DNA from: a virus
Reading direction: 5' to 3' (one strand)
IMG/VR virus record: IMGVR_UViG_3300031652_000003
Coordinates: 1-55,785 of that record
Length of the DNA: 55,785 nt
Within the stretch, counting starts at the first letter, position 1. Every line of letters starts with the position of its first letter. Made by a program: the position numbers and the translations under genes. A model generated the notes under the pieces. That model did no database searches. It saw only the letters and a program-made list of their open reading frames with translations, and had not been told where the DNA came from. Below, piece after piece: positions 1 through 55,785 of this stretch.

Positions 1-127
1 AACCGAAATAGTGTTTAATTATTTTGATTTACCTATAGTATATTTGCATTCAAAGTCTCGAAAACGCGAATTGGCTCAAGCTCGACAGATAGCTATGTAT
101 TTTAGCAGAAGGCTAACTGAATCTTCA
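1..127. repeat. Terminal direct repeat, left copy
   Basis: Identical to the last 127 bases (55659-55785). One coding frame runs through the junction without interruption. This fits an assembler overlap of a circular or circularly permuted genome rather than a biological terminal repeat. Confidence 0.95.
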
Positions 128-481
128 TACGAGTTAATAGGGAAAGTAGTTGGAAATAAGGATCATGTTACTGTAATGTATGGTGAAAAAACAGTGAAAG
201 ACCTGTACGAAACGAGCAGAGAAATAAAAAATCACGTAGACACAATAGAAGAGCTTATATATGATAGTATTGATTTAAGGTCAAAAAATCAATATAAGCT
301 CAGGCCAGAAATTCAAGTAATAAAAAAATATGTGATGATATCTGATGAGATATATAGGTTGCAGGTACAGCTTCCACATAAATATAGACAAATGCAATTA
401 AGTATAACCGAATCATTGGATAGGTTACGGATAGAATTAAAGTTAGTAAAGTGGGTTTTAGGATTAATAGAACTTGAATGA
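1..481 (+). CDS. DnaA domain IV-only protein (3' part; start at 55615)
   Basis: Joined across the circle, the protein starts at ATG 55615 and has 174 residues. Residues 33-78 match the DnaA C-terminal DNA-binding domain: SKSRKRELAQARQIAMY, then ELIGKVVGNKDHVTVMYG, including the DHTTV-like signature (DHVTV, 69-73) that reads the DnaA box. There is no AAA+ ATPase domain, so it can bind DNA but not assemble like DnaA. The C-terminal half (about 80-174) is charged, helical and of unknown role. It may recruit or compete with host DnaA, or act as a regulator. It follows the replication genes, and a promoter with the phage operator lies just upstream (55564-55607). Confidence 0.85.
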   Translation, partial: TEIVFNYFDLPIVYLHSKSRKRELAQARQIAMYFSRRLTESSYELIGKVVGNKDHVTVMYGEKTVKDLYETSREIKNHVDTIEELIYDSIDLRSKNQYKLRPEIQVIKKYVMISDEIYRLQVQLPHKYRQMQLSITESLDRLRIELKLVKWVLGLIELE

Positions 482-486
482 TTAAT

Positions 487-630
487 ATGCTTTTAAGACG
501 ATTCTTCGGAAGTGGCGAAGTGGACACGGTAAACAGTTGCGTACGAACTGACCACATTATAGACTTAATACCTCGTCTTAAAAGCATTTAACGATGGCGG
601 TATGGGTAGTTTGCCCAACGCACTGCGCCA
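487..630 (+). ncRNA. Candidate structured RNA A
   Basis: Bases 487-501 (ATGCTTTTAAGACGA) and 573-587 are perfect 15-base complements closing a 101-nt domain. Inside are a CAGTT/AACTG hairpin (534-538 with 546-550) and GTGG/CCAC pairing (520-523 with 552-555). A second nested hairpin follows: TGGCG/CGCCA (595-599 with 626-630) enclosing GGG/CCC. No reading frame explains it. The block GGAAGTGGCGAAGTGG at 508-523 resembles one in candidate RNA B at 45082-45097. It is not a tRNA, as it lacks a proper T-loop. It could also be a leader or 3' UTR structure. Confidence 0.5.
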
Positions 631-668
631 GACCTGATTTGAAATACTAAACATTAAAATATTTAGCG

Positions 669-1100
669 ATGGATTTTAGAAAATTACACGTAATAATTGG
701 AGAGTTAGAACTTGATAATATAAAACTGGCTTCCAAGGGAGATAAGAAGGCATTAAATATACTTGCATTGACACAAGCATTTAGAATAATTGAGCATAAG
801 TACAGAAAAGGAACTGAATGTATAAATTGTGGTTCAAAAAATACTCAAATTGAAATTATATGTAATGACTGTGCAAATATAGAACCGCGCGAGGGAATTG
901 ACCTCGATTTGAAAAACGGTAAATTACCTAAATTTGATGTTAGCTCACTTATTGATTTTAAAGAAATGCGTAAAAACTTCTTTAAAGAACACACATCTAC
1001 AGACTCATTCTTACATATACCTAAGGTAATTACACATCCACATAATCTATTTGAGTGGTTCAAAGCTGAAATAATTGAATATCTTAGGGCTGATTGCTAA
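669..1100 (+). CDS. Small zinc-ribbon protein, unknown function
   Basis: 143 residues, ATG start after an A-rich stretch. Two CxxC pairs (ECINC near residue 53 and CNDC near 68) form a likely zinc ribbon in the middle of the protein, followed by a charged region and a C-terminal helix. The family is not recognised. It follows structured RNA A and heads a run of small co-oriented early genes. A nucleic-acid-binding role is possible but is inference. Confidence 0.7.
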   Translation: MDFRKLHVIIGELELDNIKLASKGDKKALNILALTQAFRIIEHKYRKGTECINCGSKNTQIEIICNDCANIEPREGIDLDLKNGKLPKFDVSSLIDFKEMRKNFFKEHTSTDSFLHIPKVITHPHNLFEWFKAEIIEYLRADC

Positions 1101-1157
1101 GGTTGAAACGTATACGGTCGTAGCTACCAATAATTGAAAATACAAAACTTTAAATAC

Positions 1158-1367
1158 ATGAAAGAAATAACAATAATATGCGATGTTTGCCAAAAAGTAC
1201 TGGATGATGAGTACATAAGATTAGGCAGTGAAAGCGAACAGGATTTACACTTTGAAAATAAGCTACCAAATAGGAAAGTTGGCGAAACTATAAATATAGC
1301 CAGATCTAGAGATTTACATTTCTGTTGTAAAGATCATTTTGTTAAGTACTTTTTTGAACAGGATTAG
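1158..1367 (+). CDS. Small Cys/His-rich protein
   Basis: 69 residues. ATG 1158 is preferred over an upstream in-frame TTG at 1134. It has CDVC near the N-terminus and HFCCKDH near the C-terminus, a C2-CCH arrangement suggesting one zinc site split over the whole protein. Family not recognised. It is one of several small Cys-rich early proteins in this genome. Confidence 0.65.
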   Translation: MKEITIICDVCQKVLDDEYIRLGSESEQDLHFENKLPNRKVGETINIARSRDLHFCCKDHFVKYFFEQD

Positions 1368-1382
1368 TGGGTTTTATCATCT

Positions 1383-1400
1383 ACAACAAGCGAATAAATA
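1383..1400 (+). repeat. Start-associated repeat, partial copy
   Basis: ACAACAAGCGAATAAATA matches the 5' half of the dispersed early-gene repeat. The GTACG stem-loop half is missing, with only GGTAC nearby. It lies between the stop at 1367 and the ATG at 1446. Confidence 0.7.
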
Positions 1401-1445
1401 AAAACAAAAAAGGTACATAGTAATAATTTTAAAATATTTTTAGAG

Positions 1446-1778
1446 ATGGAAAATTTAAAACACAATTTAAGAAAACAGATTTGCATGGAAGTAGATGCAA
1501 AAAACATTGATGGTAAAACGGCAGCAAGACTGCTTGAATCTATTAATAATTTGTATGATGACAAATTAAAGAAATTAGAACATCATAGGGATACAACGAT
1601 AGGTTTATGGGCATTTGATTGTGCCCCTAAACAATTAATTGAAAAATTTGTAAATAGCCAAAACGATGCTTGTAGTTTATTTACGGAAGACGTTGATAAA
1701 CTAATAAAAGAGTGGGAGAGTTTTTGTAATAATAAAAATATAATCGAATCACCATTTTTTCAAATAAAAGAATATTAA
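1446..1778 (+). CDS. Hypothetical protein
   Basis: 110 residues, ATG start preceded by TTTTTAGAG. Mostly helical and charged, with no membrane segment or zinc motif. Residues 20-50 look like a short coiled-coil helix. Eleven bases separate it from the next gene, so the two are probably co-transcribed. Function unknown. Confidence 0.6.
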   Translation: MENLKHNLRKQICMEVDAKNIDGKTAARLLESINNLYDDKLKKLEHHRDTTIGLWAFDCAPKQLIEKFVNSQNDACSLFTEDVDKLIKEWESFCNNKNIIESPFFQIKEY

Positions 1779-1788
1779 CTAAAAAGAC

Positions 1789-2124
1789 ATGAAAAAAATA
1801 GAAAAACTCCCTAAATGGGAATACGAAAAAGCAAAGCAGATTGTTTCAGAATACGAAGCTCAATTCTCTTTATCTTTTGTTAAAGGGCATTTTTCTATTA
1901 ATGATTTAGAAATCTATTCAGAATCAATTAGCGTTCCTAAATTAACTGAAAAGATATTTGATGAGCGATGTTGTTGTGTATTAGAACAAGAATTGAATAA
2001 GCGAGTAAACGGCGTTGAATGGGCTAATACTGATGATATGGGGCATTTGGTTATAAGCTTTTACAGAAGAACAGTAACAGATGAAGATATCAAAGCTGTT
2101 ATTGACTCTTTAAATGCCCTTTAA
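1789..2124 (+). CDS. Hypothetical protein
   Basis: 111 residues, acidic, with a CCC triplet near residue 62. The stop TAA lies inside the gene-end motif TTTAACGGTT, which is common after early genes here. No family recognised. Confidence 0.6.
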   Translation: MKKIEKLPKWEYEKAKQIVSEYEAQFSLSFVKGHFSINDLEIYSESISVPKLTEKIFDERCCCVLEQELNKRVNGVEWANTDDMGHLVISFYRRTVTDEDIKAVIDSLNAL

Positions 2125-2192
2125 CGGTTAATTTATGTTGTCGTGGCTGCCATCAAAAAGCTACACAATTTAAAACAAATAAAAACTTAGAT

Positions 2193-2885
2193 ATGAGTAC
2201 AGAAAATTCAAATACCAAACAGCCACACACTACAGATAGTATTATGCTTTCGGTGGTTAAAGTCGATTTTTCAAAACTTATCGGTAATAAATATCCACTT
2301 GAAACTAAAATGGCAATATTGGACTGGATGCTTAAGACAGGCAAGGGGTTTGACCACCAACACGGATGGAATAGAAATGGGATTAATAAATCTTTACTTG
2401 ATTATTCAGCAAACAATCACAATACTCCTGTTTGTTTGCCAAAAAACAAAGATTATAATTTATTTTTTGATGCCTTATTTGCAAGAGCTGTTTATGCACA
2501 AGAAAATAAACCTCTAAAAAAATGGAGAGAAAAGGAATCCGTTAAGCCAAACAAGTATCGTATGTTAAAATTTAACGATGCGGTTCCAGTATGTGAGCAA
2601 AAATATTTTTCATGGCTTATTGGAGATATTTTTAAGTTTGATGGAAAGCTTCTGAAAAAGAAATTACATCATCCTGAATATTTAAACCGAACCGAACCAA
2701 AAATACTCTGGATATCAATTTCCACAATTGGAAATGGTTGGATGGTTCAATATCAATTTTCATTTAAAGAATATAATTATGAACCAGGTTGGACAAATGG
2801 TTATCATCAAAATGAAAATGAATCTATTTGGAAATTTCTAAAACGCAGCTATGATGAATTATGTACTGTCATAGCTAAAACATAA
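2193..2885 (+). CDS. Hypothetical protein, 230 aa
   Basis: Larger than its neighbours, with a soluble composition rich in Trp, Lys and Tyr. The first 15 residues are polar and probably disordered. I recognise no motif. The stop codon forms part of TAACGG, followed by a TGTATG/CATACA hairpin and a copy of the dispersed repeat. Confidence 0.6.
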   Translation: MSTENSNTKQPHTTDSIMLSVVKVDFSKLIGNKYPLETKMAILDWMLKTGKGFDHQHGWNRNGINKSLLDYSANNHNTPVCLPKNKDYNLFFDALFARAVYAQENKPLKKWREKESVKPNKYRMLKFNDAVPVCEQKYFSWLIGDIFKFDGKLLKKKLHHPEYLNRTEPKILWISISTIGNGWMVQYQFSFKEYNYEPGWTNGYHQNENESIWKFLKRSYDELCTVIAKT

Positions 2886-2892
2886 CGGTTTA

Positions 2893-2928
2893 TGTATGGA
2901 AAGCATACAACAAGCGAATAAATACCAT
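2893..2928 (+). repeat. Gene-end hairpin plus start-associated repeat
   Basis: TGTATG (2893-2898) and CATACA (2904-2909) form a hairpin with a 5-nt loop. This leads directly into ACAAGCGAATAAATACCAT (to 2928). The GTACG stem is replaced by AT-rich sequence. The next start codon is at 2958. Confidence 0.7.
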
Positions 2929-2957
2929 ATAAAAAAATATTAACTAAAAATAATGAT

Positions 2958-3077
2958 ATGAAAAGAATGAAACTTTATAATCGGAAACAAACAATTAGAG
3001 CTATGAAAGTAGCTTTTATTACACTCATAGTTATTATAGCTGCCGTTCTTATTTTAATAAATTGCTCTTCTTTTTAA
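2958..3077 (+). CDS. Small single-pass membrane protein
   Basis: 39 residues: a basic N-terminus (MKRMKLYNRKQ) followed by a hydrophobic segment (about residues 17-35) ending LINCSSF. It could be a tail-anchored peptide, or a mini-lipoprotein if Cys36 is lipidated. It sits in line between two co-oriented genes, downstream of a dispersed repeat. Inner-membrane location is inferred. Confidence 0.55.
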   Translation: MKRMKLYNRKQTIRAMKVAFITLIVIIAAVLILINCSSF

Positions 3078-3114
3078 CTTATGATAATATTTGTTAAACT
3101 ATAATCAAAAAAAC

Positions 3115-3330
3115 ATGAATAATTTAGAAAATACAACCGGACAACCTCCTAAATGGGAGCACAAAATTGTAATAGATAAATACTTAGGTTATGGTATTAT
3201 GGATGAAATAAACCAACTTGGACAACAGGGATGGGAAATGGTTTCATCTACTAGTGTTGTAGTTGAAGGTACAACTACTCAAATAAATTATTTGTTCAAG
3301 AGGCTTAAAAGACAATCATTAAACAATTAA
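3115..3330 (+). CDS. DUF4177-like protein
   Basis: 71 residues. ATG 3115, after AAAAAAAC, is preferred over the TTG at 3091. PKWEHKIV, then LGQQGWEMVS, then a C-terminal strand (INYLFKR) match the small alpha-beta DUF4177 pattern of WEYKVV and GWELVS blocks. Function of the family is unknown. A diverged relative is encoded at 46456-46629. Confidence 0.65.
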   Translation: MNNLENTTGQPPKWEHKIVIDKYLGYGIMDEINQLGQQGWEMVSSTSVVVEGTTTQINYLFKRLKRQSLNN

Positions 3331-3380
3331 GATGTACCTAGGATTATGAAAAAGCAGCAATTTACCAATATTTTAATAAC

Positions 3381-3406
3381 ATGTTTTCAAACATTACATA
3401 AATGTG
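3381..3406. promoter_or_regulatory. Two adjacent palindromes, candidate operators
   Basis: ATGTTTTCAAACAT (3381-3394) is a perfect 14-bp palindrome with a 2-bp centre. It is followed at once by ACAT-AA-ATGT (within 3395-3406). They lie about 45-70 bp upstream of the -33 box at 3452 in the 303-bp gap 3331-3633. That gap otherwise holds only a doubtful 22-codon ORF at 3345 and a 24-codon in-frame stretch at 3559-3630. Confidence 0.45.
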
Positions 3407-3451
3407 GCCCATAAAAAATGCATTTTATATGAAAGTTTTATGATTTTATAG

Positions 3452-3481
3452 TTGATTATTCAAATATTAATGTTATATTTG
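3452..3481 (+). promoter_or_regulatory. Bacteroidota-type promoter
   Basis: TTG (3452-3454), a 19-base spacer and TATATTTG (3474-3481) match the consensus TTG-N19-TAnnTTTG perfectly. Transcription would start near 3488 and serve the gene at 3634 and those after it. Confidence 0.8.
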
Positions 3482-3633
3482 TTAAAGAAAACAATGAGAT
3501 ATTAATTTAAAACTTGAGCATTTAAAATGGAATCCAGAGGCTGATTTTTTAAAGCCAATGATTGAAAGAAGAAAAACAGAATTAACTCAGTTGCAAGAAA
3601 GATTAGATTACTTATTTGAAAAAACTTGTTAAA

Positions 3634-3957
3634 ATGGGAGCAGGAGGAAAAAGAGAAGGAGCGGGGCGCAAGCCTTGTTCCGATAAAAAACAAACAGTTG
3701 CTTTATATATAGAAACTTCAATTATTAACGCACTTGGTGGCCTTGAAAGCACAAAGCAAATCCTTTATAGTTTTGCAAAAACTGAGGCGGGTTGGGAAAA
3801 GAATAAGAATACTTGTACTAAATCTTATGAATGCGTTATTGACCAACAAAGTGATCTGCTAAAGGCTTGGCTGGTATGGAGATTAAAGCATCCGTATAGT
3901 GATTTCAGCACACAGGATTATGATATAGGAGAATTTTTAAAAGCCTATAATGATTAG
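3634..3957 (+). CDS. Putative DNA-binding protein with GAGRKP motif
   Basis: 107 residues from ATG 3634, chosen over the in-frame TTG at 3616. The N-terminus MGAGGKREGAGRKP is the Gly-Arg motif found at the start of many small phage DNA-binding and terminase-small-like proteins. It is followed by a short helical domain with no catalytic motif. It is the first gene behind the strong promoter at 3474, which makes a regulatory role plausible. Confidence 0.6.
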   Translation: MGAGGKREGAGRKPCSDKKQTVALYIETSIINALGGLESTKQILYSFAKTEAGWEKNKNTCTKSYECVIDQQSDLLKAWLVWRLKHPYSDFSTQDYDIGEFLKAYND

Positions 3958-3997
3958 AAAATGATATTATTACATAACAATTTAAAACTATTGAATT

Positions 3998-4315
3998 ATG
4001 AAAACAAGCAAAAAAGAGATAGATTATTCATATATCAACAATAATAATTTTACCAAAGATGCGCGCAAGCACACATCATGCAACCACGAGCTTGCTAAAG
4101 ATGAAATTTGGTTAGGTAATACAAGTGGAGTTGATATTCCTAAACACTATGCTTCATTAAAGACTGTTAGATTGGGAGAGCAAGCATATTGTATAAAAGG
4201 AAAGCCTTTAAGTAGGGATTATTACAGACCATTGATTCTGAACAAATCCGAGCAAGCTCAACACGAGGAAATATGTAAGAAAAGATTTATAGAGGCTCAA
4301 ATGAGATACAATTAG
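3998..4315 (+). CDS. Hypothetical protein
   Basis: 105 residues, basic, with an Asn-rich N-terminal stretch (YINNNN) and scattered Cys/His residues (TSCNH, QAYC, EEICKKR) that do not form an obvious zinc site. It follows the GAGRKP gene by 40 bp, probably in one transcript. Function unknown. Confidence 0.6.
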   Translation: MKTSKKEIDYSYINNNNFTKDARKHTSCNHELAKDEIWLGNTSGVDIPKHYASLKTVRLGEQAYCIKGKPLSRDYYRPLILNKSEQAQHEEICKKRFIEAQMRYN

Positions 4316-4404
4316 TAGTATTTGAGATAACAAAAAAAATAAATTAACCTGCCTTTGCTCCTTTAGAAGTCTGGAGTTTGGGGAACAAACAAACATAAAA
4401 CATC

Positions 4405-4689
4405 ATGAAATCTCTTAATGAAAACTTAGCTAAAAAAATACCAGCGATAATTACATCGATCACTCTAGCTGTTGTAGCATATTTTTTATTATCATGTTCG
4501 AATCCTCAACAATTAACCGAGCCTAATTATAACGATAGAATTGTTGTAGGATATTCAAAGAACATGAAGTATTACAAAGTTGTCGATCAGAATGAGATTT
4601 CTAGAACGGATATCCGTATTGATAGTATTGTTAGGCCTGTAGGTTCTGTTTTTATTTCAAAAAACAGGGGTGTTTATTGTAGATATTAG
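4405..4689 (+). CDS. Putative lipoprotein
   Basis: 94 residues. A hydrophobic segment (residues 12-30) ends in FLLSC, a usable lipobox with Cys31, followed by a polar SNPQQ linker and a small domain. Export to the cell envelope is inferred. A superinfection or surface role is possible but nothing in the sequence proves it. Confidence 0.6.
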   Translation: MKSLNENLAKKIPAIITSITLAVVAYFLLSCSNPQQLTEPNYNDRIVVGYSKNMKYYKVVDQNEISRTDIRIDSIVRPVGSVFISKNRGVYCRY

Positions 4690-4747
4690 TGAAATTTTAA
4701 GCGGCTTACTTTTACCGCATGTTAGCAAATCGTAAAGCGAACGGATT

Positions 4748-5047
4748 ATGAGCAAGAAATTATATTTTAAGGATGGCGATGATGAAAAATGTTTCCAATT
4801 AAGCTACTTTAAATGGCTACTTGACTATGATAACTTAGATGAAATTACTGTGTGTGAAGCGCAACCGCAAGATGTAGAAGGTTTCTTTTGGTGTAGGGAA
4901 TACGAAACTGCTATGGATAAAAACGAAGGTGGTTGCGGGTGGAGTTGCAAAGGATACTTACCTCGAAATGGTTTTAATGGTTGCTGTAAACATTACTCAC
5001 TTAAATTTTATGAACCGACATGTAAATGTTTAACGATACGCAAGTGA
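4748..5047 (+). CDS. Small Cys-rich protein
   Basis: 99 residues with about nine cysteines, including CGWSC, GCCKH and TCKC near the C-terminus. This suggests metal binding. Its last codons overlap the gene-end hairpin ATACGC/GCGTAT (5036-5053) that precedes a full copy of the dispersed repeat. Family not recognised. Confidence 0.6.
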   Translation: MSKKLYFKDGDDEKCFQLSYFKWLLDYDNLDEITVCEAQPQDVEGFFWCREYETAMDKNEGGCGWSCKGYLPRNGFNGCCKHYSLKFYEPTCKCLTIRK

Positions 5048-5100
5048 GCGTATGTTTGCTAACAAGCGAATAAATACCACGTACGAACACGTACAGTAAA
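5036..5100 (+). repeat. Gene-end hairpin plus full start-associated repeat
   Basis: The hairpin ATACGC/GCGTAT overlaps the preceding stop codon. GCTAACAAGCGAATAAATACC then runs from 5058, followed by the stem GTACG-AACA-CGTAC and an A-rich tail. The next ATG is at 5140. Confidence 0.85.
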
Positions 5101-5139
5101 AAATATTTTGGTTTAAAAAACTCAAAAACAAAAATAAAG

Positions 5140-5418
5140 ATGGGAGTTGATGCAAAATTATTAAACAAAAAAACTGGAGATAAAATATACATTGACAGGT
5201 ATTACAATCTACAGAATAATTATACACATTACTTTGATGAAGCTAATAAGTTGAGTGGAGATGGAATGGAACGAGATGAGCTTGTTGAATTATGTGATGA
5301 TTTGATAACATTATCCCATTTAAGTACAGAAATGTTAATAGATATACGCGATAATGTGAAAAAATTAAATAAAGAAGATAGGTTTATCATTATAGATGAA
5401 AATAATGATAAATACTGA
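5140..5418 (+). CDS. Hypothetical protein
   Basis: 92 residues, strongly acidic, and probably mostly helical after an N-terminal beta segment (MGVDAKLLNKKTGDKIYID). It contains an isolated DnaA-box-like TTATACACA at 5220 that I consider chance. It follows a full start-associated repeat. No family recognised. Confidence 0.6.
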   Translation: MGVDAKLLNKKTGDKIYIDRYYNLQNNYTHYFDEANKLSGDGMERDELVELCDDLITLSHLSTEMLIDIRDNVKKLNKEDRFIIIDENNDKY

Positions 5419-5440
5419 TATGTGTAGCCTTTTATTGCCT

Positions 5441-5456
5441 ACAACGCGAATAAATA
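5441..5456 (+). repeat. Start-associated repeat, short copy
   Basis: ACAACGCGAATAAATA without the stem-loop half. It precedes the small gene at 5488. Confidence 0.65.
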
Positions 5457-5487
5457 TTTTAGAATTTATTTTAAAACTCAAAAAACT

Positions 5488-5601
5488 ATGAAAGCTAAAT
5501 TAGAACAAGAATGGCGAGTATATTACATAAAGCATCAGATAGCTTGTGCCAAAAAAGCTGGAATTGAAGTGATAATCAAATGTCCAACTAAAATGAATTG
5601 A
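5488..5601 (+). CDS. Small hypothetical protein
   Basis: 37 residues, basic and amphipathic: MKAKLEQEWRVYYIKHQ, then a Cys-containing tail. ATG follows AAAAAACT, the usual A-rich leader here, and a short repeat copy. Single short frame, so confidence is moderate. Confidence 0.5.
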   Translation: MKAKLEQEWRVYYIKHQIACAKKAGIEVIIKCPTKMN

Positions 5602-5625
5602 TATGTTGTCCTTAAAAAAAAAATA

Positions 5626-5940
5626 ATGAAACGAATTTATATAAGTGGAAAAATAACAGGTTTAGACACTCTTGAAGCAGCAAGAAAGTTTCAAGATGCA
5701 GAACATTACCTAATCATGAATTATGATAACGTAGAGATTGTGAATCCTATGAGAAAAGTACCTCATAAAAAAGAAAAGACGTGGGAACAATGCATGATTG
5801 GAGATATAAGCTTATTGTTTGGATGCGATACTATTTATATGCTTGATAATTGGGAAAGTTCGAAAGGAGCAAGAATAGAATGTAGTATAGCAAAAGAAAT
5901 GAGTAAGAATATATTATTTCAAAGTGCGTTGGGAAATTAA
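5626..5940 (+). CDS. DUF4406 nucleoside deoxyribosyltransferase-like
   Basis: 104 residues. ISGKITG at residues 6-12, NPMRK, WEQCMIGDISLLFGCD near residue 65, and W(E)SSKGARIE follow the DUF4406 order, a Rossmann-like family related to nucleoside 2-deoxyribosyltransferases. The family is common in phages and probably acts on nucleotides or nucleotide sugars, but its substrate is not established. Length is normal for the family. Confidence 0.8.
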   Translation: MKRIYISGKITGLDTLEAARKFQDAEHYLIMNYDNVEIVNPMRKVPHKKEKTWEQCMIGDISLLFGCDTIYMLDNWESSKGARIECSIAKEMSKNILFQSALGN

Positions 5941-5970
5941 CGCTAAATCTAAATTAATACAGTACGAATT

Positions 5971-6225
5971 ATGAAAAAGATAGATAAAATATTTGATGAC
6001 CTACATTACGAGCTGATAACTGAGAAGCAAGCAAAACAGCAAGTGTTGGATTTATTTAGTATTAGCGGTTGTTACTCAATAACATTTGGTAGGGACTTGA
6101 AATGTAAAGTAAAAGTTACAAATGGTGCACCAGAGGTTGAAGCCGCCATGAATGGTTGGGGCGACAATATAAGTTTAAGCGATATTTCAGTAGATAAACT
6201 GCAATTACCGCTAACACGCGAATAA
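5971..6225 (+). CDS. Hypothetical protein
   Basis: 84 residues. The last codons (LTRE-stop) are encoded by the first part of the dispersed repeat (CTAACACGCGAATAA), so the repeat invades the coding region. No recognisable domain. Confidence 0.6.
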   Translation: MKKIDKIFDDLHYELITEKQAKQQVLDLFSISGCYSITFGRDLKCKVKVTNGAPEVEAAMNGWGDNISLSDISVDKLQLPLTRE

Positions 6226-6248
6226 ATACCACGTGCGATTACGTACAG
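6210..6248 (+). repeat. Start-associated repeat overlapping a gene 3' end
   Basis: GCTAACACGCGAATAAATACC supplies the upstream stop codon. The stem GTGCG-ATTA-CGTAC follows, in which a G-U pair replaces A-U, so pairing is kept despite the change. The next start is at 6299. Confidence 0.85.
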
Positions 6249-6298
6249 TGGGTAAAATAAATAATGATAATAAAATGGAAAAGAATTAAATATAAAAC

Positions 6299-6502
6299 AT
6301 GGAAAAATACAAGATTGCCGGACATAAGGTAGAGTTAATTAATGAGGATTGTTTGATATTCGGCCCTTATGCAATTGGGCTTCCTTTAGTTTTAGAGAAG
6401 ATTGATAAAGGGGATAAGAAAATAATCATGCATGATGGTGTCGAGATACCAATATCTCAACTAAAAGAAATTCAAGCTTGGATTAAAACATTAACGTTAT
6501 GA
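6299..6502 (+). CDS. Hypothetical protein
   Basis: 67 residues, probably a small beta fold with a C-terminal helix (LKEIQAWIKTL). It overlaps the next gene by an ATGA junction, so the two are translationally coupled. Function unknown. Confidence 0.6.
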   Translation: MEKYKIAGHKVELINEDCLIFGPYAIGLPLVLEKIDKGDKKIIMHDGVEIPISQLKEIQAWIKTLTL

Positions 6503-6726
6503 CACAAGAACAGATTGAAAAAGTAAATGGTATAGCAAATAAGCTTGCAAAAGAATTGTGGAGAAGTGAACACTTGGAATGCTTCGGGAACCTTGAAATT
6601 AAGCTACAAGAAATAGTTAAAAATTTAACTATACCTGATGTTGGCGAATCGGATTGTGTCCATTGTGGTGGTTCTGGTGAATTAGCTGGCGGTTTGGTAG
6701 GTTGTCACTATTGTGGCAACTATTAA
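6499..6726 (+). CDS. DnaJ-type zinc-finger small protein
   Basis: 75 residues. The helical N-terminal half is followed by CVHCGGSGELAGGLVGCHYC, a CxxCxGxG...CxxC motif like half of a DnaJ zinc domain. Such fragments are frequent in phage early regions and have no assigned role. The gene is coupled to the preceding one by a 4-base overlap. Confidence 0.65.
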   Translation: MTQEQIEKVNGIANKLAKELWRSEHLECFGNLEIKLQEIVKNLTIPDVGESDCVHCGGSGELAGGLVGCHYCGNY

Positions 6727-6792
6727 TAGCAAGCTGTTTGCTAACGTATTGTAATATGAAATAGGGCGAGATAACCAACAGAAATTGATTAA

Positions 6793-7629
6793 ATGAACGA
6801 TAAAAAAAAGGGGAGGCCAATTGGTATATTATATAATGACCATTTCCAAAATTCAAAGAAATATGGAACTCCGAAAGCGCAATTAATTATTGCTGATGTA
6901 CCATATAATTTAGGCAATAATGCCTATGCAAGTAATCCAGCTTGGTATAAAGATGGAGACAATAAAAATGGTGAAAGCGATCTTGCAGGAAAGGAGTTTT
7001 TTGATACTGACAAAAATTTTAATCCTGCTGAATTTATGCACTTTTGTAGTAAGATGCTAAGACCTGAACCAAAGGAAAAAGGACAAGCACCTGCAATGCT
7101 TTTATTTTGTGCTTTTGACCAGCAAATGTATTTTATAGAATTGGCTAAAAGATATGGATTAAAAAACCACATCAATTTAGTATTTCGAAAAAACTTTTCA
7201 GCTCAGGTTTTAAAAGCAAACATGAAAATTGTAGGTAATTGTGAATATGGATTGTGTTTATACCGGGAAAAGCTGCCAAAATTTAACAATAAAGGCAAAA
7301 TGATATTTAACTGTATTGATTGGGAGAAAGATCCAAATACAGTTAAGAAATTACACCCAACTCAAAAACCTATTGGATTATTGAAAAGATTAATTGAAAT
7401 ATTTACAGATGAAGGAGAGGTAATAATAGACCCTTGCGCAGGTAGTGGTAGTAGTTTAGTGGCGGCTATCCAATGTAATAGAAAAGCATATGGTTTTGAG
7501 ATAAAGAAAAATTTTTATACTGATGCTAATAACTGGATAAATGAAACATTGCAAGATAAATTAGATATTGAGCGATATGGATTTGCTAAAACAAGAATCG
7601 AAAAAGAAGGTGCAACTTTATTTTCATAA
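6793..7629 (+). CDS. DNA methyltransferase, beta-class N4/N6 (MTase 1)
   Basis: 278 residues. Motif IV is DVPY (35-38) instead of the usual DPPY. HPTQKP is at about 188, and the SAM-binding motif I DPCAGSGS is at about 213. The order IV-target region-I defines the beta class. It probably methylates adenine N6 or cytosine N4 to protect phage DNA from restriction. Its initiation region, AAATTGATTAAATGAACGA, is shared with MTase 2 at 54798. No cognate endonuclease is nearby, so it looks like an orphan enzyme. Confidence 0.85.
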   Translation: MNDKKKGRPIGILYNDHFQNSKKYGTPKAQLIIADVPYNLGNNAYASNPAWYKDGDNKNGESDLAGKEFFDTDKNFNPAEFMHFCSKMLRPEPKEKGQAPAMLLFCAFDQQMYFIELAKRYGLKNHINLVFRKNFSAQVLKANMKIVGNCEYGLCLYREKLPKFNNKGKMIFNCIDWEKDPNTVKKLHPTQKPIGLLKRLIEIFTDEGEVIIDPCAGSGSSLVAAIQCNRKAYGFEIKKNFYTDANNWINETLQDKLDIERYGFAKTRIEKEGATLFS

Positions 7630-7630
7630 T

Positions 7631-7687
7631 GCTTTTGTAAAAGCAAGTATGGAGTTATAAAACTCAATTATAGGTGACACATATCAC
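7631..7687 (+). promoter_or_regulatory. Hairpin and operator-like palindrome
   Basis: GCTTTT-GT-AAAAGC (7631-7644) forms a hairpin just after the methyltransferase. GTGACACATATCAC (7674-7687) is a variant of the phage operator ATGACAnnTrTCAT. A TATTTG follows at 7705, but the spacing is poorer than at the other sites. Confidence 0.5.
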
Positions 7688-7741
7688 CACAACAATTCAA
7701 ACATTATTTGCGCTATATCGTATACTCTAATAAAAACTATC

Positions 7742-7915
7742 ATGAATTACGAAGCGCACATACAGGTTTTCACAAAAACAATTATTCCTAATGCCACTTT
7801 TGAAGCATTAGCGGAGCTAGAGCAAGAATTCAAAGCTCAGTATGATAAAGTTGAAACTATTATATACAAAGCAATAAAAACTAAAATTGAACAACATGAA
7901 AAATATAGCAATTAA
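7742..7915 (+). CDS. Small hypothetical protein
   Basis: 57 residues, ATG start, mostly helical (FEALAELEQEFKAQYDKVE). The 3' end overlaps the next gene by 20 bases in another frame, indicating coupled translation. It is the first gene after the operator-like site at 7674. Confidence 0.6.
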   Translation: MNYEAHIQVFTKTIIPNATFEALAELEQEFKAQYDKVETIIYKAIKTKIEQHEKYSN

Positions 7916-8084
7916 ATCAGCCGAACAAGGAATAGCCTTATTCAACACTAATCACGGCGAATTCATAACTTCAGTAGAAGATCTCAGTCCATCAGCTAAA
8001 CTAGCTCGCGCTATAATATTAACAATATCGCATCCTGGAGAGGTTAGTTTTGATAGTGGTAAAGGTGATTGTGAGTTGTTTTAA
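7896..8084 (+). CDS. Small hypothetical protein
   Basis: 62 residues from ATG 7896, with an in-frame TTG at 7887. Begins MKNIAIKSAEQGIALFNT. No motif recognised. The stop lies in TTTTAACGTTT, the common gene-end motif. Confidence 0.55.
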   Translation: MKNIAIKSAEQGIALFNTNHGEFITSVEDLSPSAKLARAIILTISHPGEVSFDSGKGDCELF

Positions 8085-8132
8085 CGTTTTGTGTAAGGCA
8101 TCGTTGCGATTTTATAACTTAAACACAAAGAA

Positions 8133-8357
8133 ATGAATAAAGCAAAATCAGGAACCCAGACAGATGGCAAAGAACTAGCTAAGCAATGTGCTTTACATGT
8201 TGTTAGTGAGAGTAATTTGTTTGAATGCCCTGCGTGTGATCAAGTAGCATGTGAGGTTGTTGAAGAATTTATAAGCAAGGCAAACGAAAAAAGAAGCTAC
8301 GATATAGATGTTACGCACTGCGTTTGTAGAAATTGTGGTCATAGTTGGTGGGATTAA
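8133..8357 (+). CDS. Zinc-ribbon small protein
   Basis: 74 residues with CPAC (residues 33-36), then CVCRNC with HSWWD at the end, a classical two-knuckle zinc ribbon. Possibly nucleic-acid binding. It precedes a full start-associated repeat. Confidence 0.65.
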   Translation: MNKAKSGTQTDGKELAKQCALHVVSESNLFECPACDQVACEVVEEFISKANEKRSYDIDVTHCVCRNCGHSWWD

Positions 8358-8365
8358 TCATTCTT

Positions 8366-8410
8366 GCTAACAAGCGAATAAATACCATGTACAATTTCGT
8401 ACATTAAAAA
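8366..8410 (+). repeat. Full start-associated repeat
   Basis: GCTAACAAGCGAATAAATACC is followed by GTAC-AATTTC-GTAC and an A-rich tail ending eight bases before the ATG at 8418. Confidence 0.85.
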
Positions 8411-8417
8411 CTAAAAC

Positions 8418-8540
8418 ATGATAGTATTAATTGTAGTATTTTTAACTATTCCTTTCTTCTCAGCATTTATTTTTATTTCAAAATATGCAAGAGATTTGAA
8501 AGATGACAATGAAAGTATTTATAATCAGATTATAAAATAA
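8418..8540 (+). CDS. Small membrane protein
   Basis: 40 residues: one N-terminal hydrophobic segment (MIVLIVVFLTIPFFSAFIFI) followed by a charged tail (KYARDLKDDNES). Single-pass inner-membrane topology is inferred. It starts directly behind a dispersed repeat. Confidence 0.55.
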   Translation: MIVLIVVFLTIPFFSAFIFISKYARDLKDDNESIYNQIIK

Positions 8541-8556
8541 ATCTTTTTATGTAAAC

Positions 8557-8600
8557 ATGACAAATATCATTGAAATACCTGATTATTGGTGTTATTTTTA
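8557..8600 (+). promoter_or_regulatory. Operator-promoter site
   Basis: The palindrome ATGACAAATATCAT (8557-8570) overlaps the -33 TTG (8570-8572). A 20-base spacer leads to TATTTTTA (8593-8600). Drives the recombination block beginning at 8622. Confidence 0.75.
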
Positions 8601-8621
8601 TCTCAAACAAAAATCAAGGAT

Positions 8622-8894
8622 ATGAAAATTATAGAAGCAATAAACGCCGATACCGATATGTGTGAAATAGAATTATCAATAGGTGATGATCGGATGTCTA
8701 AAGAAGATAGAGAAGCTAACGTAACTGTTTACTTTGATTGGGAATGGGACGACGGCAGAAGAGTTGTAAGTGAGATTAAACCAGTAAGAATGGAGGATAT
8801 TCACTTCTATGAAAACCCAGGAAACTACTTTGCCGTTTTAAATTGGGCTAAAGAATTGGTGACTATTGACTATATTGAAAACGTAATTAATTAA
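8622..8894 (+). CDS. Hypothetical acidic protein
   Basis: 90 residues. ATG 8622 is chosen because the -7 box at 8593 lies inside the alternative TTG extension from 8586. Acidic, with a FDWEWDDGRR stretch. It is first in the operon, with the recombination genes following. Function unknown. Confidence 0.6.
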   Translation: MKIIEAINADTDMCEIELSIGDDRMSKEDREANVTVYFDWEWDDGRRVVSEIKPVRMEDIHFYENPGNYFAVLNWAKELVTIDYIENVIN

Positions 8895-8905
8895 TCCTTA
8901 ATAAT

Positions 8906-9379
8906 ATGAAAACACATTGGAAGAAACTCGAAAACCCCGATTACATAGGAGCGTATAGTTTAGACGATGGCAAAGATTTAATAGTAACAGTCGAAAGTGT
9001 CAAGCGCGAAATGGTGACTGGCCAAGGAGGTAAAAAAGAGGAATGTACGATAGCCTATCTTAAAGGTCAGAAACCCTTTATATTGAATAGAACTAACATG
9101 AAAATGATTCAAAAGATTTACGGCACTCCATATATTGAGGAATGGGTAGGTAAAAAGTTGACTTTGTATGTTGCTAAGATTAGGGCATTTGGCGAAGATA
9201 ATGTTGAATGCCTAAGAATACGCGAACAAGCTCCAGTAAAGCCAGATTTCAACCCCAATCATGCTAAGTGGAGTGGTGCGATAAAAGCAATAAAGGATGG
9301 AAGTTTTACTATCGATAAATTAAAAGAGATATACACTATTAGTAAGGAAAATGAAAAACTACTCAATGAAAGTATTTAA
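8906..9379 (+). CDS. OB-like recombination-associated protein
   Basis: 157 residues. The N-terminal 110 residues are beta-rich (HWKKLENPDYIGAYSLDDGK, then ECTIAYLKGQKPFILNRTN) and match a conserved family often found just before phage exonucleases, followed by a helical C-terminus. By position it may bind single-stranded DNA or assist annealing. That is inference, since no named domain is certain. Overlaps the exonuclease gene by 29 bases. Confidence 0.55.
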   Translation: MKTHWKKLENPDYIGAYSLDDGKDLIVTVESVKREMVTGQGGKKEECTIAYLKGQKPFILNRTNMKMIQKIYGTPYIEEWVGKKLTLYVAKIRAFGEDNVECLRIREQAPVKPDFNPNHAKWSGAIKAIKDGSFTIDKLKEIYTISKENEKLLNESI

Positions 9380-10151
9380 AATAAGATGTAGTGCGATTGG
9401 CAAAATAATGGCTGGAAATATAGGTCTTACTGCTAATCAAGAAATAGATTTGCAAACACTGTCTGAAAAACCAACCTTAACTGCTAAGCAGGAAATAAAA
9501 TTAAACGAACTTAAGCATAAAAAAGCAAATCCTGAGTTACCTGAAACAATGAAATCATATTGTAAATTATGGCTGAAAGAGCAAATTTATAATAGAGGTG
9601 TACATTTCAGCAATAAATATACCGACAAGGGTAATGTGATGGAAAATGATAGCATTGATTTCATTGCTAAGATGCTTGATTATGGTATGTTAATGAAAAA
9701 CAATACGGAGTTTGAGAACGATTACATTATTGGAACTCCAGATATCATACTACCTGACTGCGTTATTGACGCTAAAAACTCATGGGATTTTGCAACATTT
9801 CCATTACTCGAAGATAAGCCAACAACAAAGGATTATCCGTGGCAATTACAAGGTTACATGGATCTAACAAATCATAAGTATGCGAAACTGTGCTATGTAT
9901 TGTCGAACACTCCTGATCATTTAATTGAGCGAGAAGCAAGAATATTCACAATGGATAATGGATATGAAGAATTGGATGCAGCTACCTACAAGGAAGTGTA
10001 TGATAGAATGAATTATGATGATATAGATGATAAGCTCCGAATAAAAACGTTTGAGTACGAAAGAGACCAAGATGCGATTAATGAAGTTTACGAGCGCGTC
10101 AAGTTGTGTCGTAAGTATATTGATTCTTTAATTAAAAAGTTGCCAAAATGA
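9351..10151 (+). CDS. YqaJ-type PD-(D/E)XK exonuclease
   Basis: 266 residues. GTPDII with Asp131 and IDAKNSW with Asp140 and Lys142 form the PD-D-x-K catalytic core. GNVMEND upstream supplies the usual Glu, and YPWQLQGYMDL is the conserved helix after the core. Expected to resect double-stranded ends for phage recombination or replication. Start 9351 lies within the preceding gene, and ATG 9366 is an alternative. Operon context with the OB-like gene fits a two-component recombination system. Confidence 0.8.
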   Translation: MKNYSMKVFKIRCSAIGKIMAGNIGLTANQEIDLQTLSEKPTLTAKQEIKLNELKHKKANPELPETMKSYCKLWLKEQIYNRGVHFSNKYTDKGNVMENDSIDFIAKMLDYGMLMKNNTEFENDYIIGTPDIILPDCVIDAKNSWDFATFPLLEDKPTTKDYPWQLQGYMDLTNHKYAKLCYVLSNTPDHLIEREARIFTMDNGYEELDAATYKEVYDRMNYDDIDDKLRIKTFEYERDQDAINEVYERVKLCRKYIDSLIKKLPK

Positions 10152-10186
10152 GCGTAAGAATAGAAATAGACGAACGCCCGGGTTAA
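10148..10186 (+). pseudogene. Micro-ORF, possibly frameshifted
   Basis: Begins ATGA on the exonuclease stop and encodes only MSVRIEIDERPG. Removing one G from the GGG run at 10180-10182 extends the frame to a 21-codon peptide ending before 10221. This may be a sequencing error, a decayed gene, or nothing. Confidence 0.3.
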
Positions 10187-10220
10187 ACTGGCTAATGAAA
10201 AATCTAAACATTGAAAAGTA

Positions 10221-10670
10221 ATGGCAAAAACTAAAAATTATTTATTAGTAAAAAGGGGTGAAAATTTAGTACCTTTAAGTACTGAAGATGGTTTAGCTAT
10301 AGCAGGTTTAAAAGAAGGTGAAATGGTTGCTTGTCTTATTGGTGATGTTAGGGAAGTGTGGAGACATAGAAAGTACTTTAAGCTTCTCAAAGAAGTAATC
10401 AACCATATGCCAGAAGAATTATCTGATAAATACCCCAAGCCTGAAAACCTTTTGGATGAATTGAAGTTGCAAATGGGTTATTATAAAAAACATTACACAT
10501 TGTCAGGTAGAGAAATTTACAAGCCAGATTCAATAAGTTTTGAATCTATGGGTGAAAAAAAATTCATTGAGTTTGTAAATGATTCTAAAAATTTAATTTT
10601 GAAGTATTTTTTAGTCGGCATAAGTGTTGAGCAATTTGATAAAAATTTTATGAGTTTAATATTCGGATAA
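10221..10670 (+). CDS. DUF1367-like protein
   Basis: 149 residues. LVPLSTEDG near the start, HRKYFKLL near residue 54, and KPDSISFESMGEKKFIEFV near residue 100 follow the DUF1367 order seen in lambdoid phages. There it also sits in the recombination and nin region. Biochemical role unknown. The next gene follows after only 2 bases. Confidence 0.65.
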   Translation: MAKTKNYLLVKRGENLVPLSTEDGLAIAGLKEGEMVACLIGDVREVWRHRKYFKLLKEVINHMPEELSDKYPKPENLLDELKLQMGYYKKHYTLSGREIYKPDSISFESMGEKKFIEFVNDSKNLILKYFLVGISVEQFDKNFMSLIFG

Positions 10671-10672
10671 TT

Positions 10673-11056
10673 ATGAAAGAATTATTAAAAACACTTGAAG
10701 AAATAAAAGAGTGGCAAATGAACCATGTACGACTTGCAAGAACAACAGAAGTTTACAAACTTGCTGAAAAAGCACAACAGCAGTTAAAAATTTTAAATAC
10801 ACCTGTTGTAGAACAAGCGAATGGACAACCGGATGACAAGTATTACTTACATGTTAGCCATAGATGGGTTATTTATAAGAAAAAACGACCTGATGAAGAT
10901 AATAAAGTTTATAAAACATTGAATGCGGATCTAAAGGTTAATTATACGCTTTACAGTTGCGGCAGGTGGTGTACTGAACAAGGAGAACCAGAAATAATAG
11001 GGTGGTTAGATGCAAATGAGGATGATATAAATGAGTTTTGCGAGTGCTATGAATAG
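10673..11056 (+). CDS. Hypothetical protein
   Basis: 127 residues: a helical N-terminus (about 1-40), then a basic KKKRP region and an acidic C-terminal tail (ANEDDINEFCECYE). Coupled to the DUF1367 gene. No family recognised. Confidence 0.6.
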   Translation: MKELLKTLEEIKEWQMNHVRLARTTEVYKLAEKAQQQLKILNTPVVEQANGQPDDKYYLHVSHRWVIYKKKRPDEDNKVYKTLNADLKVNYTLYSCGRWCTEQGEPEIIGWLDANEDDINEFCECYE

Positions 11057-11119
11057 TGCGCCCTCGCATACGCACTATCTTAAATAAAATTTAATAATCT
11101 CCACGAACTGCGAGCGTGG
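11053..11119 (+). other. Paired stem-loops with complementary loops
   Basis: Stem 1 ATAGTGCG/CGCACTAT (11053-11060 with 11071-11078) and stem 2 CCACG/CGTGG (11101-11105 with 11115-11119). CTCGC in loop 1 (11063-11067) is complementary to GCGAG in loop 2 (11110-11114), so a kissing interaction is possible in the leader of the gene at 11135. Confidence 0.45.
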
Positions 11120-11134
11120 GCAATACTTAATAAA

Positions 11135-11338
11135 ATGGAACATGAATTTAAAATAACAAAAGAAATTGAAGCATGTGGTAAAGTATGGTTTCATGTAACT
11201 GTTAATGGGGATCACCAAGCAAGCCGAAAGACGTATGAAGAAGCTAAAGAAATGCTTGAAAAATGTAAAAACAATGTAAGGCGATGGAAGGCAGAAAAAT
11301 ATAAGGAGGTTGTTTATTTAGAGAGGTGGGATGGATAA
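11135..11338 (+). CDS. Small hypothetical protein
   Basis: 67 residues: a beta segment (KVWFHVTVNGDHQASRKTY) then a helix (EEAKEMLEKCKNNVRRW). The DGxxxxxxxTYEEA pattern looks like a small alpha-beta protein. The gene is preceded by two stem-loops. Confidence 0.55.
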   Translation: MEHEFKITKEIEACGKVWFHVTVNGDHQASRKTYEEAKEMLEKCKNNVRRWKAEKYKEVVYLERWDG

Positions 11339-11396
11339 AACTTTAACAAAATGAAAGATAATAGAGTGTATGTAATTAAAAACAAAATAAAATATT

Positions 11397-11624
11397 ATGG
11401 CAGGTTGTGAAAAATGTTGGGGTGATGCTTATATGAGAACATTAAGTGACCCGACGAAAAACCAGCATGAACATTATGTTGATCTGCTAGAAGAAAGATA
11501 TAATACACCATGTTCAGCTGAGGAACAAGCAGGTAACGATGCTGACTTTTGTCCTAAATGCGAAAGGAATACAGTACATCAACACACACACAAGTGCGTG
11601 ATATGTGAGTGGAGTAGCAAGTAA
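11397..11624 (+). CDS. Cys/His-rich small protein
   Basis: 75 residues with CEKC at the N-terminus, FCPKC at residue 53 and CVIC with nearby His near the end, suggesting one or two zinc sites. The family resembles other small Cys-rich phage proteins without known role. It is followed by an attC-like hairpin. Confidence 0.6.
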   Translation: MAGCEKCWGDAYMRTLSDPTKNQHEHYVDLLEERYNTPCSAEEQAGNDADFCPKCERNTVHQHTHKCVICEWSSK

Positions 11625-11630
11625 TTAATA

Positions 11631-11735
11631 CTAACGTTGAGCGTATGGTTTCGTAAGCCATGCACCAACGATTCAAATTTAGCAATAACTTCACTGGCTT
11701 ATGAACTATACGCATTGTTAGCGTTTCGTTTTTGA
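11631..11735 (+). repeat. attC-like long hairpin (CTAACG...GTTAGC)
   Basis: CTAACG (11631-11636) and GTTAGC (11717-11722) close a long imperfect hairpin whose inner arms are AGCGTATGGTTTCGTAAGCC (11640-11659) and TGGCTTATGAACTATACGC (11695-11713). TGTTAGCGTTTCGTTTT at 11716-11732 recurs almost unchanged at 51151-51167. The outline resembles integron attC sites, but the GTTRRRY core is not met. Confidence 0.6.
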
Positions 11736-11756
11736 GCGGTGGCAAAACAGGATAAA

Positions 11757-12044
11757 ATGACAAGAGAAGAACATTTATTAGTGATACTTGGCGAGGAGTG
11801 TAGCGAAGTTGCGAAAGAAACAGCTAAAGCACTTAGGTTTGGGTTGGATGACAAAGAACCCGGACAGGATAAAACCAACAGGCAAAAAATAGCAACTGAG
11901 TTCAACGACCTTTTTGCAGTTGTGAGAATACTTATTGATGACGGAATACTTAATGATAAAGAAGTTATTGTCGTTGAGCAAATGGAAGCTAAAATGCAAA
12001 AAGTAGAGAAGTACTTAAAGTATTCAAAGAGTGTTGGCAAATGA
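11757..12044 (+). CDS. MazG-like NTP pyrophosphohydrolase
   Basis: 95 residues from ATG 11757, with GTG 11739 as a 6-residue alternative. GEECSEVAKETAKAL and then IATEFNDLFAVV supply the ExxE and ExxD metal-binding helices of the all-alpha MazG/dUTPase superfamily. Expected to hydrolyse NTPs or an alarmone, and phage copies are thought to adjust host nucleotide state. Single-domain length is normal for phage versions. Confidence 0.75.
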   Translation: MTREEHLLVILGEECSEVAKETAKALRFGLDDKEPGQDKTNRQKIATEFNDLFAVVRILIDDGILNDKEVIVVEQMEAKMQKVEKYLKYSKSVGK

Positions 12045-12046
12045 AC

Positions 12047-12090
12047 GCTAACAAGCGAATAAATACCACGTACGATTTCGTACGCTAAAA
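12047..12090 (+). repeat. Full start-associated repeat
   Basis: GCTAACAAGCGAATAAATACC is followed by the perfect stem GTACG-ATTT-CGTAC and an A-rich tail, just before the NinG-like gene at 12103. The best-formed hairpin of the family. Confidence 0.9.
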
Positions 12091-12102
12091 ACTAAACAAT
12101 AT

Positions 12103-12555
12103 ATGCACGCAGACACAATAAAAAAATATGCTAATAGAAATTATAACTGGTTGCACGAGAAGGCTAAGTTTTACTTTCACAGATTCATAAGACTGAGAGA
12201 TTGTGATGACTACGGAAACTCAATTTGCATAGCAACTGGTAAGCCGATAAGATATGGGGTCAATCTTCAGGCCGGACATTACTTTTCAGCGGGAAAATAC
12301 AAAGCTCTGGAATTCAATGAAGATAACGTTCATGGACAGAGTTTACAGGATAATTATTATGGGCATGACTTTGCATCTTACGCTAGGAATCTAAAAAATA
12401 AAATAGGGGTTGAAAGATTTGAAAAATTAGAACAATTAGCTGCTATTTCAAAAAGAACTCCATTTAAGCAAGACAGATACTTAATAATTGATATAATTGA
12501 AACTTACAAAGTGAAGGTAAAAAAGTTATCAAAAGAAAAAATGTTTAAAGTATGA
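12103..12555 (+). CDS. ninG: NinG/Rap-like recombination nuclease
   Basis: 150 residues. RLRDCDDYGNSICIATGKPI (a zinc-type Cys pair), then QAGHYFSAG, NEDNVHGQSLQDN and YARNLKNKIG follow the NinG (lambda Rap) order. Rap is a structure-specific nuclease acting on recombination joints. Its position near the exonuclease and DUF1367 genes fits. The stop codon lies within the operator palindrome of the next promoter. Confidence 0.8.
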   Translation: MHADTIKKYANRNYNWLHEKAKFYFHRFIRLRDCDDYGNSICIATGKPIRYGVNLQAGHYFSAGKYKALEFNEDNVHGQSLQDNYYGHDFASYARNLKNKIGVERFEKLEQLAAISKRTPFKQDRYLIIDIIETYKVKVKKLSKEKMFKV

Positions 12556-12594
12556 CAAATATCATTGAAATAGGTTGTTTTAATAACTAAATTG
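12552..12594 (+). promoter_or_regulatory. Operator-promoter site
   Basis: ATGACAAATATCAT (12552-12565), TTG 12565-12567, a 20-base spacer, TAAATTG (12588-12594). The same TAAATTGC box recurs at 46687. Would drive the membrane-protein genes from 12650. Confidence 0.7.
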
Positions 12595-12649
12595 CCTACG
12601 AACGAGAATATTAACTTATAAAACACTGAAAATTTAACAAAATAAAACA

Positions 12650-13015
12650 ATGGAAAACTTAACAGCATTATTAGAAAATTTAGCAAAAAAATTAGGAACA
12701 ACGACCGAATATTTATGGGGTATCTTAATAAAACAAGCCTCCATAAGTGCAACTACAAATTTAATTTACTTTGTACTTCTAATACTTAGCGGGGTAACTT
12801 TGTATAAAATTTACAAAAGATTAATGAAAAAAGATGAAGACGGAAACGATATCTACTGCGATCTAGAAGAGAGGGCAATTATTCCCATGATTATAGCTGT
12901 TATTATTTGGTCTATAATATTTATTATCTACTTCTTTGAATTAGAAGACGTTATTAACGGATTCTTAAACCCTGAGTACTGGGCATTAAGTGAAGTATCG
13001 AGACTATTCAAGTAA
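12650..13015 (+). CDS. Two-segment membrane protein
   Basis: 121 residues with hydrophobic segments at about 39-57 and 78-96, separated by a charged loop (KRLMKKDEDGNDIYCDLEER). The N-terminal 30 residues are amphipathic. Inner-membrane location inferred. It joins the next frame at TAATG. Confidence 0.6.
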   Translation: MENLTALLENLAKKLGTTTEYLWGILIKQASISATTNLIYFVLLILSGVTLYKIYKRLMKKDEDGNDIYCDLEERAIIPMIIAVIIWSIIFIIYFFELEDVINGFLNPEYWALSEVSRLFK

Positions 13016-13044
13016 TGTTTGAGAAATGTAAAATAATCAAAATT

Positions 13045-13419
13045 ATGAAACATATAAATTTAATTGTCAGGACAGTAATCTGCCTATCTCTAGTGCTATC
13101 AAGCGCTGTTGCGCTAGGACAAGATAAACGACTTTATGTAGAAGTTGTAGATACAATTGAAACAGCTTACTATACTTATTATATTGGAGAATGGAATAGG
13201 TTTTCGAGTCTGCCAGTTATAGAAAAAGATAGTATAGGTATAGATAGTATTAGGATAATCAAATTATTTTATATTGAGGAATATGACCCATATATAAGTA
13301 TAAGAGCTAAAAGCGACACTATTTTACCGTATGCAATCCGCAAAGTCTACCTACAATTTCAGCAAAAAGAATATATTAACGGGTGTAGTAGTTATTTTTC
13401 TAGTGTTGGTGGGTTGTAA
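13045..13419 (+). CDS. Exported protein with signal peptide
   Basis: 124 residues from ATG 13045, with ATG 13015 as an alternative adding ten residues. The signal peptide MKHINLIVRT-VICLSLVLSS ends at AVALGQ. The mature part is beta-rich and of unknown function. Its 3' part overlaps a second frame (13331-13459) encoding a lipobox, so the pair might act together in the envelope. Confidence 0.55.
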   Translation: MKHINLIVRTVICLSLVLSSAVALGQDKRLYVEVVDTIETAYYTYYIGEWNRFSSLPVIEKDSIGIDSIRIIKLFYIEEYDPYISIRAKSDTILPYAIRKVYLQFQQKEYINGCSSYFSSVGGL

Positions 13420-13459
13420 CATTACAAATAACATAACTTTAATAATAACTAATTTATGA
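13331..13459 (+). CDS. Overlapping small lipoprotein candidate
   Basis: 42 residues in a frame overlapping the preceding gene by 89 bases. A hydrophobic segment (TGVVVIFLVLVGC) forms a lipobox LVGC, then a polar Asn/Thr tail. The arrangement recalls overlapping o-spanin genes, but it is far from the lysis cassette. Stop overlaps the next start (ATGA). Confidence 0.4.
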   Translation: MQSAKSTYNFSKKNILTGVVVIFLVLVGCNITNNITLIITNL

Positions 13460-13887
13460 GACTAAGAAGAATATGGGAATTACCAGTTAAAAAATTTGAT
13501 GGTGATATGATAGATAATTGTTTTTACGTAAAAGACTTATACGCGCCAGAGTATTACGTGAAGATGAGCGAAATATTTGATTGGATTAAAGAAAAGGCAG
13601 AAACAACAGGTTTGACTGTTGAGCTAAAAGATAACAATATAATGTTTATTAGCGGTTCGTGCTTATCACGAGAAGAAGATGAATACCACAAGAAAAATAG
13701 TATCTCAAATGTTAGCGGAGTTGGTATTATGCCTTGGTTGATTTGTCACTATAACGAAAGAGAAGGTGGATATTTGACTGTTGGTAAAATATACCAAGCA
13801 GTTTCTATTAATGAAGATGGTTGGATAATAAAGGACGACAGTGGTGGTTATAATATATATAGTAGTGCCTACTTAAATAAGGTATAA
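13456..13887 (+). CDS. Hypothetical protein with SH3-like C-terminus
   Basis: 143 residues. The last 45 (HYNEREGGYLTVGKIYQAV, then a DDSGGYNIYSS stretch) match the LTVGKxY pattern of small beta-barrel domains in many phage accessory proteins. The N-terminal part has a helix (EIFDWIKEKAETTG). Function unknown. Confidence 0.6.
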   Translation: MRLRRIWELPVKKFDGDMIDNCFYVKDLYAPEYYVKMSEIFDWIKEKAETTGLTVELKDNNIMFISGSCLSREEDEYHKKNSISNVSGVGIMPWLICHYNEREGGYLTVGKIYQAVSINEDGWIIKDDSGGYNIYSSAYLNKV

Positions 13888-13967
13888 CTTTGAGTATAAA
13901 AATCTGATGAGGTACGAACTTGTTTTATATAGTGTTACCCATCGTTAATTATTATGAAGCCATGATT

Positions 13968-14027
13968 GCTAACGGTTGCCTATGTATCGTATGACGATAG
14001 GAATATGGATATATAGCTATTGTTAGC
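13968..14027 (+). repeat. attC-like hairpin
   Basis: GCTAAC (13968-13973) and GTTAGC (14022-14027) flank an inner hairpin TATCGT-ATG-ACGATA (13985-13999). It lies in the 176-bp gap before the gene at 14064. Confidence 0.55.
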
Positions 14028-14063
14028 ATTAGTACGGATTGAATAAACAAAAAACTTAATAAA

Positions 14064-14213
14064 ATGACAAGAACAGAAATTAGAGATTTAGTAGTAAAGG
14101 CAGTTGTAAATACGGAAGAACTTACAAATGTAACTGATACTATTTTTAAGGAAATAGGTGATGCTTACAATAAAGGATTTAATCAAGGCAAACGAGTACT
14201 AATAAAAATTTAA
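14064..14213 (+). CDS. Small hypothetical protein
   Basis: 49 residues, helical: MTRTEIRDLVVKAVVNTEEL, then NKGFNQGKRVL. ATG follows AATAAA. It is preceded by the hairpin ending at 14027. No family recognised. Confidence 0.55.
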   Translation: MTRTEIRDLVVKAVVNTEELTNVTDTIFKEIGDAYNKGFNQGKRVLIKI

Positions 14214-14225
14214 AATACACAACCG

Positions 14226-14303
14226 ATGGCGAAAAAAGTTTTTATAAAGTACCAGCATATTGAGAGATTATTTGTATATTTACAATATGATTGGAATATA
14301 TAA
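14226..14303 (+). pseudogene. Severed 5' end of the RNA ligase gene
   Basis: 25 codons. MAKKVFIKYQHIERL matches the present ligase start KKYMHIERF in the core K-Y-x-H-I-E-R, then runs off into the homing endonuclease gene. It looks like the original ligase N-terminus cut off by insertion of the GIY-YIG gene. Confidence 0.65.
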
Positions 14304-14907
14304 AATTATAAATACAGCAAATGGCAAGTATTACATAGGCAGTTCTATTAACATAGATTACCGAATAAAATCACACTTTAAATGTTTAAGAGGTCAGTAT
14401 CATAAAAATACACATCTACAAAATGCGTTTAATAAATACGGTGAAAAATCATTTGTTTCAGAAATAATTGAAATCTGCAATAAAGAGGATTTACTTAAAT
14501 TAGAAACATCGCATATATTAAGTGCAGAATCTTACAAGCGTAAAATAGGGTACAACATACTAATTAATGCAGAACATTCAAGGTTAGGCATAAAGCATAC
14601 ACAAGAAGCTAAAGATAAAATATCAGAAGCTTTTAAGGGTAAGAAATTAAGTAAAGAACATAGAGACAAAGTTTGTCAAAATTTAATAAATGGTAGTTTG
14701 TTAACAGACGAACAGAAAAAAAGAATTAGCAATAAAAATAGGAGATTTAATGAGTTGGATATAAATAATATTATAGACCTGTATAAAATAGGAAAAACAC
14801 AGCGAGAAATAAGCAATATCTATAAATGCAGCAAGACAACTACCAATAAGTTATTTAAACAATTATTTGAATCAGGAACATTAAAAAAACGAAAGAATGG
14901 AGTTTAA
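14287..14907 (+). CDS. GIY-YIG homing endonuclease
   Basis: 206 residues from ATG 14287, with a TTG extension to 14260 overlapping the ligase fragment. GIY at 3-5 and YIGSS at 16-20 give the catalytic GIY-YIG module. HTQEAKDKISEAFKGKKLS is a NUMOD3 DNA-binding repeat, and a helix-turn-helix (KTQREISNIYKCSKTTTNKL) ends the protein. It is a free-standing mobile gene inserted at the 5' end of the RNA ligase and overlaps its new start by 11 bases. Confidence 0.9.
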   Translation: MIGIYKIINTANGKYYIGSSINIDYRIKSHFKCLRGQYHKNTHLQNAFNKYGEKSFVSEIIEICNKEDLLKLETSHILSAESYKRKIGYNILINAEHSRLGIKHTQEAKDKISEAFKGKKLSKEHRDKVCQNLINGSLLTDEQKKRISNKNRRFNELDINNIIDLYKIGKTQREISNIYKCSKTTTNKLFKQLFESGTLKKRKNGV

Positions 14908-15826
14908 GAAATATATGCACATAGAGCGTTTCGGTACTACAGAAGTACAAAATATTGAATTAGGAGAATGTTATATTTTCCCTAAAATAGATGGAACAAA
15001 TTCTAGTATATGGTTAGATGAAAACGGAGAGCTACAAGCAGGAAGCCGTAAACGGCATTTAAGAATAGATGATGATAACGCTGGTTTTTGTAAATGGGCT
15101 AAAGAACAACCTAATTTACTGGCTTATTTAAAAGAAAATCCAACGCATAGACTGTTCGGTGAATGGCTTGTGCCTCATAGTTTAAAAACATACCGCGATG
15201 ATGCATGGAGACGTTTTTATGTGTTTGACGTTGCTTTAGATAAAGATGTAAGCGAAGTTAAGCACGAAGGAGATAGCTTGCTTAAATATTTGCATTACCA
15301 CGAATACAAACCTTTAATTGAAAAACATTTTATTGATTATATACCACCATTGGCAATTATTGAACGTGCAAGCTACGAACAATTTATTAAACAGCTTGAA
15401 AAGAATGTGTTTTTAATTGAGGATGGCAAAGGAGCTGGAGAAGGTATTGTAATTAAGAACTACGATTTTTCTAACCGATATGGACGGCAAACTTGGGCTA
15501 AAATTGTAACCTCTGAGTTTAAAGAAAAACACAGCAAAACAATGGGTGCGCCAAAAGTTGAAGGTAAAAAGATGGTTGAAGAAGAAATTGCAAAGAAATA
15601 TGTAACTACTGCACTTTGCGAGAAAGTGAAAGCTAAAATTGAGCTTGATAACGATGGGTTTAGTAGTAAACAAATACCAAGGCTCTTAAACACTGTTTAT
15701 TATGATGTGGTAAAAGAGGAAAGTTGGAATTTTGTAAAAGAGTTTAAGAACCCGACTATTAATTATAAGACACTACAACACTTTATTTTTGCACAAGTGA
15801 AAATATGTGTTCCGATATTATTTTAA
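14897..15826 (+). CDS. RNA ligase (nucleotidyltransferase fold)
   Basis: 309 residues. Motif I is KIDGTN with adenylated Lys30. LFGEWL (Glu89) is motif IIIa-like, EGIVIK (182-187) motif IV and WAKIV (200-204) motif V. This fits Rnl2-like or DRB0094-like RNA ligases that repair cut tRNA or other RNA. The start codon lies inside the homing endonuclease 3' end, and the N-terminal codons duplicate, in recoded form, the severed piece at 14226. The C-terminal 70 residues are not family-defining. Confidence 0.85.
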   Translation: MEFKKYMHIERFGTTEVQNIELGECYIFPKIDGTNSSIWLDENGELQAGSRKRHLRIDDDNAGFCKWAKEQPNLLAYLKENPTHRLFGEWLVPHSLKTYRDDAWRRFYVFDVALDKDVSEVKHEGDSLLKYLHYHEYKPLIEKHFIDYIPPLAIIERASYEQFIKQLEKNVFLIEDGKGAGEGIVIKNYDFSNRYGRQTWAKIVTSEFKEKHSKTMGAPKVEGKKMVEEEIAKKYVTTALCEKVKAKIELDNDGFSSKQIPRLLNTVYYDVVKEESWNFVKEFKNPTINYKTLQHFIFAQVKICVPILF

Positions 15827-15880
15827 TCAGCTTTAATTTAATAATAAAATAGCGTATTATGAGAGTATTATTTTTTTATA

Positions 15881-15896
15881 ACTGAATAAATACCAC
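15881..15896 (+). repeat. Degenerate start-associated repeat
   Basis: ACTGAATAAATACCAC keeps the AATAAATACCAC core only. It is one element of the 317-bp gap 15827-16143, which also holds a promoter, a terminator and an operator-promoter. Confidence 0.5.
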
Positions 15897-15944
15897 TTGG
15901 CAATGAATATATAGTAATGATGAATTAATTTCGATCTATAACTA

Positions 15945-15975
15945 TTGACTTATGTTATATAATTTTGTATATTCG
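15945..15975 (+). promoter_or_regulatory. Promoter of a short attenuated transcript
   Basis: TTG (15945-15947), a 20-base spacer, TATATTCG (15968-15975). Transcription would begin near 15982 and meet the terminator at 16019-16056, giving about 75 nt. Confidence 0.7.
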
Positions 15976-15994
15976 TGTTTTCATAGTAAGGTTA

Positions 15995-16039
15995 ATGATG
16001 GTTTTCATAATTAGTTTTCCCCGAGCTGCTAAGCCTTAG
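15995..16039 (+). CDS. Possible 14-codon leader peptide
   Basis: MMVFIISFPRAAKP, ending in tandem TAG stops (16037-16042) inside the terminator hairpin. A ribosome finishing this frame would disrupt the stem, as in attenuators. The frame may also be chance. Confidence 0.35.
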   Translation: MMVFIISFPRAAKP

Positions 16040-16056
16040 TAGCTCGGGGTTTTTTG
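16019..16056 (+). terminator. Strong intrinsic terminator
   Basis: CCCCGAGCTGCTAA / TTAGTAGCTCGGGG forms a 14-bp stem with one G-U pair and loop GCC, followed by TTTTTT. It ends the upstream early transcript and the short transcript from 15968. Confidence 0.92.
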
Positions 16057-16074
16057 TTTATAAACTTTAAAAAC

Positions 16075-16118
16075 ATGACATTTATCATTGTTATAGATAT
16101 AAAAAGCCTATACCTTGG
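16075..16118 (+). promoter_or_regulatory. Operator-promoter site
   Basis: ATGACATTTATCAT (16075-16088), TTG 16088-16090, a 20-base spacer, TACCTTGG (16111-16118). It restarts transcription after the terminator for the genes from 16144. Confidence 0.72.
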
Positions 16119-16143
16119 CTGAGTATTAACCAACATAAATAAT

Positions 16144-16473
16144 ATGGAATGGATAAAGCAGATGTTAAAAAAGCCTGTTAAGATAGATTTATCAAACGTA
16201 TCTATCACGGAAAGAGTTAACGCCCCACTTCATTTAAGATTACGCAGATACAAAGATATTAAACGAGAAACAAGCGAATACACAGAATGGGTTCATTGCA
16301 ATGATGACAAACTCACATCCGGCTGGCATAGTTATTCCACTGAAATAAAATTGATTCCATTTAGTGAGTATTGCAGGAGATTTTATTACGGAACACTTGA
16401 TAAAGTAAGTGATACTAGTAAAGCTCACAAATCAATTCATCATAAATTGCGTGACCAAATAGTTATACATTAG
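16144..16473 (+). CDS. Hypothetical protein
   Basis: 109 residues, basic and His-rich at the C-terminus (KAHKSIHHKLRDQIVIH). First gene of the transcript from the operator-promoter at 16075. No recognised domain. Confidence 0.6.
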   Translation: MEWIKQMLKKPVKIDLSNVSITERVNAPLHLRLRRYKDIKRETSEYTEWVHCNDDKLTSGWHSYSTEIKLIPFSEYCRRFYYGTLDKVSDTSKAHKSIHHKLRDQIVIH

Positions 16474-16509
16474 ATTTTAATTGAAATACAAATTTTAAAA
16501 AACACGAGT

Positions 16510-16869
16510 GTGGAAAAAGAATTTACAAGAGAGCAAAACCCTAACTTTTTTAAGCTGTGGGATTTGAAATGTGTGAAGCGTTGGCGTGATGACCAAAAGC
16601 ACCTGAAAGATTGGTATAGCTATAAAATATACGCTAAGACTACAAAAGATTTAGAAATGAGTGTATGGAATGGCACGCATCCAGTTAAAGAAAATACCAC
16701 CAAACATATTTGCAAGGCAGGAACTAAAGTTATGGTTTGGATGGTAAGCAGATTCGGAGATGTTGGAGTAACAGATAATTTAGAAGCACCTAAAGGATAT
16801 GATGTGAGAGGATTGAATGCCGACATTGACTTAACCGATTATGAGTTTATAGAACTGGGTGCCATTTAA
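16510..16869 (+). CDS. Hypothetical protein, GTG start
   Basis: 119 residues from GTG 16510; no suitable ATG exists near the 5' end. Trp/Lys-rich N-terminus (LWDLKCVKRWRDDQKHLKDW), then a beta-rich half. Function unknown. Confidence 0.55.
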   Translation: MEKEFTREQNPNFFKLWDLKCVKRWRDDQKHLKDWYSYKIYAKTTKDLEMSVWNGTHPVKENTTKHICKAGTKVMVWMVSRFGDVGVTDNLEAPKGYDVRGLNADIDLTDYEFIELGAI

Positions 16870-16899
16870 TTTGCAGCAACTTTAATTAAACACAGTGTA

Positions 16900-17118
16900 A
16901 TGAAAGAAAGATATGGCACTATGCCAGATAAAATAACTAATGAAGGTAATAGAATTTTACTTGAATGGTTTGATAATTTCGACTCTTGGTCTGATTACTA
17001 TACCTCAAACATCGATAATTGGGAATACAAGATAATTCAATTGTTATTTGAATGGCATTTTGACGTATTTGATTTACATTCAAAGAACCTTTGTTTCTAT
17101 TACGATGAATTAAACTAA
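16900..17118 (+). CDS. Small hypothetical protein
   Basis: 72 residues, acidic and aromatic-rich (FDNFDSWSDYYTS). No motif. It is in the same transcript as its neighbours, with gaps of 18-30 bp. Confidence 0.55.
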   Translation: MKERYGTMPDKITNEGNRILLEWFDNFDSWSDYYTSNIDNWEYKIIQLLFEWHFDVFDLHSKNLCFYYDELN

Positions 17119-17136
17119 ACTAAACAAAGATAAGTA

Positions 17137-17475
17137 ATGGAGGGATTTTATGCACAGCATGTGCAGCATGTTAAGCCTGATTGTTGGGTTGAAGGTGTTT
17201 TGACTTATATAAACGACAAAGATATTAAGAAAAAATTAATCAAACTTAATAAAGAAGGTAGATTAACATATATAGAACATTGCGGACGGTTGGAGTATTT
17301 TGATATTAACGGAAATATACGACCAATCGAACCTGTCACTTTAAGCAATGGCAAAAAATACCTCAGGCCAAGAAGAGAGCATGAACATAATTTATGTTTC
17401 CAGTACATACCTCGCAATCAAACTACAGAAGGTTACAAATACATAACTCTTAAGATAGAAGATGAAACTATTTAA
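17137..17475 (+). CDS. Hypothetical protein
   Basis: 112 residues with an N-terminal HVQHVKPDCWVEG stretch and a His/Arg-rich centre (RPRREHEHNLC). The 3' end overlaps a 19-residue lipopeptide frame. No family recognised. Confidence 0.55.
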   Translation: MEGFYAQHVQHVKPDCWVEGVLTYINDKDIKKKLIKLNKEGRLTYIEHCGRLEYFDINGNIRPIEPVTLSNGKKYLRPRREHEHNLCFQYIPRNQTTEGYKYITLKIEDETI

Positions 17476-17521
17476 CATAATATTATTAATATTCATTTTA
17501 GGATGCAGTAATGAGCGATAA
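17462..17521 (+). CDS. Tiny lipoprotein-like peptide
   Basis: 19 residues, MKLFNIILLIFILGCSNER: a signal segment with lipobox ILGC and a 4-residue tail. It overlaps both neighbouring genes (14 and 11 bases), so it would be translated by coupling. Its start resembles the peptide at 27078 (MKNLFNIILFF). Confidence 0.4.
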   Translation: MKLFNIILLIFILGCSNER

Positions 17522-17834
17522 GGTTGAGTTTATATACACAGAAGGGAAATTAGTTTATATAGTCTATAGTTTAAAATGGTGGCGTAGGGCTTTAAACTTC
17601 TTTTATCCATTTTTTAAAACATTTACGATTATAGATAACTTAGAAGCTAACGATATTGTAATAGTTGACCAAGATGGGTATAATGTGAAAAAGAAAAGCC
17701 TTGCATTTACACCAAAGCCAGGAACATATGAAATAGAGGTTGAAGAATTGACAGGTGGCAGCGTCTCAGGTTCAAGCGATACAGTAAAAGAATATTTTAG
17801 CACTACAGGAAATATAAACACTAATTATAAATAA
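17511..17834 (+). CDS. Hypothetical protein
   Basis: 107 residues. A Trp/Phe-rich patch (LKWWRRALNFFYPFFK) could be membrane-associated, followed by a beta-rich part and a Ser/Gly/Thr-rich tail. It ends just before an operator-promoter site. Function unknown. Confidence 0.55.
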   Translation: MSDKVEFIYTEGKLVYIVYSLKWWRRALNFFYPFFKTFTIIDNLEANDIVIVDQDGYNVKKKSLAFTPKPGTYEIEVEELTGGSVSGSSDTVKEYFSTTGNINTNYK

Positions 17835-17846
17835 AATTGCAAAAAC

Positions 17847-17890
17847 ATGACAAATATCATAGTTTTAATGCAACAAAACTATTACTTTTA
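17847..17890 (+). promoter_or_regulatory. Operator-promoter site
   Basis: ATGACAAATATCAT (17847-17860) with TAG in place of TTG, a 20-base spacer, TACTTTTA (17883-17890). Serves the nucleotidyltransferase-like gene at 17932. Confidence 0.7.
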
Positions 17891-17931
17891 TCGTATAATT
17901 AATTAGAGACAAACACAAGAAACTAGCAGTT

Positions 17932-18336
17932 ATGACAAGGATATTAATAGGAGGCCAAGCATTAAGAGAATTAGGAAGCGATAGACATACAAATGATGTT
18001 GATTACTTAGTTAACGACACATCAACAAAAGATGCATTTATAACTTCTGAAAAAGTTGATTTAATTAACGCGAATGGCAACAAGTTTTTTGCTGAAGTAT
18101 TTAAAATTGAAGAAGGCAACAAAATAGCAACCCCTCAGAGTTTATTAGAGCTAAAAGCTTATTCATTCGTTCAACACTGCCAAAATTTTAACTGGGCAAA
18201 AGTTGACTCAACAGAATACGATATTAAATTCTTAGTTCGCAAATTTAATCTAAAATCTATTAAGATAGCAAATAAGTACATGACATCAGGTGAATTATCT
18301 GAAATAAATAAAATTATAAATTCAGTTAAATTTTAA
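17932..18336 (+). CDS. Nucleotidyltransferase-like protein
   Basis: 134 residues. IGGQALRELGS at residues 6-16, then RHTNDVDYLV, match the GG-x-A-L...G-S-x-R-x-T-x-D-x-D pattern of minimal nucleotidyltransferases (MNT/AbiEii-like superfamily). Asp22 and Asp24 would bind metal. The third acidic residue is not obvious. It could modify a host RNA or protein, or act as a defence or counter-defence protein. The neighbour at 18349 is a possible partner. Confidence 0.65.
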   Translation: MTRILIGGQALRELGSDRHTNDVDYLVNDTSTKDAFITSEKVDLINANGNKFFAEVFKIEEGNKIATPQSLLELKAYSFVQHCQNFNWAKVDSTEYDIKFLVRKFNLKSIKIANKYMTSGELSEINKIINSVKF

Positions 18337-18348
18337 AAACTAGCAACT

Positions 18349-18702
18349 ATGAAAACTTTAGAGATTTTAAAAACAAGAAAAGAAGAAATCGTCGAAGCAA
18401 CTTTAGAAGTAATGCCACAAGCCTTGAGTGGAGACCAAGCAAACAGAACTTTTTTCTTTGAAGTGGATGAAGAAACAAATGAGTTAATAGTTGATTATCT
18501 ATACTATCTAGGAAATCAATATTTTAGCGATAATTGCTTTTATACAATTCCAAGCCACGAAACTCCAGATCCAGAAGATTATGGTTATGATTCAATCGAA
18601 GAAATGGATTTTGATTTTTGCGGTTATAGAGAATTTATTGAATATAGTATTAATAGTAATATTGCGGATTTAGAAGTACTGGAATTAAATACAATCTGTT
18701 AG
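18349..18702 (+). CDS. Acidic hypothetical protein
   Basis: 117 residues, very rich in Asp/Glu (PDPEDYGYDSIEEMDFDF). Such composition occurs in DNA-mimic anti-restriction proteins, but no family is recognised. It is coupled by a 12-bp gap to the nucleotidyltransferase-like gene and is the last early gene before the terminator. Confidence 0.55.
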   Translation: MKTLEILKTRKEEIVEATLEVMPQALSGDQANRTFFFEVDEETNELIVDYLYYLGNQYFSDNCFYTIPSHETPDPEDYGYDSIEEMDFDFCGYREFIEYSINSNIADLEVLELNTIC

Positions 18703-18706
18703 TTTC

Positions 18707-18759
18707 CTGCTAGTTTCTAGCAGATTTAATCCCCGTTTCGTAATGTCACGGGGATTTTG
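18707..18759 (+). terminator. Double hairpin terminator before the late operon
   Basis: Hairpin CTGCTAG-ttt-CTAGCAG (18707-18723) is followed by AATCCCCGT/ACGGGGATT (18728-18736 with 18748-18756) and TTTTG. It separates early and late transcription. Confidence 0.85.
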
Positions 18760-18767
18760 TATATTTG
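18760..18767 (+). promoter_or_regulatory. Late operon promoter, -7 box
   Basis: TATATTTG, a perfect TAnnTTTG, directly after the terminator. The expected -33 position has TTCG rather than TTG, so activation by a phage factor is possible. It lies about 70 bp before the small terminase gene. Confidence 0.55.
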
Positions 18768-18838
18768 CATATGTTTAATTGTAAGACAAAATAAGAAAAG
18801 CATTAACGCTAGGACATACGAATAAACAAATTAAAGAC

Positions 18839-19288
18839 ATGGCTTATTCACATAAAGAAAAGGAATTAATGTTTGATAAAATGATAGACTATATAAGCAA
18901 TGGTATGTCATTACGTACAGCATTAAAGCAAGAGGATGTGTTTAGTAAAACTATTTGGGATGAATTAATAAAAGATGAAAAAAAAAATACACGATACGCG
19001 CGCGCGTGTGCAGAGAGGGCAGATGCTATTTTTGAGGAAATAATTGAGATTGCCGATAATTCGGGTAATGACAAAATAGATTTAGGTGATGGAATTGAAG
19101 GCGTTAATCATGAAGCAATACAAAGAGATAGATTAAGAGTTGATGCTAGAAAATGGGCGGTATCAAAAATGAACCCGAAAAAGTACGGTGATAAATTAGG
19201 GTTAGAGCACTCAGGAGAGATAAAGACATCACCTTTAACTCCCGAAGCTGCAAAAGCTATAGACACTAACCTAAAAGAATCTATTTAA
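18839..19288 (+). CDS. terS: Terminase small subunit
   Basis: 149 residues. N-terminal helix-turn-helix region (YISNGMSLRTALKQEDV), then TRYARACAERADAIFEEIIE and RDRLRVDARKWAVSKMNPKK with KYGDK, the conserved core of phage small terminases. Recognises phage DNA for packaging. Stop and start of the large subunit overlap (TAATGG). Confidence 0.85.
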   Translation: MAYSHKEKELMFDKMIDYISNGMSLRTALKQEDVFSKTIWDELIKDEKKNTRYARACAERADAIFEEIIEIADNSGNDKIDLGDGIEGVNHEAIQRDRLRVDARKWAVSKMNPKKYGDKLGLEHSGEIKTSPLTPEAAKAIDTNLKESI

Positions 19289-20739
19289 TGGATTTTGATA
19301 ATCTAACAAATGATGAGATTTCAGTAGCTAGGTATAATTGTAATAAATCGCTGTTATATTTTACTAGATTTTGGTTTAGATTATTAAGAGGCTCAAAATT
19401 TATAGTCAATTGGCACCATAAGGATATATGTGAACAATTAGAAAGAGTTCAAAATTACGAATTAGAGTACTTAGGTATTAATATTCCTCCTAGGTTCAGT
19501 AAGACAGAATTAGCTGGGGTTAACTTTATTGCCCGGGGTATAGGAATGAACCCAAGCGGTAATTACCTTTATATTACAGCATCTGACGAATTACGCTCCG
19601 AAACATCGATAAGAATAAGAGACATAGTTTCTCACCCTGTATTTAACCGAATGTATGGGGTGGAAATGAAAGCCGACCAAAAGAGTAAAAACTTATGGAG
19701 AACAAAGCAGGGGGGAGGACTTAAAACTGCAACTGTATCTGGTCAAATAACTGGCTTTGGAGCTGGGCAAATGATAGACCATAGTAAAGAGTTGGAGGAT
19801 TATATAAGGGAGTTCGAAGGATGCATAGTGTTAGACGACCTCAATAAAACAGATGACGCTGAAATGCTTAATGCTAATAACACGAAGGTAGCTAGGGTTA
19901 TAGGAAACACGATTCTAAGTCGCGTAAACAGCCATGACACGCCAATAATAAACATACAACAAAGAGCTGGAACTGAGGATGCAACAGAATATTTTAATGA
20001 ACTTTATAGAGATAATGATAAAGCCGTAAATTTAGTCTATCCCATAATCTATAAAGGTGAAAGTTTATGGCCTTGGAAATTTCCAATGAAAAAAATCGAA
20101 GATTTAAAGAATAACCCTAAAACATCGCATACTTTTGAAACTCAATACATGCAGAATCCATTGCCGTTGGAAGGATTAGTATATCCCAATAAATTTCAAA
20201 CATATAAGGAATTACCTAAAGAGATTATCCAGGAAGATGGGAAAGATGTTGTTAGGTTGGTGGGTTGGTGTTTAGGTATAGTAGATTCGGCGGACAAAGG
20301 CGCAGACCATTTCTCAGCCCCCATTCTTCAAATTGTGGGCAACAGAATGTATTTAAAGGATGTTGTGTTTAACACAGATGAACTCATAACGCAAGAGGAT
20401 AAAATAGTTCAAAAGACCAAACAAAATAATGTTATTAAATGGGTGATAGAAACAAATCACGCCGGAAATTACTTTTCTGGTAGAGTAAGGAAACTTTTGC
20501 CTGATATTGAAGTGTTTGGCCAATGGTCTAGTACTAATAAAATGGGGCGTATTTTGGTTAGCGCTGGATTTTTAAATAAATATTTATTCGTCCCTGAAAA
20601 CCCCAATCATGAAATGAGTTTATTTTTAAATGAATGTTACAAACTACTTAAGACGTCGACTAAAAAAGATGACGCTCCAGACTCTTTAAGTATTGGAGTT
20701 GCTCATCTTGAAAAATATCATGGAATTTTTAACGAATAA
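19288..20739 (+). CDS. terL: Terminase large subunit
   Basis: 483 residues. Walker A-like PPRFSKTE (67-74), Walker B IVLDD (180-184), and a C-terminal RNase H-like nuclease beginning GIVDSADKGADH near residue 330, with DDAPDS near the end. An ATP-driven packaging motor and nuclease acting with the portal. Typical length. Confidence 0.95.
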   Translation: MDFDNLTNDEISVARYNCNKSLLYFTRFWFRLLRGSKFIVNWHHKDICEQLERVQNYELEYLGINIPPRFSKTELAGVNFIARGIGMNPSGNYLYITASDELRSETSIRIRDIVSHPVFNRMYGVEMKADQKSKNLWRTKQGGGLKTATVSGQITGFGAGQMIDHSKELEDYIREFEGCIVLDDLNKTDDAEMLNANNTKVARVIGNTILSRVNSHDTPIINIQQRAGTEDATEYFNELYRDNDKAVNLVYPIIYKGESLWPWKFPMKKIEDLKNNPKTSHTFETQYMQNPLPLEGLVYPNKFQTYKELPKEIIQEDGKDVVRLVGWCLGIVDSADKGADHFSAPILQIVGNRMYLKDVVFNTDELITQEDKIVQKTKQNNVIKWVIETNHAGNYFSGRVRKLLPDIEVFGQWSSTNKMGRILVSAGFLNKYLFVPENPNHEMSLFLNECYKLLKTSTKKDDAPDSLSIGVAHLEKYHGIFNE

Positions 20740-20751
20740 AACTAAATAATT

Positions 20752-21003
20752 ATGAAAAGAATAGGTAAGATTAAAATATCGGACTCATTTTTTAAAGATG
20801 AGCTTATTATAGATTTAGCACCATTATTCAGTAAGTTTATACCAATACATATAGAACATAGATTTCATCATAGAGATTGTGTTTATACTGGATATTGTGC
20901 TGATTTTGATAAAGTAGAAGATGTAATTGCAATACCGTATTACACATGTACTATGAAAAAAGATGGAGATACAATTGAAATATCATTTAATAAAGAAAAC
21001 TAA
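20752..21003 (+). CDS. Hypothetical protein in packaging operon
   Basis: 83 residues, beta-rich, with HRFHHRDC and YTCTMKKDGD segments. It is one of five small genes between terminase and portal. No family recognised. Confidence 0.55.
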   Translation: MKRIGKIKISDSFFKDELIIDLAPLFSKFIPIHIEHRFHHRDCVYTGYCADFDKVEDVIAIPYYTCTMKKDGDTIEISFNKEN

Positions 21004-21009
21004 ATAATT

Positions 21010-21321
21010 ATGAAATATAAATTAGCCAAAGCAGGCTTATTAGATTGGATATCTAAAAATAAAGTTAGATACTTTAACAATAAGCCGAAGGCGTCTAAAA
21101 GACCAAAATCCATTGCAAATTATGTAAATTATATTACTCACGGCATGGCAGTAATACAGCATCATACAGAAACTAGCTGTAGGCCATGTAAATTAATACT
21201 TACAGATATGCCAGTAATAAAGCGTAAAAAATATTTTAAAGTGATACATTATAAACAAAGTGCTTATAAGTGCGCTTATTGCGGCTGGGAAAGTGAAATA
21301 ATTACAGAAAAAATAAACTAA
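21010..21321 (+). CDS. Zinc-binding small protein
   Basis: 103 residues, very basic. TSCRPCK near residue 57 and KCAYCGWESE near residue 87 give two CxxC knuckles, a likely zinc ribbon. Possibly DNA or RNA binding. It is in the late operon after terminase. Confidence 0.6.
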   Translation: MKYKLAKAGLLDWISKNKVRYFNNKPKASKRPKSIANYVNYITHGMAVIQHHTETSCRPCKLILTDMPVIKRKKYFKVIHYKQSAYKCAYCGWESEIITEKIN

Positions 21322-21326
21322 AAATT

Positions 21327-21641
21327 ATGGAAGGAAAATATTTAATTACGACGGATAATTGGTTCTATGCGCCAGACGGCTTACAATATAGGGCGGTATG
21401 GGGTAACGTATCAATAATAGAAGATGTATTTCTAGGATTAAAAACCAATAGAAACAGCACTAATTGGTACGCCAAGATAGGTTCAGATAAAAATCACTGT
21501 ATTGTAGCAGGGTGTCAAATATATTACGCTGTTAAATGCGATTCAAAGCCAAATATAAATGATGTTGAAGATTATTCAGCTGATGCAGAAAAAGGTAAGC
21601 AGTGTTACACAAGACGCACTAATATTTATATAGCAGAATAA
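21327..21641 (+). CDS. Hypothetical protein
   Basis: 104 residues, aromatic-rich and soluble (DNWFYAPDGLQYRAVWG). No motif. It follows the zinc protein by 5 bp. Confidence 0.55.
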   Translation: MEGKYLITTDNWFYAPDGLQYRAVWGNVSIIEDVFLGLKTNRNSTNWYAKIGSDKNHCIVAGCQIYYAVKCDSKPNINDVEDYSADAEKGKQCYTRRTNIYIAE

Positions 21642-21659
21642 CAGTAAAAAAAATAAGAA

Positions 21660-21797
21660 ATGATTATGAGAAAACATAAACCATCAGGAAATAAAACGCC
21701 TGCAAAAATACAAGCTGTTATTGACGCATTGAAAGAAGATTCATATTCAAACTACTCAGAATGTATAGATAATCATAGAAAAACAAAAAGACTATGA
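21660..21797 (+). CDS. Small hypothetical protein
   Basis: 45 residues: a basic, Lys/Pro-rich start (MIMRKHKPSGNKTPAK) followed by a helix. Overlaps the next gene by the ATGA junction, which supports it as real. Confidence 0.55.
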   Translation: MIMRKHKPSGNKTPAKIQAVIDALKEDSYSNYSECIDNHRKTKRL

Positions 21798-22015
21798 CAG
21801 CGCGAAACATTAAGACAGGTATAACTTACGAAGGAGGAAGAACTTATATAGGTAGTATTATAGGTCTTGACAGAGTCACATTATGGAGATGGGAAACTAA
21901 AAAAAATATAATTGAAGAAGAGTACAATGGGTATATAGTAAGATTTGATAACGTTGTGAGAGAAAAACAGAGGAAAGGGCAAAATCTAGAAAATTATAGG
22001 CATTATAAAAAATAA
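21794..22015 (+). CDS. Small putative HTH protein
   Basis: 73 residues. IGSIIGLDRVTLWRWE resembles the recognition part of a helix-turn-helix, flanked by basic tails. It lies just before the tRNA gene. A regulatory role is possible but unproven. Confidence 0.5.
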   Translation: MTARNIKTGITYEGGRTYIGSIIGLDRVTLWRWETKKNIIEEEYNGYIVRFDNVVREKQRKGQNLENYRHYKK

Positions 22016-22026
22016 TCCTCTCAAAT

Positions 22027-22115
22027 GGAAAAGTAAGTCCATAACTGGTATTGGCGCGCCCTGCTAAGGCGTTCATCGTTAGTTCGGTGTAAGAGTTCGA
22101 GTCTCTTCTTTTCCG
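22027..22115 (+). tRNA. tRNA-Ser(GCU)
   Basis: 89 nt. Acceptor GGAAAAG / CTTTTCC, a D-arm with GG, anticodon arm CGCC-CTGCTAA-GGCG (anticodon GCU), a long class II variable arm (CATCG/CGGTG), T-arm AAGAG-TTCGAGT-CTCTT, and discriminator G, as in tRNA-Ser. CCA is not fully encoded. It reads AGC and AGU. It is unusual in sitting inside the late operon, so it must be processed from the late transcript. Confidence 0.93.
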
Positions 22116-22158
22116 CAAAGTAATAAATACATGGTGTAAACGTTGCAATAATACTCAG

Positions 22159-22199
22159 CTTAACATAATATTACTTAACATAATATTACTTAACATAAT
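22159..22199 (+). repeat. 15-bp tandem repeat, nearly three copies
   Basis: CTTAACATAATATTA at 22159, 22174 and (partial) 22189. It leads into an internal -7-like box at 22207 upstream of the portal gene. It could bind a regulator or be AT-rich slippage. Confidence 0.85.
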
Positions 22200-22206
22200 G
22201 TTTTTG

Positions 22207-22214
22207 TAATTTTG
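22207..22214 (+). promoter_or_regulatory. Internal promoter candidate before portal
   Basis: TAATTTTG fits TAnnTTTG, but no TTG lies at the -33 position, which falls in the tandem repeat. Confidence 0.35.
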
Positions 22215-22230
22215 TGTAAACATGTTTTAA

Positions 22231-23583
22231 ATGAGTAGTTGGAACTTTCGAAGTCTTATTAATGTTTTTAACAAGAGGGGTATTTCGCGCAACTCCTCAA
22301 TTAACAGTACTTTTCAGTACTTAATAGATAAACCAGCTTGGTTGTCTTTATCAACTCCAACACAATTCCGACAAGCAGTATCTGAGAACCCAGTGTTAAA
22401 CGGGTGTATTTCTATATTAGCTCAAGCAGCAGCCAACGGGCGTAAGTACTTGGTAGATTTAGAAGGCAATGAGGTTCCTTGGTCAGATAAAAAACCGGCT
22501 GTACAAGCAGCTAAGAAGTTGTTTGTTGATAGGCCAAATCCCCTACAATCTCCTTTTGAATTTAATTATGAGCGTTATTATTATTTACCCACATTTGGGA
22601 ATAATTACGTTTATATGAATAATCCATCGAGCATGGAAACAGATATATTGACTGTTAAGAGCCTTATGAATCTTAATTCCGAGTTTGTACAGGTTCAGCA
22701 GACAGGAAAGCTATTTGACCAAATAACCTTAGAAGGTATTATATCTAAATATGTTTTAACTAATTACAACCCTGTAAAAGAATTCGAAACAAGCAGGATA
22801 ATCCATTTTAACGAAGTCAACACTTCAGGAATAGGCGCGTCAATAATGGGTACTTCAAGATTGCAAACATTATCATTGCCTATTGAAAACACTCAATTAG
22901 CTTTTGAGGCTATGAATGTAATCTTGAAGTCGAGAGGAATGCAAGGTATTATTAAAACCGTTAGCAAGGATGCTACGGGAGCTTCAATACCTTTGATGGG
23001 GGAAACCAAAAAAGATGTTGATGCTAAATTTAAAAATGACTACGGAATAGGCAAAAATCAAAAACAATTCCTTATAGTAAACGCAGATATTGAATATATA
23101 AAAACCATAATGAATTCCGAAGAGCTAGGTATTTATAAGGAATTCCAAAACAACGCGATGATTATTAGCAATGGTTTAGGTATCCCGCCTGAAATTTATA
23201 AGATAAATTCTCAAGGCTCTACTTTTAATAATCAATCTCAATATATTAAAAGTCTTTATCAGGATAGAGTAATTCCCATGGTTGAAAATGATGATGCAAT
23301 CTACAATGATAGACTTAAATTCAAAGATTATGGACTAGAATTAAAAACAAGCTTCGAACATATTCCAGCTTTGCAGGAATCATTCAAAGAAGAAGCTTCG
23401 GCGCTTAATATGAACGTTAGAAGTGCTGAATTAGCTTATAACAATAACACTATCACGTGGAATAAATATCTGGAAATAATCGGTGAGGAAGGAATAGGGA
23501 ACGAAGGTGAGATTTATAAGTATGAACGTGATTTATTAACAATGCCTAAAAAGGAAGACGATGGAAATCAAGAAACAGCCTAA
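22231..23583 (+). CDS. Portal protein
   Basis: 450 residues, HK97-type phage portal. SENPVLNGCISILAQAAANG early, NYVYMNNPSS, the helical stem region, and a clip/crown ending in helices fit the family in length and order. Forms the dodecameric DNA gate at the capsid vertex between terminase and connector. Confidence 0.9.
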   Translation: MSSWNFRSLINVFNKRGISRNSSINSTFQYLIDKPAWLSLSTPTQFRQAVSENPVLNGCISILAQAAANGRKYLVDLEGNEVPWSDKKPAVQAAKKLFVDRPNPLQSPFEFNYERYYYLPTFGNNYVYMNNPSSMETDILTVKSLMNLNSEFVQVQQTGKLFDQITLEGIISKYVLTNYNPVKEFETSRIIHFNEVNTSGIGASIMGTSRLQTLSLPIENTQLAFEAMNVILKSRGMQGIIKTVSKDATGASIPLMGETKKDVDAKFKNDYGIGKNQKQFLIVNADIEYIKTIMNSEELGIYKEFQNNAMIISNGLGIPPEIYKINSQGSTFNNQSQYIKSLYQDRVIPMVENDDAIYNDRLKFKDYGLELKTSFEHIPALQESFKEEASALNMNVRSAELAYNNNTITWNKYLEIIGEEGIGNEGEIYKYERDLLTMPKKEDDGNQETA

Positions 23584-23665
23584 GAAATTAAGCAGAGATT
23601 TTATACAAAAGCTAAAAGCTAGAAAGGCTAAGAAACTCGAAGATGTAGAAATGATTAAAAAGTAA
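23561..23665 (+). CDS. Small basic peptide
   Basis: 34 residues, 11 of them Lys/Arg (MEIKKQPKKLSRDFIQKLKA). It overlaps the portal gene end by 23 bases and stops 4 bases before the protease gene. Possibly a head assembly accessory; unknown. Confidence 0.5.
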   Translation: MEIKKQPKKLSRDFIQKLKARKAKKLEDVEMIKK

Positions 23666-23669
23666 CGCT

Positions 23670-24515
23670 ATGATACACTGCAAAGAATTAAATATAGATT
23701 ATGCAACTAAAAAGGAAATGTATTCGGCTTTAGTTGAGAATAAAGATATCTTAATAGCTCAAAAGAAAGCAATTAAAAAAGAGGTTGATTGCGGTGTTGT
23801 TGTTAATCCTATTATAGTTAGAGACAAACAAGAAGCTAATAAGCAAGATGGAGATATTATAGACCCCATAAATTTAAATGAGCTTAAAGTAGTTGTTATT
23901 ATTAATACAACTAATTTTCTAGATAAGCATGGCGATGTCCATATTCCCGGATTATGGAGTAAAAGTTTATCTGAAAATAAAATGATAATGCATTTGCAAG
24001 GGCATAAAATGGAGTTTGATAAAATTATTGCGGATGGGGAACAATTAAAAGCTTATACAAAAACATATACTTGGGCAGAACTTGGATATTCTTATGAAGG
24101 AATGACTGAGGGGTTAACGTTTGAGTCTACTATTTTAAGAAAGCGTAATGAATTTATGTTAAATCAGTACGCTAATGGATGGGTAAAAAATCATTCTGTT
24201 GGCATGTATTATGTTAAAATGGATTTCGCTATAAATGATGAAGATTATCCAAACGAGTTTGAAGCATGGAATAAATATTACCCCCAAATAGCAAACAAAG
24301 AGGTTGCTGATGACAAGGGTTATTTTTGGTATGTATTAGAAGCGAAAGTAATAGAGGGTTCGGCTGTTCCAATCGGGAGCAACTCAGCTACCCCAACTTT
24401 AGATAATGGAATGAAATCTGATGATTTAATTAAAACAGAAAAAACATTAGAAAATAATATAGCTCCTATTAATTTATTCGATTATAAATATCTAAGAGAA
24501 AACTACAAAAGATGA
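23670..24515 (+). CDS. Prohead protease (HK97/S78-like)
   Basis: 281 residues. His175 in KNHSVGM and Ser231 in VIEGSAVPIGSN occupy the positions of the S78 catalytic pair, with NTTNFLDKHGDV as the conserved N-terminal strand. Cleaves scaffold and capsid delta domain during maturation. The order portal-protease-capsid is standard. Its stop overlaps the HNH gene start (ATGA), suggesting the 3' end was altered by the insertion. Confidence 0.8.
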   Translation: MIHCKELNIDYATKKEMYSALVENKDILIAQKKAIKKEVDCGVVVNPIIVRDKQEANKQDGDIIDPINLNELKVVVIINTTNFLDKHGDVHIPGLWSKSLSENKMIMHLQGHKMEFDKIIADGEQLKAYTKTYTWAELGYSYEGMTEGLTFESTILRKRNEFMLNQYANGWVKNHSVGMYYVKMDFAINDEDYPNEFEAWNKYYPQIANKEVADDKGYFWYVLEAKVIEGSAVPIGSNSATPTLDNGMKSDDLIKTEKTLENNIAPINLFDYKYLRENYKR

Positions 24516-25027
24516 AAGAGATATTTTTAACACAAAATAAAGTAGCCTTAGTTGATGATAAAGATTTTGATTATCTAAATCAATTTAAGTGGTATGCTGA
24601 ACGCAAAGGTAATACATATTATGCGGCTAGAAAGATAGTTGTAAACGGATTAAAAACATCTATTAGGATGCACACGGTAATTTTAAATATAAAAAATGGG
24701 TTAATATGCGACCATATAGACCATAATGGATTAAATAATCAAAGGAATAATATAAGGATTTGCACTAATAGACAAAATTCAATGAACAAAAGTTCATCAG
24801 GCATATCAAAATACCTAGGTGTTTCGCCTAGCAATATAGATAAAAAACCATGGAGAGCATTTATAAAAATAAATGGTAAAAGTACGTCTTTAGGTTATTT
24901 TAAAACAGAAAAAGATGCTGCAAAAATTTACAACGAGGCAGCTAAAGAACACTTTAAAGAATTTGCAAACTTAAATATATTAGAGCCGTTGAAACAACAC
25001 TCTAATATCTTAGAGCCGCAACTATAG
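24512..25027 (+). CDS. HNH homing endonuclease with AP2 domain
   Basis: 171 residues. CDHIDHNGLNNQRNNIRICT is the HNH core, and KYLGVSPSNIDKKPWRAFI with SLGYFKTEKDAAKIYNEAA is an AP2 DNA-binding domain. A mobile gene placed between protease and capsid genes. The last 18 residues come from a tandem hairpin repeat (24980-25037), perhaps a leftover of the ancestral protease tail. Confidence 0.9.
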   Translation: MKEIFLTQNKVALVDDKDFDYLNQFKWYAERKGNTYYAARKIVVNGLKTSIRMHTVILNIKNGLICDHIDHNGLNNQRNNIRICTNRQNSMNKSSSGISKYLGVSPSNIDKKPWRAFIKINGKSTSLGYFKTEKDAAKIYNEAAKEHFKEFANLNILEPLKQHSNILEPQL

Positions 25028-25037
25028 CACTCTAATA
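24980..25037 (+). repeat. Tandem 30-bp hairpin pair
   Basis: TTAGAGCCG-N9-CACTCTAATA occurs at 24980-25007 and again at 25010-25037. In each, TTAGAG pairs with CTCTAA. It spans the HNH stop codon and ends 41 bp before the capsid gene. Confidence 0.8.
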
Positions 25038-25078
25038 ATTAATTATAATTATTTACGACAAAATTTAAAATTAAAGTA

Positions 25079-26419
25079 ATGACACCAGAAGAAAAAGCAC
25101 AAAAAGATTTGCTTTTACAAGAAATAAAAGCAGAAGTACAAGGGCTTATTGATGACTCTCAAAAAGAGAACGTCACAAAGGCCGACCTTGATTCTAAAGT
25201 TTCTGAGATTAACAATAAGATTGAATCATCTCTAGACAATGAAGGAATGAGAGCGCTTAAAGAAAGCGTTGATGAATTGGTACAGAATTCTAGCGACAAC
25301 ACAGCAGCTATTAAAGCTCTGACTGAAAAAGCAGCTCAGACAATTGATGAAGCTCCAAAAGATTTTAGAAGTGCCTTAAAAGCCGCTATTCTTACTAAAA
25401 AAGACTTGGTTCTTACTGAAAAGAACGACGACAACGGCCAAAGACTTTCTCTAAAAGACTATTTTACCGAAAAAGGTAATAAGCAAACGCCTGTATTTAA
25501 AGTTGCGGTTGATATGCTTGAGTCTAATATTGTGCAGTCAAATGTAGCAACTGTTAGATTAACTGAGCTTGATCCTAATCGTGTAGGTATTCCTTTAACA
25601 GTTTATCCACATGTGTTAGATTGGATTCCTTCAAGAGGTATCGCAAAACCTTATATGAGTGTTTTAGTTGCTTATTCTTATGAGGACGGAGTAGGAACTA
25701 AAACTGAAGGTTCAGCCCCTAGTAAATCTAGTTTCTTATTTAAGACTGTAGGGTTTAGCGCCTTCACTATTGGAACTTATTTCACTTTATCTGATGAGAC
25801 TCTTGACGATTTAGACGAAACATTAGACGAGATTTCTATAGTAGCTCCCGATAAAATTCAAGATAATGTAGATGAGCAGGTTTTGGGTGCTTTAGGAAAC
25901 GACACTACAGCTCTAGCAGGTTTATTGACTGCAAATAAGAATACTGCTTTTGTTCCAACAACTTATGCAGGTTCCGTTGCAGGTGCTAATCTAATTGATG
26001 TATTTACTAAAATGAAGCTTTCGGCTTTAGCTAATAAATATAGACCTGATACAATTATTCTTAATCCTAATACTATTGATAATATCGCAGCTATCAAAGA
26101 CCAACTTGATAACTCAATTATGGATAGAAGGATACGTTTTGACAACATGGGTAACCCTGTTGCAATAGCCGGAATGCGTATTGTTGCTGCTACCGACATG
26201 GTGGAAGGTACAGGTGTTGTTCTTAGCTCTGCCCAACTGCTAATTGGTAAGCGTAGAGAAATGACAATGGAAATAGGATATAACGGCACTGACTTTACAG
26301 AAGGACAGAAAACAGTAGTTATTAATATTCGTATTGCCTTTGCCGTAAGGGATAAAGCTGCTGTTATTTATTCAGATGGTCTTGATGCAGCTAAAGACGT
26401 AATTGATGCAGGAGTATAA
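25079..26419 (+). CDS. Major capsid protein (HK97 fold)
   Basis: 446 residues. The first 100 or so form a charged coiled coil (delta/scaffolding domain) followed by APKDFRSALK and the mature domain, with PHVLDWIPSRG, FTIGTYFTLSDETLDD and a C-terminal FAVRDKAAVIYSDG. Residues removed by the protease are predicted near 95. Typical length for an HK97 capsid with delta domain. Confidence 0.92.
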   Translation: MTPEEKAQKDLLLQEIKAEVQGLIDDSQKENVTKADLDSKVSEINNKIESSLDNEGMRALKESVDELVQNSSDNTAAIKALTEKAAQTIDEAPKDFRSALKAAILTKKDLVLTEKNDDNGQRLSLKDYFTEKGNKQTPVFKVAVDMLESNIVQSNVATVRLTELDPNRVGIPLTVYPHVLDWIPSRGIAKPYMSVLVAYSYEDGVGTKTEGSAPSKSSFLFKTVGFSAFTIGTYFTLSDETLDDLDETLDEISIVAPDKIQDNVDEQVLGALGNDTTALAGLLTANKNTAFVPTTYAGSVAGANLIDVFTKMKLSALANKYRPDTIILNPNTIDNIAAIKDQLDNSIMDRRIRFDNMGNPVAIAGMRIVAATDMVEGTGVVLSSAQLLIGKRREMTMEIGYNGTDFTEGQKTVVINIRIAFAVRDKAAVIYSDGLDAAKDVIDAGV

Positions 26420-26423
26420 GAGT

Positions 26424-26885
26424 ATGAAAAAGTTAATTATAATGTTAATTGCAGCTCTAGGAATTGCAATTAGCGCACAAGCACAAACAAAGGCAACAGA
26501 AGTTGCGCCTAATGGATATATATCTGATGAATATTATGGATATATTTTTGGAACCACTTCAGACACGCTAACAAACGCTGATACTTTGACATGGGTAGTG
26601 CGCTGTAAGGGTGGTCATACTCAGAATTGGAATATTAAATTGTATCTTGACCATGTGTCTGGTACCGCTGGCGGTAATTTATGGGTAACTCAATCAATGG
26701 ACGGGGTAACTTATGTTCCTGAAGCAGGAGATACTATTACTGCAAGTTCTGTAACTGGTGATGTAATGGATACTCAGACAATAAGTAAGACAGACTTCTT
26801 ATACCCTTACTTAAAGTTTTATTATATCCAAACAGGGACAGCGGTTACTATACCTAAAGTATGGATTTACACAAAACCTGACTAA
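26424..26885 (+). CDS. Signal-peptide protein in head module
   Basis: 153 residues from ATG 26424, since the upstream in-frame start overlaps the capsid gene. Signal peptide MKKLIIMLIAALGIAISAQA is followed by a beta-rich domain (GTTSDTLTNADTLTW and similar). Its position after the capsid suggests a decoration protein, but a cleavable signal on a virion protein is odd. It could instead act in the envelope. Confidence 0.65.
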   Translation: MKKLIIMLIAALGIAISAQAQTKATEVAPNGYISDEYYGYIFGTTSDTLTNADTLTWVVRCKGGHTQNWNIKLYLDHVSGTAGGNLWVTQSMDGVTYVPEAGDTITASSVTGDVMDTQTISKTDFLYPYLKFYYIQTGTAVTIPKVWIYTKPD

Positions 26886-27094
26886 TGAAAGCTAAGTTAA
26901 AAAACGGTAAAACAATAAAAGGCAAGCTGGCAGATACTTTCTGTCGGCTTGGTATTGCCGTTGAAGTGAAAGAAGCTAAAACGGAGCAGCCTATTACTAA
27001 TACCCCTGTTGTAAAGCAAGAGGTTAAACGTAAAAGAAGAACTAAAGCAGAGATTGAAGCTGATAAAAAGCGAAAAAATGAAAAATCTATTTAA
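26885..27094 (+). CDS. Small basic protein
   Basis: 69 residues with a Lys/Arg-rich C-terminal half (KRKRRTKAEIEADKKRKNE). Start shares a base with the previous stop. Head-module location; role unknown, perhaps DNA binding inside the head. Confidence 0.55.
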   Translation: MKAKLKNGKTIKGKLADTFCRLGIAVEVKEAKTEQPITNTPVVKQEVKRKRRTKAEIEADKKRKNEKSI

Positions 27095-27143
27095 CATAAT
27101 ATTATTTTTTGCTTTAAAATTCAGTATTAAATATAGAAAATGA
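27078..27143 (+). CDS. Tiny hydrophobic peptide
   Basis: 21 residues (MKNLFNIILFFALKFSIKYR plus K). Overlaps the preceding gene and joins the next at ATGA. Similar in start and position to the peptide at 17462. Confidence 0.35.
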   Translation: MKNLFNIILFFALKFSIKYRK

Positions 27144-27760
27144 GTATAATTAATGCGACATATTATAAAGGAGACATAAATCTTACAGCTACCCAACTAA
27201 ATGGATTAATAGACGGTTCAGGGTCTGATTGGCAAAGCATTTATGAGGACGTAATAATGGAGAAGCTTTTAGGCTATCCTTTGTTTAAGCTTTATAAAGC
27301 CGATTTAAATGACACAAGCGATCCAACAGCCACAAGATTTAAATCTTTAGTTGATGGAGATGAATTCTCTTTTGGATATGCGGGAAATACAATTGAGACA
27401 AAATGGATGGGGTTGAGGAATAAAACTCTGTTAACATCTCTCGTTGCTTATTATGTTTATTATCAATATAGGAATGAAACCGAAACATTCAATTCTGGTT
27501 CTGGACAGAAAAAGACCAAAACAGAAAACTCAGTAGACGTGGATGTTAGACCAAAACTTATTAATAGCTGGAACAAGATGATTTATCTGTATGGCCACAT
27601 CCCTAGCTGTTACGCGAATAAAGATAATTTTCTTAACAATGATAATTATGTTCATTACAATTCTCTACCGTCAGCTTACAACTATTTGTTAGCTAATATT
27701 GACACATATCCGGAATGGATATTTGAACCTTTAGAAACGCAAAATATTTTTGGGATATGA
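27140..27760 (+). CDS. Head-tail connector (DUF6712-like)
   Basis: 206 residues. The N-terminal INATYYKGDINLTATQLNGL and helical IYEDVIMEKLLGYPLFKLY, with the central GLRNKTLLTSLVAYYVYYQ, fit the Bacteroidota phage adaptor family. Expected to bind the portal and extend the neck. Confidence 0.65.
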   Translation: MSIINATYYKGDINLTATQLNGLIDGSGSDWQSIYEDVIMEKLLGYPLFKLYKADLNDTSDPTATRFKSLVDGDEFSFGYAGNTIETKWMGLRNKTLLTSLVAYYVYYQYRNETETFNSGSGQKKTKTENSVDVDVRPKLINSWNKMIYLYGHIPSCYANKDNFLNNDNYVHYNSLPSAYNYLLANIDTYPEWIFEPLETQNIFGI

Positions 27761-28488
27761 CAGATAGAAAATATTTTGTAGATGTATTTAGCGACATTGT
27801 AGATGCGATGAGAGCGACTGGAACAATAATTGGCTCTAGTGAAGTGAGTGGAACTTATACACTAATTTCTGACAATTCATTTAACGCTTATGAATCCGTC
27901 AAGATTAATGATGTAGATTACCTAATAATAAGTGCTACATCAACGCAATTTATCATTCAAGCTGCTACTGGTCTCGATTTTACAGGCGAATCATGGCAGG
28001 CTTTAGCCCCTTATTATATCTACGGGCATTATTTGGAAATAACAAATAGATTAGATTTAAAAAGCAGGAAAGCTGTAGATAAATTTAGAATATGGCCTTT
28101 AATAGTTTTAATACTTGACTTGAAAGAAAAGCATGATGAAAGTGTAAACTATATTTATTCTTTGGATTCGATCTCTCTATATATAGTCACCCCTACACCG
28201 GATAAGACAGCGACGTCACCAACACGGAAAGAAACCGTATTTGAGCCTATATTATATCCTTTATATTGGGATTTGATAGAAAAAATTAAGGAATCGAAAG
28301 CTGTATCTACGCCAAAAAATTTATTAGAGCATGAAAAATATGATAGATACGGCTGGGGAAATGAAACAGCTTACGGAAACGAGGGATTAGTTTTTAATGA
28401 ATTTCTCGATGCTATTCAAGTAAACACATCTGATATAAAGGTATACAGAAACACAATAAATCCTGGATGTACAGGAATTAGTTTATGA
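27757..28488 (+). CDS. Neck or head-closure protein, putative
   Basis: 243 residues, coupled to both neighbours by 4-base overlaps. A beta-rich N-terminal part is followed by FRIWPLIVLILDL and a helical region. Function is assigned from position between adaptor and tail-tube genes. Confidence 0.5.
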   Translation: MTDRKYFVDVFSDIVDAMRATGTIIGSSEVSGTYTLISDNSFNAYESVKINDVDYLIISATSTQFIIQAATGLDFTGESWQALAPYYIYGHYLEITNRLDLKSRKAVDKFRIWPLIVLILDLKEKHDESVNYIYSLDSISLYIVTPTPDKTATSPTRKETVFEPILYPLYWDLIEKIKESKAVSTPKNLLEHEKYDRYGWGNETAYGNEGLVFNEFLDAIQVNTSDIKVYRNTINPGCTGISL

Positions 28489-29405
28489 GCATTCAAAAAC
28501 CAAATATAAATTTACCGGACACCCTCAGAACTTTTGTGAGGAATTCTGATGCTTACAAATTAACGGAAAGTTTATTTATAACGCCAGATGATTTCTCATT
28601 CACAAAAGCCGAATTTGCTGATGATGATTACTGGTATTCTGAATTAGGTATTAATATATTTCCTCTACATGGAGTTAATGAGTTTGTTTCAAAAGACACA
28701 GAATCAAAAATTATTACGTCACTTCAAGATTATGATTATAAAATCAACAACGGAAAATACAAACACGAGTTTAAATACGATTGGTCGCTTGATTATCACA
28801 AGTTAATTAACGAAATATCAGGACAAAAGATAAGAATTATTTATCGCTCTGGAAATGTATTGAGGGCGACTACTGATGGCTCCACTGTGACAGGGTTTTC
28901 GATATCAACATTTGAACTAGAAAAAATACTATTTAATAGTGGTGATTCTATTGGAAATAGCAAGTTGTTTTTAGAGTGGATGGATTCTGACGAATTAAAC
29001 GTTAATGGATATGAAGTTGAGGTAGATTGGAATCCCGGAAAGATGAATAGGTTGGTGCTAAACATTAATCTAGCATTTGGAAGTGATTCAATAACAATGT
29101 ATGTCAAGTATCTGGATAAAACCATAAGCGACATTAATTCTTCAGACATAACCATAACTGATGAATTAAACGGAAATATAACATTTGGTATATTCATGCC
29201 CGGGGATGGAATTTACCAATTAGGAGATTTTTCTAACACAATAACAAGAGCCTGTATATATGTTCAGAGTACTTTATATATAGGAGCCAAGAAATTCACA
29301 TTTAACTTTATTCTTCAAATTGAGCAAAATCTAAACTTCATAAGCGGAGATAACTGGGAACTTATTAGCGGGGACAATCTTAATTTAATTAATAAAACAG
29401 CGTAA
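28485..29405 (+). CDS. Structural protein, unknown
   Basis: 306 residues, beta-rich with repeated Asp/Ser/Thr strands; ends with two FISGDNWELISGDN-type repeats. Its position in the connector region suggests a virion component. No named family. Confidence 0.5.
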   Translation: MSIQKPNINLPDTLRTFVRNSDAYKLTESLFITPDDFSFTKAEFADDDYWYSELGINIFPLHGVNEFVSKDTESKIITSLQDYDYKINNGKYKHEFKYDWSLDYHKLINEISGQKIRIIYRSGNVLRATTDGSTVTGFSISTFELEKILFNSGDSIGNSKLFLEWMDSDELNVNGYEVEVDWNPGKMNRLVLNINLAFGSDSITMYVKYLDKTISDINSSDITITDELNGNITFGIFMPGDGIYQLGDFSNTITRACIYVQSTLYIGAKKFTFNFILQIEQNLNFISGDNWELISGDNLNLINKTA

Positions 29406-29407
29406 TC

Positions 29408-29935
29408 ATGCCGAATATATTAGATATTACGAACATACTAACGACGATAAATGATAATACCTTGCTTTACGGCGGGTCGCCAGCTGCTACTCCTGAAGGT
29501 TACGAGGATGCTAAATTTTCAAAAGCTAATTTGCTTAAAGAGGTGGCCGCACTCATCGTGGCGAATGCTGATGATATCTTGACAAACGCTGGTGATATAA
29601 CAACATTACAATCAACACTTAATGTTGATGCGAATCTTAATGTATCAGGCTTTGGGAACAGGACATTACCCGCGAATGGGGTAATAATAGAATTAAATAT
29701 AACTGTAGTCTCAGGAACTAATGTCGAGGTGTTAATTGGAACAACCGTAGGGGGCGACGAATTGGCAGATTATAGCGGGACAAAAGCTCTCACCACTGGC
29801 GGATTCAAAAGAAAATTAACAACATACAGAAATACTGTTACTGCTGGGGAATCACCATCGAAACCAATATATTTCACAGTAACAGGAGGAAGCGTACATA
29901 TACACACTTATTATAGATTATTAACAACAACATAA
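29408..29935 (+). CDS. Structural protein, unknown
   Basis: 175 residues. N-terminal helix, then a trimerisation-like NADDILTNAGDITTLQ segment, then a beta domain (LPANGVIIELNITVVSGTN). It looks like a small fibre or decoration protein located before the tail tube. Confidence 0.5.
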   Translation: MPNILDITNILTTINDNTLLYGGSPAATPEGYEDAKFSKANLLKEVAALIVANADDILTNAGDITTLQSTLNVDANLNVSGFGNRTLPANGVIIELNITVVSGTNVEVLIGTTVGGDELADYSGTKALTTGGFKRKLTTYRNTVTAGESPSKPIYFTVTGGSVHIHTYYRLLTTT

Positions 29936-29947
29936 AAATTAAAGAAA

Positions 29948-30847
29948 ATGGCAGAATTAGGAAGTTGTCCTACTATTTTGGACGGAATGGGAAGCGGTGG
30001 ATGCATCACATCTCCTATTATCAAGTTTATTACTGGATTTATTCCAGCGCTAGAATCTCAACAGTATGATACTTTTGCAGATTTTAATAGTGAATCGGTT
30101 AATAAAACTCAGATTGTATCTGGAGATTTATTGCCGATTGGGATTTTTGATGAAATAGAAAACGTTTCCACAGAAGAATTAACTTCTGAAACATCAAGGG
30201 GAACAAAACTATTTCATCGTAATGGAAAATCTGGATTTATTGGAAAACTTTTATTATCTCCAGACCAAAATCGTATTTTGCAATCTTACGACCAAAATAT
30301 AAGAGCAGGTTATATAATGGATGATGAGGGCAATAGGTTAGGTACGTCAGCGGATGGGATAATAGTCAAGCCTCTGTCTGTGTCGTATTTCAAAGTAAAA
30401 CCTATGGATTTACCATTCTCGGCGGATGGTTCCGCATGGTCTATGATTGAGGTTCAATTTGAATTTGTTGATGAAATTAACAAACAACCAGCCTATTCTA
30501 TATCAGACGAGTTAGATTGGATTCCAACAAAAGTTCTAAAACCGCTTACTAAGATAACCTTATCGCCCGGAGCGATGGCGACTTTTGCTTTTGTGTGTTC
30601 GTTCGCTTATGTCGACCCAACAACCGGTAAGTCAGTGCCTTTAACAGGTCTTGGAACAGATGGAGCTGAGCTTACGGTTCTTGATCAAGCTGGGGCTGCC
30701 GCTACGGTAACAGTCGCTCCTGTAGTTGGTACTCCAGGCGATTATACAATAACAGACAGTGGGGCAGGCATGACTAGCGGTTCAATTAAGCTCAATGCGA
30801 CTGTAGATTCATTTTATTACTCTGACACAACAACTGTATCTGCTTAA
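29948..30847 (+). CDS. Major tail tube protein
   Basis: 299 residues. The N-terminal domain (to about 205) is beta-rich with conserved turns. The C-terminal 90 residues (GAELTVLDQAGAAATVTVAP) look like an Ig-like or BACON-type add-on domain exposed on the tube. Position before the chaperone and tape-measure genes supports the call. Confidence 0.7.
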   Translation: MAELGSCPTILDGMGSGGCITSPIIKFITGFIPALESQQYDTFADFNSESVNKTQIVSGDLLPIGIFDEIENVSTEELTSETSRGTKLFHRNGKSGFIGKLLLSPDQNRILQSYDQNIRAGYIMDDEGNRLGTSADGIIVKPLSVSYFKVKPMDLPFSADGSAWSMIEVQFEFVDEINKQPAYSISDELDWIPTKVLKPLTKITLSPGAMATFAFVCSFAYVDPTTGKSVPLTGLGTDGAELTVLDQAGAAATVTVAPVVGTPGDYTITDSGAGMTSGSIKLNATVDSFYYSDTTTVSA

Positions 30848-31263
30848 TGACATTAGACAGCTTCATAAGGAACGTTCAAAATCTTAATGCCAAGGCTTTA
30901 ATTCTAAAGGCGGCAGCTCTTAAGAAAAAAGAGCTTGCCGACCTTAATAGGAGCAATCTATCAAAAGGTAAGTTAGCCAGCGGTGATGATACTATGGAGT
31001 ATAAGTCAATATCGTACATCAACGAAAAGGTGTCAATAGGAAGTATTTCTGTACCTAATATGGATTTCAAGCTAATTGGAAGTTTTCACAAAGGTATAAG
31101 CGTGGATGTTGGTAATGAAATTGTTTTTAATGGAGCTGACGAGAAAACATCTAAACTGTTACAGATATATGGAGACGATTTGTTGACTGTTCAGACAGAT
31201 GATTTGATTAAAACTACAGACCCGGAAATTGTAAAAATAATGAATAAAGAGATGACTAAATGA
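30847..31263 (+). CDS. Tail assembly protein, putative
   Basis: 138 residues: a helical N-terminus rich in Ala/Lys/Leu and a beta C-terminal half. It starts on the last base of the tail tube gene. Possibly a tail completion or chaperone protein; inferred from position. Confidence 0.45.
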   Translation: MTLDSFIRNVQNLNAKALILKAAALKKKELADLNRSNLSKGKLASGDDTMEYKSISYINEKVSIGSISVPNMDFKLIGSFHKGISVDVGNEIVFNGADEKTSKLLQIYGDDLLTVQTDDLIKTTDPEIVKIMNKEMTK

Positions 31264-31370
31264 AAGAAACTAAGCTACGAAAAAAAACAAGGAAAATGAA
31301 TTCAAAAAACATTCCTATATCTGAAATTAAGAATGGTATTAACATAATGAAATCAGCATATGAAAATTAA
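31260..31370 (+). CDS. Small basic peptide
   Basis: 36 residues, strongly basic start (MKETKLRKKTRKMNSKNI). Linked to the previous gene by ATGA and overlaps the next by 11 bases, which supports translation. Confidence 0.5.
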   Translation: MKETKLRKKTRKMNSKNIPISEIKNGINIMKSAYEN

Positions 31371-31665
31371 AAGCTATTTAATAACAGCAAAGCAAAAAGC
31401 TCACCTTTCAAAGGGTTCTAATTTCTATGTCACAAAACAAGGAATTAAACGTGATTTTAACTTGATGGGCGCTAAGTACGAATACAAAGTTTATTTTAAA
31501 AATGGACTATACGTTGAAAATTATGAAGGAGCTAAAATTGAGAAACCTACTGTTTTGGAAAAAGAAAGAAAAACAAAACCGGAAGAAAAAGGAAGTAAAA
31601 AAGCTACCATATCACCAGAGTTGCGAAACCCTGCCGCTGAGAAGGTTGATAAAAATGTCAAATAA
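31360..31665 (+). CDS. Basic protein before tape measure
   Basis: 101 residues. SYLITAKQKAHLSKGSNFYV begins a compact domain, and the C-terminal 35 residues are a Lys/Glu-rich tail. In the place where tail assembly chaperones usually lie. Confidence 0.5.
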   Translation: MKIKSYLITAKQKAHLSKGSNFYVTKQGIKRDFNLMGAKYEYKVYFKNGLYVENYEGAKIEKPTVLEKERKTKPEEKGSKKATISPELRNPAAEKVDKNVK

Positions 31666-32143
31666 GAAAGATGTCCGGTATTTGCTTATAGATGAGTTTT
31701 GGCCTGAAGATTACGAGGATTCGGATTTATACGCTAAAGCCGATGAAATATTGTGGGAAAATCAAAAACTGAAAGGCGATAGGTCATATCAAAAGAGTAT
31801 AAGAGATGAAGGAAATAAAAAAAACGAAGAAGGTAGAATAAAATTCCTGTCTGTATTGCTTTATCTCTTTGATTTAGATGAAAAATCAGCCTTATATGTT
31901 ATAAAAGAAACCAACTCAAAGTACAAAACAAAAGAAGAAGTAAAAAAGGCTTTGAATAATAGAATATTCGATAAAGAAGTTGAGAGAGTTCAAGCTGAAG
32001 GAAAAGAACAGATAAAAAAAGAAATTACATTCGAATCTATGTGTATTCCAATTGAAAAACATTTCAAAATAACACTTGACAGAGATATAACAGTTGTCAA
32101 GTATTGGGCTTGGGTAGAGGAATTAAAAAGAGCAACCGCATAA
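31655..32143 (+). CDS. Putative tail assembly chaperone
   Basis: 162 residues from ATG 31655. The frame stays open upstream to 31502, but that extension lacks protein-like composition. Helical and acidic, directly before the tape measure gene. Its frame relation to the previous gene is +1, unlike the usual -1 slippage of G/GT pairs, and I found no slippery site in the right register. Confidence 0.5.
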   Translation: MSNKKDVRYLLIDEFWPEDYEDSDLYAKADEILWENQKLKGDRSYQKSIRDEGNKKNEEGRIKFLSVLLYLFDLDEKSALYVIKETNSKYKTKEEVKKALNNRIFDKEVERVQAEGKEQIKKEITFESMCIPIEKHFKITLDRDITVVKYWAWVEELKRATA

Positions 32144-32153
32144 TATAAAAGAG

Positions 32154-35009
32154 ATGGCAAACGATGTATTTCAAGATGTAGATGATGCGGTAAAAAAATT
32201 GTTACCTCAATTGGAAGCGGTTCAAAAAGCTATAAAAGGCGTTTCAACTGAATTAATAGCTCTTGATAAAACAACAAAAACAACTGCCAAAAACCAATCC
32301 GACTTAAAACAAAAAACATCTCAATTATCGGCGGTAGATAAACAGCTTATTAAATTAGATAAACAGCTTGAGACAGCTGAAGCTCAGTTAACTGAAGAAT
32401 ATAAGCAGGTACAAAAGGCTGTGCTGAAGAAGAAAGAAGCTGTTAAGCAATCTAACGACGAATTAAAAAAACAAGCTGGAATAGTTAAAAAAGCTTCAAC
32501 TGAGTTAACATCTCTCGAAAAAACAACAAAAAATGTCGCTAAAAGCCAATCCGATTTAAAGGCGAAAAGCTCTCAATTATCGGATGTAGATAAAGAGCTT
32601 ATTAAGCTTGATAAGCAAATGGCTATTGCAGAAACTAAGCTTACAAATGAATATAAGCAGGTACAAAAAGCATTAATTAGAAAACAAGAAGCGCAAAAAA
32701 AGGCTGCGGCTGCCATAAGAGAAGAAGTCACAGGTGCAAAGGCTGCAAAAAAAGCTGCACAAGATCAAAGGAAAGCAGCTCAAGAGTTAAATAGAGCGCA
32801 CGCCGAAGCTATAAAAATAAACAACAAACTAAACCAAACACAAAAAAAGTCAAGCGGGTACTTTAAAAATATGGCCAAAACGATGCTTGCTACAGGGGCG
32901 GCATTATTCGGAATCAACAAATTATTGAGTTCGTTCAATAAACTCATAAGCAATTCTATTAAAAACGCAGATAAGCAACTAAAGGCCGAACGAATGCTTT
33001 TAGTTGCTTTGGATGGCCGTGAAGACGCACAAAAAAAACTTATATCTCAAGCGCAGCAATTACAAAAAGAAACCTTATTTGGCGATGAAGAAACAATAAA
33101 AGCTCAAGCGTTAATAGCTGCATTCGTTAAAGAAGAAGATCAGATAAAAAAAATAATTCCGTTAGTTCAAGATTTGGCTACAGCTAAAGGTATGGGTTTA
33201 GCCGGAGCCGCTGATTTAGTTAGTAAAACACTAGGAAGCAGTACCAACGCTTTAGCAAGATACGGCATACAGGTTGAGGGTAGTGTAGGAGGAACGCAGC
33301 GTCTTGAGTCGTTAGCCAGAAGTTTAAGCAATGCATTTGGCGGCCAAGCTAAAGCTGCGGCTGAAGCTGGAGCAGGAGGATTAACGCAACTTAAAAATGT
33401 GCTTGGAGATGTTTCCGAGAACATGGGTAAAAAATTACTCCCTTTTATAAATAGAGTATCTAAAGCTTTAATTAATAAATTAAGCCCTCAAGAAAAAACT
33501 GTTAATTTATATAAACTTGAAAATAAGGAATTGACCGCATTGTTTGGCAGTCTAAAAAACACAAACTTATCTCAAGGAGCAAGAAATAAATTATTAACAG
33601 AGGTAAATACAAAGTATGGAAAATATTTACCAAATCTACTAACCGAAAAATCTACTTTAGAAGATATAGAAAAAGCCGAAAAGGGAATAAATAAACAATT
33701 AAAACTTAAAGTAATACAACAGGCTTTTCAAGAAGAAATTAACGAGTTATTAAAAGAGCAGTTGAATGCTCAAGAATCACTTATAAATAACGAAATAGCC
33801 TTAGATAAAATATCACAAGATAGGTTAACTGTTATAAGTGCAGGTGGAGCGGCTGCACTAGAACTTCAAAAAGACTTAATAAAAACTACAAATGGTTTAT
33901 TTCAAGCTCAAGTAGATAATAACGATAAAGAAGTAAAAAGTACTGAGGATAAATTCAAAAGAATAGGGGAGCTTTATGGTATCGCATTTTCAGAAATAGA
34001 GGCAGCTATGCAAGCTGAAACCGAAGTAGCTAATGTCGAGAATAACAAACAAGTAGAATCTACCAAAAAGAAATACAAAACTCAAGTTGAAATAGATAAT
34101 GAAACTAAGCAAGAGAGATTAAAAAACTATCAAGATTTCTTAAATAAAAGAGAAATCGCAGATCAACAGGCTGATCAAGATGCAATAAAACGAGCCGAAG
34201 TGTTAGCTCAAGAAAGACTAAGAATACTTGAAGAAGAAACAGAAGAAGCAACAGAACTAAGAAAAAAAGCTAAAGAAGAAGAATTAAAGCTAGAAAAAGA
34301 ATGGGAAGATGCTAAACTAGCAATAAAAGAGGCTGGATTAGACGCCGCCGGTAAAATTGCAAGTGATAGATTAATAGCAGGAGTAGATGAAAAATTAAAT
34401 GCATTTTTAGCCGAGAATGAAGCTGAACAAAAAATACTGGATGATAGGTTGGATAAAGGTAAAATATCTGAATCTGAATATCTGAGAGAAACTAAGAAAT
34501 TAAAGGATAAGGCTAAGCTTGAAGAAATTAAAGCCGAAAAAAAGAAAGCTCAATACGAGAACTTAATCAACACTCTAGTAGCGATAACAAAAGCTCTGCC
34601 AAATATTCCTCTATCTATAGCTATCGGAGCCGCAGGATTAGCTAACGGAATAGCCATTGCAGCTGAACCAGTACCTAAATTTAGACTTGGTACAGATAAT
34701 TTTGAGGGAGGTTTAGCTGATGTTCATACGGGAGAAATTATTAAATTAGCCGATGGTTCTATGTACGAAACTCCGGTAGGAGAGACAAGAATATACTTAC
34801 CTCCAGCCACAGATGTTATTCCGGCACATAAAGCTGAAACAATTATCAAAGAGAATAATTCTGGAGAAGAAATAAGTATACTAAAAAGTATTGACAGAAA
34901 ACTAAGCAAACAAAACAATAATATCCAAGCGACTTGGACGCATAAGGGATTAAAAGTAAGAGATTATAATAATAATATTGACAGAACGTATATTGGAAAA
35001 TACAGATAA
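32154..35009 (+). CDS. Tape measure protein
   Basis: 951 residues, the longest gene. The N-terminal 200 residues are coiled coil with an internal duplication of period 84 residues (unit 1 from about 30, unit 2 from about 114; both contain TELxxLxKTTK and EYKQVQKA). Ala/Gly-rich hydrophobic stretches lie at about 240-260 and 800-840, and long charged helices lie between. Sets tail length and enters the cell during injection. Confidence 0.9.
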   Translation: MANDVFQDVDDAVKKLLPQLEAVQKAIKGVSTELIALDKTTKTTAKNQSDLKQKTSQLSAVDKQLIKLDKQLETAEAQLTEEYKQVQKAVLKKKEAVKQSNDELKKQAGIVKKASTELTSLEKTTKNVAKSQSDLKAKSSQLSDVDKELIKLDKQMAIAETKLTNEYKQVQKALIRKQEAQKKAAAAIREEVTGAKAAKKAAQDQRKAAQELNRAHAEAIKINNKLNQTQKKSSGYFKNMAKTMLATGAALFGINKLLSSFNKLISNSIKNADKQLKAERMLLVALDGREDAQKKLISQAQQLQKETLFGDEETIKAQALIAAFVKEEDQIKKIIPLVQDLATAKGMGLAGAADLVSKTLGSSTNALARYGIQVEGSVGGTQRLESLARSLSNAFGGQAKAAAEAGAGGLTQLKNVLGDVSENMGKKLLPFINRVSKALINKLSPQEKTVNLYKLENKELTALFGSLKNTNLSQGARNKLLTEVNTKYGKYLPNLLTEKSTLEDIEKAEKGINKQLKLKVIQQAFQEEINELLKEQLNAQESLINNEIALDKISQDRLTVISAGGAAALELQKDLIKTTNGLFQAQVDNNDKEVKSTEDKFKRIGELYGIAFSEIEAAMQAETEVANVENNKQVESTKKKYKTQVEIDNETKQERLKNYQDFLNKREIADQQADQDAIKRAEVLAQERLRILEEETEEATELRKKAKEEELKLEKEWEDAKLAIKEAGLDAAGKIASDRLIAGVDEKLNAFLAENEAEQKILDDRLDKGKISESEYLRETKKLKDKAKLEEIKAEKKKAQYENLINTLVAITKALPNIPLSIAIGAAGLANGIAIAAEPVPKFRLGTDNFEGGLADVHTGEIIKLADGSMYETPVGETRIYLPPATDVIPAHKAETIIKENNSGEEISILKSIDRKLSKQNNNIQATWTHKGLKVRDYNNNIDRTYIGKYR

Positions 35010-37165
35010 TGAATGTAAATCCTTATTATATAATATTAACTAATTTAAAAACGTCAGCTTCTAAAACTGATGTGCGTATTTCGAATTGGCAAGGAATAAC
35101 CGAAAGACTATTTAGAAGTGTTGATTACGGAGCTATTAATCTTAATCAAACTTTACCTATAAATTTTCCTCGCATAGGAAGTTTAGCAACCGATAAAGGG
35201 GGGTATTATTTTATCGATAGCGCTAAAAATGCCGACGGGGTTAAAGCTCAAGTTCAGATAGAAATAAAAAGACTCGACGGTGACACAAATAGTTATGTAG
35301 ATTCGTTTATAGGTATGTTGGACTTCAGGCCTTCAGCTGGGTACAATAAACAGGATGAAATTATTGAATGTAAAGTTATAGATTCAAGTAAGTTTTCAAA
35401 ATTTAGTTCACGCGATGAAATAGATTATAATGTGTTTAGTCTAGTAAGCTCTGATAGTATTACTATGCAAGATTTCACTAATCCTTACACCGAAGCAACT
35501 TATAAACCAGTCGATATATATGCTAAATGTGTTTCTAGTGGAGGACTTGAGGGGACAAGGGGTGCTGCTAGTATATTCACGGCAGCTTTAAGGTGGGATT
35601 ATGAGGGTGTTACTAGTATTAATGAGATAGGGGATAGGGTTAAAATTTCAACTACTCCATCAAATAATACAGTATATATAAACGAAACAGATATAGATGT
35701 TGAAATAACTGGTGTTTCAGTACAGGGTCGTGCAAAATTCTTTTTTATAGTATCATCATTCACTGGAACAAAATGGGATGCTGAGTTGTTGATTATTTCA
35801 AAATCAGATATTATAGGGCGAATCAATACACAAACTATTGCTACATTCACTGGAACATCAGCAGGATTAATAAATGTAGATGAAGATTTTGATTTTGATT
35901 TAATTCCTTTAGTTCCAGATGTGTTGCCTCCAGGGGAGGAATATAAATTTTTCTTTCAATTCAATCTAACAGTAACGCTAGGTTTAGCGGATTTAACCGT
36001 TGTCATTACTAATGAATTCGATATATACAATTATACATTTTACGAAAAAACATCAGGATGGCCTGAAAACCAAATAAGAGGTTTATACTCACACGAGGTA
36101 ATGAGTAGGTTAATTCAGCTTATTACTTCAGAAACTGACACAAGTAAATTAATTTATTCAACCTTACTTGGTAGACCTAATTCCGAATTTCAAACATATG
36201 TGGGTAATGGCACACTTGGTTTAGAATTTTTTACAAATGGAGCGCAATTGCGGCAATTGGTAAATAGAGCTTTAAATATTAATTTTAAAGATGCTTTCAA
36301 ATCACTTAACGCAATTACTCCAATCGGATGTTGGTATGATAAAACTAATGATTATTTTGTTATAGAAAGGATTGATAATTTTTATTTGTCTGAGTATTAT
36401 ACCTTTAACCTAGGTCAAGTGAGAGATATTAAAACAACTGATTTTAAAGAATTATACTTTAATACAATTCTAACTGGATACCCAAAAACTGAATACGAAG
36501 AGTTTAATGGAGTAAATGAAGTTAATACCGAGACAGAACACGAAATATCTATAGAAGAAAAAACAAAATATGATATTCGATCACCATATTATGGCGATAC
36601 TAAAGGTCAGGAATTCGCAAGAAGGAGAAATGTATCTGTGGCAGCTTCGAAAGATACTAAATATGATAATAATGTATATATAACAAGTTTAAATATATCA
36701 AATGAGACAATTCAAGGAGGTTTGTCTGATTTAGCCGGTTATGCAGGTGTTGAACAAGATTATAATTTAACAAAAACACCGAGGCAAAATTTACAAAGAC
36801 ATTTTAAAATAATTCAATCTCCATTGTATAAAGCTCCTTCGGATATATTCTCATTTAGAAAATCGGCAAAGGACACCAATATAACATATACTGACCCTGA
36901 AACTCTCACTCTTGTTAATGAATTAAATAACTTAAGCCAATACGCTATAACCAACAATATAATAGACCCCGAGCTAGATGAATTTGAAGGAATAATTAAT
37001 GAGGATATAGCAAACGAAATAACCGAAAATCCACATAAAATTATTAAATACCTAGATAGAGAAGGAAATAGAAAATATGGATATATTTGGGAAGTCGAAT
37101 TTAATAGATATACAAAAGAGGCTACTTATAGATTGATTAAAGTAAACGAAAACAGACTACCATAA
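35009..37165 (+). CDS. Tail tip / baseplate protein
   Basis: 718 residues, mostly beta. Located right after the tape measure, where distal-tail and Tal proteins lie. Contains a long inserted beta domain (about 150-340) and a C-terminal region ending RYTKEATYRLIKVNENRLP. Family not recognised beyond position. Confidence 0.6.
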   Translation: MNVNPYYIILTNLKTSASKTDVRISNWQGITERLFRSVDYGAINLNQTLPINFPRIGSLATDKGGYYFIDSAKNADGVKAQVQIEIKRLDGDTNSYVDSFIGMLDFRPSAGYNKQDEIIECKVIDSSKFSKFSSRDEIDYNVFSLVSSDSITMQDFTNPYTEATYKPVDIYAKCVSSGGLEGTRGAASIFTAALRWDYEGVTSINEIGDRVKISTTPSNNTVYINETDIDVEITGVSVQGRAKFFFIVSSFTGTKWDAELLIISKSDIIGRINTQTIATFTGTSAGLINVDEDFDFDLIPLVPDVLPPGEEYKFFFQFNLTVTLGLADLTVVITNEFDIYNYTFYEKTSGWPENQIRGLYSHEVMSRLIQLITSETDTSKLIYSTLLGRPNSEFQTYVGNGTLGLEFFTNGAQLRQLVNRALNINFKDAFKSLNAITPIGCWYDKTNDYFVIERIDNFYLSEYYTFNLGQVRDIKTTDFKELYFNTILTGYPKTEYEEFNGVNEVNTETEHEISIEEKTKYDIRSPYYGDTKGQEFARRRNVSVAASKDTKYDNNVYITSLNISNETIQGGLSDLAGYAGVEQDYNLTKTPRQNLQRHFKIIQSPLYKAPSDIFSFRKSAKDTNITYTDPETLTLVNELNNLSQYAITNNIIDPELDEFEGIINEDIANEITENPHKIIKYLDREGNRKYGYIWEVEFNRYTKEATYRLIKVNENRLP

Positions 37166-37980
37166 TGGCAACGATAATACCATACATGAACCCATTGAGG
37201 TTCACAAAAAGAGGAGCAGGTGTAGATATAGACTACCATACTAGGCTTCCCCGTTATGATCTTATGTATAATGGAGTTGACTATCAAAGAGGTATAATCG
37301 CTAATAAAAGCTATTACCCTGATCACTTGAAAACTAATAAATTAACATTTGAGTTTTTGACGACTACAGCTCAAAGCAGCATACAGGCTATTATCCTTAA
37401 GCCAGATGGAACTTCCAACAATTTGACTATAAAAAATATAACGCCAACTGGATGGGTATCCAAGCCTATATACACATTTACTTATTATCCCATAGACGTA
37501 GGTTATCATCAGGTATCGATAAAGACAGAGACATGGTATGATTCGGATATATTTTACAATAACATAAACGGAGATGATTCACTTAAGAACTTGGTTGAGT
37601 TTGAATATCGAGACAGCCAAAATAGATACGCTGCGTTTTTTACAGGGGATAACGGAAGTTGGATACCTAAAGCTTATTATACAGGGTTCGTTATAGAGGG
37701 GGATGGAGAAACAGAACAATCATTATTCATTGACCAACCCGGGAACCCAACTATTCTCGAAACCACCGAATCAGATGGGTTAATAGTGACGCTAACAGAC
37801 TTGACAATAAAAGACTATAAACGCATAAGATGGCAAAGAAAATGCGATGATTTTCGTGTAAACGGCTCTAAAGTTGTATGCTTAGATATCTCCTCAGAAA
37901 GGAAAGACCCTAACTCAAATATGATTGATGTGACATTAAAATGTGCTTATGCTGAAAATAATGGTTATTATGTTTATTAA
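37165..37980 (+). CDS. Tail-associated structural protein
   Basis: 271 residues, beta-rich and aromatic. Start shares a base with the previous stop. It is placed between the tip protein and the fibres, so a baseplate-hub or fibre-attachment role is inferred. Confidence 0.5.
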   Translation: MATIIPYMNPLRFTKRGAGVDIDYHTRLPRYDLMYNGVDYQRGIIANKSYYPDHLKTNKLTFEFLTTTAQSSIQAIILKPDGTSNNLTIKNITPTGWVSKPIYTFTYYPIDVGYHQVSIKTETWYDSDIFYNNINGDDSLKNLVEFEYRDSQNRYAAFFTGDNGSWIPKAYYTGFVIEGDGETEQSLFIDQPGNPTILETTESDGLIVTLTDLTIKDYKRIRWQRKCDDFRVNGSKVVCLDISSERKDPNSNMIDVTLKCAYAENNGYYVY

Positions 37981-38007
37981 ATTTCGTAACTTGCAAAAAA
38001 TATAACA

Positions 38008-40539
38008 ATGAAAAGGATATTTATCATATTAGGACTATTTATATTTATTCTAAATAGCTATGGTCAACAAGATGGTGAGTTTGATAACTTAGATGTTTTG
38101 TATGAGTCAAGATATAAAGGTGTATTAATTGAAGACTGGATTAATGACAGTACTCCGGCAAGTTCTATAGCTGGCGATAACGGACTCACAAAAACAGGTT
38201 CAAACATAGGGCTAGGTGGCACTTTGAATACTAATACTGAAATATTAGGTGTTGGTTATCCATTAACTTTAGGAACAAATTTAAGTAGGTTGGGCGATTT
38301 TACTGTTCAGTCTATAGATACATATATAAGTGCGAACGGAGAGTTTACTTTAGAAGTTGGAGGCGTTGAATGGGTATTTAATGGAGTATATTTCATCTCT
38401 GACGGCGGTGATACATTAATGACAAATGATTTAGTTGACGCCAAAATATTAGCAAACGCATCTTATTTACCCTTTAACTACAATTACAATTACAGCACCA
38501 CGATAACAGATTCTCGCCCGGGAGTTGGTTATTTCAGATTAAATAACGCCATTTATTCAAATGTAACTTATATATTTATTGATAATTTTGATGTAAATAG
38601 TACAGATAAAAGTGATTATTTACAGCAACCCGACACAGGCTCTTATATAAGTATATCAGACGGGGTTAATTATGTTAACTTCCAACTTAGCGGAGCTTTA
38701 ACTGCGGCTAGTTCTTATTATAAATATGCCGTCACTTACTTGTCGCATAGCGGTGTTTTATCAGGCACTTGTAAGATAAGCATGGATTTAAGCAACAATT
38801 TAGGAAGAAGCGATGCTGATAGCTTATATCATGAATATTCTAGCAAATGGTTAGCAAATGGTGACACAATACTAATACAAGATACATCAACCTATGCAGA
38901 CACAGCAACTTATGCGTTAAATACTCCTTCAGATTCATTGTATCACAAAGACACTCAAACGTGGTTATTAAATGGCGGCACAATACCAAAGTCTGATAGT
39001 GTTAGGTTAGAAATGACAGCAACGAATAAGCTTACAACAGATTCTATTTACTCTGAAAATGATATTGTTTTATATTCCGGCGAGTCATTAGAGCTTAATT
39101 TTGGAGGAAATATTTACACTTATGATGGCGCTTACTTCTATGACGATTCTGATACTTTAGCTAAAAAATCTGATATCCCATCGAGTGATAGTTCTTGGGT
39201 TTCATTTACTACAGACACCGTTAAAAATAAAACTAGTGCTGGATTGGTATTACAATCTACATCAGGGAGTGTAATTTTAGATTCGGATTCGGACACAGTT
39301 AAAATTACTACCGGGTCTAACTCATACAAATATATCAATGACACGGCAGATTATGCTTTAAACAACCTTAGAGCGAATCTATTTAGAAGTTATAATAGCT
39401 ACTTTTCTTATGCGGATAGTTTAGTGTTCTCAGGAGAACCTATATTATTCAACGGAGTTCTTGTTATAGCAGATTCAAATGTAGGGTCACCACGATTATA
39501 TTCTTATTTTTCATACGATAATAGTACATCATTTATGTATCAATATAGCAATGCTTTCAAGGTTCAACAGTCAAGCGCAGGTATATCATCAAGAATTATG
39601 CTAACCCCTCTTAACGTAGCAGCTATTACGGCAACTGATGCATCTGATAATGTATCTTACATAAGTGCTGTTCCTACCGAGGGAGTTAAATTATATCAAC
39701 TTGATGCTGGAACATCTACAACTATACCTGTATTGACGATAAGCAAAGATTCTGTATCAATAACTAAAAATGACATCCCTTTATATACATTTAGGGATGA
39801 TACTTTAGATATGACTACATCAAGTTTGATTACTAAATCTATAATAGCTTATGAAATTACTAGATTAAATAAAGCTGAAACAGACACTTTAATAATGGGG
39901 GCAGATTCGGCTACACAAATATTGCCAGCGCAAACTTACATTCCATTGATGGACTTGGACAGCATACAAGTTGATAAGCTAGTAGGCTCTACAAATAGAG
40001 ATAGTATTTATATTGGAGGTAATTTATACATCTCAGCAGATTTGTTTGTATATGGTAAATCTTTTTTGAATAAATATACAGCTCATGCCTATATTTCGAC
40101 AGATAGTGTCGCGACAACGTCTCTATCAACTACATGGACATTTTTAGGGAGTGGAACAAACAATAAGTTCATTAACGATTTAAGTGATGGGTTCACATTT
40201 GACGACGATACATTAGTGTTCGATCCAATGTCAACAGATTCTAGAGATTCCGTTCGGCACATATTGAATTATGATGGACTAAGTGCAACTAGTTCTGTTA
40301 ATGAAACGGTATATTATGGGATATTTGTAAAACATGTTGGAGGGTCTTATATCGAACAGGCTGCTTTTACAAAGTCTACAACAACGAGTACAGCGGACGT
40401 GTATTATCCAGGAGCTATATGCACAGGTGCTGTGTTGTGGTTAAAGGATGGCGATAAAATCCAAATTAGAGTCAAATGTGAAACAGGGACAACAACATTA
40501 AGTACAACATCGTTTGGAATACTATTAAAAGAGGAATAA
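38008..40539 (+). CDS. Tail fibre protein with signal peptide
   Basis: 843 residues. It begins with a signal-like segment, MKRIFIILGLFIFILNSYGQ, then a repetitive shaft in which DSLYHxxxxxWLxNG-type units recur (about 270-330), and a C-terminal beta sandwich resembling C1q/TNF folds (about 690-843). Likely a receptor-binding fibre. The N-terminal signal on a phage structural protein is notable. Confidence 0.7.
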   Translation: MKRIFIILGLFIFILNSYGQQDGEFDNLDVLYESRYKGVLIEDWINDSTPASSIAGDNGLTKTGSNIGLGGTLNTNTEILGVGYPLTLGTNLSRLGDFTVQSIDTYISANGEFTLEVGGVEWVFNGVYFISDGGDTLMTNDLVDAKILANASYLPFNYNYNYSTTITDSRPGVGYFRLNNAIYSNVTYIFIDNFDVNSTDKSDYLQQPDTGSYISISDGVNYVNFQLSGALTAASSYYKYAVTYLSHSGVLSGTCKISMDLSNNLGRSDADSLYHEYSSKWLANGDTILIQDTSTYADTATYALNTPSDSLYHKDTQTWLLNGGTIPKSDSVRLEMTATNKLTTDSIYSENDIVLYSGESLELNFGGNIYTYDGAYFYDDSDTLAKKSDIPSSDSSWVSFTTDTVKNKTSAGLVLQSTSGSVILDSDSDTVKITTGSNSYKYINDTADYALNNLRANLFRSYNSYFSYADSLVFSGEPILFNGVLVIADSNVGSPRLYSYFSYDNSTSFMYQYSNAFKVQQSSAGISSRIMLTPLNVAAITATDASDNVSYISAVPTEGVKLYQLDAGTSTTIPVLTISKDSVSITKNDIPLYTFRDDTLDMTTSSLITKSIIAYEITRLNKAETDTLIMGADSATQILPAQTYIPLMDLDSIQVDKLVGSTNRDSIYIGGNLYISADLFVYGKSFLNKYTAHAYISTDSVATTSLSTTWTFLGSGTNNKFINDLSDGFTFDDDTLVFDPMSTDSRDSVRHILNYDGLSATSSVNETVYYGIFVKHVGGSYIEQAAFTKSTTTSTADVYYPGAICTGAVLWLKDGDKIQIRVKCETGTTTLSTTSFGILLKEE

Positions 40540-40542
40540 ATT

Positions 40543-42117
40543 ATGAAAAAACTATTTATAATATTAGCTTTTTTGCCCCTGTTCGGATTCGGGCAAAAAT
40601 CGTTATTGGGGTTTGATGGCGGAATATTAGGGTTTAATAATACTCTTCTATCAGCATCACGATTAGATACAGTGATATTAATTCATATGATAGGACAAGA
40701 TAATATTGGTGGTGGTGCCTTAATATCAGGGTTAACAGGTAACTTAGAAAAATACACTGGGGAACAAGGTGTATTTATATTTGATTCTACTAATTTCAAT
40801 AAAATTAATTCAGATGTAAATAATAATCAGTTTCCTGTATCACAACAAAACTCACATTTTGGTCTTGAATTATCACTAGCCTACAGGTTAGACAGTTTGT
40901 TACCCGGAAATATATATATTAATAAATATGCTATAGGAAGTTCATATTTATACGCTGACCCCACATTAGATTGGAACGTAGTCAGTACGGAAGAGCTTTA
41001 TTATAGGTTCAAAAATATGAGGAGTAGGGCTTTAGATAAATTATCAAGTTGTGTCGTGGTAGAATATGTGGTCTGGTATCAAGGCGAAAAAGACGCTTCA
41101 AGTTTGGCGGCTTCCAACGTATACGCTGCTAATTTGAATAACTTTATAGATTCTGTGAACACTTTAACGGATAGTTGTAAATTCTATTGTGTAAGAATTC
41201 ATGAAGATATGGCTAATATTGGATATCCTTACCACGACACTATTCGAGGCTCGCAATATAGTGTTTTTCAAAATCATTATAACACTGAATTAGTGACTGT
41301 TGATGATTATAGTTTACAAACAGATAGCATTCATCTTAACGTACAAGGAGAAATTGATTTAGGTGAAAAATTGGCTGTTCGTATAGAACAAGACTTTACT
41401 CCTTCTGTAGAAGCAGTTAATTTATATGCGAGATTTACAAATCCAACGCTGAATGAGAGAACTAAAATAATACATGTATTTGATTCAATGAACTATAAAG
41501 GATTGACAGATAGCACTAATATATTATACTTTTTCAAAACTAACAACGAGACAAATGCAAACTTAAATTGGATGAGCTCATCTTTTACCGGTACGCCTAT
41601 GAATTCCCCAACATTTTATTCAGATTCAGGGTACGTATTTTCTTCTGCAAGTTCACAATATTTTAATACTAATTTTAACACTAGTTCAGATTTTGATTAT
41701 CCGCTTAAATATATGTCAATGGGTATTTATTCGAGTGCTGCTATAGGGTCCGGACTATACGCTGATATTGGGAATAGTAATGGGGTGCAAAGAAATTATA
41801 TTACAGCTTCATATAACGGGAATATGTATGGATTTCTATCTACAATATCAATTAGCGGGGCTAACACTTCGGATGTAGGGTTATTTTCGGTTAGGCGAGA
41901 TGTAATTGATGAATATATCTATAGAAATACTACCGAGATAGCTAATGGAATTCTCGCAGATACAGTTAGAATTAATTATGATCTGTATATAGGTGCTTTA
42001 AGTGCTTCACAATATTCTAATCGTTCATATTCTTGTATGTGGTTTGGAAGATTTCAAAATATATCTGGAATATATGGAATAATAAATCAATATTTGTATG
42101 ATAAATTAATATTTTAA
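40543..42117 (+). CDS. SGNH/SASA-like esterase fibre with LamG-like domain
   Basis: 524 residues. Signal-like N-terminus MKKLFIILAFLPLFGFGQ. SGNH order: block I HMIGQDN (51-54), WYQGEKD (178-184) and DSIHL with Asp261 and His264. Block I normally reads GQSN with a Ser nucleophile, but here it is Asp53 (GAT codon). The C-terminal 230 residues form a concanavalin-like beta sandwich. It may bind or trim acetylated surface glycans; without Ser53 catalysis is doubtful. Confidence 0.7.
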   Translation: MKKLFIILAFLPLFGFGQKSLLGFDGGILGFNNTLLSASRLDTVILIHMIGQDNIGGGALISGLTGNLEKYTGEQGVFIFDSTNFNKINSDVNNNQFPVSQQNSHFGLELSLAYRLDSLLPGNIYINKYAIGSSYLYADPTLDWNVVSTEELYYRFKNMRSRALDKLSSCVVVEYVVWYQGEKDASSLAASNVYAANLNNFIDSVNTLTDSCKFYCVRIHEDMANIGYPYHDTIRGSQYSVFQNHYNTELVTVDDYSLQTDSIHLNVQGEIDLGEKLAVRIEQDFTPSVEAVNLYARFTNPTLNERTKIIHVFDSMNYKGLTDSTNILYFFKTNNETNANLNWMSSSFTGTPMNSPTFYSDSGYVFSSASSQYFNTNFNTSSDFDYPLKYMSMGIYSSAAIGSGLYADIGNSNGVQRNYITASYNGNMYGFLSTISISGANTSDVGLFSVRRDVIDEYIYRNTTEIANGILADTVRINYDLYIGALSASQYSNRSYSCMWFGRFQNISGIYGIINQYLYDKLIF

Positions 42118-42122
42118 TAAAG

Positions 42123-42215
42123 ATGAAAAAGTTTCTAAATTGGCAGAGAGTTGAAGATGGCAATAGCGATTTGGGCAATGGCGATGCAGACGAACCAACA
42201 CCACCTGATAAATGA
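42123..42215 (+). CDS. Small acidic peptide
   Basis: 30 residues (MKKFLNWQRVEDGNSDLGNG then an acidic, Pro-rich end). Stop overlaps the next start (ATGA). It lies between fibre and lysis genes. Confidence 0.45.
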   Translation: MKKFLNWQRVEDGNSDLGNGDADEPTPPDK

Positions 42216-42598
42216 AAAAGATAGCCACTATATTTGTTGTCATAGGCTTGTTTTTAGGGCTATTTTCAGCTATTGTTCCTTACGCTGATATATTTAGTGT
42301 TAAGTGGGAAAATAGGATATACTTTAGAGGTATACTATTAGGGTTTTTATTAATAAGTTTTAGTGCCGCATTAATTGAAAACCGATACATTCAAGATGCA
42401 ATAATAGCGTTGGGGAGCGGTATTATGTCATTATTATTTATAAGTACTTTAAATCTATTAATTGATACTCCTCAAGATAATATTATTAAGACAGAGTTTT
42501 ATTTTACAGCTACGTTTTGGATTATCGGTGGAGTGTTTATTATCTTAACAATTTCGCGGCTATGGTTGAACAAACTATTAACATTTATAGGGCTTTAG
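42212..42598 (+). CDS. Multi-pass membrane protein
   Basis: 128 residues with four hydrophobic segments (about 5-23, 42-60, 63-85, 99-118). Inner-membrane protein at the start of the lysis cassette. May act as a holin or a lysis regulator; no family certain. Confidence 0.55.
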   Translation: MKKIATIFVVIGLFLGLFSAIVPYADIFSVKWENRIYFRGILLGFLLISFSAALIENRYIQDAIIALGSGIMSLLFISTLNLLIDTPQDNIIKTEFYFTATFWIIGGVFIILTISRLWLNKLLTFIGL

Positions 42599-42840
42599 AA
42601 TATGTAGGGTTAGTTATGACAATTATCATAGCTGCAATGGTGATAGGCCGGAATATAAAAAAAGGCTACCAGAATTACGTAGATAATAAAATTGATATTA
42701 TGGATACAAAGATAACGTCAATACAAAGAGAAGTGCACGACAATAAGCACAACAATCAACGAGAACATGACGCGATTAAAGAAGAGTTTTTATCAAGGGT
42801 TAATATGATTTTTGAATGGATAAAATCGCAATCAAATTAA
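42562..42840 (+). CDS. Membrane-anchored coiled-coil protein
   Basis: 92 residues from ATG 42562, preferred over ATG 42517 since it shortens the overlap with the previous gene. One transmembrane segment (LVMTIIIAAMVIG), then a coiled coil (DIMDTKITSIQREVHDNKHN). The layout recalls i-spanins or XhlA-type proteins. Paired with the lipoprotein at 42853 it could form a two-component spanin. Confidence 0.55.
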   Translation: MVEQTINIYRALEYVGLVMTIIIAAMVIGRNIKKGYQNYVDNKIDIMDTKITSIQREVHDNKHNNQREHDAIKEEFLSRVNMIFEWIKSQSN

Positions 42841-42852
42841 TACTAAGAAATA

Positions 42853-43209
42853 ATGAAAATAACCACAACACTAACTATCATGTGCCTGATTCTTTTTTCA
42901 TGTCAGGAGTCAGGCACTTACTCCGAGTCTTACGTTCAGCTTAAGAATGACACTATTCAGATGCAAAAGGAAATGTTTGATATCCTCCAGCACAATTGCA
43001 ATAGTTTCATTTCTGAATTACAAGGGCGGAATGTTATTCAATCAGATGCTTATGAGTACACAGTTAAAGGAGCCAGAGACACAGATAGCTTGTCTATAAC
43101 TGTCAATAAGGATTATTTGAACGCTACAATTCTAATCAGGGACGGACAGAAGGAAATAAGAATAGGTTATGGAAGGGGAGGGTTATTAATAGATAATCCA
43201 TATGAATAA
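42853..43209 (+). CDS. Lipoprotein, possible o-spanin
   Basis: 118 residues. Signal segment MKITTTLTIMCLILFSC with lipobox LFSC (Cys17), then a helical polar region and a small beta end. Position between a membrane coiled-coil protein and the endolysin suggests an outer-membrane lysis role. Confidence 0.6.
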   Translation: MKITTTLTIMCLILFSCQESGTYSESYVQLKNDTIQMQKEMFDILQHNCNSFISELQGRNVIQSDAYEYTVKGARDTDSLSITVNKDYLNATILIRDGQKEIRIGYGRGGLLIDNPYE

Positions 43210-43348
43210 AATTAGATGGAGTAAGGAGCCTTATAGTTCATTTAGAAGGGCTACCGGAAGCACTGAAAAAGCTATTGAACTACTTGAGTTTATGAAGAAA
43301 AATGAACATGTAAGAAAGCAAATAATAAGAGAATATTATGAAATATAA
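43202..43348 (+). CDS. Small basic protein in lysis cassette
   Basis: 48 residues, rich in Arg/Lys (WSKEPYSSFRRATGSTEKAI). Overlaps the lipoprotein by 8 bases and the endolysin start by 11 bases, so it is probably translated. Confidence 0.5.
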   Translation: MNKIRWSKEPYSSFRRATGSTEKAIELLEFMKKNEHVRKQIIREYYEI

Positions 43349-43760
43349 ACTGAGTCAAAGAAGCCTAAATAAATTAGCTGAATGTCACGAAGATTTGCAG
43401 GTTTTAGCTAAAGAGGCAATTAAATTAAGCCCATATGATTACGGCATAAGCTGGGGATATCGCTCACCAATTTTACAAAACGAGCTTTATCAACAAGGTA
43501 GAACTAAAGAGGGTAATATAGTTACAAATGTAGATGGCTACAATAAAAAATCTAAACACAATCATTTACCAGCATTAGCATTCGACATAGTTGCCTATGT
43601 TGATGGTAAGGTCACATGGGAACGGTCTGTATACATGGAGATAGGCGTGCATATAATGGAAGTAGCCGAAGAACTTTTCGAAAAAGATTTAATTAAAAAC
43701 AGAATAACTTGGGGCGGACACTGGCACAAGTTTAAAGATTGGCCTCATTTTCAGATATGA
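43338..43760 (+). CDS. Endolysin, M15-type peptidase
   Basis: 140 residues. GYRSP (40-44), SKHNHLPALAFD with zinc ligands His74 and Asp83, and WPHF with His137 match M15 peptidases of the L-alanyl-D-glutamate / VanY group. Cleaves peptidoglycan cross-bridging peptides at lysis. No signal peptide, so it needs a holin (candidates at 42212 and 44421). Stop overlaps the next start. Confidence 0.85.
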   Translation: MKYKLSQRSLNKLAECHEDLQVLAKEAIKLSPYDYGISWGYRSPILQNELYQQGRTKEGNIVTNVDGYNKKSKHNHLPALAFDIVAYVDGKVTWERSVYMEIGVHIMEVAEELFEKDLIKNRITWGGHWHKFKDWPHFQI

Positions 43761-44158
43761 GCAAGCAAAAATACATAATACCCTCGGTAATTGCATTGTT
43801 GATAACATTGTTAGCTCTGACAGACGCTCTATTTTTTAAGGGAGATAAAAGCTTAAGTAAGATTGTCGAGGAAATTAGCATCCTGATATTATTTTATTTG
43901 CCTTTATTGTACCCTAGAAATCCACCATTTAAGTTTCTACTTAACATAATATTAACCTATATATTTTTACGAATAGCGCTTTTTGATGTGTTCTTTAATA
44001 TATTCGCAGGTTTAGATGTGTATTATTTAGGTTCAACTGATATTTGGAACTGCTTATTAAGCAATATAGGATTGCATTTTATGTTGTTCTGGATATATAA
44101 AGCCTTTTTCATATTCTTAGTGGTTATAATTTGGATTAAAAATATAAGCAATGGATAA
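43757..44158 (+). CDS. Multi-pass membrane protein
   Basis: 133 residues from ATG 43757, preferred over TTG 43739. Four or more hydrophobic segments. Coupled to the endolysin by an ATGA junction. Lysis-related role inferred. Confidence 0.55.
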   Translation: MSKQKYIIPSVIALLITLLALTDALFFKGDKSLSKIVEEISILILFYLPLLYPRNPPFKFLLNIILTYIFLRIALFDVFFNIFAGLDVYYLGSTDIWNCLLSNIGLHFMLFWIYKAFFIFLVVIIWIKNISNG

Positions 44159-44393
44159 ATATCTAATAGGCGGATTAGCGGTTTCGTTACTAATCAATAT
44201 GCTTACAATTTGGTTGCTGTTTAAGAAGCCAACAACACACAACGAAATAGCTAATCTAAAGCAGAAGAACAAGCGAAATAAAAACTCTAATATCGATAAC
44301 GATATAAGTGCTAAGATGGAAGCTAAAGAGCCTAAAAAAGGCTTATTTAAAAACAGAGAAAAACGATTACTCAGAAAGAGTAAAAACAAATAA
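44151..44393 (+). CDS. Membrane-anchored basic protein
   Basis: 80 residues: an N-terminal transmembrane segment (IGGLAVSLLINMLTIWLLF), then a long Lys/Asn-rich soluble tail. The single-pass, N-in topology is like that of an i-spanin, though no coiled coil is clear. Confidence 0.55.
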   Translation: MDKYLIGGLAVSLLINMLTIWLLFKKPTTHNEIANLKQKNKRNKNSNIDNDISAKMEAKEPKKGLFKNREKRLLRKSKNK

Positions 44394-44420
44394 TTTTAAT
44401 ATTAACTAAAAAAAGAAACA

Positions 44421-44768
44421 ATGAAATTAAATGCGTTTTGGAAAGGGTTGATAATGGCCTTAGTTGGCTTTGTCGCCACGACATTATCAGATTTAGAAAC
44501 ATTCAACGCCGCGTATGTTATTATCGCGACATTAGGTTTTACAGTTATTTATGTCGCTAAAAATTACGCGTTCCCGTCTATTTCAGTTTTTGGCTTAGAT
44601 ATTCGGGATGCTATCTCTGGATTAATTCTGGCGGTAGGTATGGGGTTGTCAAGTTATGTTGCTCAAATACTGACTACAGGGTTTGAATGGCAGACATTAT
44701 GGATTGCTGTATCTGGAGCTGTAGTTGGTTATATTATGAAAACACTGCCGTCAAAAGCAAAAGAATAG
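44421..44768 (+). CDS. Putative holin
   Basis: 115 residues with three hydrophobic segments (about 8-22, 29-47, 64-105 with a break), short loops and a charged C-terminus (KTLPSKAKE). Last gene of the late operon, next to the endolysin. Fits small phage holins by size and topology. Confidence 0.65.
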   Translation: MKLNAFWKGLIMALVGFVATTLSDLETFNAAYVIIATLGFTVIYVAKNYAFPSISVFGLDIRDAISGLILAVGMGLSSYVAQILTTGFEWQTLWIAVSGAVVGYIMKTLPSKAKE

Positions 44769-44839
44769 TTTCTTTTCATAGTTCGAGGGTCTATCTTTAG
44801 GGATAAGCTCTTTATTCTCTCACAACGCGGGTTATTCTA

Positions 44840-44871
44840 GCCTCGACAATTAATTTTGTCGGGGCTTTTTG
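44840..44871 (+). terminator. Late operon terminator
   Basis: GCCTCGACAA / TTGTCGGGGC (10-bp stem with one G-U), loop TTAATT, then TTTTTG. Lies 72 bp after the holin gene and ends the 26-kb late operon. Bases 44769-44839 hold nothing else that I recognise. Confidence 0.9.
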
Positions 44872-44877
44872 TTAAAC

Positions 44878-44921
44878 ATGACATTTATCATTGTTTTTTG
44901 GGGATTGCATAAGTATATTTA
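44878..44921 (+). promoter_or_regulatory. First early operator-promoter
   Basis: ATGACATTTATCAT (44878-44891), TTG 44891-44893, a 20-base spacer, TATATTTA (44914-44921). The clearest member of the operator set. It begins just after the late terminator and would transcribe candidate RNA B and the early genes from 45184. Confidence 0.82.
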
Positions 44922-44980
44922 CATTATATTAATTATTACATAAAACAATAATTACTAAAGGAGAAACTTAAAATGTAAAC

Positions 44981-45153
44981 GGTTAGAGAAAACCTAACAC
45001 ACCGCCCCAGCTCCGTAAATGGTCTGAGGTTTTTGGGTGGAAACAAAAAAAATATAGAGAGTAGCAACCCGAAAAAACACTGGTAGTGGCTTAGTGGCAT
45101 GATGGGTGAGCAGTAATACAGCGGAAACTTTATGCTCTGCCATTCTCTATATT
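44981..45153 (+). ncRNA. Candidate structured RNA B / early leader
   Basis: Domain 1: GTTAG/CTAAC (44982-44986 with 44994-44998) and CCGCCC/GGGTGG (45002-45007 with 45035-45040, one G-U). Domain 2: AATATAGAGAGTAGC (45051-45065) pairs with 45139-45153 through 14 of 15 positions and encloses ACCC/GGGT, CACT/AGTG and GAGCA/TGCTC hairpins. There is no ORF: the only SD-like site (AAAGGAG, 44957-44963) leads to ATG-TAA. GGTAGTGGCTTAGTGG (45082-45097) resembles RNA A. Could be a regulatory leader or a stable small RNA. Confidence 0.6.
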
Positions 45154-45183
45154 TATTATTGTGTATTATAAACTGAGAAAATT

Positions 45184-45441
45184 ATGGATGTAACGACAAA
45201 AGGCAACGTGGTTGCTAATAAAATAAAAGTAGGTGATATACACCACGAATTTGAGTATGGATGCGCAATTAAATGTAAAGTAATTACATTACCAGTCAAT
45301 GACGGTAACGGTTACTGGACATGGAAAAGCAGAAATGTAAACACAGGTGAAGAAATCAAATATGGCGTACGTGAAAATATGAGCCATTACGCCCCAAATT
45401 TATATGATTATGAAGCTTACCCTGGTTGCAAGTTTGTTTAG
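45184..45441 (+). CDS. First early protein, unknown
   Basis: 85 residues, beta-rich (DGNGYWTWKSRNVNTGEEIK). First gene of the early transcript, 30 bp after structured RNA B, so any regulation by that RNA would act here first. Function unknown. Confidence 0.6.
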   Translation: MDVTTKGNVVANKIKVGDIHHEFEYGCAIKCKVITLPVNDGNGYWTWKSRNVNTGEEIKYGVRENMSHYAPNLYDYEAYPGCKFV

Positions 45442-45502
45442 TATAAGGTTATATATTGTAACGGACAGTACTAATATCAAATAACCCAAATAGAGAACGA
45501 TT

Positions 45503-45808
45503 ATGTATAACAAATTTAATTTATTAAGGAAATATTTTACAGAGAATTATCCTCAAATACCTAAAGAGGCATTAAGTGATTATGTACTTTCAGAAATATT
45601 AGATATTGCAAAAGAAGAACTAAAGGCAAGCGAGAAGATAGTGAGCGATGCCGAACAAGCAAATGAATCATCACCGCTCGATAGCGTTTTTGTACTACAG
45701 CATAAAGAGACTAGAAGACTACATGGTTGCTTTGATAATAGAGAAAAGGCTGAAAGCTACGCAAATGGTAGTACGAATATATCGATAATGGAGCTTGAAA
45801 TAGCTTGA
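45503..45808 (+). CDS. Hypothetical protein
   Basis: 101 residues: a helical N-terminal half (EALSDYVLSEILDIAKEELK), then an FVLQHKETRRLHGCFDN segment that looks like a small surface beta fold. No named family. Confidence 0.55.
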   Translation: MYNKFNLLRKYFTENYPQIPKEALSDYVLSEILDIAKEELKASEKIVSDAEQANESSPLDSVFVLQHKETRRLHGCFDNREKAESYANGSTNISIMELEIA

Positions 45809-45917
45809 TAAACGTAGTTTTATAAGAAACTTAAACAAATGAATTACTTTGAAAAGAAGAACCCCGAAATTATGCACACGGTTCAAACGGAAATATAAAT
45901 TTTAAAATACAAGAGCG

Positions 45918-46175
45918 ATGGCAGAAACACCATTAAGAAAAAATGAACTTAGAGTAATTGCATTATTAAGTGGAATGATAAGGCAATACAATGAAATAGA
46001 CAGCAATATTCCACTAGATGATATGTATAAATTAATATGTAAAACGGCTATTGAAATACTAAATGTGTGTGAAAGCGAACAGTTGAGTTGCGACACTTGT
46101 ATTGACTTAAACAACTTAACAGGCACACAAAAATGTAGTGAGTGCAGTAAATATGATAAACATAGAGCAACTTAA
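45918..46175 (+). CDS. Hypothetical protein with Cys cluster
   Basis: 85 residues. Helical N-terminal 55, then CDTC and KCSEC near the C-terminus, a likely zinc knuckle pair. Precedes a full repeat copy. A 19-codon ORF at 45839 upstream is too weak to call. Confidence 0.55.
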   Translation: MAETPLRKNELRVIALLSGMIRQYNEIDSNIPLDDMYKLICKTAIEILNVCESEQLSCDTCIDLNNLTGTQKCSECSKYDKHRAT

Positions 46176-46181
46176 TTGACT

Positions 46182-46223
46182 ACAACACGCGAATAAATAC
46201 ATATACGATTTTGTACATTAAAA
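46182..46223 (+). repeat. Full start-associated repeat
   Basis: ACAACACGCGAATAAATAC followed by TACG-ATTT-TGTA (stem kept by a G-U pair) and AAAATAAACTG before the ATG at 46241. Confidence 0.8.
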
Positions 46224-46240
46224 TAAACTGTAAAAAAATT

Positions 46241-46414
46241 ATGAAAATTAAAGTAGGAATTAAAAATAAGGAGTATTATGCTGGAATATATATTTGCAGC
46301 GGTGGAATTTCTTCATTAGTAAATTATAGACAAGGTAAAAAACTTTGGAAAGTTCTAGGAGTGTTTAGGTTAAAAAATTTATGGATTGGGTTGATTGGAA
46401 AACGAACCAAATAA
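46241..46414 (+). CDS. Small basic protein
   Basis: 57 residues from ATG 46241, chosen over a TTG inside the repeat at 46211. Basic with hydrophobic strands (KLWKVLGVFRLKNLWIGLIG). Unknown. Confidence 0.5.
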   Translation: MKIKVGIKNKEYYAGIYICSGGISSLVNYRQGKKLWKVLGVFRLKNLWIGLIGKRTK

Positions 46415-46455
46415 TTTTTTATTGTTTATGATTTCTGTTATAAATACGTAAGATT

Positions 46456-46629
46456 ATGGAAAAAGTAAGTTTAGATTTATCTTATAATGATAAAGACAAA
46501 AAGGAATACGAATCTTTTTTTGAGCAGTTAGAAGAAGAGGGATGGCAGCTTGAAAATACATTTATAGATCAAAGAAAAGGTAAAGGCAATTATTATTACC
46601 GCACAATGATTAGAAGGATTGTGAAATAA
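46456..46629 (+). CDS. DUF4177-like small protein
   Basis: 57 residues. FFEQLEEEGWQLENTFIDQR matches the GWELV-type helix-strand of DUF4177, followed by YYYRTMIRRI. A diverged relative of the protein at 3115. Function unknown. Confidence 0.55.
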   Translation: MEKVSLDLSYNDKDKKEYESFFEQLEEEGWQLENTFIDQRKGKGNYYYRTMIRRIVK

Positions 46630-46650
46630 TTTTTTTATAAAACACAAAAC

Positions 46651-46694
46651 ATGACATTTGTCATTTCGTATAACATAATTATCAATTAAATTGC
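46651..46694 (+). promoter_or_regulatory. Operator-promoter site
   Basis: ATGACATTTGTCAT (46651-46664) is almost perfectly palindromic. TTT stands at the -33 position, then a 20-base spacer and TAAATTGC (46687-46694). Drives genes from 46708. Confidence 0.7.
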
Positions 46695-46707
46695 AAATAA
46701 AAAAGCT

Positions 46708-46887
46708 ATGATAGTAAAAGCAAAACTAGGAAGCAAAATTAGATGTTTCGAGATTCCATCTTTTTTAGAAGAAAAGTTTCTCGATGATATTGAGAAACAT
46801 ACTCCTATAGGCATGATGATATCTTACACTCAGTTAATAAGATGGTTTAGGCATAATAAAGTTGCCATTAATGAAGTGTTAATATAA
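46708..46887 (+). CDS. Small hypothetical protein
   Basis: 59 residues with a DIEKHTPIGMMISYTQLIRW helical centre. ATG lies 14 bases after the -7 box, so the mRNA is nearly leaderless. No family recognised. Confidence 0.55.
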   Translation: MIVKAKLGSKIRCFEIPSFLEEKFLDDIEKHTPIGMMISYTQLIRWFRHNKVAINEVLI

Positions 46888-46899
46888 TATATATCCTAA

Positions 46900-47157
46900 A
46901 TGATTGAAGAATTAATTCATATAAACACTGAAAAGAAAATAAGAACTCATAGATTAATATCGGGGGAGCAAGATAACGAGAAGTGTATTTACATTTATCA
47001 TTATTACACTAAAGGGTATTTCGATATTAAGGAGTCTAAAGATAAACTAAAGCGTAGAAACCCAGAGGATGAAGCTTTTTTATTAGATGCAAATAAATTC
47101 GGAATTAAACTATTAAAAATCCATGATCATGAAATGGAACAAAAAAGAGGTAAGTAA
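46900..47157 (+). CDS. Hypothetical protein
   Basis: 85 residues, alternating acidic and basic (IKESKDKLKRRNPEDEAFLL). Overlaps the following gene by 35 bases. Unknown. Confidence 0.5.
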   Translation: MIEELIHINTEKKIRTHRLISGEQDNEKCIYIYHYYTKGYFDIKESKDKLKRRNPEDEAFLLDANKFGIKLLKIHDHEMEQKRGK

Positions 47158-47386
47158 ATTCGAGCAAGTTCAGGTTAATGTTCACTACAAGACAAGAAAG
47201 CAGGTTGAATACAAAGGCGAAAAAACAACCATTAACTATGACAAGAAAATTTGCGGATTAATAGTTAGTTCTGGCGATAATGATATTCAGTTCTTGCCTA
47301 ATAATGACGATATTACTAGGAGTATACTGTATTCTCAAATTGTGAATATTACACCTCCCGAGCCGGATTATTATCAAACGACATAA
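47123..47386 (+). CDS. Hypothetical protein
   Basis: 87 residues, with ATG 47129 a possible alternative start. Beta-rich (GEKTTINYDKKICGLIVSSG). Unknown, in the same transcript. Confidence 0.5.
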   Translation: MIMKWNKKEVSKFEQVQVNVHYKTRKQVEYKGEKTTINYDKKICGLIVSSGDNDIQFLPNNDDITRSILYSQIVNITPPEPDYYQTT

Positions 47387-47414
47387 TATAAGTTTTATAA
47401 CTAAAATTATAACA

Positions 47415-47660
47415 ATGATTAAAGAAATAGTAGAAGCAACGATTAAAGAATGTTACCCTAAATTTGTAAGCGTAACAACACTACCAAGCGATTTTGAAAC
47501 ACAGGTGCTTAACGAAGTAAGAGAGCAAGTTAAAAATTTGAATATACCTACTGTTAGCAACCGAAGGGAACTGCTAATTTCCTACACTTTAAAGATGCTT
47601 AGTTGCACAGACGAACACGCAGAAACAATGGTTGATAGTTATTTGAGCTTATATGGCTAA
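47415..47660 (+). CDS. Hypothetical protein
   Basis: 81 residues, helical (EIVEATIKECYPKF, ISYTLKMLSCTDEHAETMVD). No zinc motif. The gap after it carries a hairpin element. Confidence 0.5.
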   Translation: MIKEIVEATIKECYPKFVSVTTLPSDFETQVLNEVREQVKNLNIPTVSNRRELLISYTLKMLSCTDEHAETMVDSYLSLYG

Positions 47661-47680
47661 TATTTTGCATGTGGTCTTAA

Positions 47681-47732
47681 GGCTAACGGTAAGAATAAAT
47701 GGGCGTTTTAATGCCATTTATTTATTGTTACC
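47681..47732 (+). repeat. Gene-end hairpin (GGCTAACGGTAA...GTTACC)
   Basis: GGTAAGAATAAATGG (47688-47702) and CCATTTATTTATTGTTACC (47714-47732) pair with one bulged segment. The GCTAACGG start is shared with the element at 13968. Confidence 0.6.
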
Positions 47733-47767
47733 AACTGCACGGTATTAACAACTAAAATTAAATTGAA

Positions 47768-48124
47768 ATGATATACTTAACGGTAATTAACACGATAGCG
47801 ATAATTTACATATTAACGCACAAACAATTTTCTATTCATAAAAACGAGACATTCTCAAACAATACGTTGTTAGGTTATGGTTTGTATTATAAGAACAAAA
47901 GGAGATTATATACACCCATAAGAAATGCAAGAAGAACAGAGCTTAACGAGGAAGTTCACAGGATGATAAATGACACAGTTAACAAGCATTACACAATAAG
48001 AGCTAAATTTAGCTGGATAAAAACCATAACCGATGCTGAGCAGTTCAGAAAAGACTATGAAGTAGTAGATAGAAAATTAGTTAACGAGCTTGTGGATAAC
48101 TTTAAATTGGAACACCAACAGTAG
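47768..48124 (+). CDS. Hypothetical protein with N-terminal membrane segment
   Basis: 118 residues. Residues 2-18 (IYLTVINTIAIIYILTH) are hydrophobic. The rest is basic, with RLYTPIRNARRTELNEEV. Followed by a full repeat copy. Confidence 0.5.
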   Translation: MIYLTVINTIAIIYILTHKQFSIHKNETFSNNTLLGYGLYYKNKRRLYTPIRNARRTELNEEVHRMINDTVNKHYTIRAKFSWIKTITDAEQFRKDYEVVDRKLVNELVDNFKLEHQQ

Positions 48125-48131
48125 TGTTGTT

Positions 48132-48180
48132 GGTAACACGCGAATAAATACCATGTACGGTTTAGTACACTAAAACTAAG
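48132..48180 (+). repeat. Full start-associated repeat, twin of 51175
   Basis: GGTAACACGCGAATAAATACC, the stem GTAC-GGTTTA-GTAC, then ACTAAAACTAAG. Bases 48134-48192 match 51177-51235 at 58 of 59 positions, including the start codon and first codons ATGGAGAAA. Confidence 0.9.
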
Positions 48181-48183
48181 ATT

Positions 48184-48324
48184 ATGGAGAAATATTTCAA
48201 TCCAAAACCAAATTATAACCCAATCTTAGGATGTGTTTTCAAGGGCGATGTAATAAAGAGGGAATCTCTCAATAATGAATCATTAGATAGAATTGAATCT
48301 AGGAAAACTAAGCGGTGTTTATAA
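48184..48324 (+). CDS. Small basic protein
   Basis: 46 residues: MEKYFNPKPNYNPILGC, then a Lys/Arg/Asp-rich tail. The first three codons belong to the repeated segment. Unknown. Confidence 0.5.
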   Translation: MEKYFNPKPNYNPILGCVFKGDVIKRESLNNESLDRIESRKTKRCL

Positions 48325-48358
48325 AAAGAGAGTGTAATAACTTAAATAAAATTGAGCA

Positions 48359-48898
48359 ATGGAAATAACTAATAAAATAGTTGAAAGCTATAAATTTAAA
48401 CGAATAAACAACAGTATGTGGCGCAGAGATGAAATGACATTACAAAATGCATACACTCATAGAGGCGACAATATCTACGAGAAAATACTAAACACCAAAA
48501 AAGCTTATAAGGCATGTTATAAAGGTAAATTTGTAGCAATGATTGAAACTGAAATGGGACTACACCATTTAGTTTATATGTATTTTGAGCGGGGCGCAAA
48601 TATGGAAATTAAGACGTATGTAATATCCAGTGAAACAGATAGCCAAGTAATACAAGCTAAAAACATAGCGTCTGTAATATGTAAATACGGTTTAATTTGT
48701 GGCGATATAAATAAAGAAATTGTAGCCATAATTGAACTTGAGCGAGGGGTAGAGTTTTTAAAGCAATTTTCGAGCATGACACAAGCAAATGAATTATTAC
48801 CGCGTGTTATCAAAATGCAGCTTCTTTCCGACGACCAACTTAGAATATTAAATGATACTTATAATAGATTACTTGGCGAAGAACCTACAAAATTATAG
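48359..48898 (+). CDS. Hypothetical protein
   Basis: 179 residues, alpha-beta with no recognised motif. Segments include HHLVYMYFERGANMEIKTYV and ELERGVEFLKQFSSM. Larger than its neighbours and probably a stable soluble protein. Confidence 0.55.
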   Translation: MEITNKIVESYKFKRINNSMWRRDEMTLQNAYTHRGDNIYEKILNTKKAYKACYKGKFVAMIETEMGLHHLVYMYFERGANMEIKTYVISSETDSQVIQAKNIASVICKYGLICGDINKEIVAIIELERGVEFLKQFSSMTQANELLPRVIKMQLLSDDQLRILNDTYNRLLGEEPTKL

Positions 48899-48906
48899 TT
48901 ATTTGC

Positions 48907-48934
48907 GCTAACAAGCGAATAAACACACTAAAAC
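48907..48934 (+). repeat. Start-associated repeat without stem
   Basis: GCTAACAAGCGAATAAACACACTAAAACTT: the 5' half joins the ACTAAAACT tail directly, as if the stem-loop had been deleted. Confidence 0.75.
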
Positions 48935-48942
48935 TTAATACA

Positions 48943-49173
48943 ATGAAACAAAAATCGAGTGTACTAGAAAAAATAAGACAAAGAATGCCATTGGAAACTA
49001 AACTTAAAATATCGTTTCAGATGCACGATTATGAAAACTGGAAAGATGGTGAATATTTTGGAGATACTGAAAAGTACGTTAAAATAGCACTTGATGAAAT
49101 AAAGGAACATATACAAATACGCTATCCTAATGTTAATATAGATAAATTGTGTTTATACCGTGTTGTAAAATAA
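48943..49173 (+). CDS. Hypothetical protein
   Basis: 76 residues, helical and charged (SVLEKIRQRMPLETKLKIS; ALDEIKEHIQIRYPNVNIDK). Unknown. Confidence 0.5.
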   Translation: MKQKSSVLEKIRQRMPLETKLKISFQMHDYENWKDGEYFGDTEKYVKIALDEIKEHIQIRYPNVNIDKLCLYRVVK

Positions 49174-49257
49174 CATAAGCGACATAAAGAATTTACTGGT
49201 GGGGAATGCGCTACAATAAGCAAATAATACAAACTATAATAAAATTAAACACAAAGA

Positions 49258-49366
49258 TTTATTATGTCAATATTAATTTGTATATTTGCCTAATAGAACG
49301 CGGGAAGCCTCTTTGTAATGCTCACTAACTCACGTCTTCGAAGCCGGATTAATTTCCGGTTTATTT
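49258..49366 (+). promoter_or_regulatory. Promoter and leader hairpin of HTH gene
   Basis: TATATTTG (49281-49288) with TTT 20 bases upstream (49258-49260). In the leader, CCGG-ATTAATTT-CCGG (49344-49359) followed by TTTATTT could be a weak terminator or attenuator before the ATG at 49391. Confidence 0.6.
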
Positions 49367-49390
49367 AAAACTTTAAAATTACAATTGTCA

Positions 49391-49570
49391 ATGAAACTAA
49401 TTAAAACATCTGAGAAAGTATTGGTTTGGATGCATCGGACAGGTAAGACTCAATTAGAAGTTTCTGATGCTATGAATATAAATAGACAAGCCTTGGCATC
49501 TAAAATAAAAGATAATGTTTTTAGTGTGTCCGATCTAATGAATCTCAAGCGTTTAGGGTTTAACGAATAG
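49391..49570 (+). CDS. Small HTH regulator (Cro/XRE-like)
   Basis: 59 residues from ATG 49391. KTQLEVSDAMNINRQALASK is a helix-turn-helix, followed by the conserved FSVSDLMNLKRLGF ending seen in small phage HTH proteins. It has its own promoter and lacks the shared operator. It is a good candidate for the protein that binds ATGACAnnTrTCAT or controls the lytic programme. Confidence 0.7.
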   Translation: MKLIKTSEKVLVWMHRTGKTQLEVSDAMNINRQALASKIKDNVFSVSDLMNLKRLGFNE

Positions 49571-49630
49571 ATTTTTTTGGCCATAAATTTTAACAAATGT
49601 AAATTTTTATTATTAATTAAAATTAAGATT

Positions 49631-49897
49631 ATGAAAGAAATTAAACACACAGCTCGTGGGGGTACTGATATTTGTATTTACGAACATACTGAGACTCAAA
49701 TTATAGGTAGCTTCTTTAATGATAAAGATAAACCTGAAGTCGGAGATATTATAAATACAGCCTACGAAAAACCTAATTACGTTGTAGTTAAAATCATCGA
49801 AAATAGAGATGCTTGTATTCATTCTGATTGCAGAAAAAATCCAAACAATGCCTACTTTATTCTTGAGGTAGATAGAGTAAATCCTCAACGACTCTAA
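49631..49897 (+). CDS. Hypothetical protein
   Basis: 88 residues from ATG 49631; an earlier in-frame start at 49577 would add unlikely sequence. Beta-rich (GTDICIYEHTETQIIGSF), with Cys70 and Cys75 (DACIHSDCRKN). Unknown. Confidence 0.55.
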   Translation: MKEIKHTARGGTDICIYEHTETQIIGSFFNDKDKPEVGDIINTAYEKPNYVVVKIIENRDACIHSDCRKNPNNAYFILEVDRVNPQRL

Positions 49898-49959
49898 TAA
49901 GAATAATAGCCAAAAAATAGCGAGAAACTTCTATAACCTCGCATAATTAACAAAGAGAT

Positions 49960-50016
49960 ATGAATGTAAAAACTATTGCAGACGTCTTCGACAAGGTAAA
50001 GGATAATGTGCTATAA
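49960..50016 (+). CDS. Micro-ORF, doubtful
   Basis: 18 residues, MNVKTIADVFDKVKDNVL, with the usual start context (AAAGAGAT before ATG). It could be a truncated gene start. No supporting overlap. Confidence 0.25.
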   Translation: MNVKTIADVFDKVKDNVL

Positions 50017-50094
50017 CAGTAACTTGTAAGTGTAGTTTGGGATTAAACCCACTACATGACCAAGATAGTAATAACTTAATAAATTGATATATAG

Positions 50095-50304
50095 ATGAAT
50101 AACGCAGCGAAACCCAAATTACATTTACAAAATGTTGTGCACCGTTTATTAAGGGTAGTTTTGACACCCCTTATAATTGTGACCATGTGCATAGTTGCTT
50201 TAAGTGCCGTAATTAGCTTACCAATTTGGATAGTGAGTGGCAAAACGATTATACCGTATGCTGTAAATTTAGCCCATAAACACATGGAATTAGCTTGGGA
50301 TTAA
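50095..50304 (+). CDS. Small membrane protein
   Basis: 69 residues: a basic N-terminus (KPKLHLQNVVHRLLR) and a hydrophobic stretch from about 23-48. Single or hairpin membrane insertion is inferred. Confidence 0.5.
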   Translation: MNNAAKPKLHLQNVVHRLLRVVLTPLIIVTMCIVALSAVISLPIWIVSGKTIIPYAVNLAHKHMELAWD

Positions 50305-50422
50305 ATGGTGCATAACGTATGGTTGTATAGTGTAGCGTGAATTACTCACTAAACTACAATTGAAAAGCTACTGTTAAAAATTATTTTTTAGGGAGGGTTT
50401 TTATTTTTTTTGTGTAAATAGT

Positions 50423-50451
50423 TTGTATTTAAAAAGTATTTACTATATTTG
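50423..50451 (+). promoter_or_regulatory. Bacteroidota-type promoter
   Basis: TTG (50423-50425), an 18-base spacer, TATATTTG (50444-50451), upstream of the gene at 50487. Confidence 0.7.
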
Positions 50452-50486
50452 TATAGCAATAATGCAGATAACTTTAAATTAAGATT

Positions 50487-50933
50487 ATGAAAACTTATTT
50501 AATAGCCAGAGCTAAAATTGAAGAAAGAGACTATAAAAAAGGATTTGACTCTATTGTGAATTTAGATTACATGGGTGCTTCTGAGTATGAATGGGGAGCA
50601 ATGCCAGAATCTCTAGTCAGAACTAGAAAGAACATTAACGATTACACTTATTTAGATGTACCAATTAAAAATATAAGCGTAACCGTATTTTGCCACAACG
50701 ATAATAAAAGCGATGTAAAAAAGTACTTAACAGAACTTGCTAACGGCAAAATGCGAACCAAGAACGGAAATCACTTTGATTGGTACGTACAAAACGAAAA
50801 GAAAAGTGATTTTACTTATGTTAGAGATAGGGTGAATTTTTGGTGGGACATTGAAAACGATTTGATGTTTTGGATTAAAAGCCCTGATTTTGAAATTAAG
50901 TTTAAGGATATTATTAAAGTAAAACCAGAATAA
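50487..50933 (+). CDS. Conserved phage protein of unknown function
   Basis: 148 residues. LDYMGASEYEWGAMPESL (residues about 27-44) is a block I know from many unannotated phage proteins. Later it has a Trp-rich RVNFWWDIENDLMFWI segment. Function not known. First gene after a good promoter and coupled to the RHH gene. Confidence 0.6.
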   Translation: MKTYLIARAKIEERDYKKGFDSIVNLDYMGASEYEWGAMPESLVRTRKNINDYTYLDVPIKNISVTVFCHNDNKSDVKKYLTELANGKMRTKNGNHFDWYVQNEKKSDFTYVRDRVNFWWDIENDLMFWIKSPDFEIKFKDIIKVKPE

Positions 50934-51091
50934 TGGCAACTAAGAAAGTAACTATTAGCTTAACTCAAGAACAACAAGACAAAGCTAAAGAAGATAGCAA
51001 AGCCATATTTGGCAAAGAAAACCTAAGTGGATATATTCAAATTCTTATCCAAAATGGTTTTGAAAAAACCAAAGAGCGTGGGCAAAAATAA
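50933..51091 (+). CDS. Ribbon-helix-helix regulator
   Basis: 52 residues. KKVTISLTQEQQDKAKEDSK then NLSGYIQILIQNG fit the RHH fold: an N-terminal DNA-contacting strand (VTISL) and two helices. RHH dimers bind short inverted or direct repeats, so it is a candidate binder of either the operator or the GTACG repeats. Starts on the previous stop (TAATG). Confidence 0.7.
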   Translation: MATKKVTISLTQEQQDKAKEDSKAIFGKENLSGYIQILIQNGFEKTKERGQK

Positions 51092-51112
51092 TTTTGGATT
51101 AACCCACTGAGC

Positions 51113-51156
51113 TTGATTAAATGAACGAAACAGCTATACACTATACAACGTGTTAG
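51113..51156 (+). other. Orphan copy of the methyltransferase start region
   Basis: TTGATTAAATGAACGA (51113-51128) is identical to the start regions of MTase 1 (6785-6800) and MTase 2 (54790-54805). Here the frame stops after 11 codons (MNETAIHYTTC). Possibly a remnant left by loss of a third methyltransferase gene. Confidence 0.45.
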
Positions 51157-51223
51157 CTTTTCGTTTTAATGAAAGCTAACACGCGAATAAATACCATGTA
51201 CGGTTTCGTACACTAAAACTAAG
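51150..51223 (+). repeat. Hairpin joined to full start-associated repeat
   Basis: GTGTTAGCTTT (51150-51160) and AAAGCTAACAC (51172-51182) are perfect 11-bp arms. The right arm is the first part of the repeat, which continues with GCGAATAAATACC, GTACG-GTTT-CGTAC and ACTAAAACTAAG. It shows how gene-end hairpin and start repeat can share bases. Confidence 0.9.
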
Positions 51224-51226
51224 ATT

Positions 51227-51448
51227 ATGGAGAAAAGCGTTTTATTAGAAGAAATAGAAAAATGGTCGCATAAATATGAATTAAGCTTTCAATTCTGGGG
51301 GAATGATTGTAATAATGTTTTTATTAGCAAGGATGGAGTTGATTTATATGATACTGGCGGATATTCATCTATAGAAGATGTGTTAATAGTTACTTTAAAA
51401 TGGATTTACAGAGTAAATAGGACTCCAAGTAATAAACGAATTTGTTAA
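51227..51448 (+). CDS. Hypothetical protein
   Basis: 73 residues, alpha-beta (LLEEIEKWSHKYELSFQFWG; VFISKDGVDLYDTGGYSS). The first codons are part of the segment shared with 48184. Ten bases before the initiator-like gene. Unknown. Confidence 0.55.
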   Translation: MEKSVLLEEIEKWSHKYELSFQFWGNDCNNVFISKDGVDLYDTGGYSSIEDVLIVTLKWIYRVNRTPSNKRIC

Positions 51449-51458
51449 ATTAGATAAT

Positions 51459-52280
51459 ATGGCAAGACCTCATAGAAACACAGTCGATTATTTCCCCTTC
51501 TATTGCGCTGAAGGTAAGAAAATGTATTATCTTGAAGAAAAATACGGTAACGATGGGTTCGCGGTATTTTTAAAGATATTACGAGAACTTGCAAAATCAG
51601 AACATCACTACTTAGATTTATCAAAAAAAACCACCTTAATGTTTCTTAGTGCAAAATGTAAGGTCAGTGTAGAAACTTTACAGGTTATTATAAATGATTT
51701 AGTAGATTTAGAAAAATTCGATTCAATTCTTTGGAACGAAAATAAAATAATTTGGTGTCAAGATTTTATTGATAGCATTCAAGATGCTTACAACAAAAGA
51801 ATTAATAACTGTATAACTTACGATGGTTTACTATCACTTTTAGTTGGTTTAGGGGTACGTAAACCAACTAAAAGTGATAGTGAAGGTGACATAAAACCAC
51901 AAAGTATACTAGAGTATAGTAAAGAAGATAAAAGTATATATAAACAATTCTCTCATTTAAAAATTTCTATTGAAAAAAATAATAAACTAATAAATTTAGG
52001 TTATAAGCAAGATGAGATAGATTCTGTTTATGAAAGTATAGAGAATTACAAAAAGAATACTCAGTATAAATCGCTTTATTTAACATCAAAAAAATGGTTA
52101 AAAAAGGAATATGGAGATAGAAAAATAAGACCATTACAAACTAAACCATTACCCAAATGGGAGTGTAAATTCAATGCAGCTCCAACAAAGATTTATGAAT
52201 GCGATACTGAAGAAGAAGCGAGAGAGTTATATTTTAATTTTGGCGGAGCCTACCCTCAACAAGTAAGACAAATTAAATAA
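51459..52280 (+). CDS. Replication initiator-like protein (DUF4373)
   Basis: 273 residues. MARPHRNTVDYFPFYCAEGK followed by YLEEKYGNDGFAVFLKILRE is the DUF4373 (Lin1244/Lin1753-like) winged-helix N-terminal domain. The C-terminal part resembles DnaD-type linkers (KSLYLTSKKWLKKEYGD). Expected to bind the origin and load the helicase encoded next, whose start overlaps its stop. A 20-bp perfect inverted repeat lies within codons 125-141. Confidence 0.75.
   Translation: MARPHRNTVDYFPFYCAEGKKMYYLEEKYGNDGFAVFLKILRELAKSEHHYLDLSKKTTLMFLSAKCKVSVETLQVIINDLVDLEKFDSILWNENKIIWCQDFIDSIQDAYNKRINNCITYDGLLSLLVGLGVRKPTKSDSEGDIKPQSILEYSKEDKSIYKQFSHLKISIEKNNKLINLGYKQDEIDSVYESIENYKKNTQYKSLYLTSKKWLKKEYGDRKIRPLQTKPLPKWECKFNAAPTKIYECDTEEEARELYFNFGGAYPQQVRQIK
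51831..51880. other. Perfect 20-bp inverted repeat, candidate origin
   Basis: CTATCACTTTTAGTTGGTTT (51831-51850) and its exact complement at 51861-51880 flank the 10-base loop AGGGGTACGT. Pairing extends to 51828-51883 with one G-T. It lies in the linker-coding part of the initiator-like gene, upstream of the primase-helicase, as lambda-type origins lie within the initiator gene. Confidence 0.9.
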
Positions 52281-54142
52281 TGCAAATAAACGGATTCGAA
52301 ATATCGAAGTTTAATATACATAAATTCCCTGAAGGGGTAAAGTATCATACTTGCCCATTATGTAGCGCTGATCGTAAAAAGAAAACACAAAAATGTGTCA
52401 GAATATATTGGGAATCTGGACTTGCTAAATGTTCTCATTGCGGAGAGGTTATTCAGTTACATGAGTTTAAAAGGAAAAAAGAAAAAATAAGGTATAATAT
52501 CCCTGATTGGAAGAATAACACTTCATTAAGTGATAATGTTGTTAAATGGTTTGAATCACGTAATATTAGCCAATTTATTTTAAGGTTAATGAAAATAGGT
52601 GAAGGAATAGAATCAATGCCTCATTATACAAAAAAAGAATCTATATGGAAAAATAAAAACACAATACAATTTCCTTATTTCAGAAATGGAAATGTAATAG
52701 ATATAAAATACAGGTCAGGTGATAAAACTTTTAAGCTATTTAAAGGAGCTGAAAGAATACCTTATAATCTTGATAATATACAAGGACAGGAAGTTATCTA
52801 TTGTGTAGAAGGTGAACCAGATGTTTTAGCAACTATGGAATGTGGAATTCATAATGTCACAAGTCCTCCAAATGGATTCACAGAAAAAGGAAATGTTAAT
52901 TTAGATTGGCTTAATGCAGATGTTGAACATTTTATAAAAGCTGAAAAATTAATCCTTGCGTTTGATAATGATGTTCCTGGAGAAAACGGTAAAAGAGAAT
53001 TTATAAGACGGTTTGGTGCCCACAAATGTTTCACTGTAGATTTAAAAAATTGTAAGGATGCAAATGAATATTTAGTTGAATATGGAGTTGAAGAACTTAA
53101 AATAGCTCTTGAAAATCACATTGAAATACCTTTAGAAAATGTAAGTACATATAACGACTATAAAGAAAAAGTAAGAGATTTCTTTTTAAATGGAATGCCA
53201 AAAGGAATTATTACTAAAACATTGAAAGGTCTTGATAATAATTTTAGTGTAAATTTTGCTCAAACTGTTATGGTTACTGGTAAACCTTCATCTGGAAAAT
53301 CAGATGTTGTTGATCAAATAGTACTAAGTTATGCACTAAACTATGGATATAAAACGGCTTTTGCTAGTGTTGAAAATAAACCTAATCAATTACACCATCA
53401 AAAACTAATAAAAAAATTAAATGGTATTGTTCCATCAAAACCAGAGCATTTTAATAAATCGTTTGAAGCATGCGAAAAGTTTATTGATGATCATATCATA
53501 ATGATAGATTTAGAGAATGGATATGATTTAGAACGAGTACTTTTAAAAGCTGAAGAGTTAGTTTATAGAAAAGGTGTCCGTATATTGGTTATCGACCCAT
53601 TCAATAAAATACCATACAAAGGAAATATCGAAAGTATTACTGGAAATAGAACTAATGATTACACAAATAAATATCATCAATTGTTAAATGAATTTGAGAA
53701 TAAATTTGATGTATTAGTTTTCTTAGTTGCTCATCCGGTTAAACTTCCTAAAATGGATAATGGCAAAAGAGTTATTCCTGATTTTTATGATGTCAAAGGA
53801 GGTGGAGAGCACTATGATATGAGTCATCATGGAATTGTTGTTGATAGGGATTATGAACTTGATATTACTTTAATAAGAACTCTAAAAGTCAAATTTATTC
53901 ATTTAGGAGAAAACAACAAAGATTCTTTTTTTAAGTATAACATTAACAACGGGCGTTTATGTGATATAGATGGAGATCCTTATAGTGTTGAAGGTTTCAA
54001 TATACTTTGGGACAACGAAAACTGGGTAACTAAAGGTATGGATGAAGCAGAACAAAAAGATATATTTAGTAATAATGATTTAACACATAATCCAGATGAA
54101 TGGCTTGAACCGAAGAAAGGAGATGATTATGTACCATTTTGA
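52280..54142 (+). CDS. Primase-helicase (T7 gp4/Twinkle-like)
   Basis: 620 residues. Zinc ribbon Cys25, Cys28, Cys51, Cys54. TOPRIM core VEGEPD (176-181) and AFDNDVPGE. RecA-like helicase with Walker A GKPSSGKS (334-341), Walker B LVIDPF (Asp439) and FLVAHP. One polypeptide unwinds DNA and lays primers. I see no phage DNA polymerase in the genome, so it must work with the host polymerase. Confidence 0.9.
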   Translation: MQINGFEISKFNIHKFPEGVKYHTCPLCSADRKKKTQKCVRIYWESGLAKCSHCGEVIQLHEFKRKKEKIRYNIPDWKNNTSLSDNVVKWFESRNISQFILRLMKIGEGIESMPHYTKKESIWKNKNTIQFPYFRNGNVIDIKYRSGDKTFKLFKGAERIPYNLDNIQGQEVIYCVEGEPDVLATMECGIHNVTSPPNGFTEKGNVNLDWLNADVEHFIKAEKLILAFDNDVPGENGKREFIRRFGAHKCFTVDLKNCKDANEYLVEYGVEELKIALENHIEIPLENVSTYNDYKEKVRDFFLNGMPKGIITKTLKGLDNNFSVNFAQTVMVTGKPSSGKSDVVDQIVLSYALNYGYKTAFASVENKPNQLHHQKLIKKLNGIVPSKPEHFNKSFEACEKFIDDHIIMIDLENGYDLERVLLKAEELVYRKGVRILVIDPFNKIPYKGNIESITGNRTNDYTNKYHQLLNEFENKFDVLVFLVAHPVKLPKMDNGKRVIPDFYDVKGGGEHYDMSHHGIVVDRDYELDITLIRTLKVKFIHLGENNKDSFFKYNINNGRLCDIDGDPYSVEGFNILWDNENWVTKGMDEAEQKDIFSNNDLTHNPDEWLEPKKGDDYVPF

Positions 54143-54518
54143 TAACAACGAATCAAATTTACATTTTTATTCTAAAGTAGTACTACGAAATTGGATAAGA
54201 TCATTCCCTGATAGATTTGGAATAATAGATTTACAAAGCGTAAGGCTTGAGGAGTGTTTTGCTGAAAATGGAAGGATTATTTTTGTGCCTGATGTGTCAG
54301 TATACGATAGAAATGGGTTAACTCATATGTTTGAAATAGAACACACGTCACCGTTAACAGGTGAAAAATTAAATAGAATGCAATGGTATTTCTTTAATAA
54401 TAAAGAAAATCCTATTATATATGAAATTGAGGCTAAATATATAATGAAACAGACTAAGTGTCCTACAAAAATAGAAATGCAGCGATTTGAATTGTTTAAT
54501 GATGGAATTAAATTCTAG
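54129..54518 (+). CDS. Putative nuclease-like protein
   Basis: 129 residues from ATG 54129 (after GAAAGGAGATGATT); ATG 54096 is an alternative within the helicase gene. IFVPDVSVYDRNG and FEIEHTSPLTGEK resemble a PD-...-ExE core, and EIEHT with RMQWYFF is like CoiA/Vsr-type nuclease folds. A Holliday or repair nuclease is possible. The catalytic Lys is not clear. Confidence 0.45.
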   Translation: MYHFDNNESNLHFYSKVVLRNWIRSFPDRFGIIDLQSVRLEECFAENGRIIFVPDVSVYDRNGLTHMFEIEHTSPLTGEKLNRMQWYFFNNKENPIIYEIEAKYIMKQTKCPTKIEMQRFELFNDGIKF

Positions 54519-54523
54519 GTGGT

Positions 54524-54760
54524 ATGAGTGAAATATCCGACAAATTAGAATACGGGTCTATTGCTATTAAGATAAAAAATGGTAAAGCAAAAAGAAAAGA
54601 TTATGAAAGACTTAATCTCGTAGAGGCTAGAATATATTCTATTGAGTTACAAGAAAAACTAAGAAAAAAGTATTCTCCAGAACTTGTAAGTAAGATAAAT
54701 GCTTTAGAAATACGCATTAGGAATATGGAACAAAGTTGGGATATATACAAAAAAGACTAA
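54524..54760 (+). CDS. Small coiled-coil protein
   Basis: 78 residues, helical throughout (VEARIYSIELQEKLRKKYS; KINALEIRIRNMEQSW), charged and probably oligomeric. Located between nuclease-like and methyltransferase genes. Unknown. Confidence 0.5.
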   Translation: MSEISDKLEYGSIAIKIKNGKAKRKDYERLNLVEARIYSIELQEKLRKKYSPELVSKINALEIRIRNMEQSWDIYKKD

Positions 54761-54761
54761 G

Positions 54762-54778
54762 CTATGAAACAACTAATT
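54762..54778 (+). repeat. 17-bp direct repeat, left of MTase 2
   Basis: CTATGAAACAACTAATT, identical to 55461-55477. The left copy begins a truncated frame (MKQLINRKN), the right copy a 34-residue one, as if the methyltransferase had been inserted at the start of that small gene. Confidence 0.85.
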
Positions 54779-54797
54779 AATCGCAAAAATTGATTAA

Positions 54798-55448
54798 ATG
54801 AACGAATTTAAGAAAGAAAAAAGGGGGGGTATTTGTTTTTATAACTGTGATAATATCGAGTTTATGAAAACTAAACCAGATAATTATTACGACCTTGCAA
54901 TAGTTGACCCACCTTATGGTATTTTAAATAAGACAAAACGTGGAGGCGACAAAAAATTCAATATGGCAGAATACAGTCAATGGGATAAAAAACCTGATAA
55001 TAGTTATTTTAATGAACTATTTCGTGTCTCAAAAAATCAAATAATATGGGGCGGTAATTATTTTGGTCAATTGTGGCAAAGAAGTGAATATAATAAAGGA
55101 TTTGTCATTTGGGATAAAAATCAACCTGAATCATTAAATAACTTTTCAATGGCTGAAATGGCTTGGTCTTCATTGGATAGACCATCAAAAATATTTCATT
55201 ACAGTGTTCGCAAGAATAGGAATAAAATCCATCCAACTCAAAAACCAATAGTATTATATGAATGGCTTCTTAAGATGTATGCAAAAGAAGGCGATAAAAT
55301 TCTTGATACGCATGGAGGGAGTTGCACCCACGCAATTGCATGTGATATGGAAGGCTATGATTTAGATATATGTGAAATAGATCACGAGTACTTTAATAAT
55401 GGCTTAAACGCTTTTGATAAGTACAAACGCCAGCTCAAACTATTTTAA
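54798..55448 (+). CDS. DNA methyltransferase, beta-class (MTase 2)
   Basis: 216 residues. Motif IV DPPY (37-40), HPTQKP near 145, motif I ILDTHGGSC (Asp170), so beta class, probably adenine N6. Shorter than MTase 1, with a small target-recognition region. A run A6G7 (54817-54829) lies in codons 7-11, a possible slippage site. Flanked by 17-bp direct repeats and sharing its start region with MTase 1, so acquisition as a cassette is likely. Confidence 0.85.
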   Translation: MNEFKKEKRGGICFYNCDNIEFMKTKPDNYYDLAIVDPPYGILNKTKRGGDKKFNMAEYSQWDKKPDNSYFNELFRVSKNQIIWGGNYFGQLWQRSEYNKGFVIWDKNQPESLNNFSMAEMAWSSLDRPSKIFHYSVRKNRNKIHPTQKPIVLYEWLLKMYAKEGDKILDTHGGSCTHAIACDMEGYDLDICEIDHEYFNNGLNAFDKYKRQLKLF

Positions 55449-55460
55449 AAAAAACTAATA

Positions 55461-55477
55461 CTATGAAACAACTAATT
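55461..55477 (+). repeat. 17-bp direct repeat, right of MTase 2
   Basis: Second copy of CTATGAAACAACTAATT; see 54762-54778. Confidence 0.85.
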
Positions 55478-55567
55478 GATTTAAAAGAAACTTTAAAAAC
55501 ACAAGAATCTCAGATACCTGAGTTTGTTAGAGACTTGAATTTAATTCTAAAAAGTTACGAAAAATGA
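55463..55567 (+). CDS. Small helical protein
   Basis: 34 residues, MKQLIDLKETLKTQESQIPE and a hydrophobic helix end. Its stop lies in the operator of the dnaA-like gene. Its 5' end is duplicated before MTase 2. Confidence 0.5.
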   Translation: MKQLIDLKETLKTQESQIPEFVRDLNLILKSYEK

Positions 55568-55607
55568 CTTTTCTCATGTTTTAAGTAAATAATTATGATT
55601 AATATTG
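55564..55607 (+). promoter_or_regulatory. Operator-promoter of the DnaA domain IV gene, variant
   Basis: ATGACTTTTCTCAT (55564-55577) keeps the ATGA/TCAT ends. The -33 triplet is TGT. A 20-base spacer leads to TAATATTG (55600-55607). ATG 55615 is only 8 bases after the -7 box, so the mRNA would be nearly leaderless. Confidence 0.5.
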
Positions 55608-55614
55608 ATGAATT

Positions 55615-55785
55615 ATGAAAGAAATAGACGAAAAAAAACGTAACGAGATTAGGGATATAACCGAAATAGTGTTTAATTATTTTGATTTACCTATAGTATA
55701 TTTGCATTCAAAGTCTCGAAAACGCGAATTGGCTCAAGCTCGACAGATAGCTATGTATTTTAGCAGAAGGCTAACTGAATCTTCA
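55615..55785 (+). CDS. DnaA domain IV-only protein (5' part)
   Basis: True start of the gene that continues at base 1 of the circle. The first 18 residues (MKEIDEKKRNEIRDITEI) precede the domain IV region. Described in full under 1-481. Confidence 0.85.
   Translation, partial: MKEIDEKKRNEIRDITEIVFNYFDLPIVYLHSKSRKRELAQARQIAMYFSRRLTESS
55659..55785. repeat. Terminal direct repeat, right copy
   Basis: Identical to 1-127, closing the genome into a circle. Confidence 0.95.

Follow-up and report, generated by a model that had tools for sequence, protein, structure and literature searches.

Eleven near-identical repeats occur between the early genes of the virus studied here, a virus of Bacteroidota. 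The repeat opens with a left box, YAAC, that stands just behind a stop codon; in several copies this box is exactly complementary to a GTT box located in front of the preceding gene. This match between the two ends of a gene is the new observation. With a probability of about one half, the repeats would represent attC-derived cassette joints that have spread through the early region of the phage and are used there as intercistronic leaders.

Genome and relatives

The window, i.e. the whole stretch of DNA that was analysed, corresponds to the entire virus record (IMGVR_UViG_3300031652_000003; 55,785 nt) and carries an exact 127-bp repeat at both ends, hence it is probably a complete genome or a circular assembly. 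Sequence comparison of the encoded proteins groups the virus with phages of flavobacteria: its TerL shares 42% identity with that of Tenacibaculum phage JQ and its primase 41% with that of Cellulophaga phage phi10:1. The relative G001 (IMGVR_UViG_3300037124_000029) has the late operon in common with the window, its order being kept, and the primases of the two are 64% identical. Rfam gave no matches in the window, including no known RNA family for the repeat, and no tRNA genes were found.

The repeat and its distribution

A search of the window with the 21-mer of the repeat at up to 3 mismatches returned 8 matches, compared with 0.01 expected from shuffles. Sequence model R1 lists 10 of the copies in the window, while the one at 1382 comes from model R2. 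The copies, all on the + strand, are as follows:

1382..1445, +, copy 1, TACAAC type, without hairpin, followed by ATG at 1446 (R2 E 0.014)
2906..2957, +, copy 2, TACAAC type, without hairpin
5058..5139, +, copy 3, hairpin at 5081-5094
5439..5487, +, copy 4, CTACAAC, 2 bases shorter, without hairpin
6210..6298, +, copy 5, hairpin at 6233-6246
8366..8417, +, copy 6, hairpin at 8389-8402, closing pair broken
12047..12102, +, copy 7, hairpin at 12070-12083, before the NinG/Rap-like gene
46181..46240, +, copy 8, TACAAC, imperfect hairpin at 46203-46216
48132..48183, +, copy 9, GGTAAC, hairpin at 48155-48168
48907..48942, +, copy 10, short form, without hairpin
51175..51226, +, copy 11, hairpin at 51198-51211

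The preliminary description counted about twelve sites. Eleven of them stand, but the one at 15881 (ACTGAATAAATACC) lacks the AACA-MGCG part and scores E = 0.91 with R2. It was also right in placing all copies between genes on the + strand, which is the gene strand, and outside the late genes, since not a single copy lies between 16 and 46 kb; on the circle, they all fall within a single early region that begins at 46 kb, crosses the end of the record and reaches 12 kb. Nor do the copies result from recent duplication of adjacent genes, the explanation against which the idea was to be checked: at E 1e-4, two methylase genes are the sole paralogues in the window.

The ATG follows the AATAAA of the repeat by 25-78 nt. 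On the other side, in nine of the 11 copies 14-32 nt separate the end of the upstream stop codon from AATAAA, the exceptions being 6210, with the stop inside the core, and 51175, where it is 95 nt away. YAAC stands closely after the stop in nine of 11 copies as well, and a Y precedes AAC in all 15 copies of the window and G001, the full RYYY being present only in some. The core is nearly invariant, and the neighbouring stem and flanks drift.

Four copies were found in G001, one of the window's type, sitting among unrelated genes, and three of its own type (AACACGAGAATAAACRTA). One private sequence type per phage is seen in G000, G001 and G008, just as attC sites are uniform in sedentary integrons. 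The exact patterns of the window and G001 types occur in no other IMG/VR contig, and closer fragments, e.g. L108 (primase 70%), contain no repeat copies. A shorter pattern gave 87 viral matches, most of which look like chance in coding DNA, and a borderline model match in G009 (L241:1342-1381) was judged to be chance. A cellular origin was rejected: the 26 exact matches among GTDB genome contigs are scattered, none showed the hairpin and leader on inspection, and they too look like chance, leaving no convincing copy. The search of Bacteroidota genomes with the structural model covered four genomes.

Matched gene ends

The complementary GTT and AAC boxes form the pairs GTTACCAAC/GTTGGTAAC, GTTAGCGTT/AACGCTAAC and GTTAGCAAA/TTTGCTAAC, and thereby delimit three genes of the window:

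11715..12056, +, cassette with matched ends: TTGTTAGCGTTT, gene 11739-12044, GAACGCTAACAA
47726..48141, +, cassette with matched ends: TGTTACCAACTGCAC, gene 47768-48124, GTGTTGTTGGTAACA
4717..5068, +, cassette with matched ends: CGCATGTTAGCAAAT, gene 4748-5047, GTTTGCTAACAAGCG

Gene 11739-12044, which has no Pfam match, is MazG-like in our own reading only. The variable bases of the boxes agree case by case; thus, the sole GGTAAC repeat comes after a GTTACC box. In G001, the match is 16 bp long and ends at the copy near 53634 (counted on the reverse complement), where the attC-like fold is weak.

Left arms pair better with the upstream DNA of their own site than with that of others: the observed value was reached in 0 of 10,000 swap permutations when 600 nt were considered, and at a frequency of 0.0004-0.0007 with 180-200 nt. 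Matched ends scoring at least 22 belong to 3 of the 14 repeat-followed genes versus 0 of 189 other genes of the two phages (Fisher about 3e-4, by our own arithmetic), and the mean matched-end score was attained in none of 300 permutations. The scan thresholds were chosen while viewing the data, and all p-values should be read as guides. About ten of the 15 copies have no convincing matched box before the preceding gene; the best left arm for 6210, for 8366 and for a single copy in G001 falls within the upstream ORF.

The cassettes of integrons carry a 5' core that matches their own R'' box. Because of this rule, the succession of attC, gene and repeat can be regarded as a cassette with the repeat as its 3' end. 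A 5' core complementary to the R'' of the same cassette was found at the three window cassettes and at the one G001 place.

attC-like sites in the window and in related phages

Of the three left arms, two also form the R' ends of attC-like hairpins, and a degenerate hairpin of this kind ends in the third; each hairpin is followed by one gene and then by the repeat. The sites concerned, together with a further inverted repeat, are:

11629..11723, +, attC-like site that follows the stop at 11624; R'' is TACTAAC, R' is GTTAGCG, and the stem contains unpaired bases
47681..47733, +, attC-like site GGCTAACGGTAAGAATAAATGGGCGTTTTAATGCCATTTATTTATTGTTACC, of the type present in Polaribacter phage P12002L at 30005-30056
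4697..4726, +, degenerate attC-like hairpin TTAAGCGG...CCGCATGTTAGC, R'' without C
51150..51182, +, inverted repeat GTGTTAGCTTTTCGTTTTAATGAAAGCTAACAC, ending in repeat copy 11

The first two display R''/R' pairing, a spacer, a stem and a stop codon just before the site, as expected of attC. The folding energy of 11629-11723 was matched in one of 40 shuffled genomes, and the position after a stop adds weight. The bottom strand folds modestly better than shuffles at 11629 (z -1.0) and at 47681 (z -1.9), the top strand at 11629-11723 giving z -2.5; at the G001 site at 53359 the bottom strand is not better than shuffles (z -0.4). The left border of 51150..51182, TATACAACGTGTTAGC, also ends an attC-like site of G007. 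Another attC-like match (5938-6068) was set aside, as it runs through a coding start, and no general enrichment of RYYAAC after stop codons was detected.

Clusters of attC sites have been described in virulent phages, among them P12002L with its methylase cassettes, and IntI1 recombined one of the two tested P12002L sites with attI1 (Qi et al. 2023, PMC9892861). Our scan located P12002L sites at 30005-30056 (between methylase genes), near 32220 and near 38032. The site at 11629-11723 has TATGGTTTCGT / ATGAACTATA in common with that near 32220, and the CGTTTTAATG loop of 47681-47733 recurs at P12002L 30005 and in G008 and G022. Taken together, the window hairpins are of types that recur in P12002L, G007, G008 and G022. 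Intergenic repeats of attC shape also follow stop codons in the relatives G008 (GCTAACGTAGAAATAAAATGCGTTTTAATGCATTTTAATCGAATGTTA and several similar ones), G007, G009, G022 and phage JQ, the last of which, a cultured phage, contains whole attC-like sites and, before other genes, left halves only, the latter at 345, 1484, 4328 and 38921.

Origin of the repeat

Aligned with the attC-like site at 47681, the repeat (GCTAAC-N4-GAATAAAT plus terminal hairpin) corresponds to its left part. The order of the aligned elements is the same, namely R'' GCTAAC, a 4-base spacer, GAATAAA and the terminal hairpin, the resemblance resting on about 14 aligned bases. For none of the 11 copies do the 260 nt that follow contain a matching R' GTT box, and L' is missing too; therefore, by definition, the repeat is not an attC. 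It is not a working attC, and it belongs neither to attC nor to the start-associated sequences (SAS) of mycobacteriophages. The constant part is nevertheless most likely derived from attC, as far as its alignment can tell.

The following course of events is proposed. The left box (RYYYAAC-like) would be the 3' core of the preceding gene cassette, matched to the 5' GTT core of that cassette, and the constant part (CAmGCGAATAAATACC and the terminal GTACG hairpin) would stem from the left two thirds of attC. The L' and R' boxes would then have been lost, so that the A-rich start region of the next gene comes directly after. Copies of one phage-private type, whether accompanied by their genes or not, may have been distributed over the early region, which would leave the cassette genes in the early operon with a 5' leader already in place. 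Either a host integron integrase or, for exchange between copies, the phage's own recombination enzymes could have carried out the recombination. These are the candidate routes because the window phage encodes no tyrosine recombinase, but does encode relatives of a phage exonuclease and of the NinG/Rap resolvase. The preliminary description had listed seams for gene exchange among its options, and this one gains real support from the matched gene ends and the attC-like sites.

Since the constant part hardly varies among the 11 copies and ends at a start codon, we infer that the repeat also serves the following gene as its leader; so strong a conservation, with R' gone, suggests a further function. 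A translation or RNA signal, another of the earlier options, may be present in the repeat.

The hairpin and the A-rich tail

As previously described, seven copies carry the GTACG stem (GTACG-N4-CGTAC) or a near form of it; four are without the dyad. Preservation of pairing by G-U changes holds at 6210, but not at 46181, which has one G-U and one broken A.C pair, and the closing pair is broken at both 8366 and 48132. Pairing of the stem amounts to 88% in the seven-copy set, where one double change occurs, and this does not exceed shuffles. Across all 15 copies it is 59% paired, and it is mostly lost in G001. Pair counts revealed no covariation or compensatory changes beyond shuffles, which leaves the suggestion of a conserved RNA hairpin unsupported. 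The hairpin may be real, though its conservation is no proof of it. The A-rich tail does precede the ATG, but it is not a special mark of the repeat, as other genes of the window phage have it too.

Alternative explanations

A tentative alternative, which we consider possible though clearly less than an even chance, is that the repeat is a start-associated RNA leader of the SAS kind in early polycistronic mRNA, aiding translation or message maturation through a phage or host factor, the matched boxes being a separate matter. The single orientation, the intercistronic position, the start codon downstream and the nearly invariant core all suit a leader. So does the finding that 48132 and 51175, the only such pair, share their sequence through the start codon (about 57 nt). 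No copy contains a host-type promoter (TTG-N17-22-TAnnTTTG), and for lack of the TAnnTTTG box the idea that the repeat is itself a promoter of the host-type sigma factor was rejected; such promoters are few and lie elsewhere, which puts the copies inside operons. A leader, however, accounts poorly for the sharp left border at YAAC after the stop and for the variable distance to the start codon, its stem shows no covariation, its A-rich tail is common to all genes, and it leaves the matched gene ends unexplained. Moreover, the determinants of initiation known in Flavobacterium lie near the start codon, A at -3 being one of them (PMC6847099).

It is rather unlikely that the repeat acts by one-sided docking, in which the phage would keep many copies of a truncated, lineage-private core derived from attC; cassettes would be taken up at YAA|C, which is G|TT on the opposite strand, and any captured gene would thereby join the phage leader. 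Reading the opposite strand as attI-like would account for the constant part and for the absence of R', but the genes would then point the wrong way, and this reading was kept only within the docking case.

Still less probable is a DNA site (an operator, or an accessory site of replication or recombination) bound by a phage protein such as the DnaA-C-domain protein (encoded at 11-481) or the putative RHH protein (3616-3957), with GTACG-N4-CGTAC as the dyad. A dyad symmetry that tolerates mismatches and a phage-private sequence are in line with protein binding, whereas strict co-orientation with the genes and a position after stop codons are unexpected of an operator, and the dyad is absent from four copies. 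We give slightly less credit to an RNA processing site. In T7 early mRNA, cleavage at RNase III sites leaves a protective 5' hairpin, and by analogy cleavage at the core would leave a 5' hairpin protecting each downstream message; the intercistronic location and the hairpin just 3' of the invariant core would fit, but the stem has only 5-6 bp, is missing from four copies and does not covary. Least credible are passive repeats, i.e. functionless copied intergenic DNA offering homology like the boundary sequences or PeSLs of other phages: some pairs are near-identical over 50 nt, a window-type copy stands beside unrelated genes in G001 and the exonuclease and resolvase genes are present, yet the core stays invariant while stem and flanks drift.

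Comparison with known systems

The closest known counterparts are the phage attC sites and CALINs (Qi et al. 2023, PMC9892861; P12002L), which share with the window a flavobacterial phage, cassettes in the accessory region and the lack of a phage integrase. In P12002L, attC-like hairpins follow stop codons as in the window, and the attC types of 11629 and 47681 are common to both. Unlike these sites, the window repeat consists only of R'', L'' and the hairpin, without R'; it occurs in 11 copies and runs into the leader of the following gene.

The SAS of cluster K mycobacteriophages is a 13-bp element (consensus GGGATAGGAGCCC) with AGGAG inside, located 3-7 bp from the start codon, its inverted repeats lying upstream of the core (PMC3203893). 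Like the repeat, SAS/ESAS (11-19 copies, PMC3203893) are dispersed in one orientation before the start codons of non-structural genes only, about half have an inverted repeat, and they are private to a phage group. The analogy drawn earlier thus holds for the layout but fails for the start distance, AGGAG and the position of the inverted repeat: the repeat differs in sequence and lies 25-78 nt from the ATG, and no link to cassette ends is described for SAS.

The VCR and other uniform attC sites of sedentary chromosomal integrons resemble the repeat in having one type-specific sequence per genome and a cassette 5' core matching R'', but differ in that the window has no integrase, no R' in the repeat and is a phage genome. 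The PeSLs of T4-type phages, mobile regulatory cassettes reported by Arbiol and co-workers in 2010, are said to be intergenic stem-loop units thought to aid gene shuffling. In contrast to PeSLs, the window repeat has no early promoter and does have attC-like parts.

Implications

In phages, attC is known from a few cases. The link to P12002L and to the cultured Tenacibaculum phage JQ makes the proposal testable. If the repeats are indeed attC-derived joints that double as leaders, they would represent a route by which a phage builds integron genes into its early operon, and the repeat would serve as a sequence mark for genes of integron origin.

Repeats in related phages

In the cultured Tenacibaculum phage JQ (L107), half-attC sequences, which correspond to the left part of an integron cassette recombination site and have the form YAACGTAnTTGTATA or CCTAACGTTTAGCTATTATTAGTAG, are placed between stop codons and ATGs at 345, 1484, 4328 and 38921, and parallel the repeats of the window. 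In the same genome, attC-like sites that are whole occur around 712-850 and around 2151. Several attC-like sites, uniform and of a phage-private type, were found in the viral genome G008 (L238-L240), in which no tyrosine recombinase was detectable. A further private repeat, about ACCGCTCATCCCAATTTT, occupies five intergenic positions in the viral genome G022. The early genes of G001, a relative of the window, are preceded by near-identical promoter units of ~70 bp, TTTGCAACATATTCAAAAAAAGTCCGTATATTTGARTATAGAAACAACAT, the copy at 2663 being shorter.

Repeated elements in the compared genomes
G008, near 7084, 7744, 18454, 19554, 23178, 53310 and 54764: attC-like sites
G022, 16037, 17608, 23228, 26751 and 33218: private intergenic repeat
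G001, 8161, 10377, 50319 and 2663, minus strand: promoter units

Tandem repeats with a 36-bp unit are present in two related phages (G007, 12090-12440; G008, 9880-10300), where one frame is open and reads as a GDQIVEGYQRVE-type repeat protein.

Other genes and genome ends

The GIY-YIG/NUMOD3 homing endonuclease gene (14260-14907) and the RNA ligase gene (14897-15826) of the window overlap. The product of 11-481 is a short protein with a DnaA C-terminal DNA-binding domain, relatives of which are encoded by G001 and the viral genome G003.

An exact direct repeat of 127 bp lies at 1-127 and 55659-55785 of the window; the terminal direct repeats of G001 and G008 measure 127 and 144 bp, respectively. 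Judging from these end repeats, all three assemblies are probably circular or complete.
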